Shown: piece after piece, positions 1-64,000 of the stretch
Numbering within the stretch: position 1 is the first letter of the stretch
Layout: each line of letters opens with the position of its first letter
DNA from: Denitrobaculum tricleocarpae
Lineage (GTDB): Bacteria > Pseudomonadota > Alphaproteobacteria > Kiloniellales > Kiloniellaceae
Direction of reading: 5' to 3'
Length of the DNA: 64,000 nt
Assembly: GCF_007004665.1 (NCBI RefSeq)
Contig: NZ_ML660058.1
Span: forward strand, 62,001 to 126,000
Position numbers and translations under genes: made by a program
Notes under the pieces: model-generated
Seen by the model: only the letters and a program-made list of their open reading frames with translations
Database searches by the model: none
Told to the model about the DNA's origin: nothing

Positions 1-54
1 AGTATTACGTTTGAGCCTCGGGGGTATTCCCGGGCCTCGCCGCCCTGAGTCGTA

Positions 55-783
55 TCAGGTCTGTGCGACCTCGCCGGATCCGGCACGAAGGAAGGCGTTG
101 GACAGCACAACGGCAACCATAATCGTGCCGAGAGCCTGGATAAGGTAGCCAAGGATCAGGATGGCAAACATCGGCACATTCGGGATGTAAATCGCGTTGA
201 GAAGGTCCGTGTGCGGATCCATGTAGATGCTGCCGCCAAGGATGACCACGTAGGCCAGTGCGAAAGTGACGACCGGGCCGGCGATCAGCCGGCTCGCGGT
301 CCAGAAGAATTGGCGCCAGCCCCGCGCCAGTGCCGGGCCGAGACCGCGTGCGCGGTCCGCGACGAAAGCCGGCAGCAGGCTCCCGAACAACGAGAAGACA
401 ATGACGAAGCAGGCGGCCAAGGCCAGGCCGATGATTCCCCAGGTGGCCAGCACCTGGCTCCATGTCACGGCATCGAGCAGCCTTCCAATGAACGGGAATA
501 CCAGGATCACAGCCGGTATCGCGAATATCACCCCGATTCCGAAGGTGCGCAATGCAAAGCCCAGAATGCGCATGTTATCCGCAGTCTTGTCGCGGTTCTT
601 GGGCAGGAGGAGTTCCGCATGTGCATTAAAGGCAAGGTAAGACCAGATGAGAACCGACACGAATATGTGTCCGCTGCCGATCGGAAACTTCTCCTGGGCG
701 ATGACCAGGAGGATCTCTCCGACCACGGCGATTGCCACGTAGCTCAGCAGTGCTTTGAAAAGCCTGAAGGATGTCTGGTACAT
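55..783 (-). CDS. Polytopic membrane protein, unknown function
   Basis: A protein of 242 residues with about six hydrophobic segments (roughly 10-29, 38-55, 77-97, 107-135, 160-183 and 200-230), so an integral inner-membrane protein. I recognise no catalytic or transport motif. A longer reading frame begins 66 bases upstream, but the inner ATG at 781-783 starts a more natural N-terminus (MYQTSFRLFKALLSY) and has a purine-rich GGAAAAAGAGC stretch before it. It points away from cysD, with about 370 bp between them, so it is not part of the sulfate operon. The function is unknown; the existence of the gene is well supported by length and hydrophobic pattern. Confidence 0.75.
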   Translation of the reverse strand: MYQTSFRLFKALLSYVAIAVVGEILLVIAQEKFPIGSGHIFVSVLIWSYLAFNAHAELLLPKNRDKTADNMRILGFALRTFGIGVIFAIPAVILVFPFIGRLLDAVTWSQVLATWGIIGLALAACFVIVFSLFGSLLPAFVADRARGLGPALARGWRQFFWTASRLIAGPVVTFALAYVVILGGSIYMDPHTDLLNAIYIPNVPMFAILILGYLIQALGTIMVAVVLSNAFLRAGSGEVAQT

Positions 784-1149
784 AGAGCTCTTTTTCCGTC
801 GATGTTTGAAACCGGCCCCGGCAAGTAACACTCGGTCCGTCCACCACACTAGTAGGCACGGGCGTTACTCACGATCAAGCTCGCGACTCTATTGAGTCCG
901 TCCCCGCAGGTCTCATGCCCAGACTTATCTCGGCTGACCAGCTTGACAGCCGGTGAAGGTGTATTCCGCTTTGAAGTGGGAGACCGGGTTGGTCTGCATG
1001 TGTGAAAACCATGCAATCTTGGGTCGATATCTTCAAGGGCGGCGGAAAGCGGTTTAAGAAACCGCGCTGCCCCACTATAAGCACTTGCATAGCCGGTGGC
1101 CGACATCGGATCTTGGCGGCGCTGGGTAAAACAACTGAATAAGAGTGCC
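784..1149. other. Intergenic region between membrane protein and cysD
   Basis: This 366-bp gap between divergent genes must hold the promoters of both. I found no convincing small ORF, riboswitch or clean operator in it. The frames that cross it have poor codon composition and no ribosome binding site. Confidence 0.5.
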
Positions 1150-2052
1150 ATGCAAAGTCTTTCCCACCTGGACCGGCTCGAGGCGGAGTCTATTCACATT
1201 ATCCGCGAGGTTGCGGCCGAGTTCCGCAACCCGGTGATGCTCTATTCCATCGGCAAGGATTCGGCGGTGATGCTGCATCTGGCCATGAAAGCCTTCGCGC
1301 CGGGTGTCCCGCCCTTTCCGCTGCTGCACGTGGATACGACCTGGAAGTTCCGGGAAATGATTATCTTCCGGGATCAGCTGGCGGCCCGGCTGGGCCTGGA
1401 GCTGATCGTGAACATCAACCAGGACGGCGTTGCGCGCGGCATCGGTCCCATTAGCCATGGCTCGAAACTTCACACCGATGTCATGAAGACGGAGAGCCTG
1501 AAGCAGGCTCTCGACAAGCACGGTTTCGATGCGGCCTTTGGCGGCGCGCGGCGCGATGAGGAGAAATCGCGTGCGAAGGAACGGGTTTTTTCCTTCCGTT
1601 CGAAGTCTCACCGCTGGGATCCCAAGACCCAGCGCCCGGAACTCTGGAACCTCTACAACACCCGGATTTCCTCCGGCGAGAGCGTCAGGGTTTTTCCGAT
1701 CTCCAATTGGACGGAACTCGATGTCTGGCAATATATTCACCGTGAAAACATTCCGCTCGTGCCGTTGTACTTTGCCGCGATGCGGCCCGTCGTCGAGCGC
1801 GACGGGGTGCTTGTGATGGTGGATGACGAGCGTTTGCCGCTTGCACCGGGCGAAGTGCCGGAGGAGAAGCTGGTGCGCTTTCGCACCCTTGGCTGCTATC
1901 CCCTGACCGGTGCGGTGGAGTCTTCGGCCAAGACCGTGCCGGATATCATTCTGGAACTCCTGCAGAGCCGGGGCTCGGAGCGGCAGGGGCGGGTGATCGA
2001 CCAGGATCAGATCGGCTCAATGGAAAAGAAAAAGCAGGAGGGCTATTTCTGA
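1150..2052 (+). CDS. cysD: Sulfate adenylyltransferase subunit 2 (CysD)
   Basis: The small ATP sulfurylase subunit, which adenylates sulfate to APS in the cytoplasm together with the CysN GTPase. The PP-loop motif SIGKDS lies at about residues 33-38, and the PAPS-reductase-like fold is recognisable throughout, including the conserved [15 protein letters not shown] segment. The length of 300 residues is normal for the family. The frame is open 54 bases upstream, but [11 protein letters not shown] at 1150 matches the usual CysD start. The stop overlaps the cysNC start by one base (TGATG), so translation is probably coupled and the two form an operon. Confidence 0.95.
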
Positions 2053-4028
2053 TGCGCACCTCTCATCCAGCAACGACCGATGCGGCAAAAATCGCCAGGC
2101 AAAGCACGGCCACGCAAAATACTGGCGTGCCGCAGAACGGGACTGCGGAGATCGATATCGAGGCTTTCCTCAAAGCACAGGATGCGAAAGACCAGTTGCG
2201 CTTCATCACCTGCGGATCGGTGGACGACGGAAAATCGACGCTGCTCGGGCGCCTGCTTTACGACTCCAAAACCGTGTTCGAGGATCAACTGTCGGCGACG
2301 GCCACCGAGAGCAAAAAGTACGGCACCCAGGGCGAGAAGGTCGATCTCGCGCTGCTGGTTGACGGACTGCAGGCCGAGCGTGAGCAGGGCATCACGATCG
2401 ACGTCGCCTACCGCTACTTTGAGACCGACAAGCGCAAGTTTATCGCGGCCGATACGCCCGGGCATGAGCAGTACACCCGCAACATGGCAACCGGCGCTTC
2501 GACCGCTGATCTGGCGGTTATTCTGATCGATGCCCGCAGAGGTATTCTGACTCAGACCCGGCGCCATTCTTACATTGTGTCCCTGCTCGGCATCCGGCAG
2601 GTGGTGCTGGCGGTCAACAAGATGGATCTGGTTGACTATGACCAGTCCACCTTCGACGCCATCTTTGAGGAATATGTCGCTTTCGCGGAGGAACTGAACC
2701 TCGCGGCGGTTCACGCCATCCCCCTCTCGGCGCTGACCGGGGAGAATGTGTTCACTCCCTCGGAGACGATGGCCTGGTACGACGGACCCACGCTTATGGC
2801 CACCCTGGAAGATATTGAGCTTACCGGCGAGCGGGCGGAACAAGCACGTGAAAGGCCTTTCCGTCTTCCGGTCCAATGGGTCAACCGCCCCAATCAGGAT
2901 TTCCGTGGCTTCAGCGGCACCGTCGCGTCCGGCAGCGTGTCCGTAGGAGATCCGATCCTTGCAAGCCTCTCGGGCAAGACATCGCAGGTGAAGGGCATTG
3001 TCGGCCCGGCGGGTGAGCTTGAGCGGGCGGTTGCCGGTCAGGCGGTAACGATCTCGCTGCGGGACGAAATCGACATCAGCCGCGGGGATCTCCTGGCGCA
3101 TCCGAAGTCCGCGCCCGACACCGTCGATCAGTTCGCCGCGCACATCATCTGGATGGATAGTGATTCGATGCTGCCGGAGCGCACCTACGTGGCGCGTTTT
3201 GCGTCTGATCAGACGATCGCGCGGGTCACGGACCTGACCCACCTGATCGACGTGAACACCCTGGATCATTTGGCCGCCAAGACCCTTGGCCTGAACGATG
3301 TCGGGTACTGCAAGATCGCCCTGGACCGGCCGGTTGCCTTTGACGCCTATAAGGATAACCGCCAGACCGGCGCTTTCATCCTGATCGACAAGTTCACCAA
3401 TGCCACTGTTGCCGCGGGCATGATCGACTTCCCTCTGCGCCGCGCCAGCAATATCGAATGGCACGATATGAAGGTCGACAAGGTGGCCCGAGCCGCCGCC
3501 AACGCGCAGAAACCCTGTGTCCTCTGGTTCACGGGTCTGTCCGGTTCGGGCAAGTCGACCGTCGCGGACCGCCTGGAACAAAAGCTCCACGCCATGGGCA
3601 GGCGAACCTATCTGCTCGACGGTGACAATGTCCGTCACGGCCTGAACAAGGATCTGGGTTTTACCGACCAGGACCGGGTGGAGAACATCCGCCGGGTGGC
3701 GGAGGTCGCGAAGCTGATGGTGGACGCGGGCCTGATCGTGCTGGCGTCTTTCATTTCGCCCTTCCGCTCGGAGCGGCAAATGGCGCGGGCGCTGATGGAC
3801 GAGAGCGAGTTCGTCGAAGTCTATGTCGACACGCCGCTTGAGATCTGTGAGGCGCGCGATCCCAAAGGGCTCTACAAGAAAGCCCGGGCCGGCGAGCTGA
3901 AAAACTTCACTGGTATCGATTCAGACTACGAAGCGCCTGTGAACGCCGAGATTGTCCTCAATAGCGGCGAGGTCGATCCCGATACTCTTGCCGACCAGAT
4001 CATCGCCTATCTGGACAGCCACGCCTAA
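2052..4028 (+). CDS. cysNC: Bifunctional sulfate adenylyltransferase subunit 1 / adenylylsulfate kinase (CysNC)
   Basis: A fusion of the EF-Tu-like CysN GTPase and the CysC APS kinase (658 residues), which converts sulfate to PAPS with CysD. The GTPase part has a P-loop GSVDDGKS at about 55-62, a DTPGHEQY switch motif near 136 and the NKMD base-recognition motif near 193. The kinase part starts near residue 485 and has its own P-loop GLSGSGKST, followed by [10 protein letters not shown] and FISPFRSER. This fusion is common in alphaproteobacteria. No cysH, cysI or cysJ follows, so PAPS reduction must be encoded elsewhere. Confidence 0.96.
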
Positions 4029-4077
4029 TCCCTTAAGTCCACTCAAGATTCCTCCGGCCAGTCCGAGGCACGAGAGC

Positions 4078-5463
<1,386 letters not shown>

Positions 5464-5628
5464 ATGAACAGGCGACAACCCGCCATGAACAGTCATATGA
5501 GCGGACCGTCCCTGGTCGGGTTGTCACTTGAGGTGCTTTCGTCCAGCGCAGCTGTCTTGTGTGATCCAGGCGGAAGGGTCGCCTGGACGGCGACAAGTTG
5601 CCTGCTTCAACCGGGCATGCCCGGTTGA
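5464..5628 (+). CDS. Possible 54-residue small protein or small RNA
   Basis: A short frame opening with MNRRQPAMNSHMSG, preceded by AAAGGA at a plausible distance (5454-5459). It lies just downstream of the 21-bp repeats and ends inside a 24-bp perfect palindrome that could terminate transcription. No family resemblance is visible and the codon use is not strongly biased. The same layout would suit a non-coding RNA running from about 5430 to 5640. Reported as a candidate only. Confidence 0.25.
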   Translation: MNRRQPAMNSHMSGPSLVGLSLEVLSSSAAVLCDPGGRVAWTATSCLLQPGMPG

Positions 5629-5629
5629 A
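5606..5629 (+). terminator. 24-bp perfect palindrome, terminator-like
   Basis: The half-site TTCAACCGGGCA is followed directly by its exact reverse complement. The plus strand then continues with CTTGGTTCTTGTT, which is moderately T-rich, so a transcript from the left would form a strong hairpin before a weak U tract. It also lies 42 bases past the stop of the minus-strand MarR gene and could act on that transcript too, although no T-run follows on that side. A binding site for a dimeric protein is an alternative. Confidence 0.45.
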
Positions 5630-5670
5630 CTTGGTTCTTGTTCCAGTCAGGTCCGCCGTGAGTCCCCGGC

Positions 5671-6132
5671 TCAGACGACCTTCTTCACCAGGCTGAGGAA
5701 TTGAGCGCGTTCTTCTTCCGAGAGTGGTCCGAGAATCTCGCTATCGACCCGCTTCGCGCCAGCCAAAAGCTCCTCGACGGTTTTATACCCGAGAGGGGAG
5801 AGGCTGAGAACCATGCGGCGGCGATCCGTGGAATCCGGAATACGCTCGATCATTCCGCGCTCATGCAGCCGCCGGATGACACCTTGGATCGTTGCAGGAT
5901 CCATTGCGGCATAGCGGCCGAGCTTATTCTGCGACAGTTGGCCTTTTTCGTGCAGTCTGGCCATTGCGAAGAATTGCGTTGGGGTGATCTGGTGTTCGCC
6001 CAGAACAGATAAGAAGATCGCAGAGGCCCTCTGATGAGCGCGACGGAGCAAATGGCTGATCTGTTGGTCAAGCACAAACTGCTCCTGCGAATCTTCAGGT
6101 TTATCTTCAATTGACGCCGGCAATATACTCAA
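5671..6132 (-). CDS. MarR-family transcriptional regulator
   Basis: A 153-residue winged-helix protein of standard MarR length. The recognition region with LGRYAAMDPATIQGVIRRL and the following wing DSTDRRRMVLSL (an arginine-rich beta hairpin) are clear; the helices before and after form the dimer interface. The start at 6132 gives MSILPASIEDKPED. The gene is alone on its strand, followed after 200 AT-rich bases by the end of hutH on the same strand. The ligand and targets are unknown. MarR proteins of this type often control aromatic degradation or resistance genes, but nothing adjacent points to a target. Confidence 0.88.
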   Translation of the reverse strand: MSILPASIEDKPEDSQEQFVLDQQISHLLRRAHQRASAIFLSVLGEHQITPTQFFAMARLHEKGQLSQNKLGRYAAMDPATIQGVIRRLHERGMIERIPDSTDRRRMVLSLSPLGYKTVEELLAGAKRVDSEILGPLSEEERAQFLSLVKKVV

Positions 6133-6330
6133 TTTTCTTACCTTTAGTATTCAATTTCCATCTCTCGTAGAAAGGCATTTAATCCCTTATTGGTATTAAA
6201 ATTGGACCAAATGCATTTCCAATTAGTAGAAATATAGCCTCAACTATGGCGAGTGTCTACGAGTAACGACGGCGGCGTTTCTTTGACGACATTTAAAACG
6301 AATTAACACTAATAATATCACAGATTTGCG

Positions 6331-7839
6331 CTACAGGCAAAAGTCCCCGGAAAGTATAAGTATTTGAATTGAAACGATATCTTTTCCCATCTGTCTATCG
6401 TTGTCCAGAAAGGGTACAGATTTACGTATGAGTTGCAGATGTTTTTTTAATTCAGGGCTGCTTACCAGAGGTTGGCGTAAATCGAGCCCCTGAGCGGCGG
6501 CTAAAAGCTCGATGGCGACGACATGCGCGCTGTTCTCGACCATGTCCGAGAGACGCCGTGCAGCGTGTGTAGCCATGCTGACATGGTCCTCCTGATTGGC
6601 AGAGGTTGGCAGGCTGTCAACCGACGCAGGGTGAGCTAATCCTTTGTTTTCACTGGCAAGAGCGGCGGCTGTGACATGGGCGATCATGAAGCCTGAGTTC
6701 AATCCCGGCTCGGCGACGAGGAAGGCGGGCAGGCTGCTCATGGCGGCATCCGTCAGCAGCGCGACTCGCCGCTCGGAGAGCGCGCCAATCTCCGCAATTG
6801 CCAGCGCCAGCATATCGGCGGCAAAGGCTACGGGTTCCGCGTGAAAGTTCCCTCCGGAGAGGATTTCGCCGCTGTCGGAGAACACCAGGGGATTGTCCGA
6901 GACCGCGTTGGCTTCGCGGGTCAGGGTCTGGGCAGCCTGACCGATGATGTCGAGCGCCGCCCCCATGACCTGCGGTTGACAGCGCAGCGAATAGGGGTCC
7001 TGCACCCGGTCGCATTCCAGGTGCGAGCCGCGGATTTCGCTGCCGGCCAAAAGCCTTCTGAGCTGCGCAGCAACTTCGATCTGGCCGGGCTGGCCGCGGA
7101 GTTCGTGAATTCTGGGGTCAAAGGGTGTGTCGCTGCCCAGCGCCGCATCGACCGACATCGCCCCTGCAACCAGGGCCGAGTCAAACAGCCGTTCGGTACG
7201 AAACAGGCCTTCCAGGGCCAGCGCGGTGGAGACCTGAGTCCCGTTGAGCAGGGCCAGCCCTTCCTTGGCGTCCAGATCCACGGGCGCTATGTCAAGGGCG
7301 TCCAGGGCTTCGCTTGCGGCCATGACCCGGCCGTCCAGACTGATTTCCCCGACCCCCAGGAGCGCGCTGGATAAATGGGCCAGGGGGGCCAGATCGCCTG
7401 AAGCGCCCACAGACCCCTTAGCCGGGATGACCGGATAGGCCCTGGCGTTGAAGAGCGCGATCAAACGGTCGATAACCTCGCGCCGGATGCCTGAAAAGCC
7501 GCGCGCAAGTGCGTTGACCTTCAACAGCAGGATCAGCCGGACCACGGCGTTGGAGAGCGGTGCGCCGACCCCCGATGAATGGGACAGCACGAGGCGCCGT
7601 TGCAGTTCACTGACCTGATCGTTCGGGATCGAAGTCTTGGCGAGCACGCCGAAGCCGGTGTTCACCCCGTAGACCGTCCGTCCCTCGCGCAGCACCGTGG
7701 CGACGGTCTCGGCCGATCGGTCGATGGCCTCGGCACAGCCTGGATCAAGCTGCAGGGCCTGGTCGCCCTGCCAGACCGTCCGCAGGTCGTCCAGTGTCAG
7801 ATGACCCGGTGAGAGTGTGAAGGCGCCTTTGTCAGTCAT
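6331..7839 (-). CDS. hutH: Histidine ammonia-lyase
   Basis: The first step of histidine degradation: deamination of L-histidine to urocanate in the cytoplasm. The Ala-Ser-Gly triad that forms the MIO cofactor is at residues 146-148, within [16 protein letters not shown], and the active-site tyrosine loop YGVNTGFG is at 57-64. The length of 502 residues is slightly short. The last 25 residues, after [13 protein letters not shown], are atypical, and the DNA becomes AT-rich there, merging with the low-GC spacer at 6133-6330. A HutC-type palindrome sits 16 bases upstream of the start, so the gene is probably induced by urocanate through HutC, although hutU, hutC and hutG are 40-55 kb away. Confidence 0.95.
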
Positions 7840-7854
7840 GCTCTGGCCTATAAG

Positions 7855-7868
7855 GTTGTATATACAAC
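7855..7868. promoter_or_regulatory. HutC-type operator before hutH
   Basis: A perfect 14-bp palindrome, GTTGTATATACAAC, ends 16 bases before the hutH start. The same core TTGTATATACAA occurs before hutU and before the ABC transporter operon, and a close variant lies between hutC and hutG. HutC is a GntR-family repressor known to bind palindromes of this kind. Its position is right for blocking transcription start or elongation. Confidence 0.8.
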
Positions 7869-7997
7869 TTCTAATTCGGATTTGAGATCAGGTCAATCGT
7901 CCGTAACGGCCCCTCATCCCTGTCCGCCGGGGGGCGGATGGCCCCGGATAGCCCCGCATAGCTTGTGCATTTGCCTGGGTCGGTGTATCAGCCCTGC

Positions 7998-8630
7998 ATG
8001 ACATCCGAACTTCCCTTTTGGCAGCGCAAACCCCTGGAAGACATGAACCGGGAAGAGTGGGAATCGCTCTGCGACGGCTGCGGAAAATGCTGCCTGATCA
8101 AGCTCGAGGACGAGGACAGCGGCGACATTGTCGCGACAGATGTCACCTGCAAACTGCTGGATTTGGGCACCTGCCAGTGCAGCCAGTATCCGCAGCGTTC
8201 GAAATATGTGCCCGACTGCGTCACGCTGACACCTGAGAACATTGGATCCCTGGGCTTTATGCCGGCCACCTGCGCCTATCGTCTGCTGGCCGAGGGCAAA
8301 CCGCTGGAAGACTGGCATCCGCTGGTGAGCGGAGATCCGGACTCGGTCCATCGCTCGGGAAATTCCGTGCTGAACCGGGTGGTGCCGGAGACCGAGGTCG
8401 AGGATGCCGATCTCGAGGACCACGTGATCGACTGGTTCGATGGGGAAGCCATCAAGTGGGACTTTGTCGAGGAAGACCTGAGCCCGGGTGACCCCGCTGA
8501 TAAGGCCTGGAACGATGGCAGTGGGAACGATGGAAGTGGGGACGAGGGCGGTTGGGACGATGAGGCCTGGGGTGAGGAAGAGAGCCGGGGCGAACAACGG
8601 GGCCGGGGCGTTGCGGGCGATGGAGCTTGA
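7998..8630 (+). CDS. YcgN/UPF0260-like Cys-cluster protein with acidic tail
   Basis: A protein of about 210 residues from the YkgJ/UPF0260 family, which carries conserved cysteine clusters thought to bind zinc or iron (here CDGCGKCC near residues 26-33, then [15 protein letters not shown] and DCVTLTP). The start at 7998 ([16 protein letters not shown]) matches the family; the upstream in-frame ATG at 7965 does not. The family usually ends near 150-160 residues. This protein has an extra, acidic, Gly/Asp/Trp-rich tail of about 55 residues that looks low-complexity. Its last 11 bases overlap the next gene. The precise function is not known. Confidence 0.82.
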
Positions 8631-9333
8631 AGCTGTCCGGCATGCGGTTGCGGCCTCGGGGCTGTCGCTCCGCGGCGGATTTCACCCTTCTGCCGAAGAC
8701 GGCGTTCCGCTTCTGAAGACGGGTGCGCCCGCGCGGACGCTTTTGCTGCTGGGGAACGTCGACGACGGTATGTGGCAGGCTTTCCGGGCGTCTCCGGAAG
8801 GCCGCGACGGCGGATCGTCTCACGCGCATCCGCTGTCAGATCCTGACTTGGGGCCCCTGGATCGCTGGAGCCGCCGGGTGATCACCGGCCTGGCCGAAGA
8901 CCTTGGTGCCGAGCCGGTGTTTCCCTTTGGCGGCCCGCCCTATTTTCCCTTTCAGGCCTGGGCGCGGAAATCGGAGCCGGTCTGGCCCTCGCCGCTGGGT
9001 CTGTTGGTCCAACGTGATTACGGTCTTTGGCATGCTTACCGCGGAGCGTTGTGTTTTGCGGCCCGGATTGCACTGCCGCCCAGAGATGATGGCGTCTCGC
9101 CCTGTCTGTCCTGCTCCGGTCAACCCTGCCTCTCGGCCTGTCCTGTATCCGCCTTCTCAGGCCAGGGCTATGACGTCGCGGCCTGCGCCGCACATATCGC
9201 GGGGCCCGAGGGGCGTGATTGCATGGAGCTGGGCTGCCGGGCGCGTCGCGCCTGTCCCGTGGGGAGTGACGTGCGTTACCAGCCGGAGCAGGCGGCTTTT
9301 CATATGCGCGCCTTTTTGAGCGCGCGTCCCTGA
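8620..9333 (+). CDS. 4Fe-4S ferredoxin-type protein
   Basis: A 237-residue protein whose C-terminal third carries a CxxCxxxxCxxxCP cluster ([14 protein letters not shown]), followed by further cysteines in RDCMELGC and RRACPVG, so two Fe-S sites or one cluster plus structural cysteines are possible. The frame is open much further upstream, but [14 protein letters not shown] at 8620 is the natural start; the upstream part reads through the low-complexity end of the preceding gene. It overlaps that gene by 11 bases, so they are likely cotranscribed. It resembles the ferredoxin-like half of epoxyqueuosine-reductase-type proteins, but I would not assign that activity. Confidence 0.75.
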
Positions 9334-9451
9334 AACTGATCCGGCCACGAACCTGATCGGTTGGAGAAGAGCTCTAAGTGTTTGGTCTTTCACCAGTCAC
9401 GCACTAAGTCTTTCTGGACGCGTGGTATGAGTGTTTTTAGGGGAGAGGTGA

Positions 9452-10156
9452 GTGGCGCGAAAAGTCATCCTGATCGATCATCCCGTCGGCAAGCGTGACG
9501 ACAGGGCCTCGCGCATGATTTCCGAGCGCGGTTTCGAGGTTGAATGGATTTCTCCCGGGCGGGGTGACGAGCTCCCCGATCCTTCAAGGCTAACAGACGT
9601 TGCTGCCGCGGTGGTCTACGGCGGTCCGGAGAGCGCCAATGACGGCGAGACTGCGCCCTACATCGCTGAAGAGATCGATTGGGTCGGGCGCTGGGTCGCG
9701 GCAGAGCGACCCTATCTGGGGATCTGTCTCGGGGCGCAGATCCTGGCCCGGAGCCTCGGGGCGAAGGTGTCGATGCACCCGGAACGAAAGCATGAGATCG
9801 GCTACGTCGAGATTGAGCCCACGGCGGCGGCTGATGGTTTCCTGCAGGACCCCATGCATGTCTATCAGTGGCACAAGGAAGGCTTCGAGCTGCCGGACGG
9901 CGCCGAGCTTCTCGCCACAGGATCTGTCTTTCCCAATCAGGCTTATCGCCTGAGCCCCAGGATCTACGGAATTCAGTTTCATCCCGAAGTGACGCCGGAG
10001 ATTTCCAAACGCTGGCTCACCGACGCCGCGCATATGCTGGAGGAGCCGGGTGCACACTCCGCCGAACGGCAGCTGGCGGACAGCAAACAGCATGACGCTC
10101 CGCTGGGAGATTGGCTGGGCAGGTTTCTCGACGGCTGGTTAGGCGAAAAAAGATAG
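9452..10156 (+). CDS. Class I glutamine amidotransferase (GMP synthase-like domain)
   Basis: A stand-alone class I amidotransferase of 234 residues. The nucleophile Cys92 lies in GICLGAQ, and the His177/Glu179 pair of the triad lies in QFHPEV. The start codon is GTG at 9452, with a good ribosome binding site (GGGGAGAGG) just before it. There is no synthetase domain, so it is not GMP synthase itself; such free proteins act as glutaminases or gamma-glutamyl peptide or polyamine hydrolases with partners that cannot be named here. A clear terminator hairpin begins at its stop codon. Confidence 0.85.
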   Translation: MARKVILIDHPVGKRDDRASRMISERGFEVEWISPGRGDELPDPSRLTDVAAAVVYGGPESANDGETAPYIAEEIDWVGRWVAAERPYLGICLGAQILARSLGAKVSMHPERKHEIGYVEIEPTAAADGFLQDPMHVYQWHKEGFELPDGAELLATGSVFPNQAYRLSPRIYGIQFHPEVTPEISKRWLTDAAHMLEEPGAHSAERQLADSKQHDAPLGDWLGRFLDGWLGEKR

Positions 10157-10177
10157 GGCCTGCCTCTCGGCAGGCCC
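10156..10177 (+). terminator. Rho-independent terminator
   Basis: A 9-bp perfect stem, GGGCCTGCC / GGCAGGCCC, with a TCTC loop starts on the last base of the amidotransferase stop codon. CGTCTCTC follows instead of a strong T-run, so termination may be incomplete. Confidence 0.65.
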
Positions 10178-10229
10178 CGTCTCTCACAAGACGTCTTTCG
10201 GACCAGATTATCTTTGTGTCCGGAGCACC

Positions 10230-10781
10230 CTACTGAGGGATGCTGCCGCGCAGCGCAGTGGCGATCCCCTTGAGTTCACCGTTCAACTGCAGGCGCCAGG
10301 TGTCTTCGTAAGGCGTGAAGCTCAAGACCTCCATTTCAGTCACCGAGATTTCACCCGCACCGACGGTGACACGCGCCAAAACGTGCCTGACCTCGCCCTC
10401 CGGAACTGATCCAAGGATGTCGATCTGATCGAATTTAACGTTCAGATTTTGCATCTGCTGACCGAGGAAGCTCATAAACGCGCCGATGAAAGCCTCAGGG
10501 TCAAGGGCGCGAATCTCATCAATAGTCTTTGGGCCGCCGAAAACCGCATTGGTAAAATTGGGCTGTCCTGACTCGGCTTCGGCCTCAAAGATCGGCAGGA
10601 TCATCGCCCTGAACTCTGCGAGGGCATCCGGATGCAGAGCGCTCGCGATGGCGCCGACCCCTTCGCTTTGCACACTGGCAAAATAATCCCTGGCAAGGGT
10701 TTCCAGTTCGGCGTCGTTTGCCGCAGCCGGGGTGGCGACGAACAACGAGAGTGCAAGCAGGCAGGCAGTTCTGAGCTTCAT
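10230..10781 (-). CDS. Secreted hypothetical protein
   Basis: A 183-residue protein with a clear Sec signal peptide (MKLRTACLLALSLFVATPAAA, cleavage near residue 21). The mature part is helical and acidic, followed by a beta-rich end (residues about 120-175), reminiscent of small periplasmic DUF2059/NTF2-like proteins, but I cannot assign a family with confidence. The longer frame from 10832 would put 17 extra residues before the signal peptide, so 10781 is preferred. It is convergent with the amidotransferase. Confidence 0.65.
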   Translation of the reverse strand: MKLRTACLLALSLFVATPAAANDAELETLARDYFASVQSEGVGAIASALHPDALAEFRAMILPIFEAEAESGQPNFTNAVFGGPKTIDEIRALDPEAFIGAFMSFLGQQMQNLNVKFDQIDILGSVPEGEVRHVLARVTVGAGEISVTEMEVLSFTPYEDTWRLQLNGELKGIATALRGSIPQ

Positions 10782-10930
10782 GTCAAATGGGTCCTGGTTT
10801 GAGGAGAGAGCGAAGGAACGATCACACAGCAACTACTAGAGCAGACGCTGTTGCCGTGTCTAGCTTGGTGATCTCCTGGCCTGTATCCTGTCCGTCGCCT
10901 GAAACCGGATGCTGAATACAGTTCATGCTC
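10782..10930. other. Part of the intergenic region between secreted protein and LysR regulator
   Basis: Together with 11174-11319 this makes a 540-bp gap that contains only the weak 80-residue candidate listed next. This part has no clear hairpin or motif; it should include the promoter of the minus-strand secreted protein. Confidence 0.35.
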
Positions 10931-11173
10931 TTAAGAGTGTGGAGCAAAACGGTCTGGTTCCAACGCCGTTGCAGCGCGTACGAGACGCTTGCCCGTGAAC
11001 CCGAGGGCCCTTGCGAGCCAGAGGCGTGCTCCTTTACTGACTTGGACCCGCCTGCGGCGAAGAACCATGGACCGCCTTGGCTCCTCCTGATCCGGACGTT
11101 CCCAGGGCAGGCGTTTGTCCGCAGGGATTTCAACACCGGCAGCCCGGGACATGCCGCGAAAAATGAGGTCCAT
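10931..11173 (-). CDS. Possible 80-residue basic small protein
   Basis: A minus-strand frame beginning MDLIFRGMSRAAGVEIPADK and rich in arginine. It has a reasonable bias to G/C in third codon positions and no overlap with another gene, which is why it is listed. A weak AAGG precedes the start, and just upstream is an imperfect inverted repeat, ATAC-CTTAT-GTAT (near 11181-11193 on the plus strand). No homologous family is recognised. It could be a chance frame. Confidence 0.3.
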   Translation of the reverse strand: MDLIFRGMSRAAGVEIPADKRLPWERPDQEEPRRSMVLRRRRVQVSKGARLWLARALGFTGKRLVRAATALEPDRFAPHS

Positions 11174-11319
11174 GATATAACATACCTTATGTATAAGATT
11201 GGGAGATGATCTCTTTGGGTTTCCAGTCTGCTCTATTAAGTCTGCAGTAATGGTTCAGCTGACAAACGATCTCTTCTAATCAATGGATTAGAATTAATAA
11301 TTTATAGGCCGAGGACAAT

Positions 11320-12222
11320 ATGCGCCGACTTCCCCCTTTGAATGCCCTGCGCTCCTTTGAGGCGGGCGCCCGAAGTCTCAGTTTCACGGAGGCCGCAAAA
11401 GAACTGAACGTCACCCAGGCGGCGGTCAGTCATCAGGTCAAGTCCCTGGAGGAACAGCTTGGCTTCAAGCTCTTTCACCGCCTCACACGGAAGCTTCTGC
11501 TGACCGATGAAGGGCAGCAGCTCCTGCCGGTGGTGAGCGAATCCTTTGACCGGATCGCCGCAACCATCCTTGATCTACAGCGCGGCGGCGACGATACGAA
11601 CCTCTCGGTCTCCCTGACCCCCACCTTTTCTTCCAAGTGGCTGGTGAAACGCCTGGAACGCTTCTGGAAGCAGAATCCGGAGATCGATCTGCGTCTGCAC
11701 CATTCGCTGCAATTGGTCGATTTTATCGCGGATGAAATCGATGTGGCGATTCGGGCGGGGGATGGACGCTGGCCCGGCGTGACGGCGGAGTTTCTGATCG
11801 GGGTCGACATGGTGCCGGTCTGCAGCCCCGCGCTTCTCGAGGGGCCACATCCCCTGCGCACGCCATCCGATCTGAAACACCACGACCTGCTGCACGAGGA
11901 TAACCACGAGGACTGGGTCTCCTGGCTGACGCTGGCCGGTGTGACGGACGTGGATCCGCATCGGGGCACCATCATCGACGATTCCTCGGTCATGATCGAA
12001 GCGGTCGCCGGCGGCCGCGGCGTGGCGCTGGGACGGATTATGCTGATCGGGGATGACCTCGCCGCCGGCCGCCTGGTCCGGCCTTTCGATCTCTCGCTGG
12101 AATCGAGTGTCGGATACTACCTCGTCATGCCGCCCGAAGCGGGCAAGAAGGCGAAGGTTCAGGCTTTTCGGGAGTTTTTAATGGCTGAAGCCGCGACTGC
12201 CAGGACATCCGAGCGAGACTGA
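11320..12222 (+). CDS. LysR-family transcriptional regulator (GcvA-like)
   Basis: A 300-residue LysR protein. The N-terminal helix-turn-helix (residues 5-65) contains SFTEAAKELNVTQAAVSHQVKSLEE in the form typical of the GcvA/AmpR subgroup, and the co-inducer domain fills the rest, with DVAIRAGDGRWPG being a GcvA-group hallmark. The gene stands alone; its neighbours on both sides run on the minus strand, so its target is either remote or the weak frame upstream. The real GcvA regulates glycine cleavage genes, which are not seen here. The effector is unknown. Confidence 0.9.
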   Translation: MRRLPPLNALRSFEAGARSLSFTEAAKELNVTQAAVSHQVKSLEEQLGFKLFHRLTRKLLLTDEGQQLLPVVSESFDRIAATILDLQRGGDDTNLSVSLTPTFSSKWLVKRLERFWKQNPEIDLRLHHSLQLVDFIADEIDVAIRAGDGRWPGVTAEFLIGVDMVPVCSPALLEGPHPLRTPSDLKHHDLLHEDNHEDWVSWLTLAGVTDVDPHRGTIIDDSSVMIEAVAGGRGVALGRIMLIGDDLAAGRLVRPFDLSLESSVGYYLVMPPEAGKKAKVQAFREFLMAEAATARTSERD

Positions 12223-12258
12223 TTCACCGGGGGCGACAGAGGGCCCGCGGGGGGCGGG

Positions 12259-12699
12259 TTAGTTTCTGCACCAGCCTTTTGATTCGCCGCCGTCATGAGG
12301 GCGGGCAAAGTTGGATTGGATCAGCAACTGCGCCAGATCCATCCCTTCCTGGGTCGAAATGTTCGCGCGGACGGAGCCGGCATCGTCGCCGTCGCGCACG
12401 CCGTTCAAGGAGATCAGGCTGCCGATCCGCCTCTCGGTAAAACGGCGGGCCGCGGCGGCCCGTTTGGATTCCGCCTGACACTGGCCGGGTGTCCGGGGCA
12501 CGTCGAGGCTGGCCAGGCGCACAACCACCCGCAAGGTCATGCCGGGCCAGGGATAGGCGTCGACCAGCACCGTATCGCTCTCGTAGATGGCGATTACATC
12601 GGCGGGAACCGAGAGGCCGTTCGATAGGGACGGCGTTGCCGACAGGAGGAGCAGGACCGCACCGAGCGTGAAGCTTGTGTGGAGGGTTTTATATCTCAT
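12259..12699 (-). CDS. Secreted thermonuclease-like (SNase-fold) protein
   Basis: A 146-residue protein with a signal peptide (hydrophobic run at about 10-25). The segment DVIAIYESDTVLVDAYPWPGMTLRVVVRLASLDVPRTPGQC follows the staphylococcal nuclease pattern of strands ending in the RLxGIDTPE loop. The Arg of that loop is present, but the usual catalytic Glu after it is replaced (DVPRTPGQ), so nuclease activity is doubtful. Four cysteines could form disulfides in the periplasm. It lies between the LysR gene (convergent) and the ABM-domain protein on the same strand. Confidence 0.65.
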   Translation of the reverse strand: MRYKTLHTSFTLGAVLLLLSATPSLSNGLSVPADVIAIYESDTVLVDAYPWPGMTLRVVVRLASLDVPRTPGQCQAESKRAAAARRFTERRIGSLISLNGVRDGDDAGSVRANISTQEGMDLAQLLIQSNFARPHDGGESKGWCRN

Positions 12700-12762
12700 C
12701 TGCTTGCTCCTTTTCTCCCGCCAAACCTGCCCGTGTCACCGCACCGATCAAGAGTCCCCGTT

Positions 12763-13086
12763 TCACGACGGAGCCTGATCCCTGTCGTGCAGACCATATT
12801 GCCGCGCGACTTCCGCAACGGTCAGGCGGTAGTCGGCGAAGAGCTCGGACCGGCCGCTGTGCTGCGCCTTGCGGTGATGCTGTTCCTGCCGCCATGCTGC
12901 CACGGCTTCGGCGTCGCGCCAGAAGGAAATGGAAACGAGCTTGCCTTCGGTGGTCAGGCTCGAGAAGCGCTCGACCGAGATAAAGCCGTCGATTTTGTCC
13001 AGTTCCTTGCGCAGGTCCGCCGCGATCTCCAAGTAGTCGTCGTGGCAACCGGCTTTGGGTTCGAGTTCAAAAATCACGACGTGCAT
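12763..13086 (-). CDS. Antibiotic biosynthesis monooxygenase (ABM) domain protein
   Basis: A small dimeric ferredoxin-like fold protein of 107 residues. Its N-terminus MHVVIFELEPK and the segment FISVERFSSLTTEGKLVSISFWRDAEAVAAWR are typical of the ABM family, which includes monooxygenases, heme-degrading enzymes and many uncharacterised proteins. The start at 13086 has GGGAGAGAAG before it. The gene start lies inside the 3' end of the upstream vWA gene (20-base overlap), so translational coupling is likely. The substrate cannot be inferred. Confidence 0.8.
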   Translation of the reverse strand: MHVVIFELEPKAGCHDDYLEIAADLRKELDKIDGFISVERFSSLTTEGKLVSISFWRDAEAVAAWRQEQHHRKAQHSGRSELFADYRLTVAEVARQYGLHDRDQAPS

Positions 13087-13912
13087 AGAGTTTCTTCTCT
13101 CCCAACTTGGATGTTTCGCTGTTCGGCGCAGTGCCGGCGTCTGCGGACGTGTGTTCGTTGCCGACAAATTCAATGCCTTCGGGAATGAGGTCATGCCCGG
13201 GGTTCCTGGAAATCAGCGGCCCGTCGATCTCGGTGATCAGCTTGATCCGGATGGCGCGGGCGAAGTCCTCGAAATCGGTCGCCGTGACCAGAAAGGCGTT
13301 GGGCCCGCCCACCACGCCGGCCTTGTAGTACGCGCCCAACCTGGGTTCTTCGTTCAGGATCGCGAGACCGTTCACGGTAATGTTCTCGGCGTTCAGGATC
13401 GCGCGCGCCACGGCCGGCTGCTTGCCCTGGTTGGCGATGCCGTCGCCGGAAACATCGACCGTGCGCCGGGTGCCGTTGTAGCCGTTGAGCTCGATCAGAG
13501 CTCTCGCGAAGAGCATCGCATCGCCGATGGCCGTTGCGCCGCCCTCGATCAGTCTCGGCGCCGTTTCGACCTGCGCCGCGAAGGCCTCCGCCGATGCGCT
13601 GTCGTTGATCCGGGTCCAGTCGATCGCCTGAACATAGGTATCCGCGCCCGACCATTGAATGAGCGTGACCACCATGCCCTTGCTGCCCAGACTCTCGATC
13701 ACCGCGACCACCGCCGGGTGGCGGAAGGCTTCGGCAAAACCCGACATCTGCAGGGCATATTCGCTCTCGTTCACGCTGGAGGAGACGTCAATCGCCAACA
13801 CCAGCTCCAGCACGACATTTTCCGCGGCAGCTTTAGAGATTAAACTCGGCCCGGATTGCCAGCAGGCGAGAAAGCTGAGGAAAAAGAGGCCGCGCAGGAG
13901 CACCATCCGCAT
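13067..13912 (-). CDS. Secreted DUF1194 protein with von Willebrand A domain
   Basis: A 281-residue exported protein with a signal peptide at about 1-30. The metal-ion-dependent adhesion motif DxSxS (DVSSS, residues 42-46) opens a vWA fold, and VSGDGIANQG provides another metal-site loop. This pattern is that of the DUF1194 family, common in alphaproteobacteria but of unknown function. MRMVLLRGLFFLSFL at 13912 is chosen as the start because it begins the signal peptide; the frame is open 35 codons upstream. It overlaps the ABM gene. Confidence 0.82.
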   Translation of the reverse strand: MRMVLLRGLFFLSFLACWQSGPSLISKAAAENVVLELVLAIDVSSSVNESEYALQMSGFAEAFRHPAVVAVIESLGSKGMVVTLIQWSGADTYVQAIDWTRINDSASAEAFAAQVETAPRLIEGGATAIGDAMLFARALIELNGYNGTRRTVDVSGDGIANQGKQPAVARAILNAENITVNGLAILNEEPRLGAYYKAGVVGGPNAFLVTATDFEDFARAIRIKLITEIDGPLISRNPGHDLIPEGIEFVGNEHTSADAGTAPNSETSKLGEKKLYARRDF

Positions 13913-14127
13913 ACAAAAGTTTCCGGGGCATGTTAAATCGACCCTTAAAAGGATAGAGGATTTTACAGTGGCCCGGGCGGTTTTCCTGCAATCCGTCCGT
14001 GACGTTTTGCCCATCATAGGGCGTTATCGCCGTTTGGGGCGGTGCTTCATGTTGATTTAATTGGCTTTTTCAGAGCGTCTCAAAAGAGCGTGTGCTGGCG
14101 CTTCAATCTCATTCCGGGCCAGGGGAA

Positions 14128-15261
14128 TTAGAGCAGAGTCGTCTGGTCCACTGTCGCCAGCAGCAGAATCGCCCCCGTCGCGATGACCATCAGAGACCCC
14201 ATGACCGACATGCCGATTTGGACACGGCGCTGCCAGGATGACTCCTTGCCCGCGACGCGCAGAGCCACCCTGCGCGATGTGACGCTCAGAATTGCGAGTG
14301 TGGCAACTGTAAGGGCGGTCCCCAGGGCCATAGCGAAGGTTGCGGCGATGCCCGCCAGAAGCAAGCCCTGGGCGAGGGTAAAGAGCAGCACGATCACGGC
14401 GCCGGTGCAGGGACGGATACCCACGGCCAGAATGACCCCCAGGTACTGACGAACGCCCGTTTTCGTGACCGCGGCGGCGGCCACCGGTTGGTGATGGCCG
14501 TGGCAGTCGTGGGCGTGATGCTGGTGGTCATGACCGTGCCCGTGTTCATGCCCATGCCCATGCCCGTGTCCATGGTCATCGTCACGGTGTTCATGCCCCT
14601 GTCCGCCATGCCCTTGTCCGCCATGCCCGTGGTCATGCCCGCAGCCCTTGCCGCGCACGGCGCCGCTAAACATCCAAAGGCCGATCGCGATCACCAGAAC
14701 GTAGCTGGCGATCTCCAGGGTCCGGGTCTGGCCGGTGACTTCCAGGCGCGAGAGATCGAGCGCGATGGCGAGCAGACCGACCAGCAGGATCGCCGATACC
14801 GCCTGAGCCGCCGAGGACAGAAAGGTCAGTTTGATCCCCCGTCGCAACTGATCTTCGCTGGCCAGCAGATAGGAGGAGATCACCATCTTGCCATGCCCCG
14901 GACCGGCAGCGTGAAAGATACCGTAAAGGAAGGACGCGAAGAGCAGGAGGTAAAGCGAGCGGTTCGTCTCGTCGCTTTTCATGTCCCGGATCACCTTGAT
15001 CAGGTCCCGGTGCAGCTCCTGCTGTTTTTGCCGCACCTGCAGGATAAAGCCTTCAAGCGCCCCCGGCGCAGACTGCGGTTCCGCCGCTGGTGACAGGCCG
15101 GGCAGGGCAGGCGCGGTTGAAGGCTCTTGATCGCTACCCTGCAGGATCTGCGCGGACGCGGCATCGAGCTGCGAGGTCGCCAGGATGAGGCCGATGCCGG
15201 CAAGTGCCGCAAGACAGAGACAAAAGGAGGCGGTGATCAGGTGGCGCAGGTAAGAGGACAT
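14128..15261 (-). CDS. Nickel/cobalt (NicO/RcnA-type) membrane transporter
   Basis: A 377-residue NicO-family transporter. The family motif HAAGPGHGK, a metal-binding histidine motif, is at about 117-125. A long cytoplasmic or periplasmic loop at about 208-262 is extraordinarily His/Asp/Gly-rich, and the motif IRPCTGA follows in a later membrane segment. A signal-like hydrophobic segment starts the protein. The adjacent upstream gene encodes its usual DUF1007 partner, 65 bp away on the same strand. Direction of transport (uptake or efflux) and metal (Ni, Co or Zn) are not decided by sequence. No cobalamin riboswitch was seen upstream. Confidence 0.9.
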   Translation of the reverse strand: MSSYLRHLITASFCLCLAALAGIGLILATSQLDAASAQILQGSDQEPSTAPALPGLSPAAEPQSAPGALEGFILQVRQKQQELHRDLIKVIRDMKSDETNRSLYLLLFASFLYGIFHAAGPGHGKMVISSYLLASEDQLRRGIKLTFLSSAAQAVSAILLVGLLAIALDLSRLEVTGQTRTLEIASYVLVIAIGLWMFSGAVRGKGCGHDHGHGGQGHGGQGHEHRDDDHGHGHGHGHEHGHGHDHQHHAHDCHGHHQPVAAAAVTKTGVRQYLGVILAVGIRPCTGAVIVLLFTLAQGLLLAGIAATFAMALGTALTVATLAILSVTSRRVALRVAGKESSWQRRVQIGMSVMGSLMVIATGAILLLATVDQTTLL

Positions 15262-15326
15262 GAATACTTACTGTCGCGGTGTTCTGTTATGATGATCGCT
15301 GGAGGCCGGGCGCCCTGTCCGGAATA

Positions 15327-15950
15327 TCAAGATGTGGGGCAGGGGAAGGTTACGATCGTCGGGGCGACCAGATCGAAGTAAATCCTGTTGACCTCATCCC
15401 GTCCGATCTCGTAACGGCAGGCGCGTGGCCAATCTCCCTCGAAGCGGACCGGATCCTGTTCATTGAGCAGGATCTCGATGTAGTAGTTTTCGTCATAGGT
15501 GGCGAAGGTGAGGTTCTGCGTTCGAGGGTCGACCGGCGCCTCCAGCTTAATCACAAAGTGATAGCTGATCCGCTCCAGAAAGGAGGTGGCGGTCAGGTTC
15601 TCGAAATTCAGGTTCCGAAGCCGCTCGCCGTCCAGCGTGATCCGGGTGAAATAGTCGGTGAGGCCCAGGGTATCGCGGCTGGCCTTGGCCAAAGCCGCCA
15701 GCTCATCCGGATCGAGGGTGCCGTTCTTGTTGCTGTCGAAGTCATCGATGACCAAAAAGGAATAGAGGTCGTCGAAGGTCCAATCAATCTCAAAGGCCGT
15801 CACCATGCCGCCCACGAACTGCGGCTTGACCACCGTATCGATCCAGACATGGGGATGCGGGTCAGCAGATCCGGGCGCAAGCGCGACCAGACCGGCCAGG
15901 GCAGCGGCAGGTAGAGCGCCGGTTCGTGAAAAGCGGGGCAAGAAGGTCAT
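15327..15950 (-). CDS. DUF1007 periplasmic protein with EF-hand-like loop
   Basis: A 207-residue secreted protein of the DUF1007 family, which accompanies NicO-type metal transporters. After the signal peptide comes the family signature HPHVWID. At about 72-84 a perfect EF-hand-like loop, DSNKNGTLDPDE, suggests calcium or another divalent metal. The start at 15950 (MTFLPRFSRTGAL) has AAGGG before it; a start 18 bases earlier is possible. Forms an operon with the NicO gene. Confidence 0.87.
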   Translation of the reverse strand: MTFLPRFSRTGALPAAALAGLVALAPGSADPHPHVWIDTVVKPQFVGGMVTAFEIDWTFDDLYSFLVIDDFDSNKNGTLDPDELAALAKASRDTLGLTDYFTRITLDGERLRNLNFENLTATSFLERISYHFVIKLEAPVDPRTQNLTFATYDENYYIEILLNEQDPVRFEGDWPRACRYEIGRDEVNRIYFDLVAPTIVTFPCPTS

Positions 15951-16082
15951 GGGGCCCTTGCTTAGCATAAAAAGAGTGGGGCGTTTGAGTAAATTCTATG
16001 GCCTCACAGCACGATCTCCAGGAGGTATTGTCTCGCAGGCAGCGTTTCAAGTCCGTTAAGCCCGCTGCGATGCTCAAAAAAA

Positions 16083-16108
16083 GGGCGGCTGGTACGCTCC
16101 AGCCGCCC
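16083..16108 (-). terminator. Rho-independent terminator after phoX
   Basis: A 10-bp perfect stem, GGGCGGCTGG / CCAGCCGCCC, around a 6-base loop. On the minus strand it is followed by a run of seven T (A7 at 16076-16082 on the plus strand), and it lies 25 bases past the phoX stop. A strong terminator. Confidence 0.88.
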
Positions 16109-16132
16109 TTTCCTAAAACGAGTGAGACGTGA

Positions 16133-18130
16133 TTATACGCCGATCACGCCACCATCCTGTTTGGTGACCACCACCACTGACGGCCGCGGTGGAACGCCCT
16201 CTTTGAAGTCAGGCCAGCGGGTCGCCGGTTCCTCGAAGGTCGAGTTCTTCTCAAAGCCGGGATAGTCCTTGGTGCCGTCGGTTGCCGGATGCTGAACCGC
16301 GAGAAACAGGGACTTGTCGTCCGGTGCAAAGCGCGGACCGCACATTTCCGCACCAACCGGGACCCGGAAGAACATCTTGCCGGTGCCGCGCAGCTCGCCC
16401 TCGGTTTCCATGGCCCAGATACCGTCCGCGGTGCCTGATTTCGACCAGTTGCTGCCCTGATCGGTCGAGATCCAAAGACGTCCCATGTGATCGACCGCGC
16501 AGTTGTCCGGGGAACCGAACCAGCCGTTTTCGCTGGTGGCCGGGTTCCATTGGGCGCCGACCTCGGCAACCGAGGGATCGCCGCATTTGACGAGGATATC
16601 CCAGGCATAGCTCTCGGAGGCATGGTCGCCGTCAGGCGGCGAAAGCTCGATAATATGGCCGAAAGTGTTGGCCGGGCGGGGATTGGCGACGTTGACCTGC
16701 TCTTCCTTGCGCTTGGAATTATTGGTGCACATGACGTAGACCTTGTTGGTCTTGGCATTCGGCTCCACGTCTTCCGGCCGGTCCATGGGTGTGGCGCCCA
16801 GCAGGTCGGCGGCACGGCGGGTTTCGATCAGAACATCGCCCTGGTCGGCGAAACCGTTTGCGGCCGTCAGCGGGCCTTCGCCATGAGTCAGGGCAAGCCA
16901 GTTCATGCCGCCTTCTTCGAACTTCGCGACGTAGAGCGTGCCCTCGTCGAGCAGGTTCATGTTGGCGGCGCGGTCTTCGGCGTTGAAAGTGCCAGCACTC
17001 ACGAACTTGTAGAGGTAATCGAAGCGCTGGTCGTCGCCGCAGTAGACCACGACCCGGCCGTCCTTGTTCACGATCGGCTCGGCGCCTTCGTGCTTGAAGC
17101 GCCCGAGCGCCGTCCGCTTGACCGGGGTGGAGCTGGCATCGAAAGGATCGACCTCGACCACCCAGCCGAAGCGGTTGGGCTCATTCGGCTCCTTGCTCAC
17201 GTCGAAACGGTCCTCGTAGCTGCCCCAGACGTACCAGCCGCCGGGAACGCCGTAACGCTCATGGTTCGCGGCTTCCTTGTGGCCTTCGGCGACGGCTCCG
17301 TTGAAGTAGCCATGGAAGTTCTCTTCCGCCATCAGGTAGGTGCCCCAGGGGGTCATGCCGCCGGCGCAGTTGTTGATGGTGCCGATCACCTTGGTGCCGC
17401 TGGAATCAGCCGTCGTTTTCAAGCGCGCGTGCCCGGCGGCGGGGCCGGAGACCGTCATTTCAGTCGTGCTGGCCGTGATGCGACGATTGTACCGGCTATC
17501 CTTGACCAGGCCCCATTTCCCGTCGGTGCCTTTTTTGATCTCGATGACGGAACCGCCGTGCGCGGCCATCTCGATGTCGATGAGCTCCCGGGTCATGCCG
17601 GCAAATTCGGCGTCTTTGTCCTGACGGCCAAGGCCGGGGAACATGACTTCTTCGCTGGTGTACTCGTGATTGACGCACAGCAGTCCGTGGTCCGGATTAT
17701 CCGAACCGTAGGGCAGGCCGACGAAACCGACGTAATCGTTATTGTAGCCGAACTGTTTGAGCTGTGCGGCGGCCGACTGCTTCATGGGGTCGAACTCAGG
17801 CGCATCGGCAAAGATCGGATCGCCCCAGCGGATCAGCACGTCCGCGTCGTAGCCTTCGGCCACGTGGTGGGTTTCGTCCACACCATGCTTGATCTCGGGG
17901 AAGCTGAAACTCGCCTTGGAGGCCAGCGCCTGCTTGCTCGTGCCGGCCATGAGCGAGGAAACGGCTGAGATTGCGGTCACCGCCAGAGCGCCCTTGAGGA
18001 TATCGCGGCGTCCGAAACGGGAGGCAATCACATCGCCGATGGTCGGCGCTGTTGAGGGATTGCTGGGGATGTCTTCTGAGAGTTCAAACGCTTCCGCGCG
18101 GGTCAAACCCTGGGTGTCTTTACGTTTCAT
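16133..18130 (-). CDS. phoX: PhoX-family alkaline phosphatase (DUF839), Tat-exported
   Basis: A 665-residue protein of the PhoX family, calcium/iron-dependent periplasmic phosphatases that release phosphate from organic esters. The N-terminal region carries SRFGRRDILKGALAVTAIS (about residues 40-58), a twin-arginine signal placed after an unusually long leader, as is typical for PhoX. Conserved blocks such as GVPGGWYVWGSYEDRFD and TDQGSNWSKSG are present. The start at 18130 is preferred over the frame opening 18 bases earlier. A Pho box lies 117 bases upstream and a terminator downstream, so it is a single-gene unit induced by phosphate starvation. Confidence 0.92.
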   Translation of the reverse strand: MKRKDTQGLTRAEAFELSEDIPSNPSTAPTIGDVIASRFGRRDILKGALAVTAISAVSSLMAGTSKQALASKASFSFPEIKHGVDETHHVAEGYDADVLIRWGDPIFADAPEFDPMKQSAAAQLKQFGYNNDYVGFVGLPYGSDNPDHGLLCVNHEYTSEEVMFPGLGRQDKDAEFAGMTRELIDIEMAAHGGSVIEIKKGTDGKWGLVKDSRYNRRITASTTEMTVSGPAAGHARLKTTADSSGTKVIGTINNCAGGMTPWGTYLMAEENFHGYFNGAVAEGHKEAANHERYGVPGGWYVWGSYEDRFDVSKEPNEPNRFGWVVEVDPFDASSTPVKRTALGRFKHEGAEPIVNKDGRVVVYCGDDQRFDYLYKFVSAGTFNAEDRAANMNLLDEGTLYVAKFEEGGMNWLALTHGEGPLTAANGFADQGDVLIETRRAADLLGATPMDRPEDVEPNAKTNKVYVMCTNNSKRKEEQVNVANPRPANTFGHIIELSPPDGDHASESYAWDILVKCGDPSVAEVGAQWNPATSENGWFGSPDNCAVDHMGRLWISTDQGSNWSKSGTADGIWAMETEGELRGTGKMFFRVPVGAEMCGPRFAPDDKSLFLAVQHPATDGTKDYPGFEKNSTFEEPATRWPDFKEGVPPRPSVVVVTKQDGGVIGV

Positions 18131-18509
18131 GCTGCACCTCCACTGCATGCCCGGCTGTCAGAGGAGTCACCAGTTCCAAGGTGACGGCCGGATGTTCTAC
18201 CAGTCCCATCTTTGGGGAAGTCTCAGGCTTCTTGTAGGAGTGTGATGTTACAGAAAAATGACAGTAATGTGAGAGAATAAATCGCTCTCAATTGGCGCAC
18301 GTGAGCAGGTTTGACGTGTGATTGTTTGAGGGTTGCGTCGTGATTGCTTGAGGCAATTAAGCTCGCGGCTGTATCGATTGATGGCTTACTCAATCAAGTA
18401 GATAATTCCGGTATTGGGATCTAAATTCCCGCCCCGCTCGTAAGGTCCTTGAGAAGATGCGTTTGCAGGTGCGCCTTTGCGACGGTGAGAGCGAAAGGAC
18501 GAAGGCTTG
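18131..18509. other. Divergent intergenic region phoX / SDR
   Basis: A 380-bp spacer between divergent genes. The left part holds the Pho box at 18247-18264. The right part (18300-18420) has repeated TTGA/TCAA-type short inverted sequences, for example ATTGA and TCAAT 12 bp apart near 18378-18395, with no assignable factor. No small gene was found. Confidence 0.45.
18247..18264 (-). promoter_or_regulatory. Pho box (PhoB binding site) upstream of phoX
   Basis: Read on the minus strand, the sequence is CTGTCAT-TTTT-CTGTAAC: two 7-bp direct repeats separated by 4 bp. This matches the PhoB consensus (two CTGTCAT-like heptamers at 11-bp period) with one mismatch in the second unit. It faces phoX and lies 117 bp before its start. 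Confidence 0.82.
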
Positions 18510-19286
18510 GTGGATAGACTGGTGAAAGACGGCAGTTGCATTTGGATTACCGGGGCGAGTTCCGGGCTTGGCCGCGCTGTTGCCGCGCTGCTGGTGACGC
18601 AGGGCTATCATGTTGCGGTGTCGGCCCGGCGTGAGGAGGCTTTGAGATCTCTGGCCGGGGAACTCTCCGGCGCAAGTGGAAAAGTCTCCGTCTATCCGCT
18701 CGACGTCACCGACCGGGAAGCGGTCCGGGCAACGGCGGGGAAGATCGAGGCGGAGGCCGGACCGCTGGGCCTGGCGGTGCTGAATGCCGGTACGCACCGC
18801 GAGGTCATGGCGCAGGGCTTTTCGGCGGGGGATGTCCGTGCACTGATTGAACTCAACCTGATGGGCTGCGCGAATTGCCTGGAAGCGATTCTGCCGGGCA
18901 TGATCGCCCGGCGGGACGGGCAGATTGCGCTGGTCTCTTCCGTCGCCGGTTACATCGGCCTGCCCACCTCCGCCGGCTACGGCGCGACCAAGGCGGGCCT
19001 GATCAACATGGCGGAAGCCCTGAAGCCGGAGTGCGACAGCTACGGGATCAAACTCCAACTGGTCAATCCCGGCTTCGTGAGGACACCGCTGACAGATAAA
19101 AACCCTTTTCCCATGCCGTTTCTCCTGGAGGTCGAAGATGCGGCCGCCGCGATGGTGAAAGGGCTTGGCTCGACCCGTTTTGAAGTGATCTTCCCGCGCA
19201 GACTGGCGTACATTCTAAAGATCCTGAAACGCCTGCCCTATCCACTGCTCTTTGCGCTGACACGAAAGTTGATCCGGCGCGAATGA
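18510..19286 (+). CDS. Short-chain dehydrogenase/reductase (SDR)
   Basis: A classical SDR of 258 residues. The NAD(P)-binding TGASSGLG lies near residues 14-21, NAG near 92-94, the catalytic Ser in LVSSVAG, and Tyr/Lys in YGATK. The start is GTG at 18510 or the adjacent TTG at 18507; AAAGGACGAAGG precedes both. Dehydrogenases of this kind often sit with FAD oxidoreductase / DUF1365 / CFAS operons, and one lies 1 kb further right here on the other strand, so a role in lipid metabolism is possible but unproven. Confidence 0.87.
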   Translation: MDRLVKDGSCIWITGASSGLGRAVAALLVTQGYHVAVSARREEALRSLAGELSGASGKVSVYPLDVTDREAVRATAGKIEAEAGPLGLAVLNAGTHREVMAQGFSAGDVRALIELNLMGCANCLEAILPGMIARRDGQIALVSSVAGYIGLPTSAGYGATKAGLINMAEALKPECDSYGIKLQLVNPGFVRTPLTDKNPFPMPFLLEVEDAAAAMVKGLGSTRFEVIFPRRLAYILKILKRLPYPLLFALTRKLIRRE

Positions 19287-19857
19287 GGCTCCGGGTGCAG
19301 GCTGAGAGCGCTGGCTCGGGCGTCACAGAGACTATTCTTCACGATTGTGGGGACTCTTGGTTGCGTTTGATCTCACGGGCCCCTGCCGGCTGTCTTGTTG
19401 CTGAACAAATAAAGCCGGCGCACCGTGAGTCTTTGGCAATGACTTATGGTTAACCGGCCGAGCGGGCCGCGACACAAAAGAAAAACATATCTTCATTTCC
19501 CATTACCGATTAGTGTAAATATATCGCAGCATAGGATCCAAATAATTTGTATTGTATAAAAGTGCTGTAGGTTTGGACGTTTCCTGGTGGAGCGATCCGA
19601 AGGCGGTTTAACTCTTTTGCTTGAGGGGGCATAAAATTCTGGTTTGATCACTTCAAACCGGGTCGGCCGCAAGGGCCGATTCTCTTTCTTTCGTATTCGC
19701 TCGAGGTCAGCGCCCGGCCGATGGCTTGCTCAGCGCTCTCTCGCAAAGGCTCTGGCGTCACTTCAGGTCAGCCGGCTGATCTCGTAAAAGTAAAAATTCT
19801 ACCTTCAATAGAAGAATCAAGATTGACAGAGCGGCGTGTAGACTTGCATACAGTGGT
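19287..19857. other. Intergenic region before the PAS_5 gene
   Basis: About 570 bases with AT-rich stretches (19480-19560) and no acceptable reading frame on either strand. A perfect -35-like TTGACA occurs at 19823-19828, about 90 bases before the preferred PAS_5 start, but the -10 element is weak. No terminator hairpin was recognised after the SDR gene. Confidence 0.45.
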
Positions 19858-19911
19858 ATGGTAGTTGCCCGCAAGCGGCCGTGGGGAACAGGTGGGGACA
19901 GGCAAAAACAA

Positions 19912-20385
19912 ATGTGTAATGGTGACGACGTATTGCCGCGCTTGCAAAGCCCTTTGCATCTCGAGGCATACAAATACTGGCGATCAAAAAAATCCGGGGA
20001 CCTGTTGCCCGGGAGGGATGCGATAGATCCTCTCGAGCTTCCATCAGTGCTGCCGTGGCTGAACCTGGTCGATGTCGTAAGAGACGGAAAAAAATATCGT
20101 TTTCGGCATCGGCTCATTGGGACCGGAATCGTCGAACGCTTCGGAAGGGATGCGACCGGAGCCTGGTTTGAAGACATCTACGACCCGGCGGTAACCGATG
20201 CTCAGGTGAAGAGTCTTATGGCGCTCGTCGAGAGCCGGCAGGCCGAGCTCGCCCTCACACCGATGCCGATAGCCGAGAAAAATTTCATGACCTATCAGCG
20301 ACTGGCGATGCCTCTGGCTTCAGATGGCATCACCGTCGACATGATCATGATCGTCATCGATTTCGATGAACAGCGGATGACTTGA
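19912..20385 (+). CDS. PAS_5-domain protein
   Basis: A 157-residue protein of the PAS_5 family (PF07310), small single-domain PAS-like proteins abundant in Rhodospirillales-type alphaproteobacteria. The typical pattern is visible: LPGRDAIDPLELPSVLPWLNLVDV, then FRHRLIGTGIVERFGRDATG, then ending in a beta-rich half. Ligand and partner are unknown; the family is thought to be sensory. An in-frame ATG at 19858 would add 18 residues, but it sits where transcription would start from the TTGACA element at 19823, so 19912 is chosen. Confidence 0.82.
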   Translation: MCNGDDVLPRLQSPLHLEAYKYWRSKKSGDLLPGRDAIDPLELPSVLPWLNLVDVVRDGKKYRFRHRLIGTGIVERFGRDATGAWFEDIYDPAVTDAQVKSLMALVESRQAELALTPMPIAEKNFMTYQRLAMPLASDGITVDMIMIVIDFDEQRMT

Positions 20386-20414
20386 ATTCGCTTAAGGGTA
20401 GTTTTACGCGAGCG

Positions 20415-21614
20415 TCAAAGTGGTCGTTCAAGTGCGAACTGTTTGACGTCGATCCGACCCACATTGAATCCGGCCTCGCAGTAGGCAAGATAGTAGGTCC
20501 AGAGGCGGCGGAAGTGTTCATCGAACCCGAGAGAGGCGATGCCGGGCCAGGCCGCGTCGAAACTGCCGCGCCAGCGCCGGAGAGTTTCGGCGTAGTGCAA
20601 TCCAAAGCCGCTTTCGTTTTGGTAGTTCAGTCCGGCGCGGGCTGATTGTTCGGCAATGATCTCAGGCGAAGGCAGCATTCCGCCGGGAAAGATGTGGCGC
20701 TGGATGAATTCCGTGTTCTTGCTGTAGTCTTCCCAGGCGTGGTCGGCGATGGTGATCACCTGCAGTGCGGCGATCCCGCCGGGTCTCAGGCTGTTGCGAA
20801 GCTTCTCGAAGAAGACCGGCCAATAGCGCAGACCGACCGCTTCAAGCATTTCGATTGAAACGACCCTGTCGAAGGTTCCGTCGATATCCCGATAGTCCCG
20901 GCGCAGGATTTCGACCCGTTCATTCAGACCGTCGGCCTGGATTCGCTGCCGGGCGAAGTCATACTGTTCGTTTGAAATGGTGACGGCGGTGACTTTGCAG
21001 TCGTGCTCCCTGGCGAGGTAGCTGGCAAAGCCACCCCAGCCGCAGCCGATTTCGAGCACATGCTGCCCCGGCGCAACATTCGCCATTTCCGACAGCCGCC
21101 GGTACTTGTTTGACTGCGCGGTTTCGAGCGGTTCGTCCGGTTGTGCGAATATGGCTGAGGAGTAGGTCAGGCTCTCGTCAAGCCAGCGCCGGTAGAAATT
21201 GTTTCCTAGATCATAGTGGTGGGAAATGTTCCGCCGCGAACCGGTCTTCGAGTTGAATTTCAGGATATGGTATAGCCGGCTCAGGAGCCGGGGCAGGGGG
21301 CGGCCCGCTAGGACGTCATCCCAGGCATCCTGGTTCGCTTCGCCGAATTCCAGCAGGGTGACGAGGTTTGGGGTCTGAAAGTAACCCGCGACGTAAGCAT
21401 CCGCAAAACCGAGGTGACCGCCCGTGACCAAGCAGGAAAAGAACTTGGGCGTGGTGATGTGAATGGCCGCTTCCGGGCCCGGCACTTCTGCTTCGAAACG
21501 GCGGGTGCTCCCATCGGGAAGCGTGATGTCGATCGCGCCCTTTGCCAGCGTCGATCCGAGCAGATTAAGGAGTTTGTCGATCTGCCGGTAGGTGATGGTC
21601 TTGTACAGCCCCAA
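20415..21614 (-). CDS. Cyclopropane-fatty-acid synthase-like SAM methyltransferase
   Basis: A 399-residue methyltransferase of the CFA synthase family, which adds a methylene or methyl group from S-adenosylmethionine to unsaturated acyl chains of membrane phospholipids. SAM motif I, VLEIGCGWGGFASY, lies near 190-203; SHHYDLGNNFYRRWLD and the C-terminal GFGLHYAETLRRWR are family hallmarks. It is the last gene of a minus-strand operon with DUF1365 and an FAD oxidoreductase. In that context the product may be a methylated or furan fatty acid rather than a simple cyclopropane. Confidence 0.92.
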   Translation of the reverse strand: MGLYKTITYRQIDKLLNLLGSTLAKGAIDITLPDGSTRRFEAEVPGPEAAIHITTPKFFSCLVTGGHLGFADAYVAGYFQTPNLVTLLEFGEANQDAWDDVLAGRPLPRLLSRLYHILKFNSKTGSRRNISHHYDLGNNFYRRWLDESLTYSSAIFAQPDEPLETAQSNKYRRLSEMANVAPGQHVLEIGCGWGGFASYLAREHDCKVTAVTISNEQYDFARQRIQADGLNERVEILRRDYRDIDGTFDRVVSIEMLEAVGLRYWPVFFEKLRNSLRPGGIAALQVITIADHAWEDYSKNTEFIQRHIFPGGMLPSPEIIAEQSARAGLNYQNESGFGLHYAETLRRWRGSFDAAWPGIASLGFDEHFRRLWTYYLAYCEAGFNVGRIDVKQFALERPL

Positions 21615-21713
21615 TGTCTTGTTCCTCGTCGTTTTGTCGGTATCCGCGGTGCGGTTGTTTTCGCATTTTACGCTTCAGGTCAGGAGCCACCCTCTGCGTA
21701 GCTTGATCAAAAT

Positions 21714-22532
21714 TCAGTTCACGCGCGCCGGGGCTTTTGACGGCCTGTCGGGGCGCTGCTGGAAGCGCGCGCCCTTGATCCACAAGCGCAAGGCTTCCCA
21801 ATGGATGGCGCCGGTCACCTTGAAGGTCATCAGGGGATAGCGCAGTAAAGTTGAAAGCAGGGCGAGAGAGGTCAGTTTCGACCGCTTGCCGTTTTGGGTG
21901 GCCACCAGCAGTTCGCCCTCGGGAACCTGCTGACGGATCACCACCGAGAGCGCTTTGCCCGGCGGCTTGATGCGGAAATTGTAGCGCGCCTTCATGCCGA
22001 TGAAGGGGGAGACGTAAAAGGCCTTGTCACAGCTCTGGATCAGCGCGTTGCCTTCACTCCAGTCCTCGTCGACGGCTTCGACGTAGGAATGATGTTCGCC
22101 GAAGGTGTTTCTGACTTCGTAAATGACCGCCTTCAGACTGCCGTCCCGGTGGCGGCAGAACCAGATTGACAGAGGGTTAAAGACGTAACCCAGGATTCTC
22201 GGCATGCAGAGGACCTGGACTTGCCCGCCCTCAAGATCGACTCCCTGTTCCGCCAGTTTTCTGTCGAGCCACACGCGCACCGGCGTGCCGTCCCGCGCTC
22301 CGTGATCGCGATCGGAGAAGGAAAAGATGTTGGAGCCATTGTAAGAGAAAAACCGGAGTCGCCGATGCAGCTGCGGTAATTCATCGAGGTCGATCAACAT
22401 CGCGAAGGTCCGGTAAGTGAAGCGGTGCGAAAACGGCCTCAGCCGCTTGTGCATCACGCGTCCGAAGTAAAGGCAGGATGCGCCTTTACGTTCCTGCACC
22501 GGCCCTCCGGTCTCTTCTGGCTCTGTTTGCAT
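21714..22532 (-). CDS. DUF1365 family protein
   Basis: A 272-residue DUF1365 protein, opening after about 20 residues with CLYFGRVMHKRLRPFSHRFTYRTFAMLIDLDEL, a pattern shared across the family. It also contains VLCMPRILGYVFNPLSIWFC and FGEHHSYV. The biochemical function is unknown. The family is almost always encoded between an FAD-dependent oxidoreductase and a CFA-synthase-like methyltransferase, as here, and the three are believed to act on membrane lipids. It starts 10 bases after the upstream gene ends. Confidence 0.9.
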   Translation of the reverse strand: MQTEPEETGGPVQERKGASCLYFGRVMHKRLRPFSHRFTYRTFAMLIDLDELPQLHRRLRFFSYNGSNIFSFSDRDHGARDGTPVRVWLDRKLAEQGVDLEGGQVQVLCMPRILGYVFNPLSIWFCRHRDGSLKAVIYEVRNTFGEHHSYVEAVDEDWSEGNALIQSCDKAFYVSPFIGMKARYNFRIKPPGKALSVVIRQQVPEGELLVATQNGKRSKLTSLALLSTLLRYPLMTFKVTGAIHWEALRLWIKGARFQQRPDRPSKAPARVN

Positions 22533-22542
22533 ATTTGAACTC

Positions 22543-23910
22543 TTACTCGGCCGCCATCACGGTGCCGAGATCCGCGGGTTGCGACGGCACGGCATGCCGC
22601 GCGGCGGTGCTTCTCGGTGTGATCTCCTCGAACCACGCAGGCGGCGACCCCAGAGCAGCGGCCACCGTCAGGCCGGATTGTAGGCCATCTTCATGGAAAC
22701 CATGACCAAAATAACTGCCGCAAAACCAGACACCGGATTGTCCTTGAATTCTTTTCAACCTCTGTTGGGCTTCCAGTGCGGCCCTGTCGAAGAGAGGATG
22801 TTTAAAGACGAGATCCTGATGAATTGTTCCCTTTATTGACCTCGTTCCCGGATTCAGCGTGACGAAGAGCGGAACGGAGTGATCGATGTTTTGCAGCCGG
22901 TTCATCCAGTAGGTGAGGCTCAAATCATCCAAATGACCCAGGGGCTGCTCCGAGAGGTAATTCCAGCTTGCCCAGGCGCGCTTGCGGCGGGGCATGAGAT
23001 CCCGGTCGCTGTGGAGTACGACCCGGTTGTCGCTGTAGCGGAAGGCGGAGAGAATGTTGCGCTCTTCTGCGGCGGCGTCCTGACCCAGGATTGCGAGTGT
23101 CTGGTCCGCATGGCATGCCAGCACGACCTGATCGAAGCTTTCCGTCTGCCCGCTGATGTCGCGGAGGCTGACACCTTCGCTGTGCCGCTGGAGGCCCACT
23201 ACGGCGGCGTTCAGCCGGATCTCGCCATTCCGCTCACGCCCCTGAAGGGAGTCGGCGACACGGGATACGTAGTTTCGGCTGCCCCCCGTGACGGTCCGCC
23301 ATTGCGGCCGGTCGGTGTAAGACAGCAGGCGGTGGTTTTCGCAGAATGCCACGAAGCTTTTGACCGGATAATCGAGCATCTGTTCCGGCGGTGTGGACCA
23401 AATCGCGGCGCCCATGGGCAGAAGGTGCCCTTTGACGAACTCCGGTCCATAGTTGTTTCGCTCAAGGTAGGTTCCAAGTGAAGGACCGATCTCGTCATTA
23501 CCGTCCAGGAGGCCGGGCGCTTCGCGGTAAAAGCGCCGCAGGTCGTTCAGCATCCGCCAGTAGGCGGGCTTGAGCAGATTTTGAGGTTGCGCCAGAAGGC
23601 CGCTCAAGCTGCCCTCATACTCGAAGGACCCGCCGCCGAGCGAGACCGAAAACGACATGTCACTGTCTTCGGTTGGAACGTCCAGGCTCTGAAAAAGGCG
23701 AACCAGGTTCGGATAGTTGAGCTTGTTGTATACGATGAAGCCGATGTCTACGTCGACGCTCCGATCTGCTCCGGGAACCTCGACCGAGACGGTGTTCGCG
23801 TGACCGCCGAGCCTGTCCCCTTGTTCATAGACGACAACCTGGTGTTCTTTCGCCAGGGCCCAGGCCGCGCCAAGTCCGGAGATGCCGGTGCCAACAACTG
23901 CAATTTTCAT
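22543..23910 (-). CDS. FAD-dependent (amine-oxidase-like) oxidoreductase
   Basis: A 455-residue flavoprotein with the dinucleotide motif VVGTGISGLGAAWAL at residues 4-18 and the downstream GG motif DRLGGHANTV. It belongs to the amine oxidase/desaturase-type group that precedes DUF1365 and CFA-synthase-like genes. In Rhodobacter, genes of this type take part in methylated or furan fatty acid formation under oxidative stress; by analogy it may desaturate acyl chains for the downstream methyltransferase. First gene of the three-gene operon; the promoter must lie in the 23911-24100 region. Confidence 0.88.
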   Translation of the reverse strand: MKIAVVGTGISGLGAAWALAKEHQVVVYEQGDRLGGHANTVSVEVPGADRSVDVDIGFIVYNKLNYPNLVRLFQSLDVPTEDSDMSFSVSLGGGSFEYEGSLSGLLAQPQNLLKPAYWRMLNDLRRFYREAPGLLDGNDEIGPSLGTYLERNNYGPEFVKGHLLPMGAAIWSTPPEQMLDYPVKSFVAFCENHRLLSYTDRPQWRTVTGGSRNYVSRVADSLQGRERNGEIRLNAAVVGLQRHSEGVSLRDISGQTESFDQVVLACHADQTLAILGQDAAAEERNILSAFRYSDNRVVLHSDRDLMPRRKRAWASWNYLSEQPLGHLDDLSLTYWMNRLQNIDHSVPLFVTLNPGTRSIKGTIHQDLVFKHPLFDRAALEAQQRLKRIQGQSGVWFCGSYFGHGFHEDGLQSGLTVAAALGSPPAWFEEITPRSTAARHAVPSQPADLGTVMAAE

Positions 23911-24529
23911 AGGGACCCCTGGACCGGCCGGTAATTTCTGCTCATTTTGTTCATTTCAACCTTCGCCAAGTGCATCGTCTCATTGCCTGAACCGCTCGCC
24001 GAACCCTTCACAATCTGTTCCCGATCCTTTCTCAGGTCGGCGGCAGGCTTGTTTCGGAAAAGCCGTCAGCGATTGAATCATGTGTAACTATACGCAATCG
24101 GTTCGGAATTCGATCACATCCAAGACCGGCGCTTTGGGATAATTTTTTCGTGATTGGGAAAAAAACCGTAATGGCTGCTGGGTTGATTAGAATTTCGCAT
24201 CTTTCCTTCTGCTTGCCTTCTGCTTGAGCGTCGCGGATTTCACTCTTAACCATCGTCATTAATATCGTTTTCAACCGGAAACACTCTGTTCTCGCCTCTC
24301 GGCCCCGTTTTGAGCGAGACCCCGCAAAGTCTTGCAGGCCGTGCCGTCAACCGGATATGACCGCGCTCACATTCCGGTGAGACGGCACGTTTTTCCGCGC
24401 CGCGCAGTTGCATCGCGGACGCCAGCGACCAAGTGAAATACAAGACTGGCGACATGCCATGGATTGGACCCGTCCGCGAGGCTGCCTGTAAGCCTTTGCC
24501 CGACGAGGTTACTTTTGGGAGATAGAGAG
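23911..24529. other. Divergent intergenic region
   Basis: About 620 bases between the lipid operon and the fasciclin gene. The stretch 24060-24260 is AT-richer than its surroundings. No clear EcfG, RpoE or other alternative-sigma promoter was found by eye before the oxidoreductase, and no small gene is supported. The frame open from 24464 is the 5' extension of the fasciclin gene. Confidence 0.45.
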
Positions 24530-25060
24530 ATGCGAGTAACAGCGCGATTCGTCGCGGTTCCTATGCTCGCCCTGACGTTGGCCCTGACGGCCGGCGCCGC
24601 GCGCGCGGAAAACCTGATGGAGACCGTCGAGTCTTCAGCACAGTTTGGGATTTGGGCATCCGCGGTGGAAGCCGCCGGGTTGAGCGATCAGTTGGCGGAA
24701 GACGGCCCCTACACCGTCTTCGCACCGACCAACGAGGCCTTTGCGCGCTTGCCGGCAGGTTCCGTGGAAGCTCTTCTCAAGCCTGAGAATCACGAACAGC
24801 TGGTGCGCCTGGTGGCCTACCACCTGGCGAAGGGGCGCTTTGCGTCGGAACGTCTTGAGGGACGCATGACACAAATCGAGTCCCTGCAGGGCGATGTCAT
24901 TGAGATTGAAGGACGTTACGACGAGTTGCTGGTCGATGCCGCTGAGGCGGTCGAGACCGATATTCCGAGCTCGAACGGCGTCATTCATGCCATCGACAAC
25001 GTTATCCTGCCCGAATGGCAGAACCCGGCGGTAAAACCCCGCGCTGGAACCCGGTGGTAA
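24530..25060 (+). CDS. Secreted fasciclin-domain protein
   Basis: A 176-residue exported protein with a signal peptide (residues 1-28, ending ARA-EN) and one FAS1 domain. The FAS1 H1 box is GPYTVFAPTNEAFARLP and the H2 region is NGVIHAIDNVILP. FAS1 proteins mediate adhesion or bind small ligands in the periplasm or cell surface. The start at 24530 follows GGGAGATAGAGAG, a strong ribosome binding site; an earlier in-frame ATG at 24464 would bury the signal peptide. Single gene, convergent with psuG. Confidence 0.88.
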   Translation: MRVTARFVAVPMLALTLALTAGAARAENLMETVESSAQFGIWASAVEAAGLSDQLAEDGPYTVFAPTNEAFARLPAGSVEALLKPENHEQLVRLVAYHLAKGRFASERLEGRMTQIESLQGDVIEIEGRYDELLVDAAEAVETDIPSSNGVIHAIDNVILPEWQNPAVKPRAGTRW

Positions 25061-25109
25061 AACTGACAATTAGAGTGTGTTTCGGGAACGGAGGGTTGAT
25101 GGCCCCGGC

Positions 25110-26021
25110 TCAGAGCTTGGCGTAAGCCACAGCCAGCGCCCCCCCGATCCGGGCATTGTTTTCCACCAGTGCAATGTTGGCCTGAAGCGTCCGTCCGGCG
25201 CTGAGTTCGCCCAGACGCCGCAGCAGGAATGGTGTGACGTCTTTACCCGTGATCCGTTCCGCATCGGCCTCGGCCAGTGCCTGGCCGATGTAGGCTTCCA
25301 CCTGCTCCTGATCGAGGGCCGCGGCGTCGGGCAGGGGATTGGCCAGAACCAGGCCGCTTTCAAGCCCGAGGTCCCAGTGTGATTTCATGACGCGCGCGGC
25401 GTCTTTAGCGGTCTCAACGCGGGCGGCAAGCGGCAGGCCTGAGGTCCGGCTGAAGAAGGCCGGAAACTCGTCCGTTCCATATCCGATCACCGGTACGCCG
25501 CCGGTTTCCAGCACTTCCAGCGTTTTCGGCAGGTCCAGGATTGCCTTGGCACCGGCGCAGACGACCGCGACCTTTTGGCGGCCCAGCTCGGTCAGATCCG
25601 CGGAAACATCGTAGCTCTGCTCCGCCCCGCGATGGACACCGCCCAGCCCGCCGGTCACGAAAACCCGGATGCCTGCCAGTGCAGCCGTGATCATGGTCGC
25701 GGCCACAGTGGTTGCGCCCTTGTCGCCATTGGCAAGGACCAGTCCCAAATCCCGAGTGCTGACCTTTGCCACGTCGGCGGCCTGCGCGAAGAGCGAGAGT
25801 TCTTCCGCCGTCAAGCCGACCTTGATCCGGCCCTCTATCAGACCGATCGTGGCGGGCACGGCACCGGCCTCCCGGATAATCTTCTCGACTCTCCGCGCGA
25901 CCTCCAGATTGGTGGGGTAGGGCATGCCGTGCGAAATGATGGTCGATTCCAAGGCAACTACCGGTTCACCCTTCCGCAGGGCGTCGGCGACGTCGGGGCG
26001 CAGGTCGAGGAGGTCTGTCAT
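25110..26021 (-). CDS. psuG: Pseudouridine-5'-phosphate glycosidase
   Basis: A 303-residue PsuG enzyme, which splits pseudouridine 5'-phosphate into uracil and ribose 5-phosphate. The family start region VALESTIISHGMPYPTNLEVA and the motifs TTVAATMITA and GGLGGVHRG are all present. The start at 26021 (MTDLLDLRPDVADAL) is preferred over the frame start at 26054. The usual partner, the pseudouridine kinase PsuK, is not adjacent, so salvage may rely on a kinase elsewhere. Confidence 0.93.
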   Translation of the reverse strand: MTDLLDLRPDVADALRKGEPVVALESTIISHGMPYPTNLEVARRVEKIIREAGAVPATIGLIEGRIKVGLTAEELSLFAQAADVAKVSTRDLGLVLANGDKGATTVAATMITAALAGIRVFVTGGLGGVHRGAEQSYDVSADLTELGRQKVAVVCAGAKAILDLPKTLEVLETGGVPVIGYGTDEFPAFFSRTSGLPLAARVETAKDAARVMKSHWDLGLESGLVLANPLPDAAALDQEQVEAYIGQALAEADAERITGKDVTPFLLRRLGELSAGRTLQANIALVENNARIGGALAVAYAKL

Positions 26022-26296
26022 GCAAGTTTGTCCAAAGGCTTTTCCGGACGTCATGTTGACGGCAGGGCGTTAACGGATTTTGATCTGCTTAGATCTCAGC
26101 ATATGCGGGTCACTTCAAGCCCTTTTAACCAAAGCGCTACTGCTGCGCCCGGGTTCCTTTATGGTTAACGTTGCTGGAATCGCGACTCAGAGACCGGGGT
26201 AACCTTAAAATCAAAGATATCGTCTTGTTGTTTATGGTTTTTAAATCGAATCCGGTTAGTTAATAGAGATCACCAGTTAACCTTGGATCGTTAGGC

Positions 26297-26635
26297 ATGA
26301 CCGTTCTCGAACTTACGCCGCAGCGCTCGGCTTTGCCGTGGAAGGCCATTATTCCTATCGCCGTCCTCGTGACGCTGGCCTGCATCGGTGTGTTCGTGCT
26401 GACTCTCATCCCGCAAAGCGACCGGGGTCAGTTCGCGGTCGTGTTCCGTCCTGATATGACTCAGGAACAGATTGCCACGTCCGTTGTGCGCGCCAAGGGC
26501 GAAATCATCAGCGACGGAGCCTTCGAAACGGTTGTTGTCGCGCATTTCGATGATCCGGGTTTTGAGACGCAGCTTAAGAAGAACGGCGCGCTCTTCATCC
26601 TGAACCCCTCGCTCGTTAACCGGCGCTCGCGATAG
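26297..26635 (+). CDS. Small single-pass membrane protein
   Basis: A 112-residue protein with one hydrophobic segment at about 16-40 (AIIPIAVLVTLACIGVFVLTL) and a following soluble domain of about 70 residues, predicted mixed alpha/beta (VVRAKGEIISDGAFETVVVAHF). The topology is probably inside N-terminus, periplasmic C-terminal domain. The soluble part resembles no family that I can name with confidence. Divergent from psuG; the spacer 26055-26296 is AT-rich. Confidence 0.65.
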   Translation: MTVLELTPQRSALPWKAIIPIAVLVTLACIGVFVLTLIPQSDRGQFAVVFRPDMTQEQIATSVVRAKGEIISDGAFETVVVAHFDDPGFETQLKKNGALFILNPSLVNRRSR

Positions 26636-26665
26636 TCCAAGATTCGCGGCAGAGCCCTGGCGCGT

Positions 26666-27088
26666 TCAGACTTCGATCTCTCCCAACAGCGCTTCCTTCA
26701 GCGCGACCAATCGCTCATCATCCTGGTCAGGGTAGGGCCGCGCCGGCACCACGCCCCAGATCGGGTTGGGCCAGGCGGCGTCGCCTTGGAAGCGCGCAAC
26801 CACATGGATATGAAGCTGGGGCACCTGGTTGCCCAGCGCCGCGACGTTCATCTTATCGGGCCGGTAGAGCTCTCTCAGCGCCCGCGATGCCTGCCGGATT
26901 TCTTCACCGGCAAGGGCCATGTCTTCCGGTGACAGGTCGTCGAAGTCCTTCAGACCGGCTTTTCGCGGAACCAGAACGAGCCAGGGGTAGTTGGCATCGT
27001 TGATCACCCGGACCTCGCAGAGCGGCCAGGTGGTGATGGCGAAGGTGTCCGCCGCCAGTTTCGGATGAAGTTCGAAAGCCTCGGTCAT
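26666..27088 (-). CDS. HIT-family hydrolase
   Basis: A 140-residue histidine-triad protein. The catalytic signature is QLHIHVVARF, part of the HxHxHxx motif where the first histidine is replaced by Gln, as in several alphaproteobacterial HIT proteins. Such proteins hydrolyse nucleoside phosphoramidates or dinucleotides. The start at 27088 (MTEAFELHPKL) is preceded by GGGAGAAGAAG; the longer frame from 27130 reads into a tandem repeat. Confidence 0.85.
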   Translation of the reverse strand: MTEAFELHPKLAADTFAITTWPLCEVRVINDANYPWLVLVPRKAGLKDFDDLSPEDMALAGEEIRQASRALRELYRPDKMNVAALGNQVPQLHIHVVARFQGDAAWPNPIWGVVPARPYPDQDDERLVALKEALLGEIEV

Positions 27089-27115
27089 CTTCTTCTCCCG
27101 TAAAGGACGGCAGCG

Positions 27116-27167
27116 GCCCGTTAACGTCATGCCTGGGCCGTTAACGTCATGCCTGGGCCGTTAACGC
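27116..27167. repeat. 20-bp tandem repeat, about 2.5 copies
   Basis: The unit TTAACGTCATGCCTGGGCCG occurs at 27121-27140 and 27141-27160, preceded and followed by partial copies. It straddles the betA stop codon (27161-27163) and the spacer to the HIT gene. It adds alternative in-frame ATG codons but no plausible ribosome binding sites. Replication slippage is the simplest origin. Confidence 0.85.
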
Positions 27168-28819
27168 TGCGCCGTTTCGTAATTCTCCGCCTGATAGACC
27201 GGTGCATTCGAAGGCTCTAAAGGTTGAGCGCCAAGAATGATATCCGCCGCCTTTTCGCCGATCATGATCGTGGGCGCGTTCAGATTACCACTGACGATAC
27301 TGGGCATGATCGAGGCATCGACGACGCGCAGATTCTCGACGCCGTGCACCCGGGTCGTGTGATCGACCACCGCCATTTCGTCCTGACCCATTTTGCAGGT
27401 GCAGGAGGGGTGGTAGGCGCTGTCGGATTTCTCACGCACGAAGGCGTCGATCTCCGCGTCGGTCTTGACCTCGGGACCCGGTTTCAGTTCAGCGCCGCGA
27501 TAAGGCTCGAAGGCTTTCTGGGCGAAGATCTCACGGGTCAGCTTCACGCAGTCGCGCATTTCGCGCCGGTCCTGCTCGGTCTCCAGGCAATTGGGCTGGA
27601 TGATCGGATGCTGGCGCGGGTCGCTGGAGGCGAGTTTGAGATAGCCGCGGCTGGTTGGGCGCATGGGGCCGACGTGAGCCTGGAAGGCATGGCGGTCGCC
27701 CTGGTCCCGGCCATGATCGTTCACCAGCGCGGGCAGGAAGTGATATTGGATGTCGGGGTGCTTCACGCCGGCCTGGCTGCGGATGAAAGCCCCGGCCTCC
27801 AGGTGGGCGGAGGCACAGAGTCCGGTTTTGAAGAGGAACCACTCGATGCCGATCTTCACCATGTTGTGCGGCTTCATGGCGTCGAAGAGTGTGATCGGCT
27901 GGACGCATTCCTGCTGCACATAGAGCTCCAGGTGATCCTGAAGGTTCTGGCCAACGCCCGGAAGGTCGGCGACGACGGGAATGTCGAGCGCCTTCAGGTC
28001 GTCCGCCTTGCCGATGCCCGAGAGCATCAGAAGCTGCGGTGAGTTGATCGCACCGCCGCAGAGAATGACTTCCCGGTCTGCATGAACCTGATGGCTTTGA
28101 CCGCCCTGCGCATATTCGATGCCGACCGCGCGGCGGCCTTCGAAGAGAATCCGGGTGGTCAGGGCACCGGTCTCGACCGTCAGGTTGCTGCGGTTCAGCA
28201 CCGGACGCAGGTAGGCCGATGCGGTGCTCCAGCGCTTGCCCTTGTGGATGGTCATATCCATCCGGCCAAAGCCTTCCTGCTGGTAGCCGTTCATGTCGTC
28301 GGTAAAGGGATAGCCCGCATCGACGCCCGCCTGAATAAAGGCATCGAAGAGTTCGTTTGGATTTTTGCCGGTCGAGACATGCAGCGGACCGTCGCTGCCG
28401 CGGTAGGCGTCGCCGCCTTTTTCCCGGGTCTCGGCCTTGCGGAAGTAGGGCAGGCAGTCCGCGTAGGACCAGCCGGTCGCGCCTTCCTCGGCCCAGCGGT
28501 CGTAGTCCAGCGCGTGACCGCGCACATAGACCATGGCGTTGAGTGAGGAGGACCCGCCGAGCACCCGTCCGCGCGGCCAGTAGAGCTGCCGGTTGTTCAT
28601 GTGCGCCTGCGGCTCGGTCTTGTAGTACCAGTTGTACTTGTCGTTATCGAGGTTGTAGGTCAGCGCCGCGGGCATCTGGATCTTCCAGGAGTTATCCTTG
28701 GGCCCGGCTTCCAGCAGCAGTACTGAATTGTCCGGGTCGGCGGAGAAGCGGTTGGCCAGAATGCAGCCCGCGGAGCCGGCGCCTACGATGATATAGTCGG
28801 TCTTTTTCATTTTATTCAT
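27161..28819 (-). CDS. betA: Choline dehydrogenase
   Basis: A 552-residue GMC-family flavoenzyme oxidising choline to betaine aldehyde at the membrane. The FAD-binding GAGSAGC lies near the N-terminus, GRVLGGSSSLNAMVYVRG is GMC signature 1, YHPSCTCKMG carries the active-site histidine region, and NAPTIMIGEKAADIIL ends the protein. ATG at 28817-28819 is chosen; a TTG just upstream and an ATG 9 bases downstream are alternatives. betB lies immediately upstream on the same strand and betI further upstream, so this is a betI-betB-betA unit. Confidence 0.95.
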   Translation of the reverse strand: MNKMKKTDYIIVGAGSAGCILANRFSADPDNSVLLLEAGPKDNSWKIQMPAALTYNLDNDKYNWYYKTEPQAHMNNRQLYWPRGRVLGGSSSLNAMVYVRGHALDYDRWAEEGATGWSYADCLPYFRKAETREKGGDAYRGSDGPLHVSTGKNPNELFDAFIQAGVDAGYPFTDDMNGYQQEGFGRMDMTIHKGKRWSTASAYLRPVLNRSNLTVETGALTTRILFEGRRAVGIEYAQGGQSHQVHADREVILCGGAINSPQLLMLSGIGKADDLKALDIPVVADLPGVGQNLQDHLELYVQQECVQPITLFDAMKPHNMVKIGIEWFLFKTGLCASAHLEAGAFIRSQAGVKHPDIQYHFLPALVNDHGRDQGDRHAFQAHVGPMRPTSRGYLKLASSDPRQHPIIQPNCLETEQDRREMRDCVKLTREIFAQKAFEPYRGAELKPGPEVKTDAEIDAFVREKSDSAYHPSCTCKMGQDEMAVVDHTTRVHGVENLRVVDASIMPSIVSGNLNAPTIMIGEKAADIILGAQPLEPSNAPVYQAENYETAQR

Positions 28820-28881
28820 CAACTCGATATCGACTCGGGACCGGCGGTCCGGTCGGTTGCAAGGTATTCAGCAGGGCGCGG

Positions 28882-30345
28882 CTAGTAAGGCGCGTCGACG
28901 TCACCCAGTTCCACGTAAACGCTTTTGATCTGTGTGTAGTGTTCGACGGCGACCGAGCCGTTCTCCCGTCCCACGCCGGACTGCTTGTAACCGCCGAAGG
29001 GCATTTCGATCGGCGTGATATTGTAATTGTTGATCCAGCAGGTGCCAGCTTCAAGTTTTGCGATCACCCGGTGCGCCCGCGCCAGGTCGCGGGTGAAGAC
29101 ACCGGCGGCCAGGCCGAAGTCGGTATCGTTTGCGCGGGCCACGACCTCGGCTTCCTCGTCGAAGCTCAGGAGCGCCATGACCGGGCCGAAGATCTCTTCG
29201 CGCACGATCCGCATGTCGTCCTGGCAGGCGGCGAAGACGGTCGGCTCGACGAAGTTTCCGTCTGCCAGCAGGGGATCGCCGGGGCGTCCGCCGCCGACGA
29301 TCACTTCAGCCCCCTCGTTCCGCCCGATCTCGATGTAGGAGAGCACCTTTTCCATATGCTCGCGAGAGATCAGGGCGCCGACGTGCGTCTCGGGATCCAT
29401 GGGTTCGCCGATCTTCATGCGCGAAACCCGCGCCACCAGCTTTTCCTTGAAGGCCTCCATGACCTTGGCCTGCACGAAAACCCGCGTGCCGTTGGAGCAG
29501 ATTTCGCCCTGGGTATAGAAGTTCGCCATCAGGGCCGCCGAGACCGCGTTGTCCAGATCCGCGTCCTCGAACACGATGAGCGGCGACTTGCCGCCAAGTT
29601 CCAGCGTGACCTTTTTCAGGCTGGCCGCCGCATCGGCCATCACGCGTTTGCCGGTGCCGACCTCACCGGTCAGGGACACTTTCGCGATTCCAGGGTGTTT
29701 GGTCAGCATCTGGCCCGTCGCACCGTAGCCTTGGATCACGTTAAAGACGCCATCAGGCAAGCCGACCTCGCTGTAGATCTCGGCGAGCTTCAGCGCGGTA
29801 AGGGGCGTGAGCTCCGCCGGCTTGAAGATCATCGAATTGCCACAGGCCAGGGCAGGGGCCGACTTCCAGCAGGCGATCTGGATCGGATAGTTCCAGGCCC
29901 CGATACCGGCGCAGACACCCAGCGGCTCCCGGCGGGTGTACGCAAAGGCGGAACCCAGATCGATGTGCTCGCCTTTGATTGTGGCGGCCAGGCCGGCGTA
30001 GTACTCGATGCAGTCAGCGCCGGAGATCACATCGACGGCCTCGGCTTCCTGGATCGGTTTGCCGCTGTCCAGGACTTCCAGTTCCGCCAGTTCGCGGTTG
30101 CGTTCCTTCAGCAGGTGGGCTGCATCGTTCAGGATCCGGCCGCGCTCCGCACCGGTCATCGCAGACCAGGTCTCGAAGCCTTTTTGAGCGGCGGCGACGG
30201 CGTCGTCCACATCCTGCTGCCCGGCGATCTGAACCTTGCAAATGGTTTCGCCGGTCGCTGGGTTGATCGTCTCGAAGCTCTCACCTGAGGTGGCGTCGCG
30301 GTAGCGGCCGTCGATGTAGAGAGGCTGTTCGGGCAAAAGGCTCAT
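28882..30345 (-). CDS. betB: Betaine aldehyde dehydrogenase
   Basis: A 487-residue NAD(P)+-dependent aldehyde dehydrogenase making glycine betaine. The nucleotide-binding motif [13 protein letters not shown], the general-base region [11 protein letters not shown] and the catalytic cysteine in [13 protein letters not shown] are all present, and the C-terminal [20 protein letters not shown] is diagnostic of BetB. Located 62 bases upstream of betA. Confidence 0.95.
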
Positions 30346-30385
30346 GTTCTTGTTTCCGGTGTGCGTAGTTGGATCTCGACAGACC

Positions 30386-31015
30386 CTAGGTTACGGATTG
30401 AATGTTGCGGACTTTCGCGGGCGAAGGCGCCACCGCATGTTTTTTGAATTGATCGTTCGCGTAGTCCCGGGCGATGGCCGCCGCTTCTTCGGGTGTCACG
30501 CCGCCGGAGGAGAGCGCGCAGCGCAGCCAGAGCCCCTCGATCAGGGCGGCCAGACCGGTCGCGACCGCCTTGACGCGTTCTTCCGGCAAGTGCGGTTTGA
30601 GTGCGTGCTGGAAGTTGCTGATCATGCGCCGCTCGTTGATCGCATGCACCCGTTTCAGAGTTGGGGTTTGCGGGACCAGCGCCCAGTACGTCAACCAGAC
30701 CGAGACCACTTCCGGCACGAACTGCGCCGGAGCGAAGTTCGCATCGATCACCGCGCGGATCCGCTCTTCGGGTGTTTGGGCGTCCTTCAGGCGGCGCACG
30801 GTCTCGATCCTGAGGTCTTCGGCGATGGAACGCCAGGTGGCTTCCAGCAGACCGGCTTTGTCGTCGAAGTAGTGGGCAACGATGCCGGAGGAGAGACCTG
30901 CGCGCTTGCTGATCCTGGCAATGGTGGTGGCACCGAAGCCGTCTTCGTGGATCGAGGCGATGGTGGCATCAATCAGCTGCCGCCGCCTGATGTCCTCCAT
31001 TCCAACCTTGGGCAT
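30386..31015 (-). CDS. betI: TetR-family repressor BetI
   Basis: A 209-residue TetR protein. The DNA-binding helix region [21 protein letters not shown] is typical of BetI, which represses the bet genes until choline binds. [15 protein letters not shown] at 31015 matches known BetI starts, and the frame extends 48 bases upstream. A TTGAACGTTCAA palindrome lies 113 bases upstream, between betI and choX. The last bases of the gene carry a copy of the CAGACCCTAG motif seen at two other stop codons in this window. Confidence 0.93.
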
Positions 31016-31461
31016 CTCAGCTTCTCCCTTGCGCGCTCCCTCCTGGCCGGTAAGTCCGAGCAAGCCGGTAAGCCTGAGTAAACAGGCAGCTCATCATGGC
31101 AACGCAAACTGGGTTTATTTTATTTTTATTGAACGTTCAATTAAAATAAGCAAGAGTCGCGGCAATGAAGACGGCCAAGCCGCTTGCGAGGGGACATTTC
31201 GGTGAGATTTCAGGCTGAACTGCGCCGTTCCAGGCGCAGAAGGCAGGGACAAGACTTTCCCTCCGAGATGCAAGACCGCCTTGATCAAGCTGGTTGAGTA
31301 AACCGTTTCTGCAGGCACCCCTAATGCACTGCGGGACAGATGGCGGGCAGCCGCGTAAACTGCGGCGGGACGGCCTGCCGTCGCCATCATAAGTGCGCCG
31401 GCAGCAGCATCGGCGCCGCAAACATCGCTTGGTAGAGAACACGAAAATCGGGAGACTGGGA
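31016..31461. other. Divergent regulatory region betI / choX
   Basis: A 446-bp region between divergent operons. Its main element is the palindrome at 31128-31141. The rest (31200-31460) has a moderately GC-rich leader for choX with no evident riboswitch or small gene. Confidence 0.55.
31128..31141. promoter_or_regulatory. BetI operator candidate
   Basis: A perfect palindrome, ATTGAACGTTCAAT, which extends with one mismatch further on each side. It sits in an AT-rich stretch between divergent betI and choX. This is the pattern known for BetI sites in proteobacteria, so BetI probably represses both its own operon and choXWV. Confidence 0.78.
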
Positions 31462-32424
31462 ATGAAGATCTGGAAACATATGCTGGCCGTAAGTGCGGTT
31501 TCAGTGCTGGCCTTGAGCGCCGGCGCGGGATCGAATGGTGCTTTGGCGGCGGATCCGGCCAGCTGTAAGGCGGTAAACTTTTCCGATGTGGGCTGGACCG
31601 ACATCACGGCGACGACGGCGGCGACGTCGGTTGTCCTCGAAGGTCTGGGCTATGAACCCAAGGCGAACCTCTTGTCAGTTCCGGTCACTTACGCCAGCTT
31701 GAAGAACGGTGATATCGACGTCTTCCTCGGCAACTGGATGCCGACCATGGAAGGCGACATTGCCAAGTACCGCGAAGACGGGTCGGTCGAGACCATCGGC
31801 GCGAACCTGGAAGGCGCCAAGTACACACTGGCGGTTCCAAGCTATCTCGCCGAAAAAGGACTGAAGGACTTCGCCGACATTGCCAAGTTCGAGGACGAAC
31901 TGGACGGCAAGATCTACGGCATCGAGCCAGGCAACGACGGCAACCGCCTGATCCAGCAGATGATCGATGACAACGCCTTTGGCCTGAAGGAGTTCAAGGT
32001 CGTGGAATCTTCCGAGCAGGGCATGCTGTCCCAGGTCAAGCGCAGCCAGCGCAAGGAAGACGCCATCGTGTTCCTCGGCTGGGAACCGCATCCCATGAAT
32101 GCGGACTTCGAACTGACCTACCTGACCGGCGGCGATGACTTCTTCGGGCCCAACCTGGGTGGTGCGACGGTCTACACCAATGTCCGCAAGGGCTACACCA
32201 GCGAGTGCGCCAACGTCGGGACCTTGCTGACCAACTTAAAGTTCTCCCTGGCCATGGAGAACGAGATCATGGGCGGGATCCTGAATGACGGTAAGGAACC
32301 CAACGATGCTGCAACGGAGTGGCTGAAAGCCAACGCCGCTGTCCTCGACGGCTGGCTCGACGGCGTCAAGACGCTGGATGGCGCCGAGGGTCTTCCTGCC
32401 GTAAAAGCACACCTGGGCCTCTAA
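31462..32424 (+). CDS. choX: Choline ABC transporter, substrate-binding protein
   Basis: A 320-residue periplasmic binding protein with a signal peptide (MKIWKHMLAVSAVSVLALSAGA...). The OpuAC-type fold is recognisable, including VGWTDITATTAATSVVLEGLGY and the FLGNWMPTM segment used in ligand contact; the aromatic residues that form the quaternary-ammonium cage are placed as in ChoX. The start at 31462 follows GGGAGACTGGG. First gene of choXWV, followed by a stem-loop that may let it be made in excess over the membrane components. Confidence 0.92.
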   Translation: MKIWKHMLAVSAVSVLALSAGAGSNGALAADPASCKAVNFSDVGWTDITATTAATSVVLEGLGYEPKANLLSVPVTYASLKNGDIDVFLGNWMPTMEGDIAKYREDGSVETIGANLEGAKYTLAVPSYLAEKGLKDFADIAKFEDELDGKIYGIEPGNDGNRLIQQMIDDNAFGLKEFKVVESSEQGMLSQVKRSQRKEDAIVFLGWEPHPMNADFELTYLTGGDDFFGPNLGGATVYTNVRKGYTSECANVGTLLTNLKFSLAMENEIMGGILNDGKEPNDAATEWLKANAAVLDGWLDGVKTLDGAEGLPAVKAHLGL

Positions 32425-32436
32425 GTCCCGGTCACC

Positions 32437-32489
32437 ACAAGCGGCAGAGTCCTGTCAGGCGCAGAGCCCGGTCAGGCTCTGTCGCTTGT
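32437..32489 (+). terminator. Stem-loop between choX and choW
   Basis: A 13-bp stem with one G-T wobble, ACAAGCGGCAGAG / CTCTGTCGCTTGT, around a 27-base loop, followed by TGTGTTTTA. Placed right after the binding-protein gene, it is more likely a partial terminator or mRNA-stabilising hairpin than an operon end. Confidence 0.6.
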
Positions 32490-32538
32490 TGTGTTTTACG
32501 AGTGGAAAAACGGATAGTTACCTGGGGGAATCGGAACC

Positions 32539-33393
32539 ATGGATTGGTTGACCGAGAACAAACTTCCGCTCGGCAAGGGCGTCGAGTGGTTTGTAGACGA
32601 GCTCTACACACGTTTTGACTGGTTGTTCGATCTCATTTCAGATGTCCTCGGTTTCCTGGTCGAGGGGCTGACGGATGTTCTGCAGTGGTGCCATCCCCTT
32701 GTCCTGGTCGCGCTGATCGCCGGCCTGGCCTTTTGGCTGCACCGTTCCGTCGCTCTGGTGATCGGCGTTGTCCTATCGCTTCTGCTGATCATTAATCTGG
32801 GTTATTGGGAAGAGACCCTGGCGACCCTGTCGCTGGTGATTTACGCCACCGTCGTTTGTATGGTGGTCGGTGTGCCGATCGGCATTGCCGCGGCCCACCG
32901 CCCCCGGCTTTACATTTTCCTGCGGCCGGTTCTGGACCTCATGCAGACGATCCCCACCTTTGTCTATCTGATCCCGACCCTGATTCTTTTCGGCCTTGGC
33001 GTGGTGCCCGGACTGATCTCCACCGTCGTCTTCGTCATCCCCGCACCGATCCGCCTGACCTATCTGGGCATCTCTTCCGTGCCCAAGGCCCTGTTGGAAG
33101 CCGGTGAGTCCTTCGGCGCGACAAGGCAACAGCTGCTCTGGAAGGTGGAGCTGCCCCATGCCATGCCGACCATCATGGCCGGGCTGACGCAATGCATCAT
33201 GCTGTCGCTCTCCATGGTCGTGATCGCCGCCCTGGTGGCCGCCGACGGGCTCGGGGTTCCGGTTGTTCGGGCGCTGAATCAGGGCAATGTCTCCAACGGC
33301 TTCGAGGCCGGGTTGGCGATCGTGATTGTCGCCATTCTGCTGGACCGTTTCTGCAAGCAACGCGGTGCCGTCAAATCCGGAGAAAAGTCATGA
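32539..33393 (+). CDS. choW: Choline ABC transporter, permease
   Basis: A 284-residue ProW/OpuAB-type permease with about six membrane segments and the EAA-like loop around EAGESFGATRQQLLWKVELPHAMPTIMAG, which contacts the ATPase. Preceded by a TGGGGGAATCGG stretch. Its stop overlaps the choV start by four bases (ATGA), indicating coupling. Confidence 0.92.
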   Translation: MDWLTENKLPLGKGVEWFVDELYTRFDWLFDLISDVLGFLVEGLTDVLQWCHPLVLVALIAGLAFWLHRSVALVIGVVLSLLLIINLGYWEETLATLSLVIYATVVCMVVGVPIGIAAAHRPRLYIFLRPVLDLMQTIPTFVYLIPTLILFGLGVVPGLISTVVFVIPAPIRLTYLGISSVPKALLEAGESFGATRQQLLWKVELPHAMPTIMAGLTQCIMLSLSMVVIAALVAADGLGVPVVRALNQGNVSNGFEAGLAIVIVAILLDRFCKQRGAVKSGEKS

Positions 33394-34634
33394 CGGGCCG
33401 CCCCTCGAACACCGCCGCCGAATTCAAGGCCGTTGAATTCAAGAATGTCGATATTGTTTTCGGCAAAAAACCGGAAGCCGCCCTGCCGCTGCTCGATGCC
33501 GGGGAGAGCCGGGATTCGATCCAGGAAAAAACCGGCAACATTCTGGGCGTCGCCGACGCCTCGATCGCCATCGAGGAGGGCGAGGTCTGCGTGCTGATGG
33601 GCTTGTCCGGCTCGGGCAAGTCGACCCTCCTGCGCGCCGTCAACGGTCTGAACAGAGTCACGCGCGGAGAGGTTCTGGTGCAGGACGGTGCGCGCCGGGT
33701 CGATGTGACCTCCTGCGACGCCGCGACCTTGCGGGAGCTGCGCATGCACAAGGTGGCCATGGTGTTCCAGCAGTTCGCGCTGCTGCCCTGGCGCACCGTG
33801 CAGGAAAACGTCGCCTTCGGGCTGGAGCTTCGCGGCATGCCGAAAACGGATCGCGATGCGATTGTGGCCGAGAAGCTTGAAATGGTCGGGCTGGACCGCT
33901 GGAAAGACAAATACGGTCACGAGCTCTCCGGCGGCATGCAGCAGCGCGTCGGACTGGCGCGTGCCTTTGCCACCGATGCGGACATTCTTCTGATGGACGA
34001 GCCCTTCTCGGCGCTCGATCCCCTGATCCGCGATCATCTGCAGGACGAGTTGCTGGAGCTGCAGCAGAAGCTCAAGAAGACGATTATCTTCGTCAGCCAC
34101 GATCTGGACGAGGCCCTTAAGATCGGGACACACATCGCCATCATGGAAGGTGGCCGCATCGTCCAGTACGGCGAGCCGGAAGAGATCGTGCTGAAACCCG
34201 CCAATGCCTACGTCGCCGAGTTCGTCGCGCACATGAACCCGATCAATGTGTTGCGCGGCGAGTCGCTCATGACCCCACTGGCGAGCCTTCGCCGGGAGGG
34301 CGAGGACATCATCCTGGATCCGCAGAACTACTTCCGCGCCCGGCTGGACGCGAAAGGGGCTCTGCACGAGGTAACCTGCGGCGGCGCACGCGCGGTCTTG
34401 AAGACCTACGACGAGAGCCTGCCACAGGAGGCTTACCGGGACGGGATGCTGATCACGGCGCCGCCGTCGCTCTCCATGCGCAAGGCGATCGAAATCCGCA
34501 AGGTCACGGGTTGTCCGGTCGTGCTCAGTGATGCGGGGCGGGTTGTCGGCGTGGTCGGGGACGAAGAAATCTATCACGGCATTCTGCGCCAGGCGTCTCT
34601 CGCCGATCACGAGGCAGAAGCGCCGAACAGGTAG
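33390..34634 (+). CDS. choV: Choline ABC transporter, ATP-binding protein
   Basis: A 414-residue ATPase of the ProV/OpuAA type. The Walker A GLSGSGKS is at 71-78, the signature LSGGMQQRVGLARA near 180, Walker B ILLMDEPFSALDP follows, and a C-terminal CBS-like regulatory region ends the protein. The start at 33390 lies in the ATGA overlap with choW; a longer upstream frame is only the overlap reading through choW. Confidence 0.93.
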   Translation: MTGRPSNTAAEFKAVEFKNVDIVFGKKPEAALPLLDAGESRDSIQEKTGNILGVADASIAIEEGEVCVLMGLSGSGKSTLLRAVNGLNRVTRGEVLVQDGARRVDVTSCDAATLRELRMHKVAMVFQQFALLPWRTVQENVAFGLELRGMPKTDRDAIVAEKLEMVGLDRWKDKYGHELSGGMQQRVGLARAFATDADILLMDEPFSALDPLIRDHLQDELLELQQKLKKTIIFVSHDLDEALKIGTHIAIMEGGRIVQYGEPEEIVLKPANAYVAEFVAHMNPINVLRGESLMTPLASLRREGEDIILDPQNYFRARLDAKGALHEVTCGGARAVLKTYDESLPQEAYRDGMLITAPPSLSMRKAIEIRKVTGCPVVLSDAGRVVGVVGDEEIYHGILRQASLADHEAEAPNR

Positions 34635-34731
34635 TTCACACAAGGCACGGCAGATTGCGCTTAACAGTCTCCGCTCGTTTGGTCCATAAGACGATACACA
34701 AAAGAACTCGGCGGAATAGGACTGATCATTC

Positions 34732-34833
34732 ATGCGCATTCTGATTTGCGGAGGCGGGATATCCGGCCTCTCGACGGCGCTTGCATTGAAAAACGACGGG
34801 CACGAGATCGAGCTGATCGATCAGTCTTTTTGA
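34732..34833 (+). pseudogene. Truncated N-terminus of an FAD-dependent oxidoreductase
   Basis: A 33-codon frame, MRILICGGGISGLSTALALK and on to ELIDQSF, then TGA. This is the first beta-alpha-beta unit of an FAD (GxGxxG) oxidoreductase or monooxygenase, cut off where the second strand ends. The rest of the fold is missing; the HAD gene starts 71 bases later. It is preceded by a normal spacer and reads in a good codon pattern, so a once-functional gene has probably lost everything after this point by deletion. Confidence 0.7.
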
Positions 34834-34903
34834 TCTGCATCCAAGTGTGTGAATTTGAGAATTGCGCTAAAATGATTTTCTCAGGATAGAAATCGGAGTC
34901 GCC

Positions 34904-35626
34904 ATGGCGATCAAAGGAATCCTCTTCGACAAGGATGGCACACTGCTCGACTACTATGCCACCTGGATGCCGGCCAATCGGGAGGCGGCCCTGACCATCG
35001 CGGAAGGCGACGAAAACATCGGTCAGCGGCTCTTGCTGGCAGGTGGATACGATCCCCGTGAAGACCGTATCCGTACGGGCTCGGCCCTGGCGGCGGGAAG
35101 CAATTGGGAGATCGCACAGTGCTGGTCACTGGCGCTGAACGGACATCGCTATCATAAGCCGGTAGAGGCGATTCTGAAGGTGATCGATGAGATCTTCGAG
35201 CGTAACGGGCGGGACTCCGCCTCGCCGGTCACCGATCTGGTGCCTTTTCTCGCCAGCCTGAAAAGGGAGGGTTTCGTGCTTGGTGTCGCGACCAATGACA
35301 GCAAAAAAGGAGCCATCCGGAGTCTTGGCCGTTTCGGTGTGATCGAGATGTTCGATTTTCTGGCCGGCTATGACTCAGGCTATGGCGCGAAGCCGGGACC
35401 GGGTCTTGTGCAGGGCTTTTGCCGCTCAACCGGGTTGGACGCAACCGACGTGATGGTGGTCGGCGACAATCTTCACGATATTGAAATGGGGCGCGCCGCA
35501 AATGCCGGCGTCGTGGTCGGCGTGTTGACCGGAACGTCACTCCGCGAAGAACTGGAGGATCATGCGGACCACGTGCTCGAGAGCATTGTGGGTTTGGAAA
35601 GCCTGCTCATCGGGGTTCAGGATTAA
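34904..35626 (+). CDS. HAD-superfamily hydrolase (phosphoglycolate-phosphatase-like)
   Basis: A 240-residue HAD phosphatase. Motif I is FDKDGTLLD (nucleophile Asp at about 9, general acid Asp at about 11), motif II is GVATNDSK, and motif IV is VVGDNLHDIEMGRAA. A cap insert lies between motifs I and II. The substrate is unknown; Gph-type enzymes hydrolyse phosphoglycolate or other small phosphates. It follows the oxidoreductase remnant on the same strand. Confidence 0.9.
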   Translation: MAIKGILFDKDGTLLDYYATWMPANREAALTIAEGDENIGQRLLLAGGYDPREDRIRTGSALAAGSNWEIAQCWSLALNGHRYHKPVEAILKVIDEIFERNGRDSASPVTDLVPFLASLKREGFVLGVATNDSKKGAIRSLGRFGVIEMFDFLAGYDSGYGAKPGPGLVQGFCRSTGLDATDVMVVGDNLHDIEMGRAANAGVVVGVLTGTSLREELEDHADHVLESIVGLESLLIGVQD

Positions 35627-35697
35627 CCGGAAGTCCGCTGGCTTCCTGATGAGCAGGTGTTTCGCTTCAAGATATCTTGCGCCGGTCCTGTCGGCAC

Positions 35698-35892
35698 TCA
35701 GGCGGCAGATGCTTTTTTCAGGCTCAACTGCGGGCGCGGGACGACTTTAAAGGCGCTGTGGTTGATTTTTTTCAGGACGTAAACCTTGTCGCCCTGCTTA
35801 TTGAGCCGGGTCATCTCGGCGAAGGCCTCGGCATAGTTCATCGTTTCGGTTTTTGAGTCTTTAGAGTTTTTGCGCGCTGGCGTGGACTTCAT
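35698..35892 (-). CDS. Small basic conserved-looking protein
   Basis: A 64-residue protein, MKSTPARKNSKDSKTETMNY followed by AEAFAEMTRLNKQGDKVYVLKK, lysine-rich at both ends. AACGAAGC precedes the ATG. There is no family assignment. The composition is even and a short amphipathic helix is likely at 18-32. Convergent with the HAD gene. Confidence 0.5.
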   Translation of the reverse strand: MKSTPARKNSKDSKTETMNYAEAFAEMTRLNKQGDKVYVLKKINHSAFKVVPRPQLSLKKASAA

Positions 35893-36295
35893 TTTTGCTT
35901 CGTTTCCCTATTTGTCACATTCATGCGGCGAGATCGAGACCGGCAGCTTTACGGGCGGATCGCATGCGTCCTTGAACCGCCTGGTTAAGGGGTTCTTCGG
36001 CGCAGCGTTCATTCTCGCGGGTAAGGCTCTGAAAATAGCCCGGGAGAGCCGGGGCGCAAGCAGGTACAGGACATGCCAGCCATGCCGCAAGCGAATGGCG
36101 CCGCAGCCTCCGGGAGGTTTCGGTGGGTATTTCTGCGTCACAGAGTTGTGACAGGGGTGTGATCGGAGCCGGTGCTAGACTCACAGCTGCGGGAAAGTGA
36201 ATGGCTGGTTCACGGGGGACGGCTTCGCTGTGACCGAGACTTCCTGGCCGGGGTGACGGCGTGCCTTGGGATTTACCTTCGAGGAGTCTGTTGCC
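35893..36295. other. Intergenic region before the P460 gene
   Basis: About 400 bases. It contains two overlapping low-quality frames (35870-36151 plus, 35908-36141 minus) but no ribosome binding site that decides for either. The end (36180-36295) is the leader of the cytochrome gene. Confidence 0.45.
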
Positions 36296-36976
36296 GTGTC
36301 CAATTCTCTCTCCCAGGCCCTGGGTGCCGCCGCGGCGCTCTCCCTGTTTGCGGTATCGGTCTCTGGTCCAGGTGCGGCGGGTGAGGGGCCCCGTCCCGGT
36401 TGGTCAGCCCAGCTAGCGCAGATCAGTGGCGATCCGGAGAAACCCCGCAGACATTTCAGGGTAAAGAACACGCTTCGGCTCTCGAATGAAGAAGCGTCGC
36501 GGATCTATCGCGAAATGCGGGACGAGATCTACCGGGCCTACGGCGGCGGCACGCGCGAGACCACGCCGCCTTTCAGGGACTGGGCCCTCTTCAACACCGC
36601 GCCCTACCGTTCGGCGACCCACGGCGCGCGCTACGTGAACAACTACGCCAATGAGATCGCGAGAGACTACGGCCGATACGAGGCGGCGGGCGTGCTGCCG
36701 GTCGGATCGCTGCTGGCAAAGGACAGCTTTTCCGTGACCAAGGAGGGCGGGGTCGATATCGGCCCCTTGTTCGTCATGGAAAAGATGCCCGCCGGCTTTA
36801 ACCGGGTCAGCGGCGACTGGCGCTACAGCATGATCATGCCGAACGGTGAATTCTTTGGCGAGACCAAGGGGCGTGGCGCGCAGAAGGTCGAATACTGCAT
36901 AGGTTGTCATCTGGCCAAGGAAGACCAGGATCACCTCTTCTTCGTGCCCGAGAACCTGCGCGTGCCCCGGCCTTGA
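36296..36976 (+). CDS. Cytochrome P460 family protein
   Basis: A 226-residue exported c-type cytochrome of the P460 family. The signal peptide (about 1-24) is followed by a beta-rich domain and the heme attachment motif CIGCH near the C-terminus. Classical P460 enzymes have a heme cross-linked to a lysine and oxidise hydroxylamine or detoxify NO, but most family members of this kind are uncharacterised. The start is GTG at 36296, with AGGAG nine bases before it; the frame opens at 36266 with TTG. Convergent with the methyltransferase gene. Confidence 0.82.
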   Translation: MSNSLSQALGAAAALSLFAVSVSGPGAAGEGPRPGWSAQLAQISGDPEKPRRHFRVKNTLRLSNEEASRIYREMRDEIYRAYGGGTRETTPPFRDWALFNTAPYRSATHGARYVNNYANEIARDYGRYEAAGVLPVGSLLAKDSFSVTKEGGVDIGPLFVMEKMPAGFNRVSGDWRYSMIMPNGEFFGETKGRGAQKVEYCIGCHLAKEDQDHLFFVPENLRVPRP

Positions 36977-36985
36977 TGACGCGCG

Positions 36986-38074
36986 TTATTCCCCGCCCGG
37001 GAAGGATCCGTCGTCCGCGGCCTTGCGTTTGGGGTCCCGGCCCCGGCGCCGGCGGCCTTTGTCGGCACTTTGAACCGCGGGTTTTTCGCCCAGAGGACCG
37101 CTGCGGTGCTGCTCTTCAGCGCCGGTTGAGATCTGACCCAGCCGCGCAATGATGTTGTCCAGGCTCGGTTTCTCACCCTTCACATAGTTGTCCATGGCGT
37201 TGCGCATGGCGCGCAGATGCTCCGGGGATGTGCCGCAGCAACCGCCGATGATCCGCGCCCCGGCATCTGCCACGATCTGCACGTAGTCGGCCATGAGCTC
37301 AGGGGTGCCGTTGTAGCGGATCGCGCCGTCCACGTATTCGGGGATGCCGCAGTTGCTCTTCGCGATCAGGACATCGTCCGGCTGTGCGGTTTCCGCCATA
37401 TTGGAAATCGCGGCCACCAGTTCGGCTGCACCGACGCCGCAGTTTCCGCCGTAGGCGACGGGAAGGGAGGCCAGGTTCTGCATCAGGGTCGCGACCTGGC
37501 CCGGGGTGACCCCCATCATGGTGCGGCCGTTGGTGTCGAAGCTGAAGGTGCAGACCACGGGCAGACCGGTTGCCGCCGCCGCTGTCACGGCCGCCTGAAC
37601 CTCTTCGACCGCTGAAATCGTCTCGATCCAGAGGACGTCCACGCCACCTTCGGCCAGGGCTTCGGCCTGTTCGGTGAAGGCGGCGATCCCCTGTTCCATG
37701 GTCAGCTCGCCCAAGGGAACGAAGAGGTCGCCGGTTGGTCCCATGGAACCCGCGACAACCACTTCGCGTCCGGCGTTGCGGGCGACCGAGCAGGTGATTT
37801 CGGCGGCGGCCATGTTGATTTCGCGCACCCGGTCCTGAGCCTGATGAAGTTTCAGCCGGTTGCGCGTCCCACCGAAAGTGTTGGTCAGGATGATGTCCGA
37901 ACCCGCATCGACAAAGGCCTGCTGCAGTTCGCGTACCTTTTCCGGCTGCTCGACATTCCACATCTCCGGCGCGTCACCGGTCTGCAGCCCGGCGGCAAAG
38001 AAGTTGGTTCCCGTTGCGCCGTCGGCCAGGAGCAATGGGTGCTGGCTGAGCAGCTTTGAGAGACGGTTTGACAT
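36986..38074 (-). CDS. Betaine-homocysteine S-methyltransferase (BHMT-like)
   Basis: A 362-residue zinc-dependent methyltransferase. The Zn ligands are Cys212 (in GNCGVG) and Cys279/Cys280 (in IIGGCCGTSPEH). The TIM-barrel start LLLADGATGTNFF is typical. It would move a methyl group from betaine (or S-methylmethionine or a similar donor) to homocysteine, making methionine. Location 2.4 kb from the cho operon supports the betaine donor. The last 30 residues are a Lys/Arg-rich tail unusual for BHMT. No SAM riboswitch was recognised upstream. Confidence 0.85.
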   Translation of the reverse strand: MSNRLSKLLSQHPLLLADGATGTNFFAAGLQTGDAPEMWNVEQPEKVRELQQAFVDAGSDIILTNTFGGTRNRLKLHQAQDRVREINMAAAEITCSVARNAGREVVVAGSMGPTGDLFVPLGELTMEQGIAAFTEQAEALAEGGVDVLWIETISAVEEVQAAVTAAAATGLPVVCTFSFDTNGRTMMGVTPGQVATLMQNLASLPVAYGGNCGVGAAELVAAISNMAETAQPDDVLIAKSNCGIPEYVDGAIRYNGTPELMADYVQIVADAGARIIGGCCGTSPEHLRAMRNAMDNYVKGEKPSLDNIIARLGQISTGAEEQHRSGPLGEKPAVQSADKGRRRRGRDPKRKAADDGSFPGGE

Positions 38075-38464
38075 AGGCCTGACGTTAAAGTCCTTGGGAA
38101 TACGCCGTGAATGCGGGGGATCCGGATCAGGGCGGCGCGCAAATTAAGCTGACATTGAAGTGGTGGCAAGCGCCTAACGGTTCTGCCGCAGATTTCTTTT
38201 ACACGCGCTCGAGCAGCGGATTGCTTTTCTCCCATAAATAGAAAAAGAAAATCCATCCTCGCGATTTGATAAAAGGCTTCGAAGTATCCAGCAAAAGCAA
38301 GTGCTTATACTACAGAATCAAACAACCAAAGATAGATACGATTAACTATATTATAACGCCAATTTGGGATGCTGCGTGTAAGCCGAGCCATTCAATCAGA
38401 TCTGTCGTTTTTCAGCTTTGAAAGGCCCAGTCCTGCCGCCTCATCACTCCAGGGTACCGCGACA
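38075..38464. other. Divergent intergenic region methyltransferase / chemoreceptor
   Basis: A 390-bp spacer. The stretch 38230-38365 is clearly AT-rich and probably contains the promoter of the chemoreceptor. No small gene or named operator was found. Confidence 0.45.
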
Positions 38465-40657
38465 ATGCTTAAGTTGATACCAGCCAAGTTCAATCGGACC
38501 TCAGCCGATATCGAGGGCGGTGAACAGCCGAAGGGGCGATGGATGCGGAAACTCGGTGTTCGCGAGCGCCTGTTTCTGGCTTTTGGCTTTGCGGCTGCTC
38601 TGACGGTGCTGGCCAGCGGGATCGCCTGGACGGGGCTGGACCAGGTCTCAGGTGCAATCACGAGAATCACAGCCGAGGCTGTGCCGGAGATCACTGAATC
38701 GCTGACCCTGGCGCAGCAAACCACCACCATTGCCGCGGCAGCGCCCGCGCTCTCAAGTGTCACGACCGAGGCAGAACGGGAGCAGGTGATTTCGAATCTG
38801 CGGGAGCAGATTGAAGTGATTACGAGCCGGATCAGCAACCTTCAGGGCGATGACGTCGACAAAGCGGCCCTGACCGGCATTCTTGCCAAGCTGACCGAGC
38901 AGATCGACATTATGGACAAGGCCGTCGCCGCGAAGCTCGCGGCACGGGTCGCGGCTGCTCAGTCTCTCATCGAGCTCGAGCAGGTGCATGAGGAGGTCCT
39001 GCGCAACATCAAGCCTGCGATCATGGGATCGAACGCGGTTCTCTCGACGGAGGCTCAGTATATCCCGCAAATGACTGACAGCGCGGAAATCCAGGCCGGT
39101 CTGAAGCGCCTGCTGGATGGCGGGCTGCGCGATCTGCAGATTTATCTGGAGATGGAATCCCAGGCGAACCTGGTCGCCGGGAAGCTGGCACAGGCCGCGA
39201 ACCTGCCCAATCTCGATGCTGTCTGGGGCGCGCGGACGGAGTTCGAAGCCTATGTGGCGCGCTTTCTGCGCGCCGGGATGGCTGCGGATACGCCTTCCAG
39301 GACGAAAGTCGTGGAAGCGCTCGCAAAGTTGCAGGCCCTGGGCGAGGGTACGGAAACGGTGTTCGACCAGCGGATGATCGAACTGGAAGCCCGGGACAAG
39401 ATCTTTGGCGCGCTCGAAATCAGCCGGACCCTGACAAGTGAACTGAGCGCAAGCGTTCAGGCCCTGGCCGATGCGGCGCAACACCGCAGCGAGAGCGCTG
39501 CGGAGGGCTCTCATGGGGCCGTGCAGGGCGGAAAGCTGCAGCTTGGCATCGTCGCGATCGTGAGTTTCCTGGCGGCGGTTCTGATCGCCTGGCTTTACGT
39601 TGGCCGCAATGTGGTGCGGCGCCTGTTGAATGTCATCGACAGCATGGAGCTTCTCGCGGACGGCGATCTGACGGCCGAGGTGCCGCGGGATGGCAGTGAC
39701 GAGATCGCGCGCATGGGCGATAGCGTTCAGGTCTTCAAAGACAATGCGCTCGAAGCCAAGAGATTGCAGAGCGAGCAGGAACGTATGAAGGAAGAGGCCG
39801 AAGCCCAGAAGCGCGACCTCCTCCTGAAGATGGCGGATGACTTCGAAGAGGTGATCGGCACGGCCCTGAACACGGTCTCAAGTTCCTCCGAACAGATGCA
39901 TGCTTCGGCCCAGGCCATGTCCGAGACGGCAACCGATGCCAGTTCCATGTCGAACGTCGTGGCGAAGGGCGCTGAACAGGCGATGAACAGCGTGAACACT
40001 GTTGCCTCCGCGACCGAAGAGCTCTCATCCTCGATCAATGAGATCAGCGGGCAGGTCAACAAGTCGTCGGAGGTTGCCAACGATGCGGTCAGCAAAGCGC
40101 AGGCCACCAACGAGGTGGTCAAGGGACTTGCCGACGCCGCAGAGCGCATTGGCGCCGTGGTGGAACTGATCACCGCCATCGCCGAGCAGACTAACCTCTT
40201 GGCGCTCAACGCCACGATCGAGGCTGCGCGCGCCGGCGACGCCGGCAAGGGCTTTGCCGTGGTTGCCAGCGAGGTCAAGAACCTGGCAGGTCAGACGGGC
40301 AAGGCGACCCAGGAAATCTCTGACCAGATCACCGGCATTCAAAATGTCACCGGGGATGCCGTCAAGGCGATTGCCGAGATCACCCAGGTTGTTGCCGAGG
40401 TGGATGAGATTGCCACGTCCATTGCATCCGCCATTGAAGAGCAGGGCGCGGCTACCCAGGAAATCGCTCGCAACGCGGAACAGGCCGCCGCCGGAACGCA
40501 GGAGGTGACGTCCAATATCCAGGGGATCACGGACGCCGTGACCCGCACCGGCACCTCCTCCTCAGAGATCAGTGAGGCTTCCGGGGCGCTTTCCCAGCAG
40601 GCTGGCCTCCTGAAGCAGGAAGCGGACAAGTTCGTCGATCTGATCCGCGCCGGCTAA
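38465..40657 (+). CDS. Methyl-accepting chemotaxis protein
   Basis: A 730-residue chemoreceptor. It has a first membrane helix at about 35-58 after a charged N-terminus, a helical periplasmic sensor region, a second helix ([18 protein letters not shown], near 362), a HAMP domain and a long cytoplasmic coiled coil ending in the signalling hairpin [37 protein letters not shown]. The frame opens at 38369, but [13 protein letters not shown] at 38465 is the more credible start. There is no CheR-binding pentapeptide at the end. The ligand is unknown; proximity to the betaine genes invites testing betaine or choline. Confidence 0.93.
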
Positions 40658-41563
40658 ACTGGACCATGTGCAACCGCCCTATATCTGACCGCGGGGCCGG
40701 ATTGACCAACGCGGTAGGTCGCCTTTGGCGATTCGATCTCAACCTGATCTGATCCAGGTCGAAGGCGGACAGCCATGATCATGCCGCGCGCCGATGCGGA
40801 ACCGGCACGCCGACAGCCTGTATTGCGCCAGGCTTATTCTGTCGCACGGGTCAGATGAAAGCACCGTGGTGCAGTGGCCGCTCTCAACCCCATAAATCTC
40901 CGAAACGCCGTCCCTGAGAGCGAAAAATTCAACCGCTTTTCTCTCGGCCTACGGCCTTTGCGTGTGAAGGGCTCAAAAGGCCGGAGAGGTCACCCATTCG
41001 TGATCCCCAAACCTCGCATACACGTAAAAACCGCAAACGCTCCCGAAGAAAATCATTTTGAGATTGTGGGTCAAGGACCCCGTTCGCGGTTGAGTGCGGG
41101 TGAAAGACAAATCGTAAATTCGAATAAAATTATGTCTTTTAAGTGCTTAGGGAAGTCGCGCGACATCTGCTTGTGCCGTTCTACCTTTGATTTATTTGTA
41201 GGGTCGCATGTTTTCAACTTTTTGGATGAAGACACCAATTCGTACGCATTTCACCTCGCGCGCACATTTTCAAAATAAACCAAAAAGTAGTATCGAAATC
41301 GACTTTACTCTCACTTAATTATTTGAAGTCATCAATTAGTTCAGAAAGAAAATGATTTTGTTTCCGTCAATTCGAAGAGAAAGATAGGTGTTTTCCTTGA
41401 TTTTCTCTTGAAAGAGGCGGCGGAAGCCGAGTTTTTCGTTTGCACCCATTTTACGTGGATACGGTGCCGAAATGCTCAGTGTTTGTGTTGCGTCTTCGCG
41501 CCGGCGGCCCTTGGGACCGCCCCTGAGCAATCGCGGAGCGTCTCGATCTCGAAGGGGGACAGC
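40658..41563. other. Long spacer between two chemoreceptor genes
   Basis: About 900 bases. The first part (40658-40870) is GC-rich with several short frames; a 27-codon frame at 40774-40857 is the only one with a plausible upstream purine stretch. The second part (41050-41400) is AT-rich. A 134-codon frame at 40874-41278 lacks a ribosome binding site and coding bias. I assign no gene. The 41408-41563 part is the 5' leader of the second chemoreceptor. Confidence 0.5.
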
Positions 41564-43678
41564 ATGTCTGATAGTGATGTAACGAGCGAAGTCGGCTCCT
41601 CTGCCGCAGGTGCCCGGCCCGCGACAGAGAAAGGTGACAAAAGCCCTGCTGCAGGCAAGTCGCGGGCCAACTTCTTCGCTAATCTGAGCGTCGGTAAAAA
41701 GGTTGGTTTTGGGTCCGGTGCCATATTGTTCTTCCTGGTGATTGTGGGAGGACTTGCAGCTTACGGTCTCTCCATGGCGAACAGCCAGTTCAAGGAATAC
41801 CGTTCCCTCGCACGCCAGACCAACGAGATGGGCCGGATTCAGGCCAACCTGCTCTCGGCCCGCCTTGGGGTGAAAGACTACATCATCAAAAACTCGCTGG
41901 AGGCCGCGCAGACCGTGAGGGACCGCGCTTCCACGACCGAAGAAATTATCCAAGACGCTGAAGAGCTGTTTCAGGGCAGCGAGCATCTGCCGAGCATTGT
42001 GGGTGCCGTGGATCAGATCGCGACCTACCGCGCGTCCTTCGAAAAGGTCACCGGATTTGTTCAGCAGCGCAATGAGCTGGTCGATCAACTCAATACGATC
42101 GGGCCGGAATCAGAACGCACGCTGACCAAAATCATGAAAAGCGCTTTCGATGACGGCGATGCGACGGCGGCCTACCGCGCAGGGATTTCGCTGCGTCACT
42201 TGCTTCTGGCGCGCCTCTATTCGAACCGTTTTCTGGTCGATAACGCGCAAGCGAGTGCGGACCGCTCAAATCAGGAGCTCAACGACTTCGAGCGGACGGC
42301 TTCGGATATGCTGAGCGAGCTTCAAAACCCGGTGCGGCGAGAACTCGCGACCAAAGTTGTCACCTTGGCAGGGAACTATAAGACGACCTTCAGCCAGGTC
42401 GTAGAGGTCATCTTCAGCCGGAACAGTATTATCCAGGGGACCCTGGATGTGATCGGTCCCCGGCTTGCCAATGAAATGGAGCAGATCAAACTCGCGAACA
42501 AGGCGGCGCAGGATGAGTTGGGACCACGGGCGACCGCGGAAATGGACTTTGAGGTGATCGCCGTCGAGATCGTTGCCATCTCCGCCATCGTGATCGGCAT
42601 CTTCCTGGCCTTCTTCACCGGCCGTGCCATCTCGCGGCCTATTATCGAAATGACCGCCACGATGCGCCGACTTGCCGAGGGAGATACCTCTGCTGAGGTG
42701 CCTGCGCGGAACCGCGGCGATGAAATCGGCGTGATGGCGCAGGCTGTCCAGGTCTTTAAAGAGAACGCCATTGAAGCAGAGCGTTTACGTGAAGAGCGGC
42801 TTCGCAACGAAGAACGCACCGAGCAGGAAAAGCGCCAGGCAACCCTGCAGATGGCGGATGACCTCGAATCCAGTGTAAAGGGTGTGGTCGACGGCGTGGG
42901 ACGCGCCGCGGATGAGATGAAGGTCACAGCAGAATCGCTCTCGACTGCCTCCGATCAGACCAGCAGCCGCGCGAGCAAGGTTGCGGCCTCTTCGGAAGAA
43001 GCGACTGTCACGGCTCAGACAGTGGCCTCAGCGGCTGAAGAACTCTCCAACTCGATCCAGGAGATCGCCCGGCAGGTGGCGGATGCCGCGAATGTTTCCT
43101 CCACCGGGAAAGGCCAGGCGGAATCCACCAATGCGACGGTGATGGGTTTGGCGGAAGGCGCGCAGAAGATCGGTGACGTCGTCAACCTGATCAACGACAT
43201 TGCCGAGCAGACCAACCTGCTGGCGCTGAACGCCACCATCGAAGCAGCCCGCGCCGGTGAAGCCGGAAAGGGTTTCGCCGTGGTGGCGTCCGAGGTCAAG
43301 TCACTGGCCAATCAGACCGCCAAGGCGACCGAGGAAATCAGTCAGCAGATCGGCACGATGCAGGACTCGACACAGAAGACGGTCAGTGAGATCGAAGCCG
43401 TGGTCGAAGCCATGTCCAGGATCAGCGAGATGACCACCGCGGTTGCTTCGGCCGTGGAGGAGCAGAATGCCGCGACGCGGGATATCGCACAGAATATCCA
43501 GCAGACGGCAAGCGGTACGCAGGACGTTTCCGCAAACATAACCGAGGTGAACTCCGCGGCCCAGCAGTCCGGTGAAGCGGCAAACAAGGTGGTCGAGGTG
43601 GTTGGTCAACTCACCAATCAGTCCAATACGCTGCGCAGCGAACTCGAGCAGTTCCTGGCCCGGCTTCGGGCGGCCTAG
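41564..43678 (+). CDS. Methyl-accepting chemotaxis protein
   Basis: A 704-residue chemoreceptor with a first membrane helix at about 48-72, a helical periplasmic domain of about 270 residues, a second helix ([18 protein letters not shown]), HAMP, and a signalling domain with [37 protein letters not shown]. The start at 41564 has GGGGGACAGC before it; the frame from 41408 is longer. The paralogous genes at 38465 and 55442 share the signalling region but have different sensory halves. Confidence 0.93.
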
Positions 43679-43906
43679 GTTGGGAACTCCCAGTCTCGCG
43701 CCTGGCATAGTTTCATGTCGGGCGAGGCTTTGTGACCGGAAGCAGGGGCGCAGTGTTTCGACTGTGCCCCAGCGCCGCTTTACACTTTCCGGCGAAATCC
43801 TAAAGCGGTTCTTGGCAAAGATGGCCCAATCGAAACCCGCCATGGGTTTGCGAAGTCTGGCCTGACGTGCCGGCGCTGATTTCTTATGACTTCCGGCGTT
43901 TGATGC

Positions 43907-44008
43907 TCACCCCGTCGCAACGCCGAATGCGACCAGAACCGCCAGGGCAGCCAGCAACCAGAGCCAGGAAAGACCGTTTCCGGATTTCACTTTCCGATCG
44001 TCGGACAT
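43907..44008 (-). CDS. 33-residue single-pass membrane protein
   Basis: A very short gene: MSDDRKVKSGNGLSWLWLLA followed by ALAVLVAFGVATG. It has a charged cytoplasmic head (1-12) and one clean membrane helix (about 14-32). GGGAGCAGC stands at a good distance before the ATG. The hydrophobic pattern and the ribosome binding site make chance unlikely. Its role is unknown; such tiny proteins often modify a larger membrane protein. Confidence 0.6.
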   Translation of the reverse strand: MSDDRKVKSGNGLSWLWLLAALAVLVAFGVATG

Positions 44009-44391
44009 CGAGTGCTGCTCCCTTGCCAAGCGGCTGCGTCTTTCATTTGTCCCAGCGCAGTCTGTATCCCAGCGCGTGAGCCACTGCTCCGTCCGATCAG
44101 CGTTCCACCTGTGGCCGGATAAACCTTTGGTGAAAGGGCGGCCCGAACTCGGAATGCGACCGATCCTACAGATGATTAAAAATATTTACAGATTAAGCGG
44201 TAAGTCAATAAGATTCTGTTTTATAAGGGAAAAATAGAAAATTCTTTACTCCTTTTCAGATGCGGACTTGTAAAGGCTGTAAAAACTGAGTGATCCCCGG
44301 ACTTTCTTTCCGAGGCGCGGGCGTCCAGCGAAAGGAAGCGATATTCGTTCCGCAAATGCGGTCCGTTTTTTCCGGGGTCTCGCCTGGAAGG
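44009..44391. other. Spacer between the small membrane protein and the AraC gene
   Basis: About 380 bases, AT-rich at 44160-44260. On the minus strand, the AraC gene ends at 44392 and reads toward this gap. No gene, hairpin or known motif is supported here. Confidence 0.45.
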
Positions 44392-45348
44392 TTAGTTCAG
44401 CAGTCTTGCCCTGGCGCGGTAGTCGCGCGGCGCACAACCGAAGCGGTCTTTGAAGATACGCGAGAAATGCTGAAAGTTGTTGAGCCCCCAACGCATGGCG
44501 ATCTCACTGACGGATTGGGAGAGCAAGCGGGGATCCTCGAGGTCGCGTGCGATCTGCTGCAAACGCGACTCCCGGATCACGGCGGCGAGCGAAGTCTCTT
44601 CCTTTGAGAAGATCTCGTTCAGCCGGCGGACCGACATGCCCATCGCGGCGGCCACCCTGTTTCGATCCAGACCAGGATCCGAGAGGTTGGCTTCTATGAA
44701 GGCTTTGGTGCGGGAGATAAGCCGCTGTTCGGGCTGGCTGACTTCGTAAGCAACGTCATTGACCGATGCCAGGCCCGCCGCAATCAGATCTATGATTGCA
44801 TCCTGCATGTGGTCCTGAACGGGCGTGTCGGAGTACTGCAGGCCGTCGGCGATCTGCCGGATGCCGTTGCCGACGACCTTGCCGATAGCGCTCTTGCCGC
44901 TGAGTCGCCGCCCGGTCAGAAGGTCGGCTGCCGGCAGATGCGTCAGAAGCTTGCCGCGCGGGACCTGGACCACCAGTTGCTCGAAGCTGTCGGTCAGATC
45001 AAGTGCGTAGGGATCGACAGAACTGTAGAGCACCAGGTCACCTGTTTCGAGATCGGCGCCGCGGTCGTGCTGGGTTACGCGGGACCTCTTCTTGAGCTGC
45101 AGGCTCAGAAGAAAGAAAGCATCGCTTGAACGCGCAATGTCTATCCCGCGCCGGTAGACGCTATGCGCGTTGCCCGACACGCGCGAGAGCGAGAGCTTGG
45201 AGAGCCTCTCGAGCCGAATATCTCCCTGAAATCCGTCTTGTCCGTCGCATTCACAGCCAAGTTGCACATACGCGTCGCAAACGGCTTCCCGCCAATAGGA
45301 AAATCGCTCGTGGTCCCTGACATCGCGGGTGCTAAAGCGCGTTGGCAT
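44392..45348 (-). CDS. AraC-family transcriptional regulator
   Basis: A 318-residue regulator. The N-terminal half is an AraC-binding-like ligand domain (residues 1-190), and the C-terminal AraC/XylS DNA-binding domain has the two helix-turn-helix units, ending in the family hallmark WGLNNFQHFSRIFKDRFGCAPRDYR. It is divergent from the nitrilase and aldoxime dehydratase genes, with 193 bp between, so it very likely activates them in response to an aldoxime or nitrile. Similar regulators (OxdR/NitR type) are known next to such genes. Confidence 0.88.
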   Translation of the reverse strand: MPTRFSTRDVRDHERFSYWREAVCDAYVQLGCECDGQDGFQGDIRLERLSKLSLSRVSGNAHSVYRRGIDIARSSDAFFLLSLQLKKRSRVTQHDRGADLETGDLVLYSSVDPYALDLTDSFEQLVVQVPRGKLLTHLPAADLLTGRRLSGKSAIGKVVGNGIRQIADGLQYSDTPVQDHMQDAIIDLIAAGLASVNDVAYEVSQPEQRLISRTKAFIEANLSDPGLDRNRVAAAMGMSVRRLNEIFSKEETSLAAVIRESRLQQIARDLEDPRLLSQSVSEIAMRWGLNNFQHFSRIFKDRFGCAPRDYRARARLLN

Positions 45349-45541
45349 GGCCTCATCCCTGCAGTGCCCGACCTGTTTTCCGGGCAGGCATCAGCCCTCT
45401 TTGAGGGGCATCTGTTGGACGAAGACTAGGTCTCTTCGCTCAAAAAAACAAATTTTTCCGCCCGTTTGCCCAAGCGCGCTTTTTTCTTTCGGGCGAAGCT
45501 GTGGTCCTAACAAGCCTGCTATAATGAGGGAGCCAAGTATC

Positions 45542-46570
45542 ATGTCCGGTCCATTCAAAGTCGCCGCTGTACAGGCGGCGCCCGTTTTTCTCGATCTCGA
45601 TGCCACGGTCGAAAAGGCGGTTGCCCTGATCGATGACGCCGGGAAGCAGGGCGTGAAACTGATCGCCTTTCCAGAGACCTGGGTCCCGGGATACCCCTGG
45701 TGGATCTGGCTCGGCGCGCCGGCCTGGGGCATGCAATTCGTTGGCCGCTATTTCGAGAATGCGATCGAAGCCGGCAGTCCGCAGGATGAGGCGCTTGCCG
45801 CGGCGGCCAAACGAAACGGCATGCAGGTGGTGATTGGCGTTTCCGAGCGCGCGGGCGGCAGCCTTTACATGGGCCAATGGCACTATGGCGCGCACGGGGA
45901 GATTATCTCCCGGCGGCGTAAGCTGAAACCGACCCATGTGGAACGGACCGTCTTCGGCGAAGGCGACGGCAGTGATATGATCGTCAGCGAGACGAACCTT
46001 GGCCGGGTCGGCGCGCTCTGCTGCTGGGAACATCTGCAGCCGCTGACCAAGTATGCGATGTATGCCCAGAACGAGCAGATCCATATCGCGTCCTGGCCCA
46101 GTTTCAGCCTCTATCGCGGCGCGGCCTATGCGCTGGGTCCGGAACTCAACACCTCAGCCAGCCAGATGTACGCGGCCGAGGGACAGTGTTTCGTCATCGC
46201 GTCCTGTGCCACGGTTTCAGAGGAGATGTTTGAACTGCTGTGCGACACGCCGGATAAACAGCAGTTCCTGCAACCCGGTGGCGGCTACGCCCGGATCTTT
46301 GCGCCGGACGGCTCACCGGTGGGAGAACCCCTGGGCGAAAAGGAGGAAGGCTTACTTGTTGCTGAAATCGACCTGAGCACGATCGCCTACGCCAAGGCCG
46401 CCGCCGACCCGGTCGGCCACTATTCGCGCCCCGACGTTTTCCGCCTGATGTTCAACCAGAACCCCAACCCTGTCGTGATGCCCTTCGACGAGGGCATCGC
46501 GCTCGCGACCGAGTATAAATCTGCGGTTCAGGAGGAGGGGAGACAGGAGGCTGACGATGTCTCAGAGTAG
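45542..46570 (+). CDS. Nitrilase
   Basis: A 342-residue nitrilase, hydrolysing a nitrile to the acid and ammonia. The catalytic triad is complete: Glu45 in FPETWVPGYPWW, Lys129 in RRKLKPTHVER, and Cys161 in LCCWEHLQP. Aromatic/aliphatic nitrilases show exactly these contexts. The start at 45542 (MSGPFKVAAVQAAPV) has GAGGGAG 9 bases before it; the longer frame reads non-coding leader. It overlaps the next gene by 14 bases. Confidence 0.93.
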   Translation: MSGPFKVAAVQAAPVFLDLDATVEKAVALIDDAGKQGVKLIAFPETWVPGYPWWIWLGAPAWGMQFVGRYFENAIEAGSPQDEALAAAAKRNGMQVVIGVSERAGGSLYMGQWHYGAHGEIISRRRKLKPTHVERTVFGEGDGSDMIVSETNLGRVGALCCWEHLQPLTKYAMYAQNEQIHIASWPSFSLYRGAAYALGPELNTSASQMYAAEGQCFVIASCATVSEEMFELLCDTPDKQQFLQPGGGYARIFAPDGSPVGEPLGEKEEGLLVAEIDLSTIAYAKAAADPVGHYSRPDVFRLMFNQNPNPVVMPFDEGIALATEYKSAVQEEGRQEADDVSE

Positions 46571-47603
46571 TGATACTGCAAAGGACAAAAGCGGGCGGCG
46601 CTATCCCTTGCGCATGCCGCCGGGTTGGACACCGCCTTATCCCTCCTTCATGTCCGAATTCGACGCCGCCCGGCGCTCGGCCTCGATGGTCGTCATGGGA
46701 TGTCAGTTCGAAGACGGCGACCGCGCCACCGCTTTTGAATTCGTGTCCCGGATGGTGCTCTTGGCCGAGGCGGAGGGGAAGGCGGATCACGCTGATCTTT
46801 CTTCCTGTGAAGCTGACAGCGCCGGACGCGCCCAGTTCGTGATGACTGGCTACTGGCTGAAGCCCGACGCGCTGGAGCATTTCTTTGAGAGTGCTGCATT
46901 CCAGACGCTCTGGCAGCGGCATTCGGCGGAAGCTTTGCCGCACGGTATTTTCCGCGAGGTCTTCAACGTCCCGCTGGAACGCTTTGAAACCCTGCACTCC
47001 GATCCAACGCATCTCGTGGGTGTGGCGCACGCGCGGGAAGAGGTAACCGACCCCATCGACCGCCATGCCTATTGGGGCAGCATGCGTGACCGCATTCCTG
47101 CCTCGGCGGATAATCCTTTCGATCCTTCGGGGACCATCGAGATCCTCGAGCAGAGCGCAAACCGTATCCTGTTGCGGCCGGGCGAGAACCTCGCCGTCAT
47201 TCGTTCCGGCCAAGACCTCGGCGGCGTCCACGGGCAGGAGCGCGAAGAGTATTACGGCGAGGTCGAACCGGTCTTGAACGCTGGCATGGCGTTTCTGCGG
47301 GATCAGGGCGCGGAGGTGAACTGTCTGGATTGCCGCTACATGGTCTTTGTCGATGGTAGCGGCGAGAAGACCGATCATACCTTCGGCCTGGCCTATTTCC
47401 GCTCGCTGTCGGATCTGGAGAACTGGTCCGAGCACCACCCGACGCATCTGGCGATCTTCAATGCCTTCCTGGAATTCGCGCCGCGCTACGGACCGGCGAT
47501 GAAGTCCCGCTACTGGCACGAGGTCTCGGTTCTGCCCGCGCAAAGCCAGATCGCCGAGTATGTGAACTGTGCGCCGGGAACCGGCCTTTTGTCGGGTCTT
47601 TAA
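46557..47603 (+). CDS. Aldoxime dehydratase (phenylacetaldoxime dehydratase family)
   Basis: A 348-residue heme-containing enzyme dehydrating aldoximes to nitriles, whose products the adjacent nitrilase can use. The histidine in PTHLAIF (His297) fits the proximal heme ligand, and the one in YWHEVSVL (His321) fits the catalytic distal histidine known in this family. The start overlaps the nitrilase end by 14 bases. The two genes thus encode an aldoxime to nitrile to acid route. Confidence 0.92.
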   Translation: MSQSSDTAKDKSGRRYPLRMPPGWTPPYPSFMSEFDAARRSASMVVMGCQFEDGDRATAFEFVSRMVLLAEAEGKADHADLSSCEADSAGRAQFVMTGYWLKPDALEHFFESAAFQTLWQRHSAEALPHGIFREVFNVPLERFETLHSDPTHLVGVAHAREEVTDPIDRHAYWGSMRDRIPASADNPFDPSGTIEILEQSANRILLRPGENLAVIRSGQDLGGVHGQEREEYYGEVEPVLNAGMAFLRDQGAEVNCLDCRYMVFVDGSGEKTDHTFGLAYFRSLSDLENWSEHHPTHLAIFNAFLEFAPRYGPAMKSRYWHEVSVLPAQSQIAEYVNCAPGTGLLSGL

Positions 47604-47613
47604 GCCTGCATCA

Positions 47614-47634
47614 TGAACCTCAACAGACCCTAGT
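47614..47634. repeat. 21-nt direct repeat, copy 1 (hutU 3' end)
   Basis: The sequence ends with CTCAACAGACCCTAGT and spans the hutU stop codon (CTA at 47630-47632). A 20/21 copy lies at 50232-50252 across the livF-like stop codon, and a 17/21 copy at 30370-30390 covers the betI stop. Copies 1 and 2 bracket hutU and the unknown gene beside it. Confidence 0.75.
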
Positions 47635-49327
47635 CCAGCATCGGCAGGTTCAGGCCGTGCTCACGGGCGCAGTCGATGGCGATGTCATAACCGGCGTCCG
47701 CATGGCGCATGACACCGGTTGCCGGGTCGTTGGTCAGGACTCGCTCCAGACGGCGCGCGGCCTCGTCGGTGCCGTCGGCGACGATGACCATGCCGGAGTG
47801 CTGCGAGAAGCCCATGCCGACCCCGCCGCCGTGGTGCAGCGACACCCAGGTCGCGCCGCTGGCGCAATTGAGCAGGGCGTTGAGCAGCGGCCAGTCGGAG
47901 ACCGCGTCGGAGCCGTCCTTCATACCCTCGGTCTCGCGGTTCGGGCTGGCGACCGAACCGGAGTCCAGATGATCGCGGCCGATCACCACCGGCGCTGAGA
48001 GTTCGCCCTTCGCCACCATCTCGTTGAAGGCGAGCCCAAGCCGGGCCCGCTCGCCCAGGCCGACCCAGCAAATCCGCGAGGGCAGGCCCTGGAACTGAAT
48101 GCGCTCCCGTGCCATGTCGAGCCAGTTATGCAGGTGCGGGTTGTCCGGGATCAGTTCCTTCACCTTGGTGTCGGTCTTGTAGATGTCCTCCGGATCGCCG
48201 GAGAGGGCGGCCCAGCGGAAGGGGCCGATGCCCCGGCAGAAGAGGGGCCGGATGTAGGCGGGGACGAAGCCCGGGAAATCGAAGGCGTGCTCGCTGCCCA
48301 TCTCCAGCGCCATCTGCCGGATGTTGTTGCCGTAGTCGAGGGTGGGGACACCTTGTTTATGGAAGTCGAGCATGGCCTCGACCTGGACTTTCATGGATTC
48401 CTTCGCAGCCCGGGTGACTTCGGCGGGATCACTGGTCTTGGTCCGTTCCCAGCGGTCCAGGCTCCAGCCGATCGGCAGGTAGCCGTTGAGGGGATCGTGG
48501 GCGCTGGTCTGATCGGTGACCACATCCGGGCGCACACCGCGTTTGACCAGTTCCGGGAAGACTTCACCCGCATTGCCGAGCAAGCCGACCGAAATGGCGC
48601 GGCCTTCGGCGCAGGCGGTCGTGATCATCTCCAGCGCGGCATCGAGACTGTCGGTCTTGTGATCCAGATAGCCGGTTTCCAGGCGCATCTCGATCCGGCT
48701 GGGCTGGCATTCGACCGCCAGCATGCAGGCACCGGCCATGGTGGCGGCCAGCGGCTGAGCGCCGCCCATGCCGCCCAGGCCACCGGACAGGATCCACTTG
48801 CCGGTCAGGTCGCCGCCGTAGTGCTGGCGCCCGACCTCGACGAAGGTCTCGTAAGTGCCCTGCACGATGCCCTGGCTGCCGATGTAGATCCAGGAACCCG
48901 CGGTCATCTGGCCGTACATCATCAGGCCGACCTTATCGAGCTTGTGGAAATGATCCCAGTTCGCCCAGTGCGGCACCAGGTTTGAGTTCGCGATCAGAAC
49001 GCGCGGCGCGTCCGCATGGGTTTTGAACACGCCGACCGGCTTGCCCGACTGAACCAGCAGGGTCTCGTCCTCGTTCAGCTCCTTCAGGCTGCGCGTGATA
49101 ACATCGAAACTTTTCCAGTCTCGCGCCGCGCGGCCGATCCCGCCGTAGACCACAAGCTCATTCGGTCGTTCCGCGACCTCGGCGTCCAGGTTGTTCATCA
49201 GCATGCGCAGCGGCGCTTCGGTCAGCCAGCTCTTGGCATTGAGTTCAGGGCCACGCGGCGCACGGATTTTGCGTTCGTTGTCCAGACGTTGGTTATCCGG
49301 GCGCTCACTGTTGTTGGATGCCGTCAT
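47630..49327 (-). CDS. hutU: Urocanate hydratase
   Basis: A 565-residue urocanase, the second step of histidine degradation, with a tightly bound NAD+. The segment [20 protein letters not shown] and the active-site region [20 protein letters not shown] are characteristic. The start at 49327 ([13 protein letters not shown]) follows GGAGAGAGCC; the longer frame to 49354 runs into the operator. A 24-bp palindrome of HutC type lies 24 bases upstream. hutH is 41 kb away. Confidence 0.96.
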
Positions 49328-49350
49328 GAGGCTCTCTCCGATGTCAGGTT

Positions 49351-49374
49351 TCAAAGTTGTATATACAACTTTGA
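49351..49374. promoter_or_regulatory. HutC-type operator before hutU
   Basis: A 24-bp perfect palindrome with half-site TCAAAGTTGTAT followed by its exact reverse complement. The core is the same TTGTATATACAA as before hutH. It begins 24 bases before the hutU start. Confidence 0.85.
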
Positions 49375-49422
49375 TCCGACTGTCGAGACGGAGTCTCCGG
49401 GCCTGTGCGAATTGCCGCGATG

Positions 49423-50022
49423 CTATGACTCAAATGGCAGGGGACCTCTGCGATGGCGTTCGACCGCACCATTGAGAACCGTGTCTGTCGGGTAGTGGCT
49501 CATATAGGTGAATGCGGCCTGAAACTGCCAGAATTTGGGGAAATAGATCTGGCGCATGTAGCGCTGCACGCCGTGTCTGTCGATGAAGCGGTGCGCCTTC
49601 TGCATGTCGTTGTAACCGCTGTCGGGTGCGTGGTCGGCTTCGCCGTGATAGGCCTTCAGTGGCGCGTTGAGCCGGATCGAGACGAACTGATCGAGATGGC
49701 GCGGCGAATTGTTGCTCCAGTCATGCCGCACGGCCAGCATCTTATGCAGATAGCTTTTGCCTTCTGCGCGCTCCATGGTGACGGCGCCTTTTATGCCGAT
49801 GTAGTCAAGGACCTGCTTCATTTCATAGGGGGTGAACCACCATTCGCCGAAGCGCCTTCGGGAATCGTGGTAGAGACGGAACAACACCGTGTTTGCGGGA
49901 ACCTCGACGATCTGCGGATCGACAATACCGCCGCTGCGCCCTCCGGCGTCGTCAAAGCCGCGCACCGTCAAAAGCGTCTGTGTCGCCAGCGGTGGTTCAA
50001 AAAATCTGTCGTTCGCAGCCAT
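49423..50022 (-). CDS. Uncharacterised protein in the hut locus
   Basis: A 199-residue soluble protein ([20 protein letters not shown]...) that I do not recognise. It is rich in aromatic residues ([35 protein letters not shown]) and histidines, has no signal peptide or membrane helix, and no Cys cluster. It lies between hutU (downstream, same strand) and the livF-like gene, inside the pair of 21-nt repeats. A role in histidine or urocanate metabolism is only an inference from position. Confidence 0.7.
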
Positions 50023-50231
50023 TCTTCATGTCCTTGAGGTTTTCCAATTGATCGCGGTCAACAACCGGGGCCAATGATCAGGCTCGATCCTGCCACAGCG
50101 GCGGCCCGGCATTCTGAAGCTGCCGGTGAATCACGCAAATATCAAAATTGGGGCACGGGACCGGGATACGGGACTGGGGCAGGGTGTTGGAGCGGAGCCG
50201 CCGGGAAGCCAGGTCTCCCCGGACGGTTTCC

Positions 50232-50252
50232 TGAAGCTCAACAGACCCTAGT
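50232..50252. repeat. 21-nt direct repeat, copy 2 (livF-like 3' end)
   Basis: Differs from copy 1 by a single base (G for C at the fifth position) and likewise contains the stop codon of the gene at 50248. Confidence 0.75.
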
Positions 50253-50955
50253 TCGTCAGGCCGAGATAAGCCTCGATCAGCTTGGGATCCTTGCGCGCTT
50301 CCTCCGCGGAACCCATCCAGACGCTGCGTCCCGATTCCAGCACGCAGACCTGATCGGCGACGGCCAGGGCGCGCTGGGTGTTCTGTTCAACCAGCAGGAT
50401 GGTGATGCCGCGCGCCTTGAGCTTTTCGATGGCGTCGTAGCAGACGTCGACGATCTTGGGCATCAGGCCCAGGGAGACCTCGTCGATCATCAGGAACTTC
50501 GGATCCGCCATCAGGGCCCGCCCGATGGCCAGCATCTGCTGCTCACCGCCGGAGAGGGACCCGGCGCGCTGGGCGATGCGCTCTTTCAGGCGCGGGAAGG
50601 TTTCCAGCACCATGGCTTTGGCCTCGGCTTCCGCGCTGCGCGGGCGGGAATAGCCGCCCATGGTCAGGTTTTCCTCCACCGACATATCAGCGAAAAGTCG
50701 GCGGCCCTCCGGCGCCAGCGCGATCCCCTCGGTTACCCTCCGGCTGGCAGGCAGTTTCGAGATATCCCGTCCGTCGAAGGAGATCGATCCGCCCTGCAGC
50801 TCGACCTGACCCGCGATCGTCATGATGGTCGAGGTTTTGCCCGCGCCGTTGGCGCCGACCAGCGCGAAGATCTGGCCCTGGGGAATCTTAAGACTGAGGC
50901 CGTGCACGGCGGTAAAGGCGCCATAGCCGCACTTCAGGTTTTCCAGCTTAAGCAT
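50248..50955 (-). CDS. Branched-chain-type ABC transporter, ATP-binding protein (LivF-like)
   Basis: A 235-residue ATPase. Walker A is GANGAGKTS near 36-44, the signature is LSGGEQQMLAIGRAL, and Walker B is KFLMIDEVSLGL. Start at 50955 (MLKLENLKCGYGAF). It overlaps the livG-like gene by 8 bases. Last gene of the five-gene transporter operon. The HutC-type operator in front of the operon suggests control by histidine or urocanate. Confidence 0.9.
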   Translation of the reverse strand: MLKLENLKCGYGAFTAVHGLSLKIPQGQIFALVGANGAGKTSTIMTIAGQVELQGGSISFDGRDISKLPASRRVTEGIALAPEGRRLFADMSVEENLTMGGYSRPRSAEAEAKAMVLETFPRLKERIAQRAGSLSGGEQQMLAIGRALMADPKFLMIDEVSLGLMPKIVDVCYDAIEKLKARGITILLVEQNTQRALAVADQVCVLESGRSVWMGSAEEARKDPKLIEAYLGLTN

Positions 50956-51721
50956 GAGCGGGCTCCTCGCGCTCGGCAACCGAGCCCAGATAAGCCGCCT
51001 GCACCGCCGGGTCGTCCATGACCCTGCGCGGATCGCCGGCGGCAAGGTTGCGGCCGTTGTCGAGAACAACGAGGCGTTGGCAGATGCGCAGGACCTCGCT
51101 CAGGTTATGTTCGATCAGGATGATGGAAAGGCCGTCCCGGTTGAGGGCAACGATGGTGTCGGCCAGGCGCCCCGCCTCCAGGTGATTGAGACCCGCCAGC
51201 GGCTCGTCGAGCAACAGCAGCTTCGGATCGAGCGCCAGGGCGCGGGCGACCTCCAGGCGTTTCAGCATGCCCAGCGGGAGAGATGAGGGCTCGGACTCCG
51301 CCATTTCTTCGATGCCCACCCTCTGCAAGAGTTCACGGGCGCGTTCGCGTTCCGCGTCCCGATGCCGGTGGCCAAGCGCGCCCAGGGGCGAGAGGGTTTT
51401 TGCGTGGCCCGCGGCGAGGGTGACGTTATCGATGACGGACATGCTGCGGAAAGGGCGCACGATCTGCTGGGAGAGACCAAGACCCAGGCGCACACGCTGA
51501 TGCGTTGGCAGTTTCGTGATGACGCGACCCTGCAGTGTGACGTCGCCTTCCTGGGGCGTGACCACGCCGGTGATGCTGCGCATCATGGTCGTCTTGCCCG
51601 CGCCGTTGGGGCCCAGCAAGCCGAGCAACTCGCCCGGCTGCAGGTCGAAACCGGCGTCTTCCAGGGCGGTGACGCCGCCGAAGCGCACCGTCACGCCCTT
51701 GACCGAGAGCAGCGCCGTCAT
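50948..51721 (-). CDS. Branched-chain-type ABC transporter, ATP-binding protein (LivG-like)
   Basis: A 257-residue ATPase with Walker A GPNGAGKTT, the signature region LPLGMLKRLEVARAL and Walker B LLLLDEPLAGLN. It shares a 4-base overlap with the permease gene upstream (ATGA) and an 8-base overlap with the next ATPase. Confidence 0.9.
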   Translation of the reverse strand: MTALLSVKGVTVRFGGVTALEDAGFDLQPGELLGLLGPNGAGKTTMMRSITGVVTPQEGDVTLQGRVITKLPTHQRVRLGLGLSQQIVRPFRSMSVIDNVTLAAGHAKTLSPLGALGHRHRDAERERARELLQRVGIEEMAESEPSSLPLGMLKRLEVARALALDPKLLLLDEPLAGLNHLEAGRLADTIVALNRDGLSIILIEHNLSEVLRICQRLVVLDNGRNLAAGDPRRVMDDPAVQAAYLGSVAEREEPAHA

Positions 51722-52581
51722 GACGGGTCTCCCGAAGCCGCGGTCCGGTTCCGCCGCTTCAGGGCCGTGACCATACCGGCCATGCCGTTGGGGCTGAAGC
51801 GCATCACCGTGAAGAGCAGCGCGCCGTAGAGGAGAAGTTTGTAATCCGAGATGAACTGCAGCCAGAGCGGCAGGACCGAGAGCACGGCGGCGGCCAGGAT
51901 CACACCCCAGACCGACCCAATGCCGCCGACCACCACCATGGCCAGGACCGTGATGGATTCCACGAAACCGAAGCTGTCCGGGTCGATAAAGCGGATGTTG
52001 TGGGCATAGAGGCCGCCCGCCAGACCGGCCAGCGCCGTGCCCATGGCGAAGGCGGCGAGCTTGTAACGCGCCACGTCGATGCCCAGCATCCGCGCCGTGT
52101 CTTCATCGTCGGCGACGGAATCGAAGACATAGCCCATCCAGGAGCGTTTGAGGTAGAGGCTTAAGGCGGTGACGGCGGCGGCGATGATCAGCACCAGGGC
52201 CATGAAGGCGGGCTTGGAAAGACCGCTGCTCGGGATGCCGGAAAGGCCCATCTCGCCGCCCAGAAAATCCTGCTGCCGGACGATCCCCAGAAAGAGGAAG
52301 CCCACGCCCATGGTGGTGATGGCGAGGAAGTCGTGCCGCACCCGCAGCGAGGCCAGACCGACCACCACGCCGATCATACCCGCCAGCAGGAAACCGGCGG
52401 CGAGGGCGAGCGGGAAGGGCAGGCCGCTCTTGGTGATCATGGCCGCGCAGTAGGCGCCGATGCCGTAAAACGCCGCGTGCCCCAGACTGATCTGTCCGCA
52501 GAAGCCGGTGATGAGGTTCAGGCTGAGGGCAAAGATCACGGCGATGCCCATGGCGGTCAGAAGTGTGATTTCATAAGCCAT
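51718..52581 (-). CDS. Branched-chain-type ABC transporter, permease (LivM-like)
   Basis: A 287-residue membrane protein with about eight hydrophobic segments and the LivM signature region (CGQISLGHAAFYGIGAYCAA). It pairs with the LivH-like permease 9 bases upstream. No extra domain is present. Confidence 0.9.
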   Translation of the reverse strand: MAYEITLLTAMGIAVIFALSLNLITGFCGQISLGHAAFYGIGAYCAAMITKSGLPFPLALAAGFLLAGMIGVVVGLASLRVRHDFLAITTMGVGFLFLGIVRQQDFLGGEMGLSGIPSSGLSKPAFMALVLIIAAAVTALSLYLKRSWMGYVFDSVADDEDTARMLGIDVARYKLAAFAMGTALAGLAGGLYAHNIRFIDPDSFGFVESITVLAMVVVGGIGSVWGVILAAAVLSVLPLWLQFISDYKLLLYGALLFTVMRFSPNGMAGMVTALKRRNRTAASGDPS

Positions 52582-52590
52582 AAGAGCCCC

Positions 52591-53451
52591 CTATCCCTTC
52601 CCGAAGAGGCCCTGAGGCCGCAACATCAGGACCGCGATCAGGAAGGCGAAGGCAATGGCGTCCCGGTCGAGCAGATTGCCCAGATAGATCGTGCCGTAGG
52701 CCTCGATGACGCCCAGCGCCAGGGCCGCGATCAGGGTGCCGCGCAGATCGCCGAGGCCGCCCAGGACGATGATCGCCAGGGCTTTGTAGCTGGGCACGCT
52801 GCCCATGGTCGGCTCCACCAGATTGTTCAGCAGGGCGACCATGACGCCCGCGGCGGCGGCCAGGGCCGAGCCGACGAAAAAGTTGATGTCGCGAATACGC
52901 CCGATATTGACTCCGAAGGCTTCGGCCATCTTTGGATCGGTGACCGTCGCGCGGGAGGCGGTGCCGATACGGGTGCGGAGGGTCAGCAGCGCCAGGCCGC
53001 CGATCAGAACCAGCGCGCCGATCATGGTCGCCAGTTCGGCCTCTTTCAGATTGACGCCGAAGACGGCAACCGGATCTTGCAGAGGCGGCGCAGTAAAGGA
53101 AAGGCCGTAGGGGCCGAAGATCAGGCGGAAGAGTTCTTCCATCATGATGAAGAGGCCGATGGATGCGATCAGGGCAACGTAGGGCGGCCGGCTCAGCAGC
53201 GGCTGGTAACAGGTGCGGTAGATGCCGATGCCGAGCAGACCCATGGCCGGCATGGCGACCAGAAGCGCCAGCAGCAGGCTTCCCGTGGCATTGGTCACGA
53301 TCACGCCGATGTATCCGCCCAGGGTAAAGAGCCCGGCGTGGGCCACATGGAGGATGCGCAGCAGACCGTAAACCAGGGTCAGGCCGACCGCGATCAGAGC
53401 GTAGATGCTGCCCTGCACCAGGCCTTGCAGCAGGAGTTCGAAAGCGAGCAT
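52591..53451 (-). CDS. Branched-chain-type ABC transporter, permease (LivH-like)
   Basis: A 286-residue permease with about eight membrane helices and the LivH-type start (FELLLQGLVQGSIYALIAVGLTLVYG...). Located 101 bp after the binding-protein gene, with a stem-loop in that gap, and directly before the LivM-like gene. Confidence 0.9.
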   Translation of the reverse strand: MLAFELLLQGLVQGSIYALIAVGLTLVYGLLRILHVAHAGLFTLGGYIGVIVTNATGSLLLALLVAMPAMGLLGIGIYRTCYQPLLSRPPYVALIASIGLFIMMEELFRLIFGPYGLSFTAPPLQDPVAVFGVNLKEAELATMIGALVLIGGLALLTLRTRIGTASRATVTDPKMAEAFGVNIGRIRDINFFVGSALAAAAGVMVALLNNLVEPTMGSVPSYKALAIIVLGGLGDLRGTLIAALALGVIEAYGTIYLGNLLDRDAIAFAFLIAVLMLRPQGLFGKG

Positions 53452-53491
53452 TCAGCGGGCCTTGCGGGGGAGACGGATGACGGGAACAGAA

Positions 53492-53543
53492 AAGGCCGTC
53501 CCACCCGCGGTCCGCACTCGGGACAGCGCCGGGGGACGGCCTT
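53492..53543 (-). terminator. Stem-loop between binding-protein and permease genes
   Basis: An 11-bp stem, AAGGCCGTCCC / GGGACGGCCTT, with a 30-base loop, followed on the minus strand by TTCTG. It lies right after the binding-protein stop, so it is probably a partial terminator or stabilising hairpin favouring the binding protein. Confidence 0.65.
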
Positions 53544-53552
53544 GGAACAGGC

Positions 53553-54713
53553 TTACTTCTCAGGCGGGGCCAGTAGGTCCGGGTCATTGATGATCGAATG
53601 GCGGTGCCAGTTGCCGTCCTTGACCACCTGCACCTGGACGTCCTTGCGGACTTCGCCCAGGCCGTTGAAGGAGATGGTGCCGGTGGAGGCTTCGAGCGTC
53701 AGCCCGGCGACGGCGTCGCGGATCGCTTTGGGATCTTCGCTGCCCGCCTCGCGCAGAGCCGCGATCGCGACCTTCATGGCGGTATGGCCGGAGGCCGCGA
53801 CCATGTCGGCCTTGTATCCGGCTTTTTCCTCGAAGGCGGCGATGAAGTCCTTGGCTTCCGGAGAGTCCGAATCCCGGTCCAGCGAAGTGGTGATGATCAC
53901 GCCTTCCGAGGCGCCGCCCGCGATCTCGATGAACTTCTGGGAATCGTAGCCTTCCTGCCCGATAACCGGCACTTCGATGCCGCCGGAACGAAGCTGTGAG
54001 ACCAGGGGGCCGGCGGTGAAGAAATAGCCCGAGGCGTAGATTGCGTCGGGGGCGTCGGACTTTACCTTGGCCACGATGGGACCGAACTGACGGTCTTTGA
54101 TCGAGTACTCGTATTCGCTGATGATCTCGATGCCGAATTGCTCCGCGGCTTCCTTGAAGCCGTTGGCCAGGGATTGGCCGAAATCGTTTTTCAGCGTAAT
54201 CAGGGTGACTTTCTTTTTGCCCAGGCTTTCGCCGATCAGCTTCGCGCCGGCGCGGCCCTGGACTTCGCCGACAAAGGAGGTGCGGAAGACGTAGTCGCCC
54301 GAGCGGGTGATTTCCGGGTGCACGGCAAAGGCCGAGATGTAGGGCACGCCCGCCTCCTGGAAGACACCGGCGGCGGCCCGGGTCGCGCCGGAATAGCTGC
54401 CCGAGATCGCGATCTTGACTTCGTCCTGCTCGACCAGCTTGGTGGCGATGGGCACAGCGGACTTGGGCGAAGCCTGATCGTCGTAGATCACCAACTCGAC
54501 CGTCTTGCCGTTGACGCCGCCATTGGCGTTGGCCTGTTCTGCCGCGAGCTGCGCACCGATCAGCGCCGAGGTGCCGTCGGCGGCGGCAAAGCCGGTCTGC
54601 GGCACATTGATCCCGATCTTGATACTGTCGGACTGGGCGATTCCAGCCGTGCCAAAAACCATCGTACTTACAGCCGTGGCGAGGGCGACCCGCTTGAAAA
54701 AGTTTTCCTGCAT
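53553..54713 (-). CDS. Branched-chain-type ABC transporter, substrate-binding protein
   Basis: A 386-residue LivK-type periplasmic binding protein with a signal peptide at about 1-27. The type 1 periplasmic fold begins KIGINVPQTGFAAADGTSAL and continues with the conserved domain order. Ligand not determinable by sequence. The HutC-type operator 126 bases upstream points to histidine, urocanate or a breakdown product rather than leucine. GGGAAACGAGACTG precedes the ATG. Confidence 0.9.
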   Translation of the reverse strand: MQENFFKRVALATAVSTMVFGTAGIAQSDSIKIGINVPQTGFAAADGTSALIGAQLAAEQANANGGVNGKTVELVIYDDQASPKSAVPIATKLVEQDEVKIAISGSYSGATRAAAGVFQEAGVPYISAFAVHPEITRSGDYVFRTSFVGEVQGRAGAKLIGESLGKKKVTLITLKNDFGQSLANGFKEAAEQFGIEIISEYEYSIKDRQFGPIVAKVKSDAPDAIYASGYFFTAGPLVSQLRSGGIEVPVIGQEGYDSQKFIEIAGGASEGVIITTSLDRDSDSPEAKDFIAAFEEKAGYKADMVAASGHTAMKVAIAALREAGSEDPKAIRDAVAGLTLEASTGTISFNGLGEVRKDVQVQVVKDGNWHRHSIINDPDLLAPPEK

Positions 54714-55441
54714 ATCAGTCTCGTTTCCCTGATGAATCGCTGCAGCGCTGGTTTATGCCAGTCCGAACGGGCAAGGCGAGCGCTTGCATCATCCGTCTAT
54801 TTTCGCAGCGGTTTTTTTGTGAAGCATCATGCTGCCTCACTTGTATATACAAGTATAGGCAAGGAAATTTTCACGAGTCAAATCGCCGTAATGCCTCGGC
54901 GTCGCCTGTTCGCTGCAGTGCAACAGCCCTACCGTGTAGTCTAACCGGTGATGCTACCAATAGCAGTTCCAACTGCGGCGCGCCGACTGACGGAACGGCT
55001 TGATTATCCCGGGTCTTGAGTGTTCTGGAGGAGACTGTCTGGCGTCTGCGCGCAAGGTGCGGCAGTCGCGAGTACATGGCTGGTACAATTGGAAGAAGAA
55101 GCAACACGAAGTGCAATTTACGTCAAAAGGAGAACCTGGAAAAAAAGTTGGTTTTTGACTGAAGTTTTAGACTGTTAAGGCTGAGATTTAACCTGCTGTT
55201 AAGTGGAAAGTGGCTTGCTTGAAGGGGGCAGCTGGGTTCGCGCCAGGGTTTCATTTAAAACTTGTCATGAGACCTTTCGTCTCGAAACGGGGGGCATCTG
55301 TGTTGAAGAAGACTTTCGCCGGCTAAGCAGGGTTTTGTTCGATCCCATAAGAGAGCTGGACGCGAATACCTGCTGAATAGTTATAGTTGTATTATCCGAT
55401 TGTCGAGGCGTCACGGTCGGATTGGCAAGGGAAGAGAAGCC
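54714..55441. other. Divergent intergenic region transporter / chemoreceptor
   Basis: About 730 bases between divergent genes. The left end holds the HutC-type operator at 54839-54854. The rest, 54860-55440, includes AT-rich stretches (55120-55260) but no supported gene. A leader with AAGGGAAGAGAAG precedes the chemoreceptor start. Confidence 0.5.
54839..54854. promoter_or_regulatory. HutC-type operator before the ABC transporter operon
   Basis: A 16-bp perfect palindrome, ACTTGTATATACAAGT, 126 bases upstream of the binding-protein start. The core is identical to the hutH and hutU sites. It ties a branched-chain-type transporter to histidine utilisation. Confidence 0.78.
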
Positions 55442-57199
55442 ATGCTGCGGAAGATCAGGAATCTCAGTGTCGGAAACAAAGTCCTCGCGATCGTCGGCTT
55501 TTGCCTCCTGGCGCTCGCCTTCGTCGCAGGAATCGCCATCACGCAGATGTCGAGAATCGCTGTGGAAATCGAGACCGTTGCCGAGCAAGACATCCCTCTG
55601 ACCGAGATCATCAGCAAAATCACGGTTCACCAACTCGAGCAGGCCATCGAGTTCGAACGGGCTCTGCGGTATGGCGCCACAATGGGTGATGACGCCCACA
55701 CGCAGGAGAAGTTTGAAAAGGCAGTCTCCAGGTTCGAAGCGTTGGCTCATCAAGTGGATGAAGAAATCCTGCAGGGCGAGGAACTGGCGGCTGAAGCCTT
55801 GAAACTGGCGCACAACCCAATCGAAGAGAAGGAATTCAAACACATCCTGGACGTTCTGAAGGATGTTGAGGCCCATCACGCTGCATTCGACAAACAGGTG
55901 TTCGCGATTTTCGCCCTCTTGTCTGCCGGCGAGATCGCGCAGGCAATGACCATGGAAGAGCCGATCGAAGCGGCGGAAGAAGAACTCAATCACGAACTGG
56001 AAGAACTGCAGGCCGAAATTGTGCGCTTTACCGGCGAGGCCATGTTGACTGTCGACGCGCATGAAAAGCAAACGCTGCACACGCTGATCGGAATCTCCGC
56101 CGCAGCGTTTGTCGTCAGCCTGTTACTATCGGTGCTGTTGGTTCGCCTGGTCATTTCCGGGCCGCTCTGCGAACTCGTGGGTGCCCTCAAAGAGCTCATT
56201 GCCGGAAACACGGACGTGTCGGTGCAGGTCAGATCCGATGATGAAATCGGCCTGGTGGCCGGTGCGCTCGAGCTCTTTCGGGAAAAGCTGATCGAGAACA
56301 AGGAACTGGAGGCCGAGGCAGCCCGTGAGAAAGAGCGCGCGGAACAGGCTCGCCGACAGACACTGTTGAACATGGCGGACGATCTTGAAAACTCGGTCGG
56401 CGAAATCGTTCAGGTGGTGACCTCGGCTTCGACCGAGTTGCAGTCTTCGGCGCAGGTCATGACCTCGGCCGTGGAGGAAACCTCCGCGCAGGCCGCGGCT
56501 GTGGCGGCGGCATCGGAGGAAGCGACCACGAACGTCAACACCGTGGCAAGCGCGACCGAGGAGCTATCGAGTTCGATCAGCGAGATCACCCGCCAGGTCG
56601 ATCAGTCCGCGTCGATCACCGGCACGGCGGTCGACGAAGCCAGCAGAACTTCCGCGACTGTCAAGGATATGGCGGAGATGGCAGCGAAGGTCGGCGAAGT
56701 CGTCGATCTGATCAATGAGATTGCAGAGCAGACGAATCTCCTGGCGCTGAATGCAACCATCGAGGCCGCGCGGGCGGGAGACGCCGGAAAGGGCTTCGCC
56801 GTCGTTGCCTCCGAAGTTAAAAACCTCGCGACCCAGACCGCGCGTGCGACGCAGGAGATCGCAAGCCACGTATCCGGTATGCAAAGCGTGACCCTGAGTA
56901 CGACCAGGGCGATCGAGAGCTTTAGCTCGACCGTCAATCAGGTGAGCGAGATTTCGGGCAACATTGCCGCCGCCGTCGAGGAGCAAAGTATGGCGACCAA
57001 TGAAATCGCCCGAAATATCCAGGAGGCAGCGGAGGGAACGCAGGAGGTGACGTCGAACATCTCGGGCGTCAACGACGCGGCACATGAATCGGGACATGCC
57101 GCCAGTCAGGTGCTTCAGGCATCAGGCGAGCTCTCTACACAGTCGGTGATCCTGCAGCAGGAAGTTGACCGCTTTCTCTCCGAAATTCGGGCGGCGTAA
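55442..57199 (+). CDS. Methyl-accepting chemotaxis protein
   Basis: A 585-residue chemoreceptor with a first membrane helix at about 15-32, a compact helical periplasmic domain (about 33-200, four-helix-bundle type), a second helix near 205-225, a HAMP domain and the signalling hairpin [37 protein letters not shown]. Start at 55442 ([15 protein letters not shown]) after GGGAAGAGAAG. Smaller than the other two receptors in the window. It is divergent from the HutC-controlled transporter, so histidine or urocanate is a natural ligand to test. Confidence 0.93.
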
Positions 57200-57249
57200 C
57201 CGGAGCAACCGGTGCTTTCGGTCGCGTCGGATCCTGAGCCCCGGCCCAT

Positions 57250-58041
57250 TCAGTTCACGCTGCCTCTGTAGAGAGCGACCTGCATACCGCCGGTCAAAGG
57301 TTGCGAGAGCTCCGCAACCATGTTTCTGCCTGCGGTGTTCGGGTTGCCGAATTTATTTGCGACGACGCTCAACACACCATTTTTTCCCCGTCCCGCCATG
57401 TTGCAAAAAACCATGGCGCCCCCATCGGTGGAGGCGGCGATGGACATGGGGGAGGGCGCGGCGCCGTCGGCGATCAGGATATGGACGTCGACCGTGGCAT
57501 TGCCCAGGCTCGATTTGAGCATCTTGTGACCATGATCCAGGCAGATATCGATACCGAAATCCAAATTGGCATGGGCAAAAGTCGCGCCGTAGTCCTTGGA
57601 TTTGTAATCGTCAGTCGACTGATAGGTGTCGTTGGTTTGCTTGTAGTACTTGTGAATGATCCGACCGTTGGCCGCGATCGGGCAGACATTGTAGTACTTG
57701 CGCTTGGAAAACCCGCGCGCTTTAGAGTAGGCAATCGAGCCGGGAATGATCAGCATGTTCGGGTAGCTTTTCGAAGACTGCGCGATTTTGTCGTAGAGGC
57801 TGTGTTTCTGGCTGCGGGAGAGGGACGTGATCGCGGTTCCGCCTTTTTCGGTGATGCTGTGACCGGAAAAATAGTATTCGGGCGCGACGAACATCTTAAG
57901 TTCCTTGCCGTTGCCATACTGGCTCATCATAGCGTCGGCTCGTGAGAGAGCATCGTCGAACTGGTCGTAACTGCCGCTGTCGGCGCCTCCGAAGTCTGCG
58001 ACGTTGTCGAACTCGATCATTGCGGCGAGGATCTCGGTCAT
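57250..58041 (-). CDS. Divergent nitrilase-superfamily (CN hydrolase) enzyme
   Basis: A 263-residue protein with the nitrilase-superfamily triad in order: Glu55 in FVAPEYYFSG, Lys131 (or Lys134) in IIHKYYKQTND, and Cys167 in FGIDICLDHG. The flanking sequence is unlike ordinary nitrilases or amidases, and it has no signal peptide or membrane segment. The start at 58041 has GGGAG before it. It lies 85 bp after the DUF3137 genes on the same strand and probably belongs to that operon. An amidase or N-acyl/N-carbamoyl hydrolase activity is likely, but the substrate is unknown. Confidence 0.75.
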   Translation of the reverse strand: MTEILAAMIEFDNVADFGGADSGSYDQFDDALSRADAMMSQYGNGKELKMFVAPEYYFSGHSITEKGGTAITSLSRSQKHSLYDKIAQSSKSYPNMLIIPGSIAYSKARGFSKRKYYNVCPIAANGRIIHKYYKQTNDTYQSTDDYKSKDYGATFAHANLDFGIDICLDHGHKMLKSSLGNATVDVHILIADGAAPSPMSIAASTDGGAMVFCNMAGRGKNGVLSVVANKFGNPNTAGRNMVAELSQPLTGGMQVALYRGSVN

Positions 58042-58126
58042 GCGGTCTCCCGGTTAAAGCTGTCCCGTGTCACATTGAAGCCGCCCGCGGCCTTCGGCTG
58101 AAGACTCCCGGCCTGAACACACGAGG

Positions 58127-59113
58127 TCATATCTGAAAGGGCGCTTTGCTTTTGCTGCTGTCCAGCTTCAGCACATCAAGGGTTTCGAATATGGCCCAGA
58201 AACGGATCAGGGCCGCCTCCAGGCGGCGGGGGTCGTCGGCAGGCCAGGTGGGATCCGTGACCTCGGCAGCGTTTTCCGTCAGATCAAGCGACATCAGCAT
58301 GGTCGAACCGGTGAAGGCGAATTGGATATCGAACCCCAGCCTCTGTTCCAAAGCCAGCAGCTGCCCGCGCAGGACCGGCGTGACGATGGAGCGGGCCTCA
58401 TCTTCATCGGTCGCATAGATTTCGAAGCTCTGCTCGAAGGTCCAATCGCCAAGCTCGACCCGCTCGGGCGGCGTTTGAAAGCCCTGCGAAACTGCGTGCA
58501 GATGCCTGTCATTCTTCAGGATGAGCGTCTGACCCCTGAAACGCCGCGAGAGTTCGAATACCGAAAGCAGGCCGTTGAAGACCACCGATGGCTGTCCTTC
58601 GCCGTTCTCCTTGAGCAATGCATCGGTTTGCAGAAAGACGATGTCCTTGTAGGACCCCGCCAACTGGTTTTCGTAGCGGGATGTGCTGAAGCCGCCGACC
58701 AGGCCAAAGCTGGCAAAGTTCTTTGCCTTCGACTGCATGGGCGCGAGCGCATAGGAAATACCGGCGGCATCGCACAGGGGTTTGTATATCTCCTGGCGCA
58801 TGGCCAGGGTCATGTCCGGCCGTGGCCGTTTGCTCAGCGCCCACTGCGCGCCGCCACCGGCCAGTGCGCCCAGAAGCACGCCGTTCACCGTACCGATTGC
58901 CAGATAGGCCAGACTGCCGACCACCAGGGCAATCGCGAGAGAAGCGATCCAGGTCAACTCGTCGCTGCGTTTGCGTGCCTGATGCTTCTTGACCAGCTCG
59001 ATCAGGCGCGGCGCGATGCCCTCGTTGTAGATGGTCGCGGCGGTTTTCGTGGCCAGCGGGACGCCGGAATGCGCCGTCGCGGGTTGGTCGGAAAGAGCGG
59101 CCTTATCGTTCAA
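58127..59113 (-). CDS. DUF3137 membrane protein (copy A)
   Basis: A 328-residue DUF3137 protein. After a 50-residue soluble head come two membrane segments (about 53-71 and 76-92), then a long soluble domain (about 105-325). DUF3137 proteins usually accompany LemA, as here. The start codon is TTG at 59111-59113, overlapping the stop of the upstream gene (TTGA). Its N-terminal 37 residues are nearly repeated in the broken copy at 60072-60266. Confidence 0.85.
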   Translation of the reverse strand: MNDKAALSDQPATAHSGVPLATKTAATIYNEGIAPRLIELVKKHQARKRSDELTWIASLAIALVVGSLAYLAIGTVNGVLLGALAGGGAQWALSKRPRPDMTLAMRQEIYKPLCDAAGISYALAPMQSKAKNFASFGLVGGFSTSRYENQLAGSYKDIVFLQTDALLKENGEGQPSVVFNGLLSVFELSRRFRGQTLILKNDRHLHAVSQGFQTPPERVELGDWTFEQSFEIYATDEDEARSIVTPVLRGQLLALEQRLGFDIQFAFTGSTMLMSLDLTENAAEVTDPTWPADDPRRLEAALIRFWAIFETLDVLKLDSSKSKAPFQI

Positions 59114-59172
59114 AGCTTTGTCTCTGCGTTGAGGCGGAGGGTTTCGACCACATCGAAGATCATGGTCAGGTC
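59000..59172. repeat. Duplicated junction, arm 1 (pairs with 60153-60325)
   Basis: Covers the end of one DUF3137 gene and the start of the next. The last 71 bp (59102-59172) are identical to 60255-60325; the rest is about 90% similar. The constant offset of 1153 bp marks a tandem duplication or conversion. Confidence 0.85.
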
Positions 59173-60054
59173 AATAACGAATTCCCGCAAACGCTTTTTG
59201 TCCGCCAGTGGTGCATCCAGCCCGCCGATGCTAAAGGCGTCACGGTTACGATCGATTGACATAAGCAACGAGTTGCGGTCAAAGGCAAGACGAACCTTTG
59301 CCGCCAGTTGCTCTTCCAGCTCGAGAAGCCGGTCAGTGAATGCGCGGGGCAGCAGATCGCGTGCCTCGATCTCGTCGTTCGAGTAGACTTCGTGTGCACG
59401 CTCGAATTCGAGGTCTTCCAGGCGCACGCGTTCCAGTTTGTTGCCGCCGTGGCCCAAAAAATTGCCCACAAGGCCGCCATCCCGAAGCACCAGGGTACGT
59501 CCGTGGAAGCTTTTGCTCATATCAAAAGAGACAAGAAGACCGTGAAAGACCGTCTGCATGCTTTCGATACCCCTGTATCGGAGATGGGCGCCGAGCAGAG
59601 AAAAATTGAGACCCTTGTATCTGCCCGACACCTCACCTTCGAACCGGCGGTGATTGCAACTGCCGGCCAACCCGAGTTTTTGAAAGTATCCGACGTCGGA
59701 GCCATTGGGTTGCAGTTGGTAAGTAAAGCCAAGCGCATCGCAAAGCGGAACAAAGACGTCCTGCCTGACGCTGTCGGTAAAGCGTTTTACTGGTCTTGCA
59801 ATGCGTAACCAGTAGCTGACAGCACTCGTGGGTACAGCTAAGAGAAGGGCGTCAACGGAATGGGTGATGAGGAATGCGACGAGAGCGGCCGCGGCCCCTT
59901 CGGCCAAAACCAGAGTCCAATTCCTACGCTTTTTCTGTGCGAGCGCGATCCGTTCGTGATCGCGGGCCTCTAAACCTGGTGCGATCTTTTCTTCGAAAAC
60001 TGTCTCGAACCTGTCCAGCAATGACCCTGTGCGGGCTGTCGATGGCAAGTGCAT
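59110..60054 (-). CDS. DUF3137 membrane protein (copy B1)
   Basis: A 314-residue DUF3137 protein, clearly a paralogue of copy B2 (60263-61207): both begin MxLPS...SLL(D/E)RFE, share FEEKIAP, and end TMIFDVVETLRLNAETKL. It has two membrane segments at about 45-85 and a long soluble domain. ATG at 60054 is chosen because it aligns with the B2 start; a TTG at 60075 would overlap the stop of the remnant. Confidence 0.83.
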   Translation of the reverse strand: MHLPSTARTGSLLDRFETVFEEKIAPGLEARDHERIALAQKKRRNWTLVLAEGAAAALVAFLITHSVDALLLAVPTSAVSYWLRIARPVKRFTDSVRQDVFVPLCDALGFTYQLQPNGSDVGYFQKLGLAGSCNHRRFEGEVSGRYKGLNFSLLGAHLRYRGIESMQTVFHGLLVSFDMSKSFHGRTLVLRDGGLVGNFLGHGGNKLERVRLEDLEFERAHEVYSNDEIEARDLLPRAFTDRLLELEEQLAAKVRLAFDRNSLLMSIDRNRDAFSIGGLDAPLADKKRLREFVIDLTMIFDVVETLRLNAETKL

Positions 60055-60071
60055 ATTTCCACCATCACTTT

Positions 60072-60266
60072 TCAAGATGTCGCTAGCGTTCCGAAAATAC
60101 GCTTTGATTGGTAAGCAAAGTTTAACGAAATTGCTTGTAACGGAGAGTGCGTGATCAGGCGCGGCGCGATGCCATCGTTACAGGTAGTCGCGGCGATTTT
60201 TATGGCCAGGGGGACGCCGGAATGTGCCGTTGCGGGTTGGTCGGAAAGAGCGGACTTATCGTTCAA
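60072..60266 (-). pseudogene. Decayed DUF3137 copy (A' remnant)
   Basis: A 64-codon frame starting with TTG. Its first 37 codons (MNDKSALSDQPATAHSGVPL, then ...GIAPRLI) match the start of copy A, then the frame runs into unrelated sequence after 60153. The rest of copy A, about 290 codons, is missing. It starts with the same TTGA overlap seen for copy A, so it is the second copy of A after a B-A duplication, now broken by deletion or insertion. Confidence 0.8.
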
Positions 60267-60325
60267 AGCTTTGTCTCTGCGTTGAGGCGGAGGGTTTCGA
60301 CCACATCGAAGATCATGGTCAGGTC
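60153..60325. repeat. Duplicated junction, arm 2 (pairs with 59000-59172)
   Basis: The partner of arm 1. It ends abruptly at 60153, which is the breakpoint of the remnant: left of it the sequence is unique and AT-rich. Confidence 0.83.
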
Positions 60326-61207
60326 CTTGACGATTCCCAGCAGCCGCCTTTTGTCCGACAGGGGCGTTTCCAGTTTTCCGATGTTAAAGGCGTCGCGACT
60401 CAGTTCGATGGACATAAGCAGCGAGTTGCGGTCAAAAGCAAGGCGGACCTTCGAATTCAATTGCCGCTCCAGGTCCAGAAGGCGGTCCATGAAGGCCGGG
60501 GTCAGCAGATAGCGCGCCTCAACCTGATCGCTCGAATAGACTTCATAGGCCCGCTCGAACCTGGGATCTTCCAATCGCACGCGTTCCAGCTTGTTGCCGA
60601 TGCCGCCGAGAAAATTACCCAGCATGCCGCCGTCCCGCAGCACCAGCGTGCGTCCCCGAAAGCTCTTTGTCATCTCGAAGGCTGCGAGCAAGCCATGAAA
60701 GACCGTGCGGGAATTGTCTTTGTCGACGTCCTTGAGGTGTGCATCGACAAGCGAGAAATCGAGATCGTCATAGCGGCCTGAGACTTCGTCTTCGAACCTG
60801 CTGCGATTAAAGCCGCCGACCAGTCTGAGCTCGGTGAAATAGCGGGCGTTCGAACCATCCGGTCGCAGGCGGTAGGTAAAGCCGAGAGCGTCGCAAAGCG
60901 GAATGAAGATCTCCTGCTTTATGCTGTCGGTCAGACGTTTGGTCGGCCTGGCAATCAGCAGCCAATAGACGCCTGCGCCCACGGGCAGGGCCATGAAGAC
61001 CGAATCAACGTCGCGGGTGAGAAAAAACATGATGGAGGTCGCCGCGGCGCTCGCCGCGATGATCACTGCCCAGTTGCGGCCCTTGTTGCGTGTCAGAGCG
61101 ACACGCTCGTGATCACGGGCCTGCAGACGCGGGGCGATCTTTTCTTCGAAAACCGCTTCGAACCGCTCCAGCAGCGAGCGCGTGTGTGTCGGTGAAGGCA
61201 AGTCCAT
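60263..61207 (-). CDS. DUF3137 membrane protein (copy B2)
   Basis: A 314-residue DUF3137 protein, the intact partner of copy B1 with the same length and end. Two membrane segments lie at about 45-62 and 68-86, followed by the large soluble domain. Start at 61207 (MDLPSPTHTRSLLERFE), 12 bases after the lemA-like stop. The final 71-bp stretch over its stop and the next start is identical to the copy B1/A junction. Confidence 0.85.
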   Translation of the reverse strand: MDLPSPTHTRSLLERFEAVFEEKIAPRLQARDHERVALTRNKGRNWAVIIAASAAATSIMFFLTRDVDSVFMALPVGAGVYWLLIARPTKRLTDSIKQEIFIPLCDALGFTYRLRPDGSNARYFTELRLVGGFNRSRFEDEVSGRYDDLDFSLVDAHLKDVDKDNSRTVFHGLLAAFEMTKSFRGRTLVLRDGGMLGNFLGGIGNKLERVRLEDPRFERAYEVYSSDQVEARYLLTPAFMDRLLDLERQLNSKVRLAFDRNSLLMSIELSRDAFNIGKLETPLSDKRRLLGIVKDLTMIFDVVETLRLNAETKL

Positions 61208-61219
61208 CGTCTTCCCCGA

Positions 61220-61798
61220 TCACTTCAGATAGTCGTCGACATTCACGGCCGCGCGGTGGCTAGTGTCTTCCATCTCCCAGAAGGGCATGGGCTTTACCTT
61301 CGCCCAGCCCGCAATCATGCTGCCGGGAAAAATCTCGACAGCGTTGTTCAAATCGGTCACGGCGGCGTTGTAAAACCGCCGTGCGGCCGAAATGTGGGCC
61401 TCGGCTTCCGTGAAGGTGTCCTGAGCTTTTGTGATGGTTTCCGCAGACCGAAGCTCCGGGTAGTTTTCAGCGACTGCGAAGAAACGGGCCATGCCGCTTT
61501 GCAGCTCCTGGCCGGCGGTCAGATGGGCTTGAACGGCTGCCGGGTCGCTCGGGTCGTAACCGGCATCAACGCGCGCGCGCAAGGCCGTCAGACCTTCCAG
61601 CAGATCTTTTTCATGGGTCATGAAACGGCCGGCAAGCTTCAGGATGTTGGGCAGCAGATCGTGCCGCTTCTTGAGTTGGACATCGATCGACGAGAGGGCT
61701 TCGCGCGCTGCGTTTCGGCGGCTGATGAGTTTCGCATACCAGATATAGAGGATCACGCCGGGTACGACGATGATCAACAACAGCGTTCCCAATTCCAT
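61220..61798 (-). CDS. LemA family protein
   Basis: A 192-residue LemA protein: an N-terminal membrane anchor (LLLIIVVPGVILYIWYAKLI) followed by a long helical domain with the conserved RRNAAREALSSIDVQLKKRHDLLPN. LemA proteins are membrane-anchored, of unclear function, and typically encoded with DUF3137 or TPM-domain proteins. It is the first gene of this cluster. Confidence 0.9.
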   Translation of the reverse strand: MELGTLLLIIVVPGVILYIWYAKLISRRNAAREALSSIDVQLKKRHDLLPNILKLAGRFMTHEKDLLEGLTALRARVDAGYDPSDPAAVQAHLTAGQELQSGMARFFAVAENYPELRSAETITKAQDTFTEAEAHISAARRFYNAAVTDLNNAVEIFPGSMIAGWAKVKPMPFWEMEDTSHRAAVNVDDYLK

Positions 61799-62077
61799 CC
61801 CGTCACTCCCCCCGAGGGTTTAGGATTCGTTGAAGATCCAAATACACAGGTATCATTCTTAGTGGAGCCGCTACCAGTTTTCGAGATCTATTTCGCGATC
61901 AGAACATAAGCCGGGAATGGTAAATAAAGGTTAAGCATGTTCTACGTTGCGAAGGTTGGCGCCGTCGAAGGCAATGCGAATGATCGCATGGCGATCCTCC
62001 AGGCTTTTGAGCGGGGCTTTACGGATGCACAACCTGAACGGTGCCGGCAGGGGGGCATCGCCGATGTGGCCCGGACG
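61799..62077. other. Spacer upstream of the LemA cluster
   Basis: About 280 bases. It contains the promoter of the minus-strand LemA gene. No palindrome of HutC type and no hairpin was found. The plus-strand frame starting at 61937 is a shadow of hutC. Confidence 0.45.
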
Positions 62078-62800
62078 TCAGCTGCTGAAGCGGCCCCAAA
62101 GCTGGAAGCGGTCGCCCGGATGGACAAGCCGGGCATAGGTGACCGACTTATCTCCCGACCAGGTCCGGCGCTTGAGCAGCAGACAGGGCGCCTGCGGGCT
62201 GATCGAGAGCAGCCGCGCGGTTTCCGGGTCCGGTTGGATCGCCTGAATCACATGCTCCGCCTCACTCAAGGGCGCGGCCTTCATAAGGTATTCGTAGGGC
62301 GTGATGCTCCTGAAATTCTGGCTCAGGTAGTCGGGCGCAGCTGCGGGGTTCACAAAGCGGTCTTCGAGCTGCACCGGCTGTTCATTCTCGAAGTGAAGGA
62401 TGAGCGAGTGAAAAATCTCGGTGCCTTCTTCGAGGCCCAGCAAACCGGCCTCCACGCTGCCCGCGGTTTCTGCCCGCAAGAAATAGATCTCGGAAGAGTA
62501 ATGGTGACCACGCTCGCGAATCTCGTCCGCGATGTTGCGGATCTCCAGCACGGCGGATTGCGGGCGGCTTTCGGCGACAAAGGTTCCGGCCCCCTGGGTG
62601 CGGGTCAGCCAGCCCTCGGCGGTAAGTTCGCGCAGCGCCCGGTTGACGGTCATGCGCGAGAAGCCGAGCGAACGGGTCAGCTCATTTTCCGAAGGAACGC
62701 GGGCACCCTCGGGCCAATCGCCTTTCAGGAGGCGGTCCAGAATATGATCTTTGACCTGCTGGTAGGCAGGCGCATTGTTTTGGCCTTGCGGAAGGGTCAT
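62078..62800 (-). CDS. hutC: Histidine utilisation repressor HutC (GntR/UTRA)
   Basis: A 240-residue GntR-type regulator. The winged helix at about 8-75 includes VPSENELTRSLGFSRMTVNRALRELTAEGWLTRTQGAGTFV, and the C-terminal UTRA domain (about 95-235) binds the effector, urocanate in known HutC. It is divergent from the hutG-like gene. A palindrome of the HutC type lies 97 bases upstream, so it probably represses itself as well. Confidence 0.92.
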   Translation of the reverse strand: MTLPQGQNNAPAYQQVKDHILDRLLKGDWPEGARVPSENELTRSLGFSRMTVNRALRELTAEGWLTRTQGAGTFVAESRPQSAVLEIRNIADEIRERGHHYSSEIYFLRAETAGSVEAGLLGLEEGTEIFHSLILHFENEQPVQLEDRFVNPAAAPDYLSQNFRSITPYEYLMKAAPLSEAEHVIQAIQPDPETARLLSISPQAPCLLLKRRTWSGDKSVTYARLVHPGDRFQLWGRFSS

Positions 62801-62896
62801 GCGGTCCTGTCCAGTCTCTGCAAGACGTTCACACAGGTTGCAGGGCGGGCGGATTTCATCTTAACGTTATCCCAAGGTCCAAAGAGCGATACTCAG

Positions 62897-62912
62897 GCTT
62901 GTATAGACAAGC
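62897..62912. promoter_or_regulatory. HutC-type operator between hutC and hutG
   Basis: A 16-bp palindrome, GCTTGTATAGACAAGC, with one mismatch in the middle. The core differs by one base from the other three sites. It lies 97 bases from hutC and 58 from hutG, so it can serve both. Confidence 0.75.
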
Positions 62913-62969
62913 TTGCGCCCTCTGGCCAGCATGGCTTGCCTTGGAAGCGAGTAAGAAACCGGAAGTTCA

Positions 62970-63764
62970 ATGGAGCCCTTCGTCTTTAAATCCGGGACCG
63001 CACCGGTTCTTTTGTCGATGCCGCACAGTGGTGTGTTCATTCCGCCTAAACAGCAGGCGCGCATGACTCCCGCTGCGTTGGACGTACCGGATACGGATTG
63101 GCATCTGCCCCAGCTCTATGACTTTCTGGAGGACCTGGGAATCGGCGCGATTCGCGCGACCCATTCGCGCTATGTAATCGACCTGAACCGCGACCCCGGT
63201 GGTCAGCCGCTCTATCCCGGGGCTAACAATACCGAGCTTTGCCCGACCACCAGCTTCTCGGAAGCCCCGCTCTACCGGACGGGCGAACAGCCTGACGAGG
63301 CGGAGATCGAGGCGCGCAGAGCAAAGGTCTGGCAGCCCTATCATGACAAGATTGCCAGCGAACTCGCGGCCATTCGGGAGAAGCACGGGGTTGCCGTTCT
63401 CTGGGATGCGCACTCGATCCGCAGCGAAGTACCGCGCTTTTTCGACGGGCGGCTAACCGATCTCAATCTGGGCAGTGGCGGAGGCGTAACCGCGGCGCCT
63501 GAGCTGCTGAACCGGCTTGGCGAGATTGCCAAGGTGACGGCAGATTACAGTTTTGTCATCGACGGACGTTTCAAGGGTGGCTACATCACGCGCCACTATG
63601 GCGATCCGGCGAACAACATACATGCCATTCAGCTTGAGCAGTCCTGGGCGACTTACATGAACGAGGACCCGCCTTTCGGCTTCCGCGAGGACCTGGCGAC
63701 CGGTGTGCGGCCCGTCCTGCGGCGCTTTTTGGAGTCGGTCGCCGCCTGGGCGCGGGACGCTTAG
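62970..63764 (+). CDS. hutG: N-formylglutamate amidohydrolase (HutG-like)
   Basis: A 264-residue N-formylglutamate deformylase, the last step of one histidine pathway, giving formate and glutamate. The motifs SMPHSGVFIPPK, GQPLYPGANNTELCPTTSF and WDAHSIRSEVPRFFDGRL, with metal-binding residues, are typical. The start follows CGGAAG. It is under the same kind of operator as hutC. This route also needs formiminoglutamate deiminase (HutF), which is not in the window. Confidence 0.9.
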   Translation: MEPFVFKSGTAPVLLSMPHSGVFIPPKQQARMTPAALDVPDTDWHLPQLYDFLEDLGIGAIRATHSRYVIDLNRDPGGQPLYPGANNTELCPTTSFSEAPLYRTGEQPDEAEIEARRAKVWQPYHDKIASELAAIREKHGVAVLWDAHSIRSEVPRFFDGRLTDLNLGSGGGVTAAPELLNRLGEIAKVTADYSFVIDGRFKGGYITRHYGDPANNIHAIQLEQSWATYMNEDPPFGFREDLATGVRPVLRRFLESVAAWARDA

Positions 63765-63770
63765 AGCCCA

Positions 63771-64000
63771 TTAGTTCCGAATGTGATGCAGATCGGTGAA
63801 GCGGCTGCGGAACGCGGTGACATCTGCCGCGACCCGGGCCGGATCTTCCTCTGATAGCCCGCGCGCGATCAGTCCCGCCAGTTCGGGCATGTCTTTTGCG
63901 GTCATTCCCCAGCGCACGATTTCCGGCGTGCCGATGCGCAAGCCATTCATGTCATCGGTAACCGGTTCGATCGGCAAGCCGATGCCGCAGGTCAGGATAT
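63771..64000 (-). CDS. glyA: Serine hydroxymethyltransferase, C-terminal end (partial)
   Basis: The last 76 codons of GlyA, which runs off the right edge. The residues CGIGLPIEPVTDDMNGLRIG and then TPEIVRWGMTAKDMPELA, with the end LHHIRN, are clear GlyA sequence. Convergent with hutG, 6 bases apart. GlyA links serine and glycine and so fits the one-carbon side of betaine and histidine breakdown. Confidence 0.88.
   Translation of the reverse strand, partial: ILTCGIGLPIEPVTDDMNGLRIGTPEIVRWGMTAKDMPELAGLIARGLSEEDPARVAADVTAFRSRFTDLHHIRN

Follow-up and report, generated by a model that had tools for sequence, protein, structure and literature searches.

We propose that a single repressor, HutC, very probably controls hutH, hutU, hutI, hutF, hutG and hutC, together with a LIV-type importer, through copies of one operator that we have traced in the genome of Denitrobaculum tricleocarpae and its relatives. 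A shared core, TTGTATATACAA (= TGTATATACA), stands before hutH, hutU and the livKHMGF operon in the window (the whole stretch of 64,000 nucleotides that was analysed) and also at hutI/hutF, outside it. Between hutC and hutG the core reads TGTATAGACA (also TTGTCTATACAA), one base off the exact form. If this reading is right, it offers a clean example, accessible to experiment, of a dispersed pathway kept together by one local repressor.

Genes, probable operators and promoter-like elements

The features of the window on which the proposal is built are these:

6331 to 7839, minus strand: hutH, histidine ammonia-lyase (NF006871, 732 bits, cut-off 524; TIGR01225, 695 bits, cut-off 539)
7855 to 7868: hutH operator, GTTGTATATACAAC, 14 bp, perfect palindrome, exact core
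7891 to 7896, minus strand: -35-like TTGACC of hutH, 22 bp upstream of the operator, identical in 4/4 genomes of the genus
47630 to 49327, minus strand: hutU, urocanate hydratase (TIGR01228, 970 bits, cut-off 375), its start assumed to be the ATG at 49327
49351 to 49374: hutU operator, TCAAAGTTGTATATACAACTTTGA, 24 bp, perfect palindrome
50248 to 50958, minus strand: livF-like ATP-binding subunit (PF00005 in the ORF 50248-51069), with a start chosen by us and backed by similarity in relatives
50948 to 51721, minus strand: livG-like ATP-binding subunit (best model LivG NF008449, 190 bits, below the cut-off of 362)
51718 to 52581, minus strand: livM-like permease (best model LivM NF008450, 157 bits, below the cut-off of 366)
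52591 to 53451, minus strand: livH-like permease, a 286-aa ORF assigned by conservation alone (between livK and livM in relatives)
53553 to 54713, minus strand: livK-like substrate-binding protein of the HAAT/LIV type (NF011933, 192 bits, below the cut-off of 477)
54839 to 54854: operator of the livKHMGF operon, ACTTGTATATACAAGT, 16 bp, perfect palindrome, exact core
55400 to 57199, plus strand: methyl-accepting chemotaxis protein, divergent from livK (PF00015, PF00672), about 545 bp from the operator
62078 to 62800, minus strand: hutC, GntR-family repressor (TIGR02018, 317 bits, cut-off 220)
62897 to 62912: hutC/hutG operator, variant form, GCTTGTATAGACAAGC, 16 bp, palindrome with one mismatched pair
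62970 to 63764, plus strand: hutG, N-formylglutamate deformylase (TIGR02017, 322 bits, cut-off 279)

These family-model scores bear out the labels that the initial annotation had given to hutH, hutU, hutC and hutG, and the four palindromes it had reported were all found where it had placed them. HutI (495 bits, cut-off 298) and HutF (643 bits, cut-off 413) are encoded on another contig, so that the products of hutH, hutU, hutI, hutF and hutG all score over their cut-offs, and each of these genes adjoins a site. The hut genes had been described as scattered over 55 kb; the dispersal is real and even larger, because hutI and hutF lie on that other contig. HutC falls under the cut-off of a second HutC model, NF011575 (274.5 against 424), and is the only match over the TIGR02018 cut-off in its own genome. 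A unique HutC at that threshold, consensus operators, hut enzymes as their targets and specificity of the sites are among the marks of a HutC regulon, and these four are found here.

Allowing two or fewer mismatches, the core has exactly four matches in the window, and shuffled sequences give a mean of 0.27 (0/100 reach four). Palindromy alone was rejected as evidence because long palindromes are not in excess in the window: it has six perfect palindromes of at least 14 bp, and 20 first-order Markov sequences have 6.0 on average. The unusual feature is the common core and its placement, not palindromy. The flanks of the core follow the class of gene, reading GTTG...CAAC at 13 of the 13 exact hutU sites and CTTG...CAAG at the exact livK sites of the genus (4/4). 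This pattern is no measure of affinity, and the ranking of operators by half-site extension that the initial annotation suggested would be conjectural.

Promoters were examined at hutH, hutU and livK, and at each of them the core adjoins, spans or overlaps a -10-like element. The hutH operator lies 15 bp ahead of the start codon, a position identical in all four genomes of the genus. The hutU operator contains a -10-like TATACA, 17 bp after a -35-like TCGACA (49381-49386, minus strand), and the livK operator overlaps a -10-like TATACT (54852-54857, minus strand), with a -35-like TTGACT at 54876-54881. The elements beside all three operators are kept in 4/4 genomes of the genus, and we regard them as putative promoters.

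Binding by HutC, repression, urocanate as the inducer and the identity of the transported substrate are what we infer for this system. HutC dimers would sit on the core, blocking RNA polymerase; imported histidine would be deaminated by basal HutH to urocanate, and urocanate would free HutC from every site. An operator in common would take the place of an operon in common, and the genes may therefore lie far apart.

Distribution of the core and its one-base variant

The exact core occurs four times in the 6.44-Mb genome (the reversed pattern, used as a control, not once), at hutH, hutU, livK and hutI/hutF and before no other gene. With the fourth copy placed between hutI and hutF, the complete histidine pathway carries sites. 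Our comparison set comprised 58 genomes, this one and 57 relatives, among which genomes of the same genus are not independent. It holds 75 exact sites, against one place for the reversed pattern (in G033), and their targets are hut genes (53), livK (6), an MttB-family gene (8), a PotA-like transporter gene (3) and a TctC-like gene (1), with four unassigned. The initial annotation had named a wide occurrence of the palindrome before unrelated genes as the finding that would count against it, and no such spread was seen: 4 of the 4 copies in this genome, and 71 of the 75 across the set, lie at the genes just named.

HutC scores over the cut-off in 23/25 genomes with an exact site as against 12/33 without one, and an exact or one-mismatch site lies upstream of hutC in 21 of the 30 hutC loci fetched. 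Among the 12 genomes with HutC and no exact site, six (G032, G033, G035, G039, G042 and G043) carry a site with one mismatch beside hutC, hutH or livK; a limited look at the others (G021, G031, G036, G038, G041 and G056) found no one-mismatch site. Eight genomes of the genus g4 carry two HutC matches over the cut-off, and a site with two or fewer mismatches was found in 0/8 of the g4 hutC loci fetched, a count that covers one of the two hutC copies in each.

Two other accounts of the core must be weighed against control by HutC. It might be an AT-rich promoter element, or a palindrome that stands before these genes by chance: it holds the -10-like hexamer TATACA on both strands, at hutU with the spacing to a -35-like element given above, and long palindromes are as numerous in the window as the Markov model predicts. 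We nevertheless give this account almost no credence, for an exact core confined to hut genes and livK in 6.44 Mb, and tracking both the presence of HutC and the hut and liv genes of other families, is not what it would lead one to expect. Another regulator of the GntR/HutC family might instead bind the core, and the genome does hold three more matches to the HutC model, all below the cut-off (112 to 115 bits). The published HutC consensus TGTA-N2-TACA, given in the passages on HutC in PMC12977541, is found within the core, and sites and HutC co-occur across loci and genomes as just described; both facts make this highly unlikely.

The site between hutC and hutG calls for separate treatment, since its single mismatch could mark a decayed, non-functional copy. 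The variant, TTGTATAGACAA, is also the less specific form, with 35 places in the 58 genomes against 16 for the reversed pattern; 14 of the 35 are at neither a hut gene nor soxB, and of the 12 of these that were inspected, 9 fall within what looks like a coding ORF. Yet decay seems an improbable explanation: the comparative evidence indicates that the variant is a retained form, because 11 genomes, drawn from four families (f1, f4, f5 and f7), carry it at hutC, always facing the same way, and it recurs at hutH in five and at hutI/hutF in four. The idea that it preserves TATACA solely on the transcribed strand was rejected, being true at hutC (11/11) and failing elsewhere; the five hutH sites have the orientation opposite to the hutC pattern, and those at hutI/hutF are mixed, three to one. 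The conserved one-base variant at hutC makes it readily testable whether repressor genes under autoregulation retain weaker operators.

Six other one-mismatch sites occur in the genome, and widening the regulon to include them was rejected. Five (C1:484497, C2:24610 and those on C3, C8 and C9) lie within coding ORFs, the C2 site in the first codons. The sixth, at C4:443920, is a possible member at most; the ORF that it precedes by 69 bp, with a length of 477 aa or more, is unrelated. Sister genomes share the C2 site, along with two other variant sites, within conserved coding sequence, a recurrence that protein conservation would most simply explain.

The LIV-type importer and other candidate targets

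A five-gene set with a LIV-type binding protein defines a LIV/HAAT-type ABC importer, and such a set is present here, LivK resembling solved LIV-type binding proteins. The binding protein, LivM and LivG, the three that were scored, all fall below the curated cut-offs for a branched-chain LivKHMGF system. A site with no or one mismatch lies upstream of 11 of the 13 LivK genes (this genome's included), those of G033 and G039 having none. In 80 wider LivK loci, ten of which appear to be contigs of the 58 genomes, such sites number 31, against four for the reversed pattern. At a threshold of 40% identity, 39 of the 80 loci contain a hut gene (36 at 50%), and 30 contain two or more; 41 have none, 33 of the 80 being shorter than 12 kb. 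In G043 (family f7), hutC and hutU come after livKHMGF, and the importer adjoins hut genes in several proteobacterial classes. Sites at 11/13 LivK genes and hut genes in 39/80 loci fit the importer's membership of the HutC regulon.

From the operator and the neighbouring genes, histidine is most likely what livKHMGF brings in, and we propose LivK as a putative histidine binder. Import of urocanate or another imidazole compound in place of histidine is a possible but rather doubtful alternative: the operator and the hut neighbours would suit any substrate of the pathway, and a passage in PMC12772324 notes that urocanate use needs a urocanate transporter in some bacteria. On the other side, the acidic residue E254 of LivK is invariant in nine aligned relatives; of the three solved binding proteins compared, two have D at the matching position and one has S. 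The residue at this position is presumably the holder of the alpha-amino group, and urocanate has none. Histidine is thus suggested as the substrate of a LIV-type importer that annotation would label a branched-chain amino acid transporter.

We also note that a chemoreceptor gene lies by a site, divergent from hutH in seven loci and in a further one, L081, and divergent from livK in three of the four genomes of the genus. Control of the chemoreceptor gene by HutC is uncertain because the gene lies 50 to about 800 bp from the operator.

The MttB-family methyltransferase genes with an exact HutC-type site before them occur in eight genomes: five of the sister genus g2, one of another genus in the same family (G005), and two of further families (G034 and G050). 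They have no in-frame stops and are therefore not of the pyrrolysine type. In six of the eight, the same site faces a divergent gene for a DAO-type FAD oxidoreductase, which in G016 and G026 adjoins an aromatic amino acid lyase gene; in G034 a variant site also stands before soxB. It is conceivable, and we advance it tentatively, that the HutC regulon in this order controls the N-demethylation of methylated histidine derivatives, for example hercynine (histidine betaine), in which case quaternary histidine would be fed into Hut by an MttB-family pathway. The best MttB match in the present genome has no site, and the link is therefore absent or lost there.

Comparison with known HutC regulons and LIV systems

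A limited search of the open-access literature found no LIV-type importer in a hut regulon and no MttB with HutC. In Pseudomonas fluorescens and P. aeruginosa, according to the passages on HutC in PMC12977541, the operator is centred on TGTA-N2-TACA, hutC is autoregulated and urocanate is the effector. The operator consensus is alike here, and the protected regions there overlap promoter elements; the Pseudomonas repressor binds the promoters of two hut operons, whereas here we predict five or more distinct promoter regions, spread over two contigs. Compared with E. coli LivJ/LivK-LivHMGF, the importer likewise has five genes and a LIV-type binding protein, but differs in the sub-threshold scores of the binding protein, LivM and LivG and in its linkage to hut genes in 39/80 loci. 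The HutC regulons of Proteobacteria described in section 12 of PMC5343134 (Leyn et al., 2016) share with the present one a GntR-family HutC and a core of all the hut enzymes, to which lineage-specific transporters are added: HisT, HisJMPQ, HutXYZ, HisXYZ and a TonB transporter, and also a COG2814 permease, a COG3314 protein and a COG1457 transporter. A five-gene LIV/HAAT-type importer is absent from that section and present here. What we describe is an ordinary HutC regulon, plus a transporter type unnamed in the HutC section of the main comparative study.

Predicted operators and the genes that they precede

The initial annotation had placed four near-identical HutC-type operators before hutH, hutU, an ABC transporter operon and hutC/hutG, and a motif search confirmed all of them at their positions. 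A fifth site was added by a scan of the Denitrobaculum tricleocarpae genome.

Sites and importer genes in D. tricleocarpae (bare coordinates, window; C1, contig carrying hutI and hutF)
7855-7868: exact core, hutH
49351-49374: exact core, hutU
54839-54854: exact core, livKHMGF
62897-62912: variant core, between hutC and hutG
C1:955702: fourth exact core, between hutI and divergent hutF
54713-50248: livKHMGF importer operon, LIV/HAAT-type, scoring under the cut-offs of branched-chain amino acid models

Nothing else in the window lies within two mismatches of the core, and four or more such places were reached in 0 of 100 shuffles. Long palindromes are not in excess in the window (6 observed, 6.0 expected), and hence what counts as evidence is that the sites share a core and are placed before genes of one pathway. 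Downstream of hutH, at 5606-5629, there is a perfect 24-bp palindrome of unrelated sequence, TTCAACCGGGCATGCCCGGTTGAA.

Across the whole genome (6.44 Mb, 34 contigs, with the window at C7:62001-126000), the exact core occurs four times and the reversed pattern, our control motif, not once. HutI and HutF score 495 and 643 bits against family-model cut-offs of 298 and 413; HutH, HutU and HutG exceed their curated cut-offs, and HutC lies above that of TIGR02018 and below that of NF011575. If the variant is counted for hutG and hutC, a site is present at every enzyme gene of the five-step pathway ending with formylglutamate deformylase. The dispersal previously noted for this regulon is real, but its proposed extent of 55 kb is too small, since the hutI/hutF site spreads the regulon across two contigs.

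The core with one base changed is found at seven further places in this genome, the hutC/hutG site among them. Five were rejected as targets, lying inside coding ORFs of unrelated genes. Another, TTGTATATATAA at C4:443920 (around 1501-1512 of locus L008), is 69 bp upstream of an ORF, 477 aa or longer, that is unrelated, and may be either a target or a chance match.

Conservation among relatives

In 58 genomes (D. tricleocarpae and 57 relatives, whose common ancestry makes counts non-independent) we found 75 exact cores, confined to 25 genomes, and the reversed pattern at one place. The cores fall at hutH (14), hutU (13), hutC/hutG (10) and hutI and/or hutF (16), and outside the hut genes at livK (6), an MttB-family gene (8, of which a divergent DAO gene shares 6), a PotA-like transporter gene (3) and a TctC-like gene (1). 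Among the hutI cores are seven of genus g4. The palindrome is therefore not widespread before unrelated genes: 71 of the 75 belong to these classes, leaving four unassigned (L050, L074, L094, L096). HutC exceeds its curated cut-off in 23 of the 25 site-bearing genomes versus 12 of the 33 site-free ones; the remaining two site-bearing genomes, G027 and G055, carry a single site apiece, and both of these sites are among the unassigned four.

The variant at hutC is uniform, reading TTGTATAGACAA, or TTGTCTATACAA in the hutC direction, in all 11 genomes that carry it there (families f1, f4, f5 and f7), with hutG on its other side in seven and no hutG match in the available stretch in four. Variant copies number 35 in the 58 genomes versus 16 for the reversed pattern, and lie at hutC (11), hutH (5), hutI/hutF (4), soxB (1) and elsewhere (14; nine of the 12 viewed fall within an apparent coding ORF). 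A half-site that is weaker yet conserved, upstream of an autoregulated repressor gene, is compatible with the earlier suggestion that operator strength may be graded.

Eight hutC loci of genus g4 (L109, L111, L112, L113, L115, L116, L117, L120) have no TTGTATATACAA site. In all except L120 the upstream region has a long inverted repeat, imperfect in part, with the layout ACAGTGTATTT ... GGAAATACACTGT, and the genomes concerned hold a second HutC match over the cut-off.

Transporters and other associated genes

LivK genes at E 1e-80 or better number 13 in the 58 genomes, D. tricleocarpae included, and 11 have an upstream site with no or one mismatch, those of G033 and G039 having none. A named species collection, scanned with a nine-sequence LivK alignment, gave 247 relatives, and the analysis covered the best 80; ten of these match contigs of the 58 genomes in length, and the sets thus overlap. 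Among these best 80 of 247, at least one hut gene is present at 40% identity or more in 39 loci (36 at 50% or more) and two or more hut genes in 30; linkage holds in 29 of the 47 loci spanning at least 12 kb. The loci with hut genes include some whose records carry names of alpha-, beta-, gamma- or deltaproteobacteria or of SAR324. Two of the named LivK records are close to D. tricleocarpae: Pelagibius sp. Alg239-R121 belongs to the same genus, Kiloniella laminariae DSM 19542 to the same family. In L173, L174, L183, L199, L206, L211 and L246, livKHMGF has hutC and hutU as the next reference genes. In 17 of the 80 loci the 400 bp before the livK match contain a site with no or one mismatch, and the 80 loci together hold 31 such places versus 4 for the reversed pattern.

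Genus g2 has exact sites before a PotA-like ABC transporter gene (three genomes) or a TctC-like gene (one genome) at L071, L078, L083 and L086, and the genus has no LivK match at 1e-80. The LivK-type importer may have been replaced in this genus by another transporter.

A chemoreceptor gene (55400-57199) is divergent from livK, with the operator adjoining, in three of four genomes of the genus, and a relative at 37-50% identity is divergent from hutH at the operator in all eight g2 genomes (chemoreceptor loci in relatives: L046, L047, L067, L070, L072, L077, L079, L081, L088, L090). This receptor is a candidate sensor of histidine or urocanate. Between it and hutC (58127-61798) lie genes for three consecutive DUF3137 proteins and a LemA-family protein. 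The genes beside hutU (44392-47603) encode a regulator of the AraC family, a PF00795 carbon-nitrogen hydrolase and a haem-containing dehydratase that matches PF13816 at 261 bits. For this dehydratase the best NCBIfam model is aliphatic aldoxime dehydratase, under its cut-off; an aldoxime-to-nitrile-to-acid pathway is possible.

The MttB-family gene (PF06253, 657 to 684 bits in three proteins scanned) has an exact site upstream in five g2 genomes, G005, G034 and G050; four of the g2 genomes, and G050 as well, carry a second, weaker copy at a distance of 25 or 26 bp. In the g2 genomes G004, G008, G010, G012 and G014 the MttB-family gene is no more than about 8 kb from hutF, and in the three of these five with a DAO gene that gene is within the same distance; in named records, hut genes are adjoined by an MttB match in L173 and a DAO match in L211. 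Against a firm link, the best-scoring 30 MttB loci (further paralogues exist) have an exact site in 8, a two-mismatch site in 3 and none in 19, G004 and G010 have neither an exact site at MttB nor a DAO gene, and G025, G048 and G026 have DAO relatives (that of G026 about 6 kb from hutI) yet no HutC over the cut-off. On gene families and context, MttB and DAO under HutC-type sites may demethylate a methylated histidine.

Promoter layout and known HutC regulons

The four genomes of the genus all keep promoter-like elements beside three operators.

Promoter-like hexamers
hutH: TTGACC, 22 bp before the operator
hutU: TCGACA, 17 bp before TATACA, which is within the operator
livK: TTGACT and TATACT, the latter overlapping the operator edge

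We infer that these are the promoters of hutH, hutU and livK, where a HutC dimer on the operator would block polymerase. The regions protected by Pseudomonas HutC are described as overlapping promoter elements (PMC12977541), in agreement with the layout predicted here from conserved hexamers. A published reconstruction of HutC regulons covers 113 proteobacterial genomes and includes lineage-specific transporters (PMC5343134); the regulon described here is of this known type. The LIV-type five-gene importer is absent from the transporters named in section 12 of that paper, and relative to that section this case therefore adds a member to the known HutC regulons.
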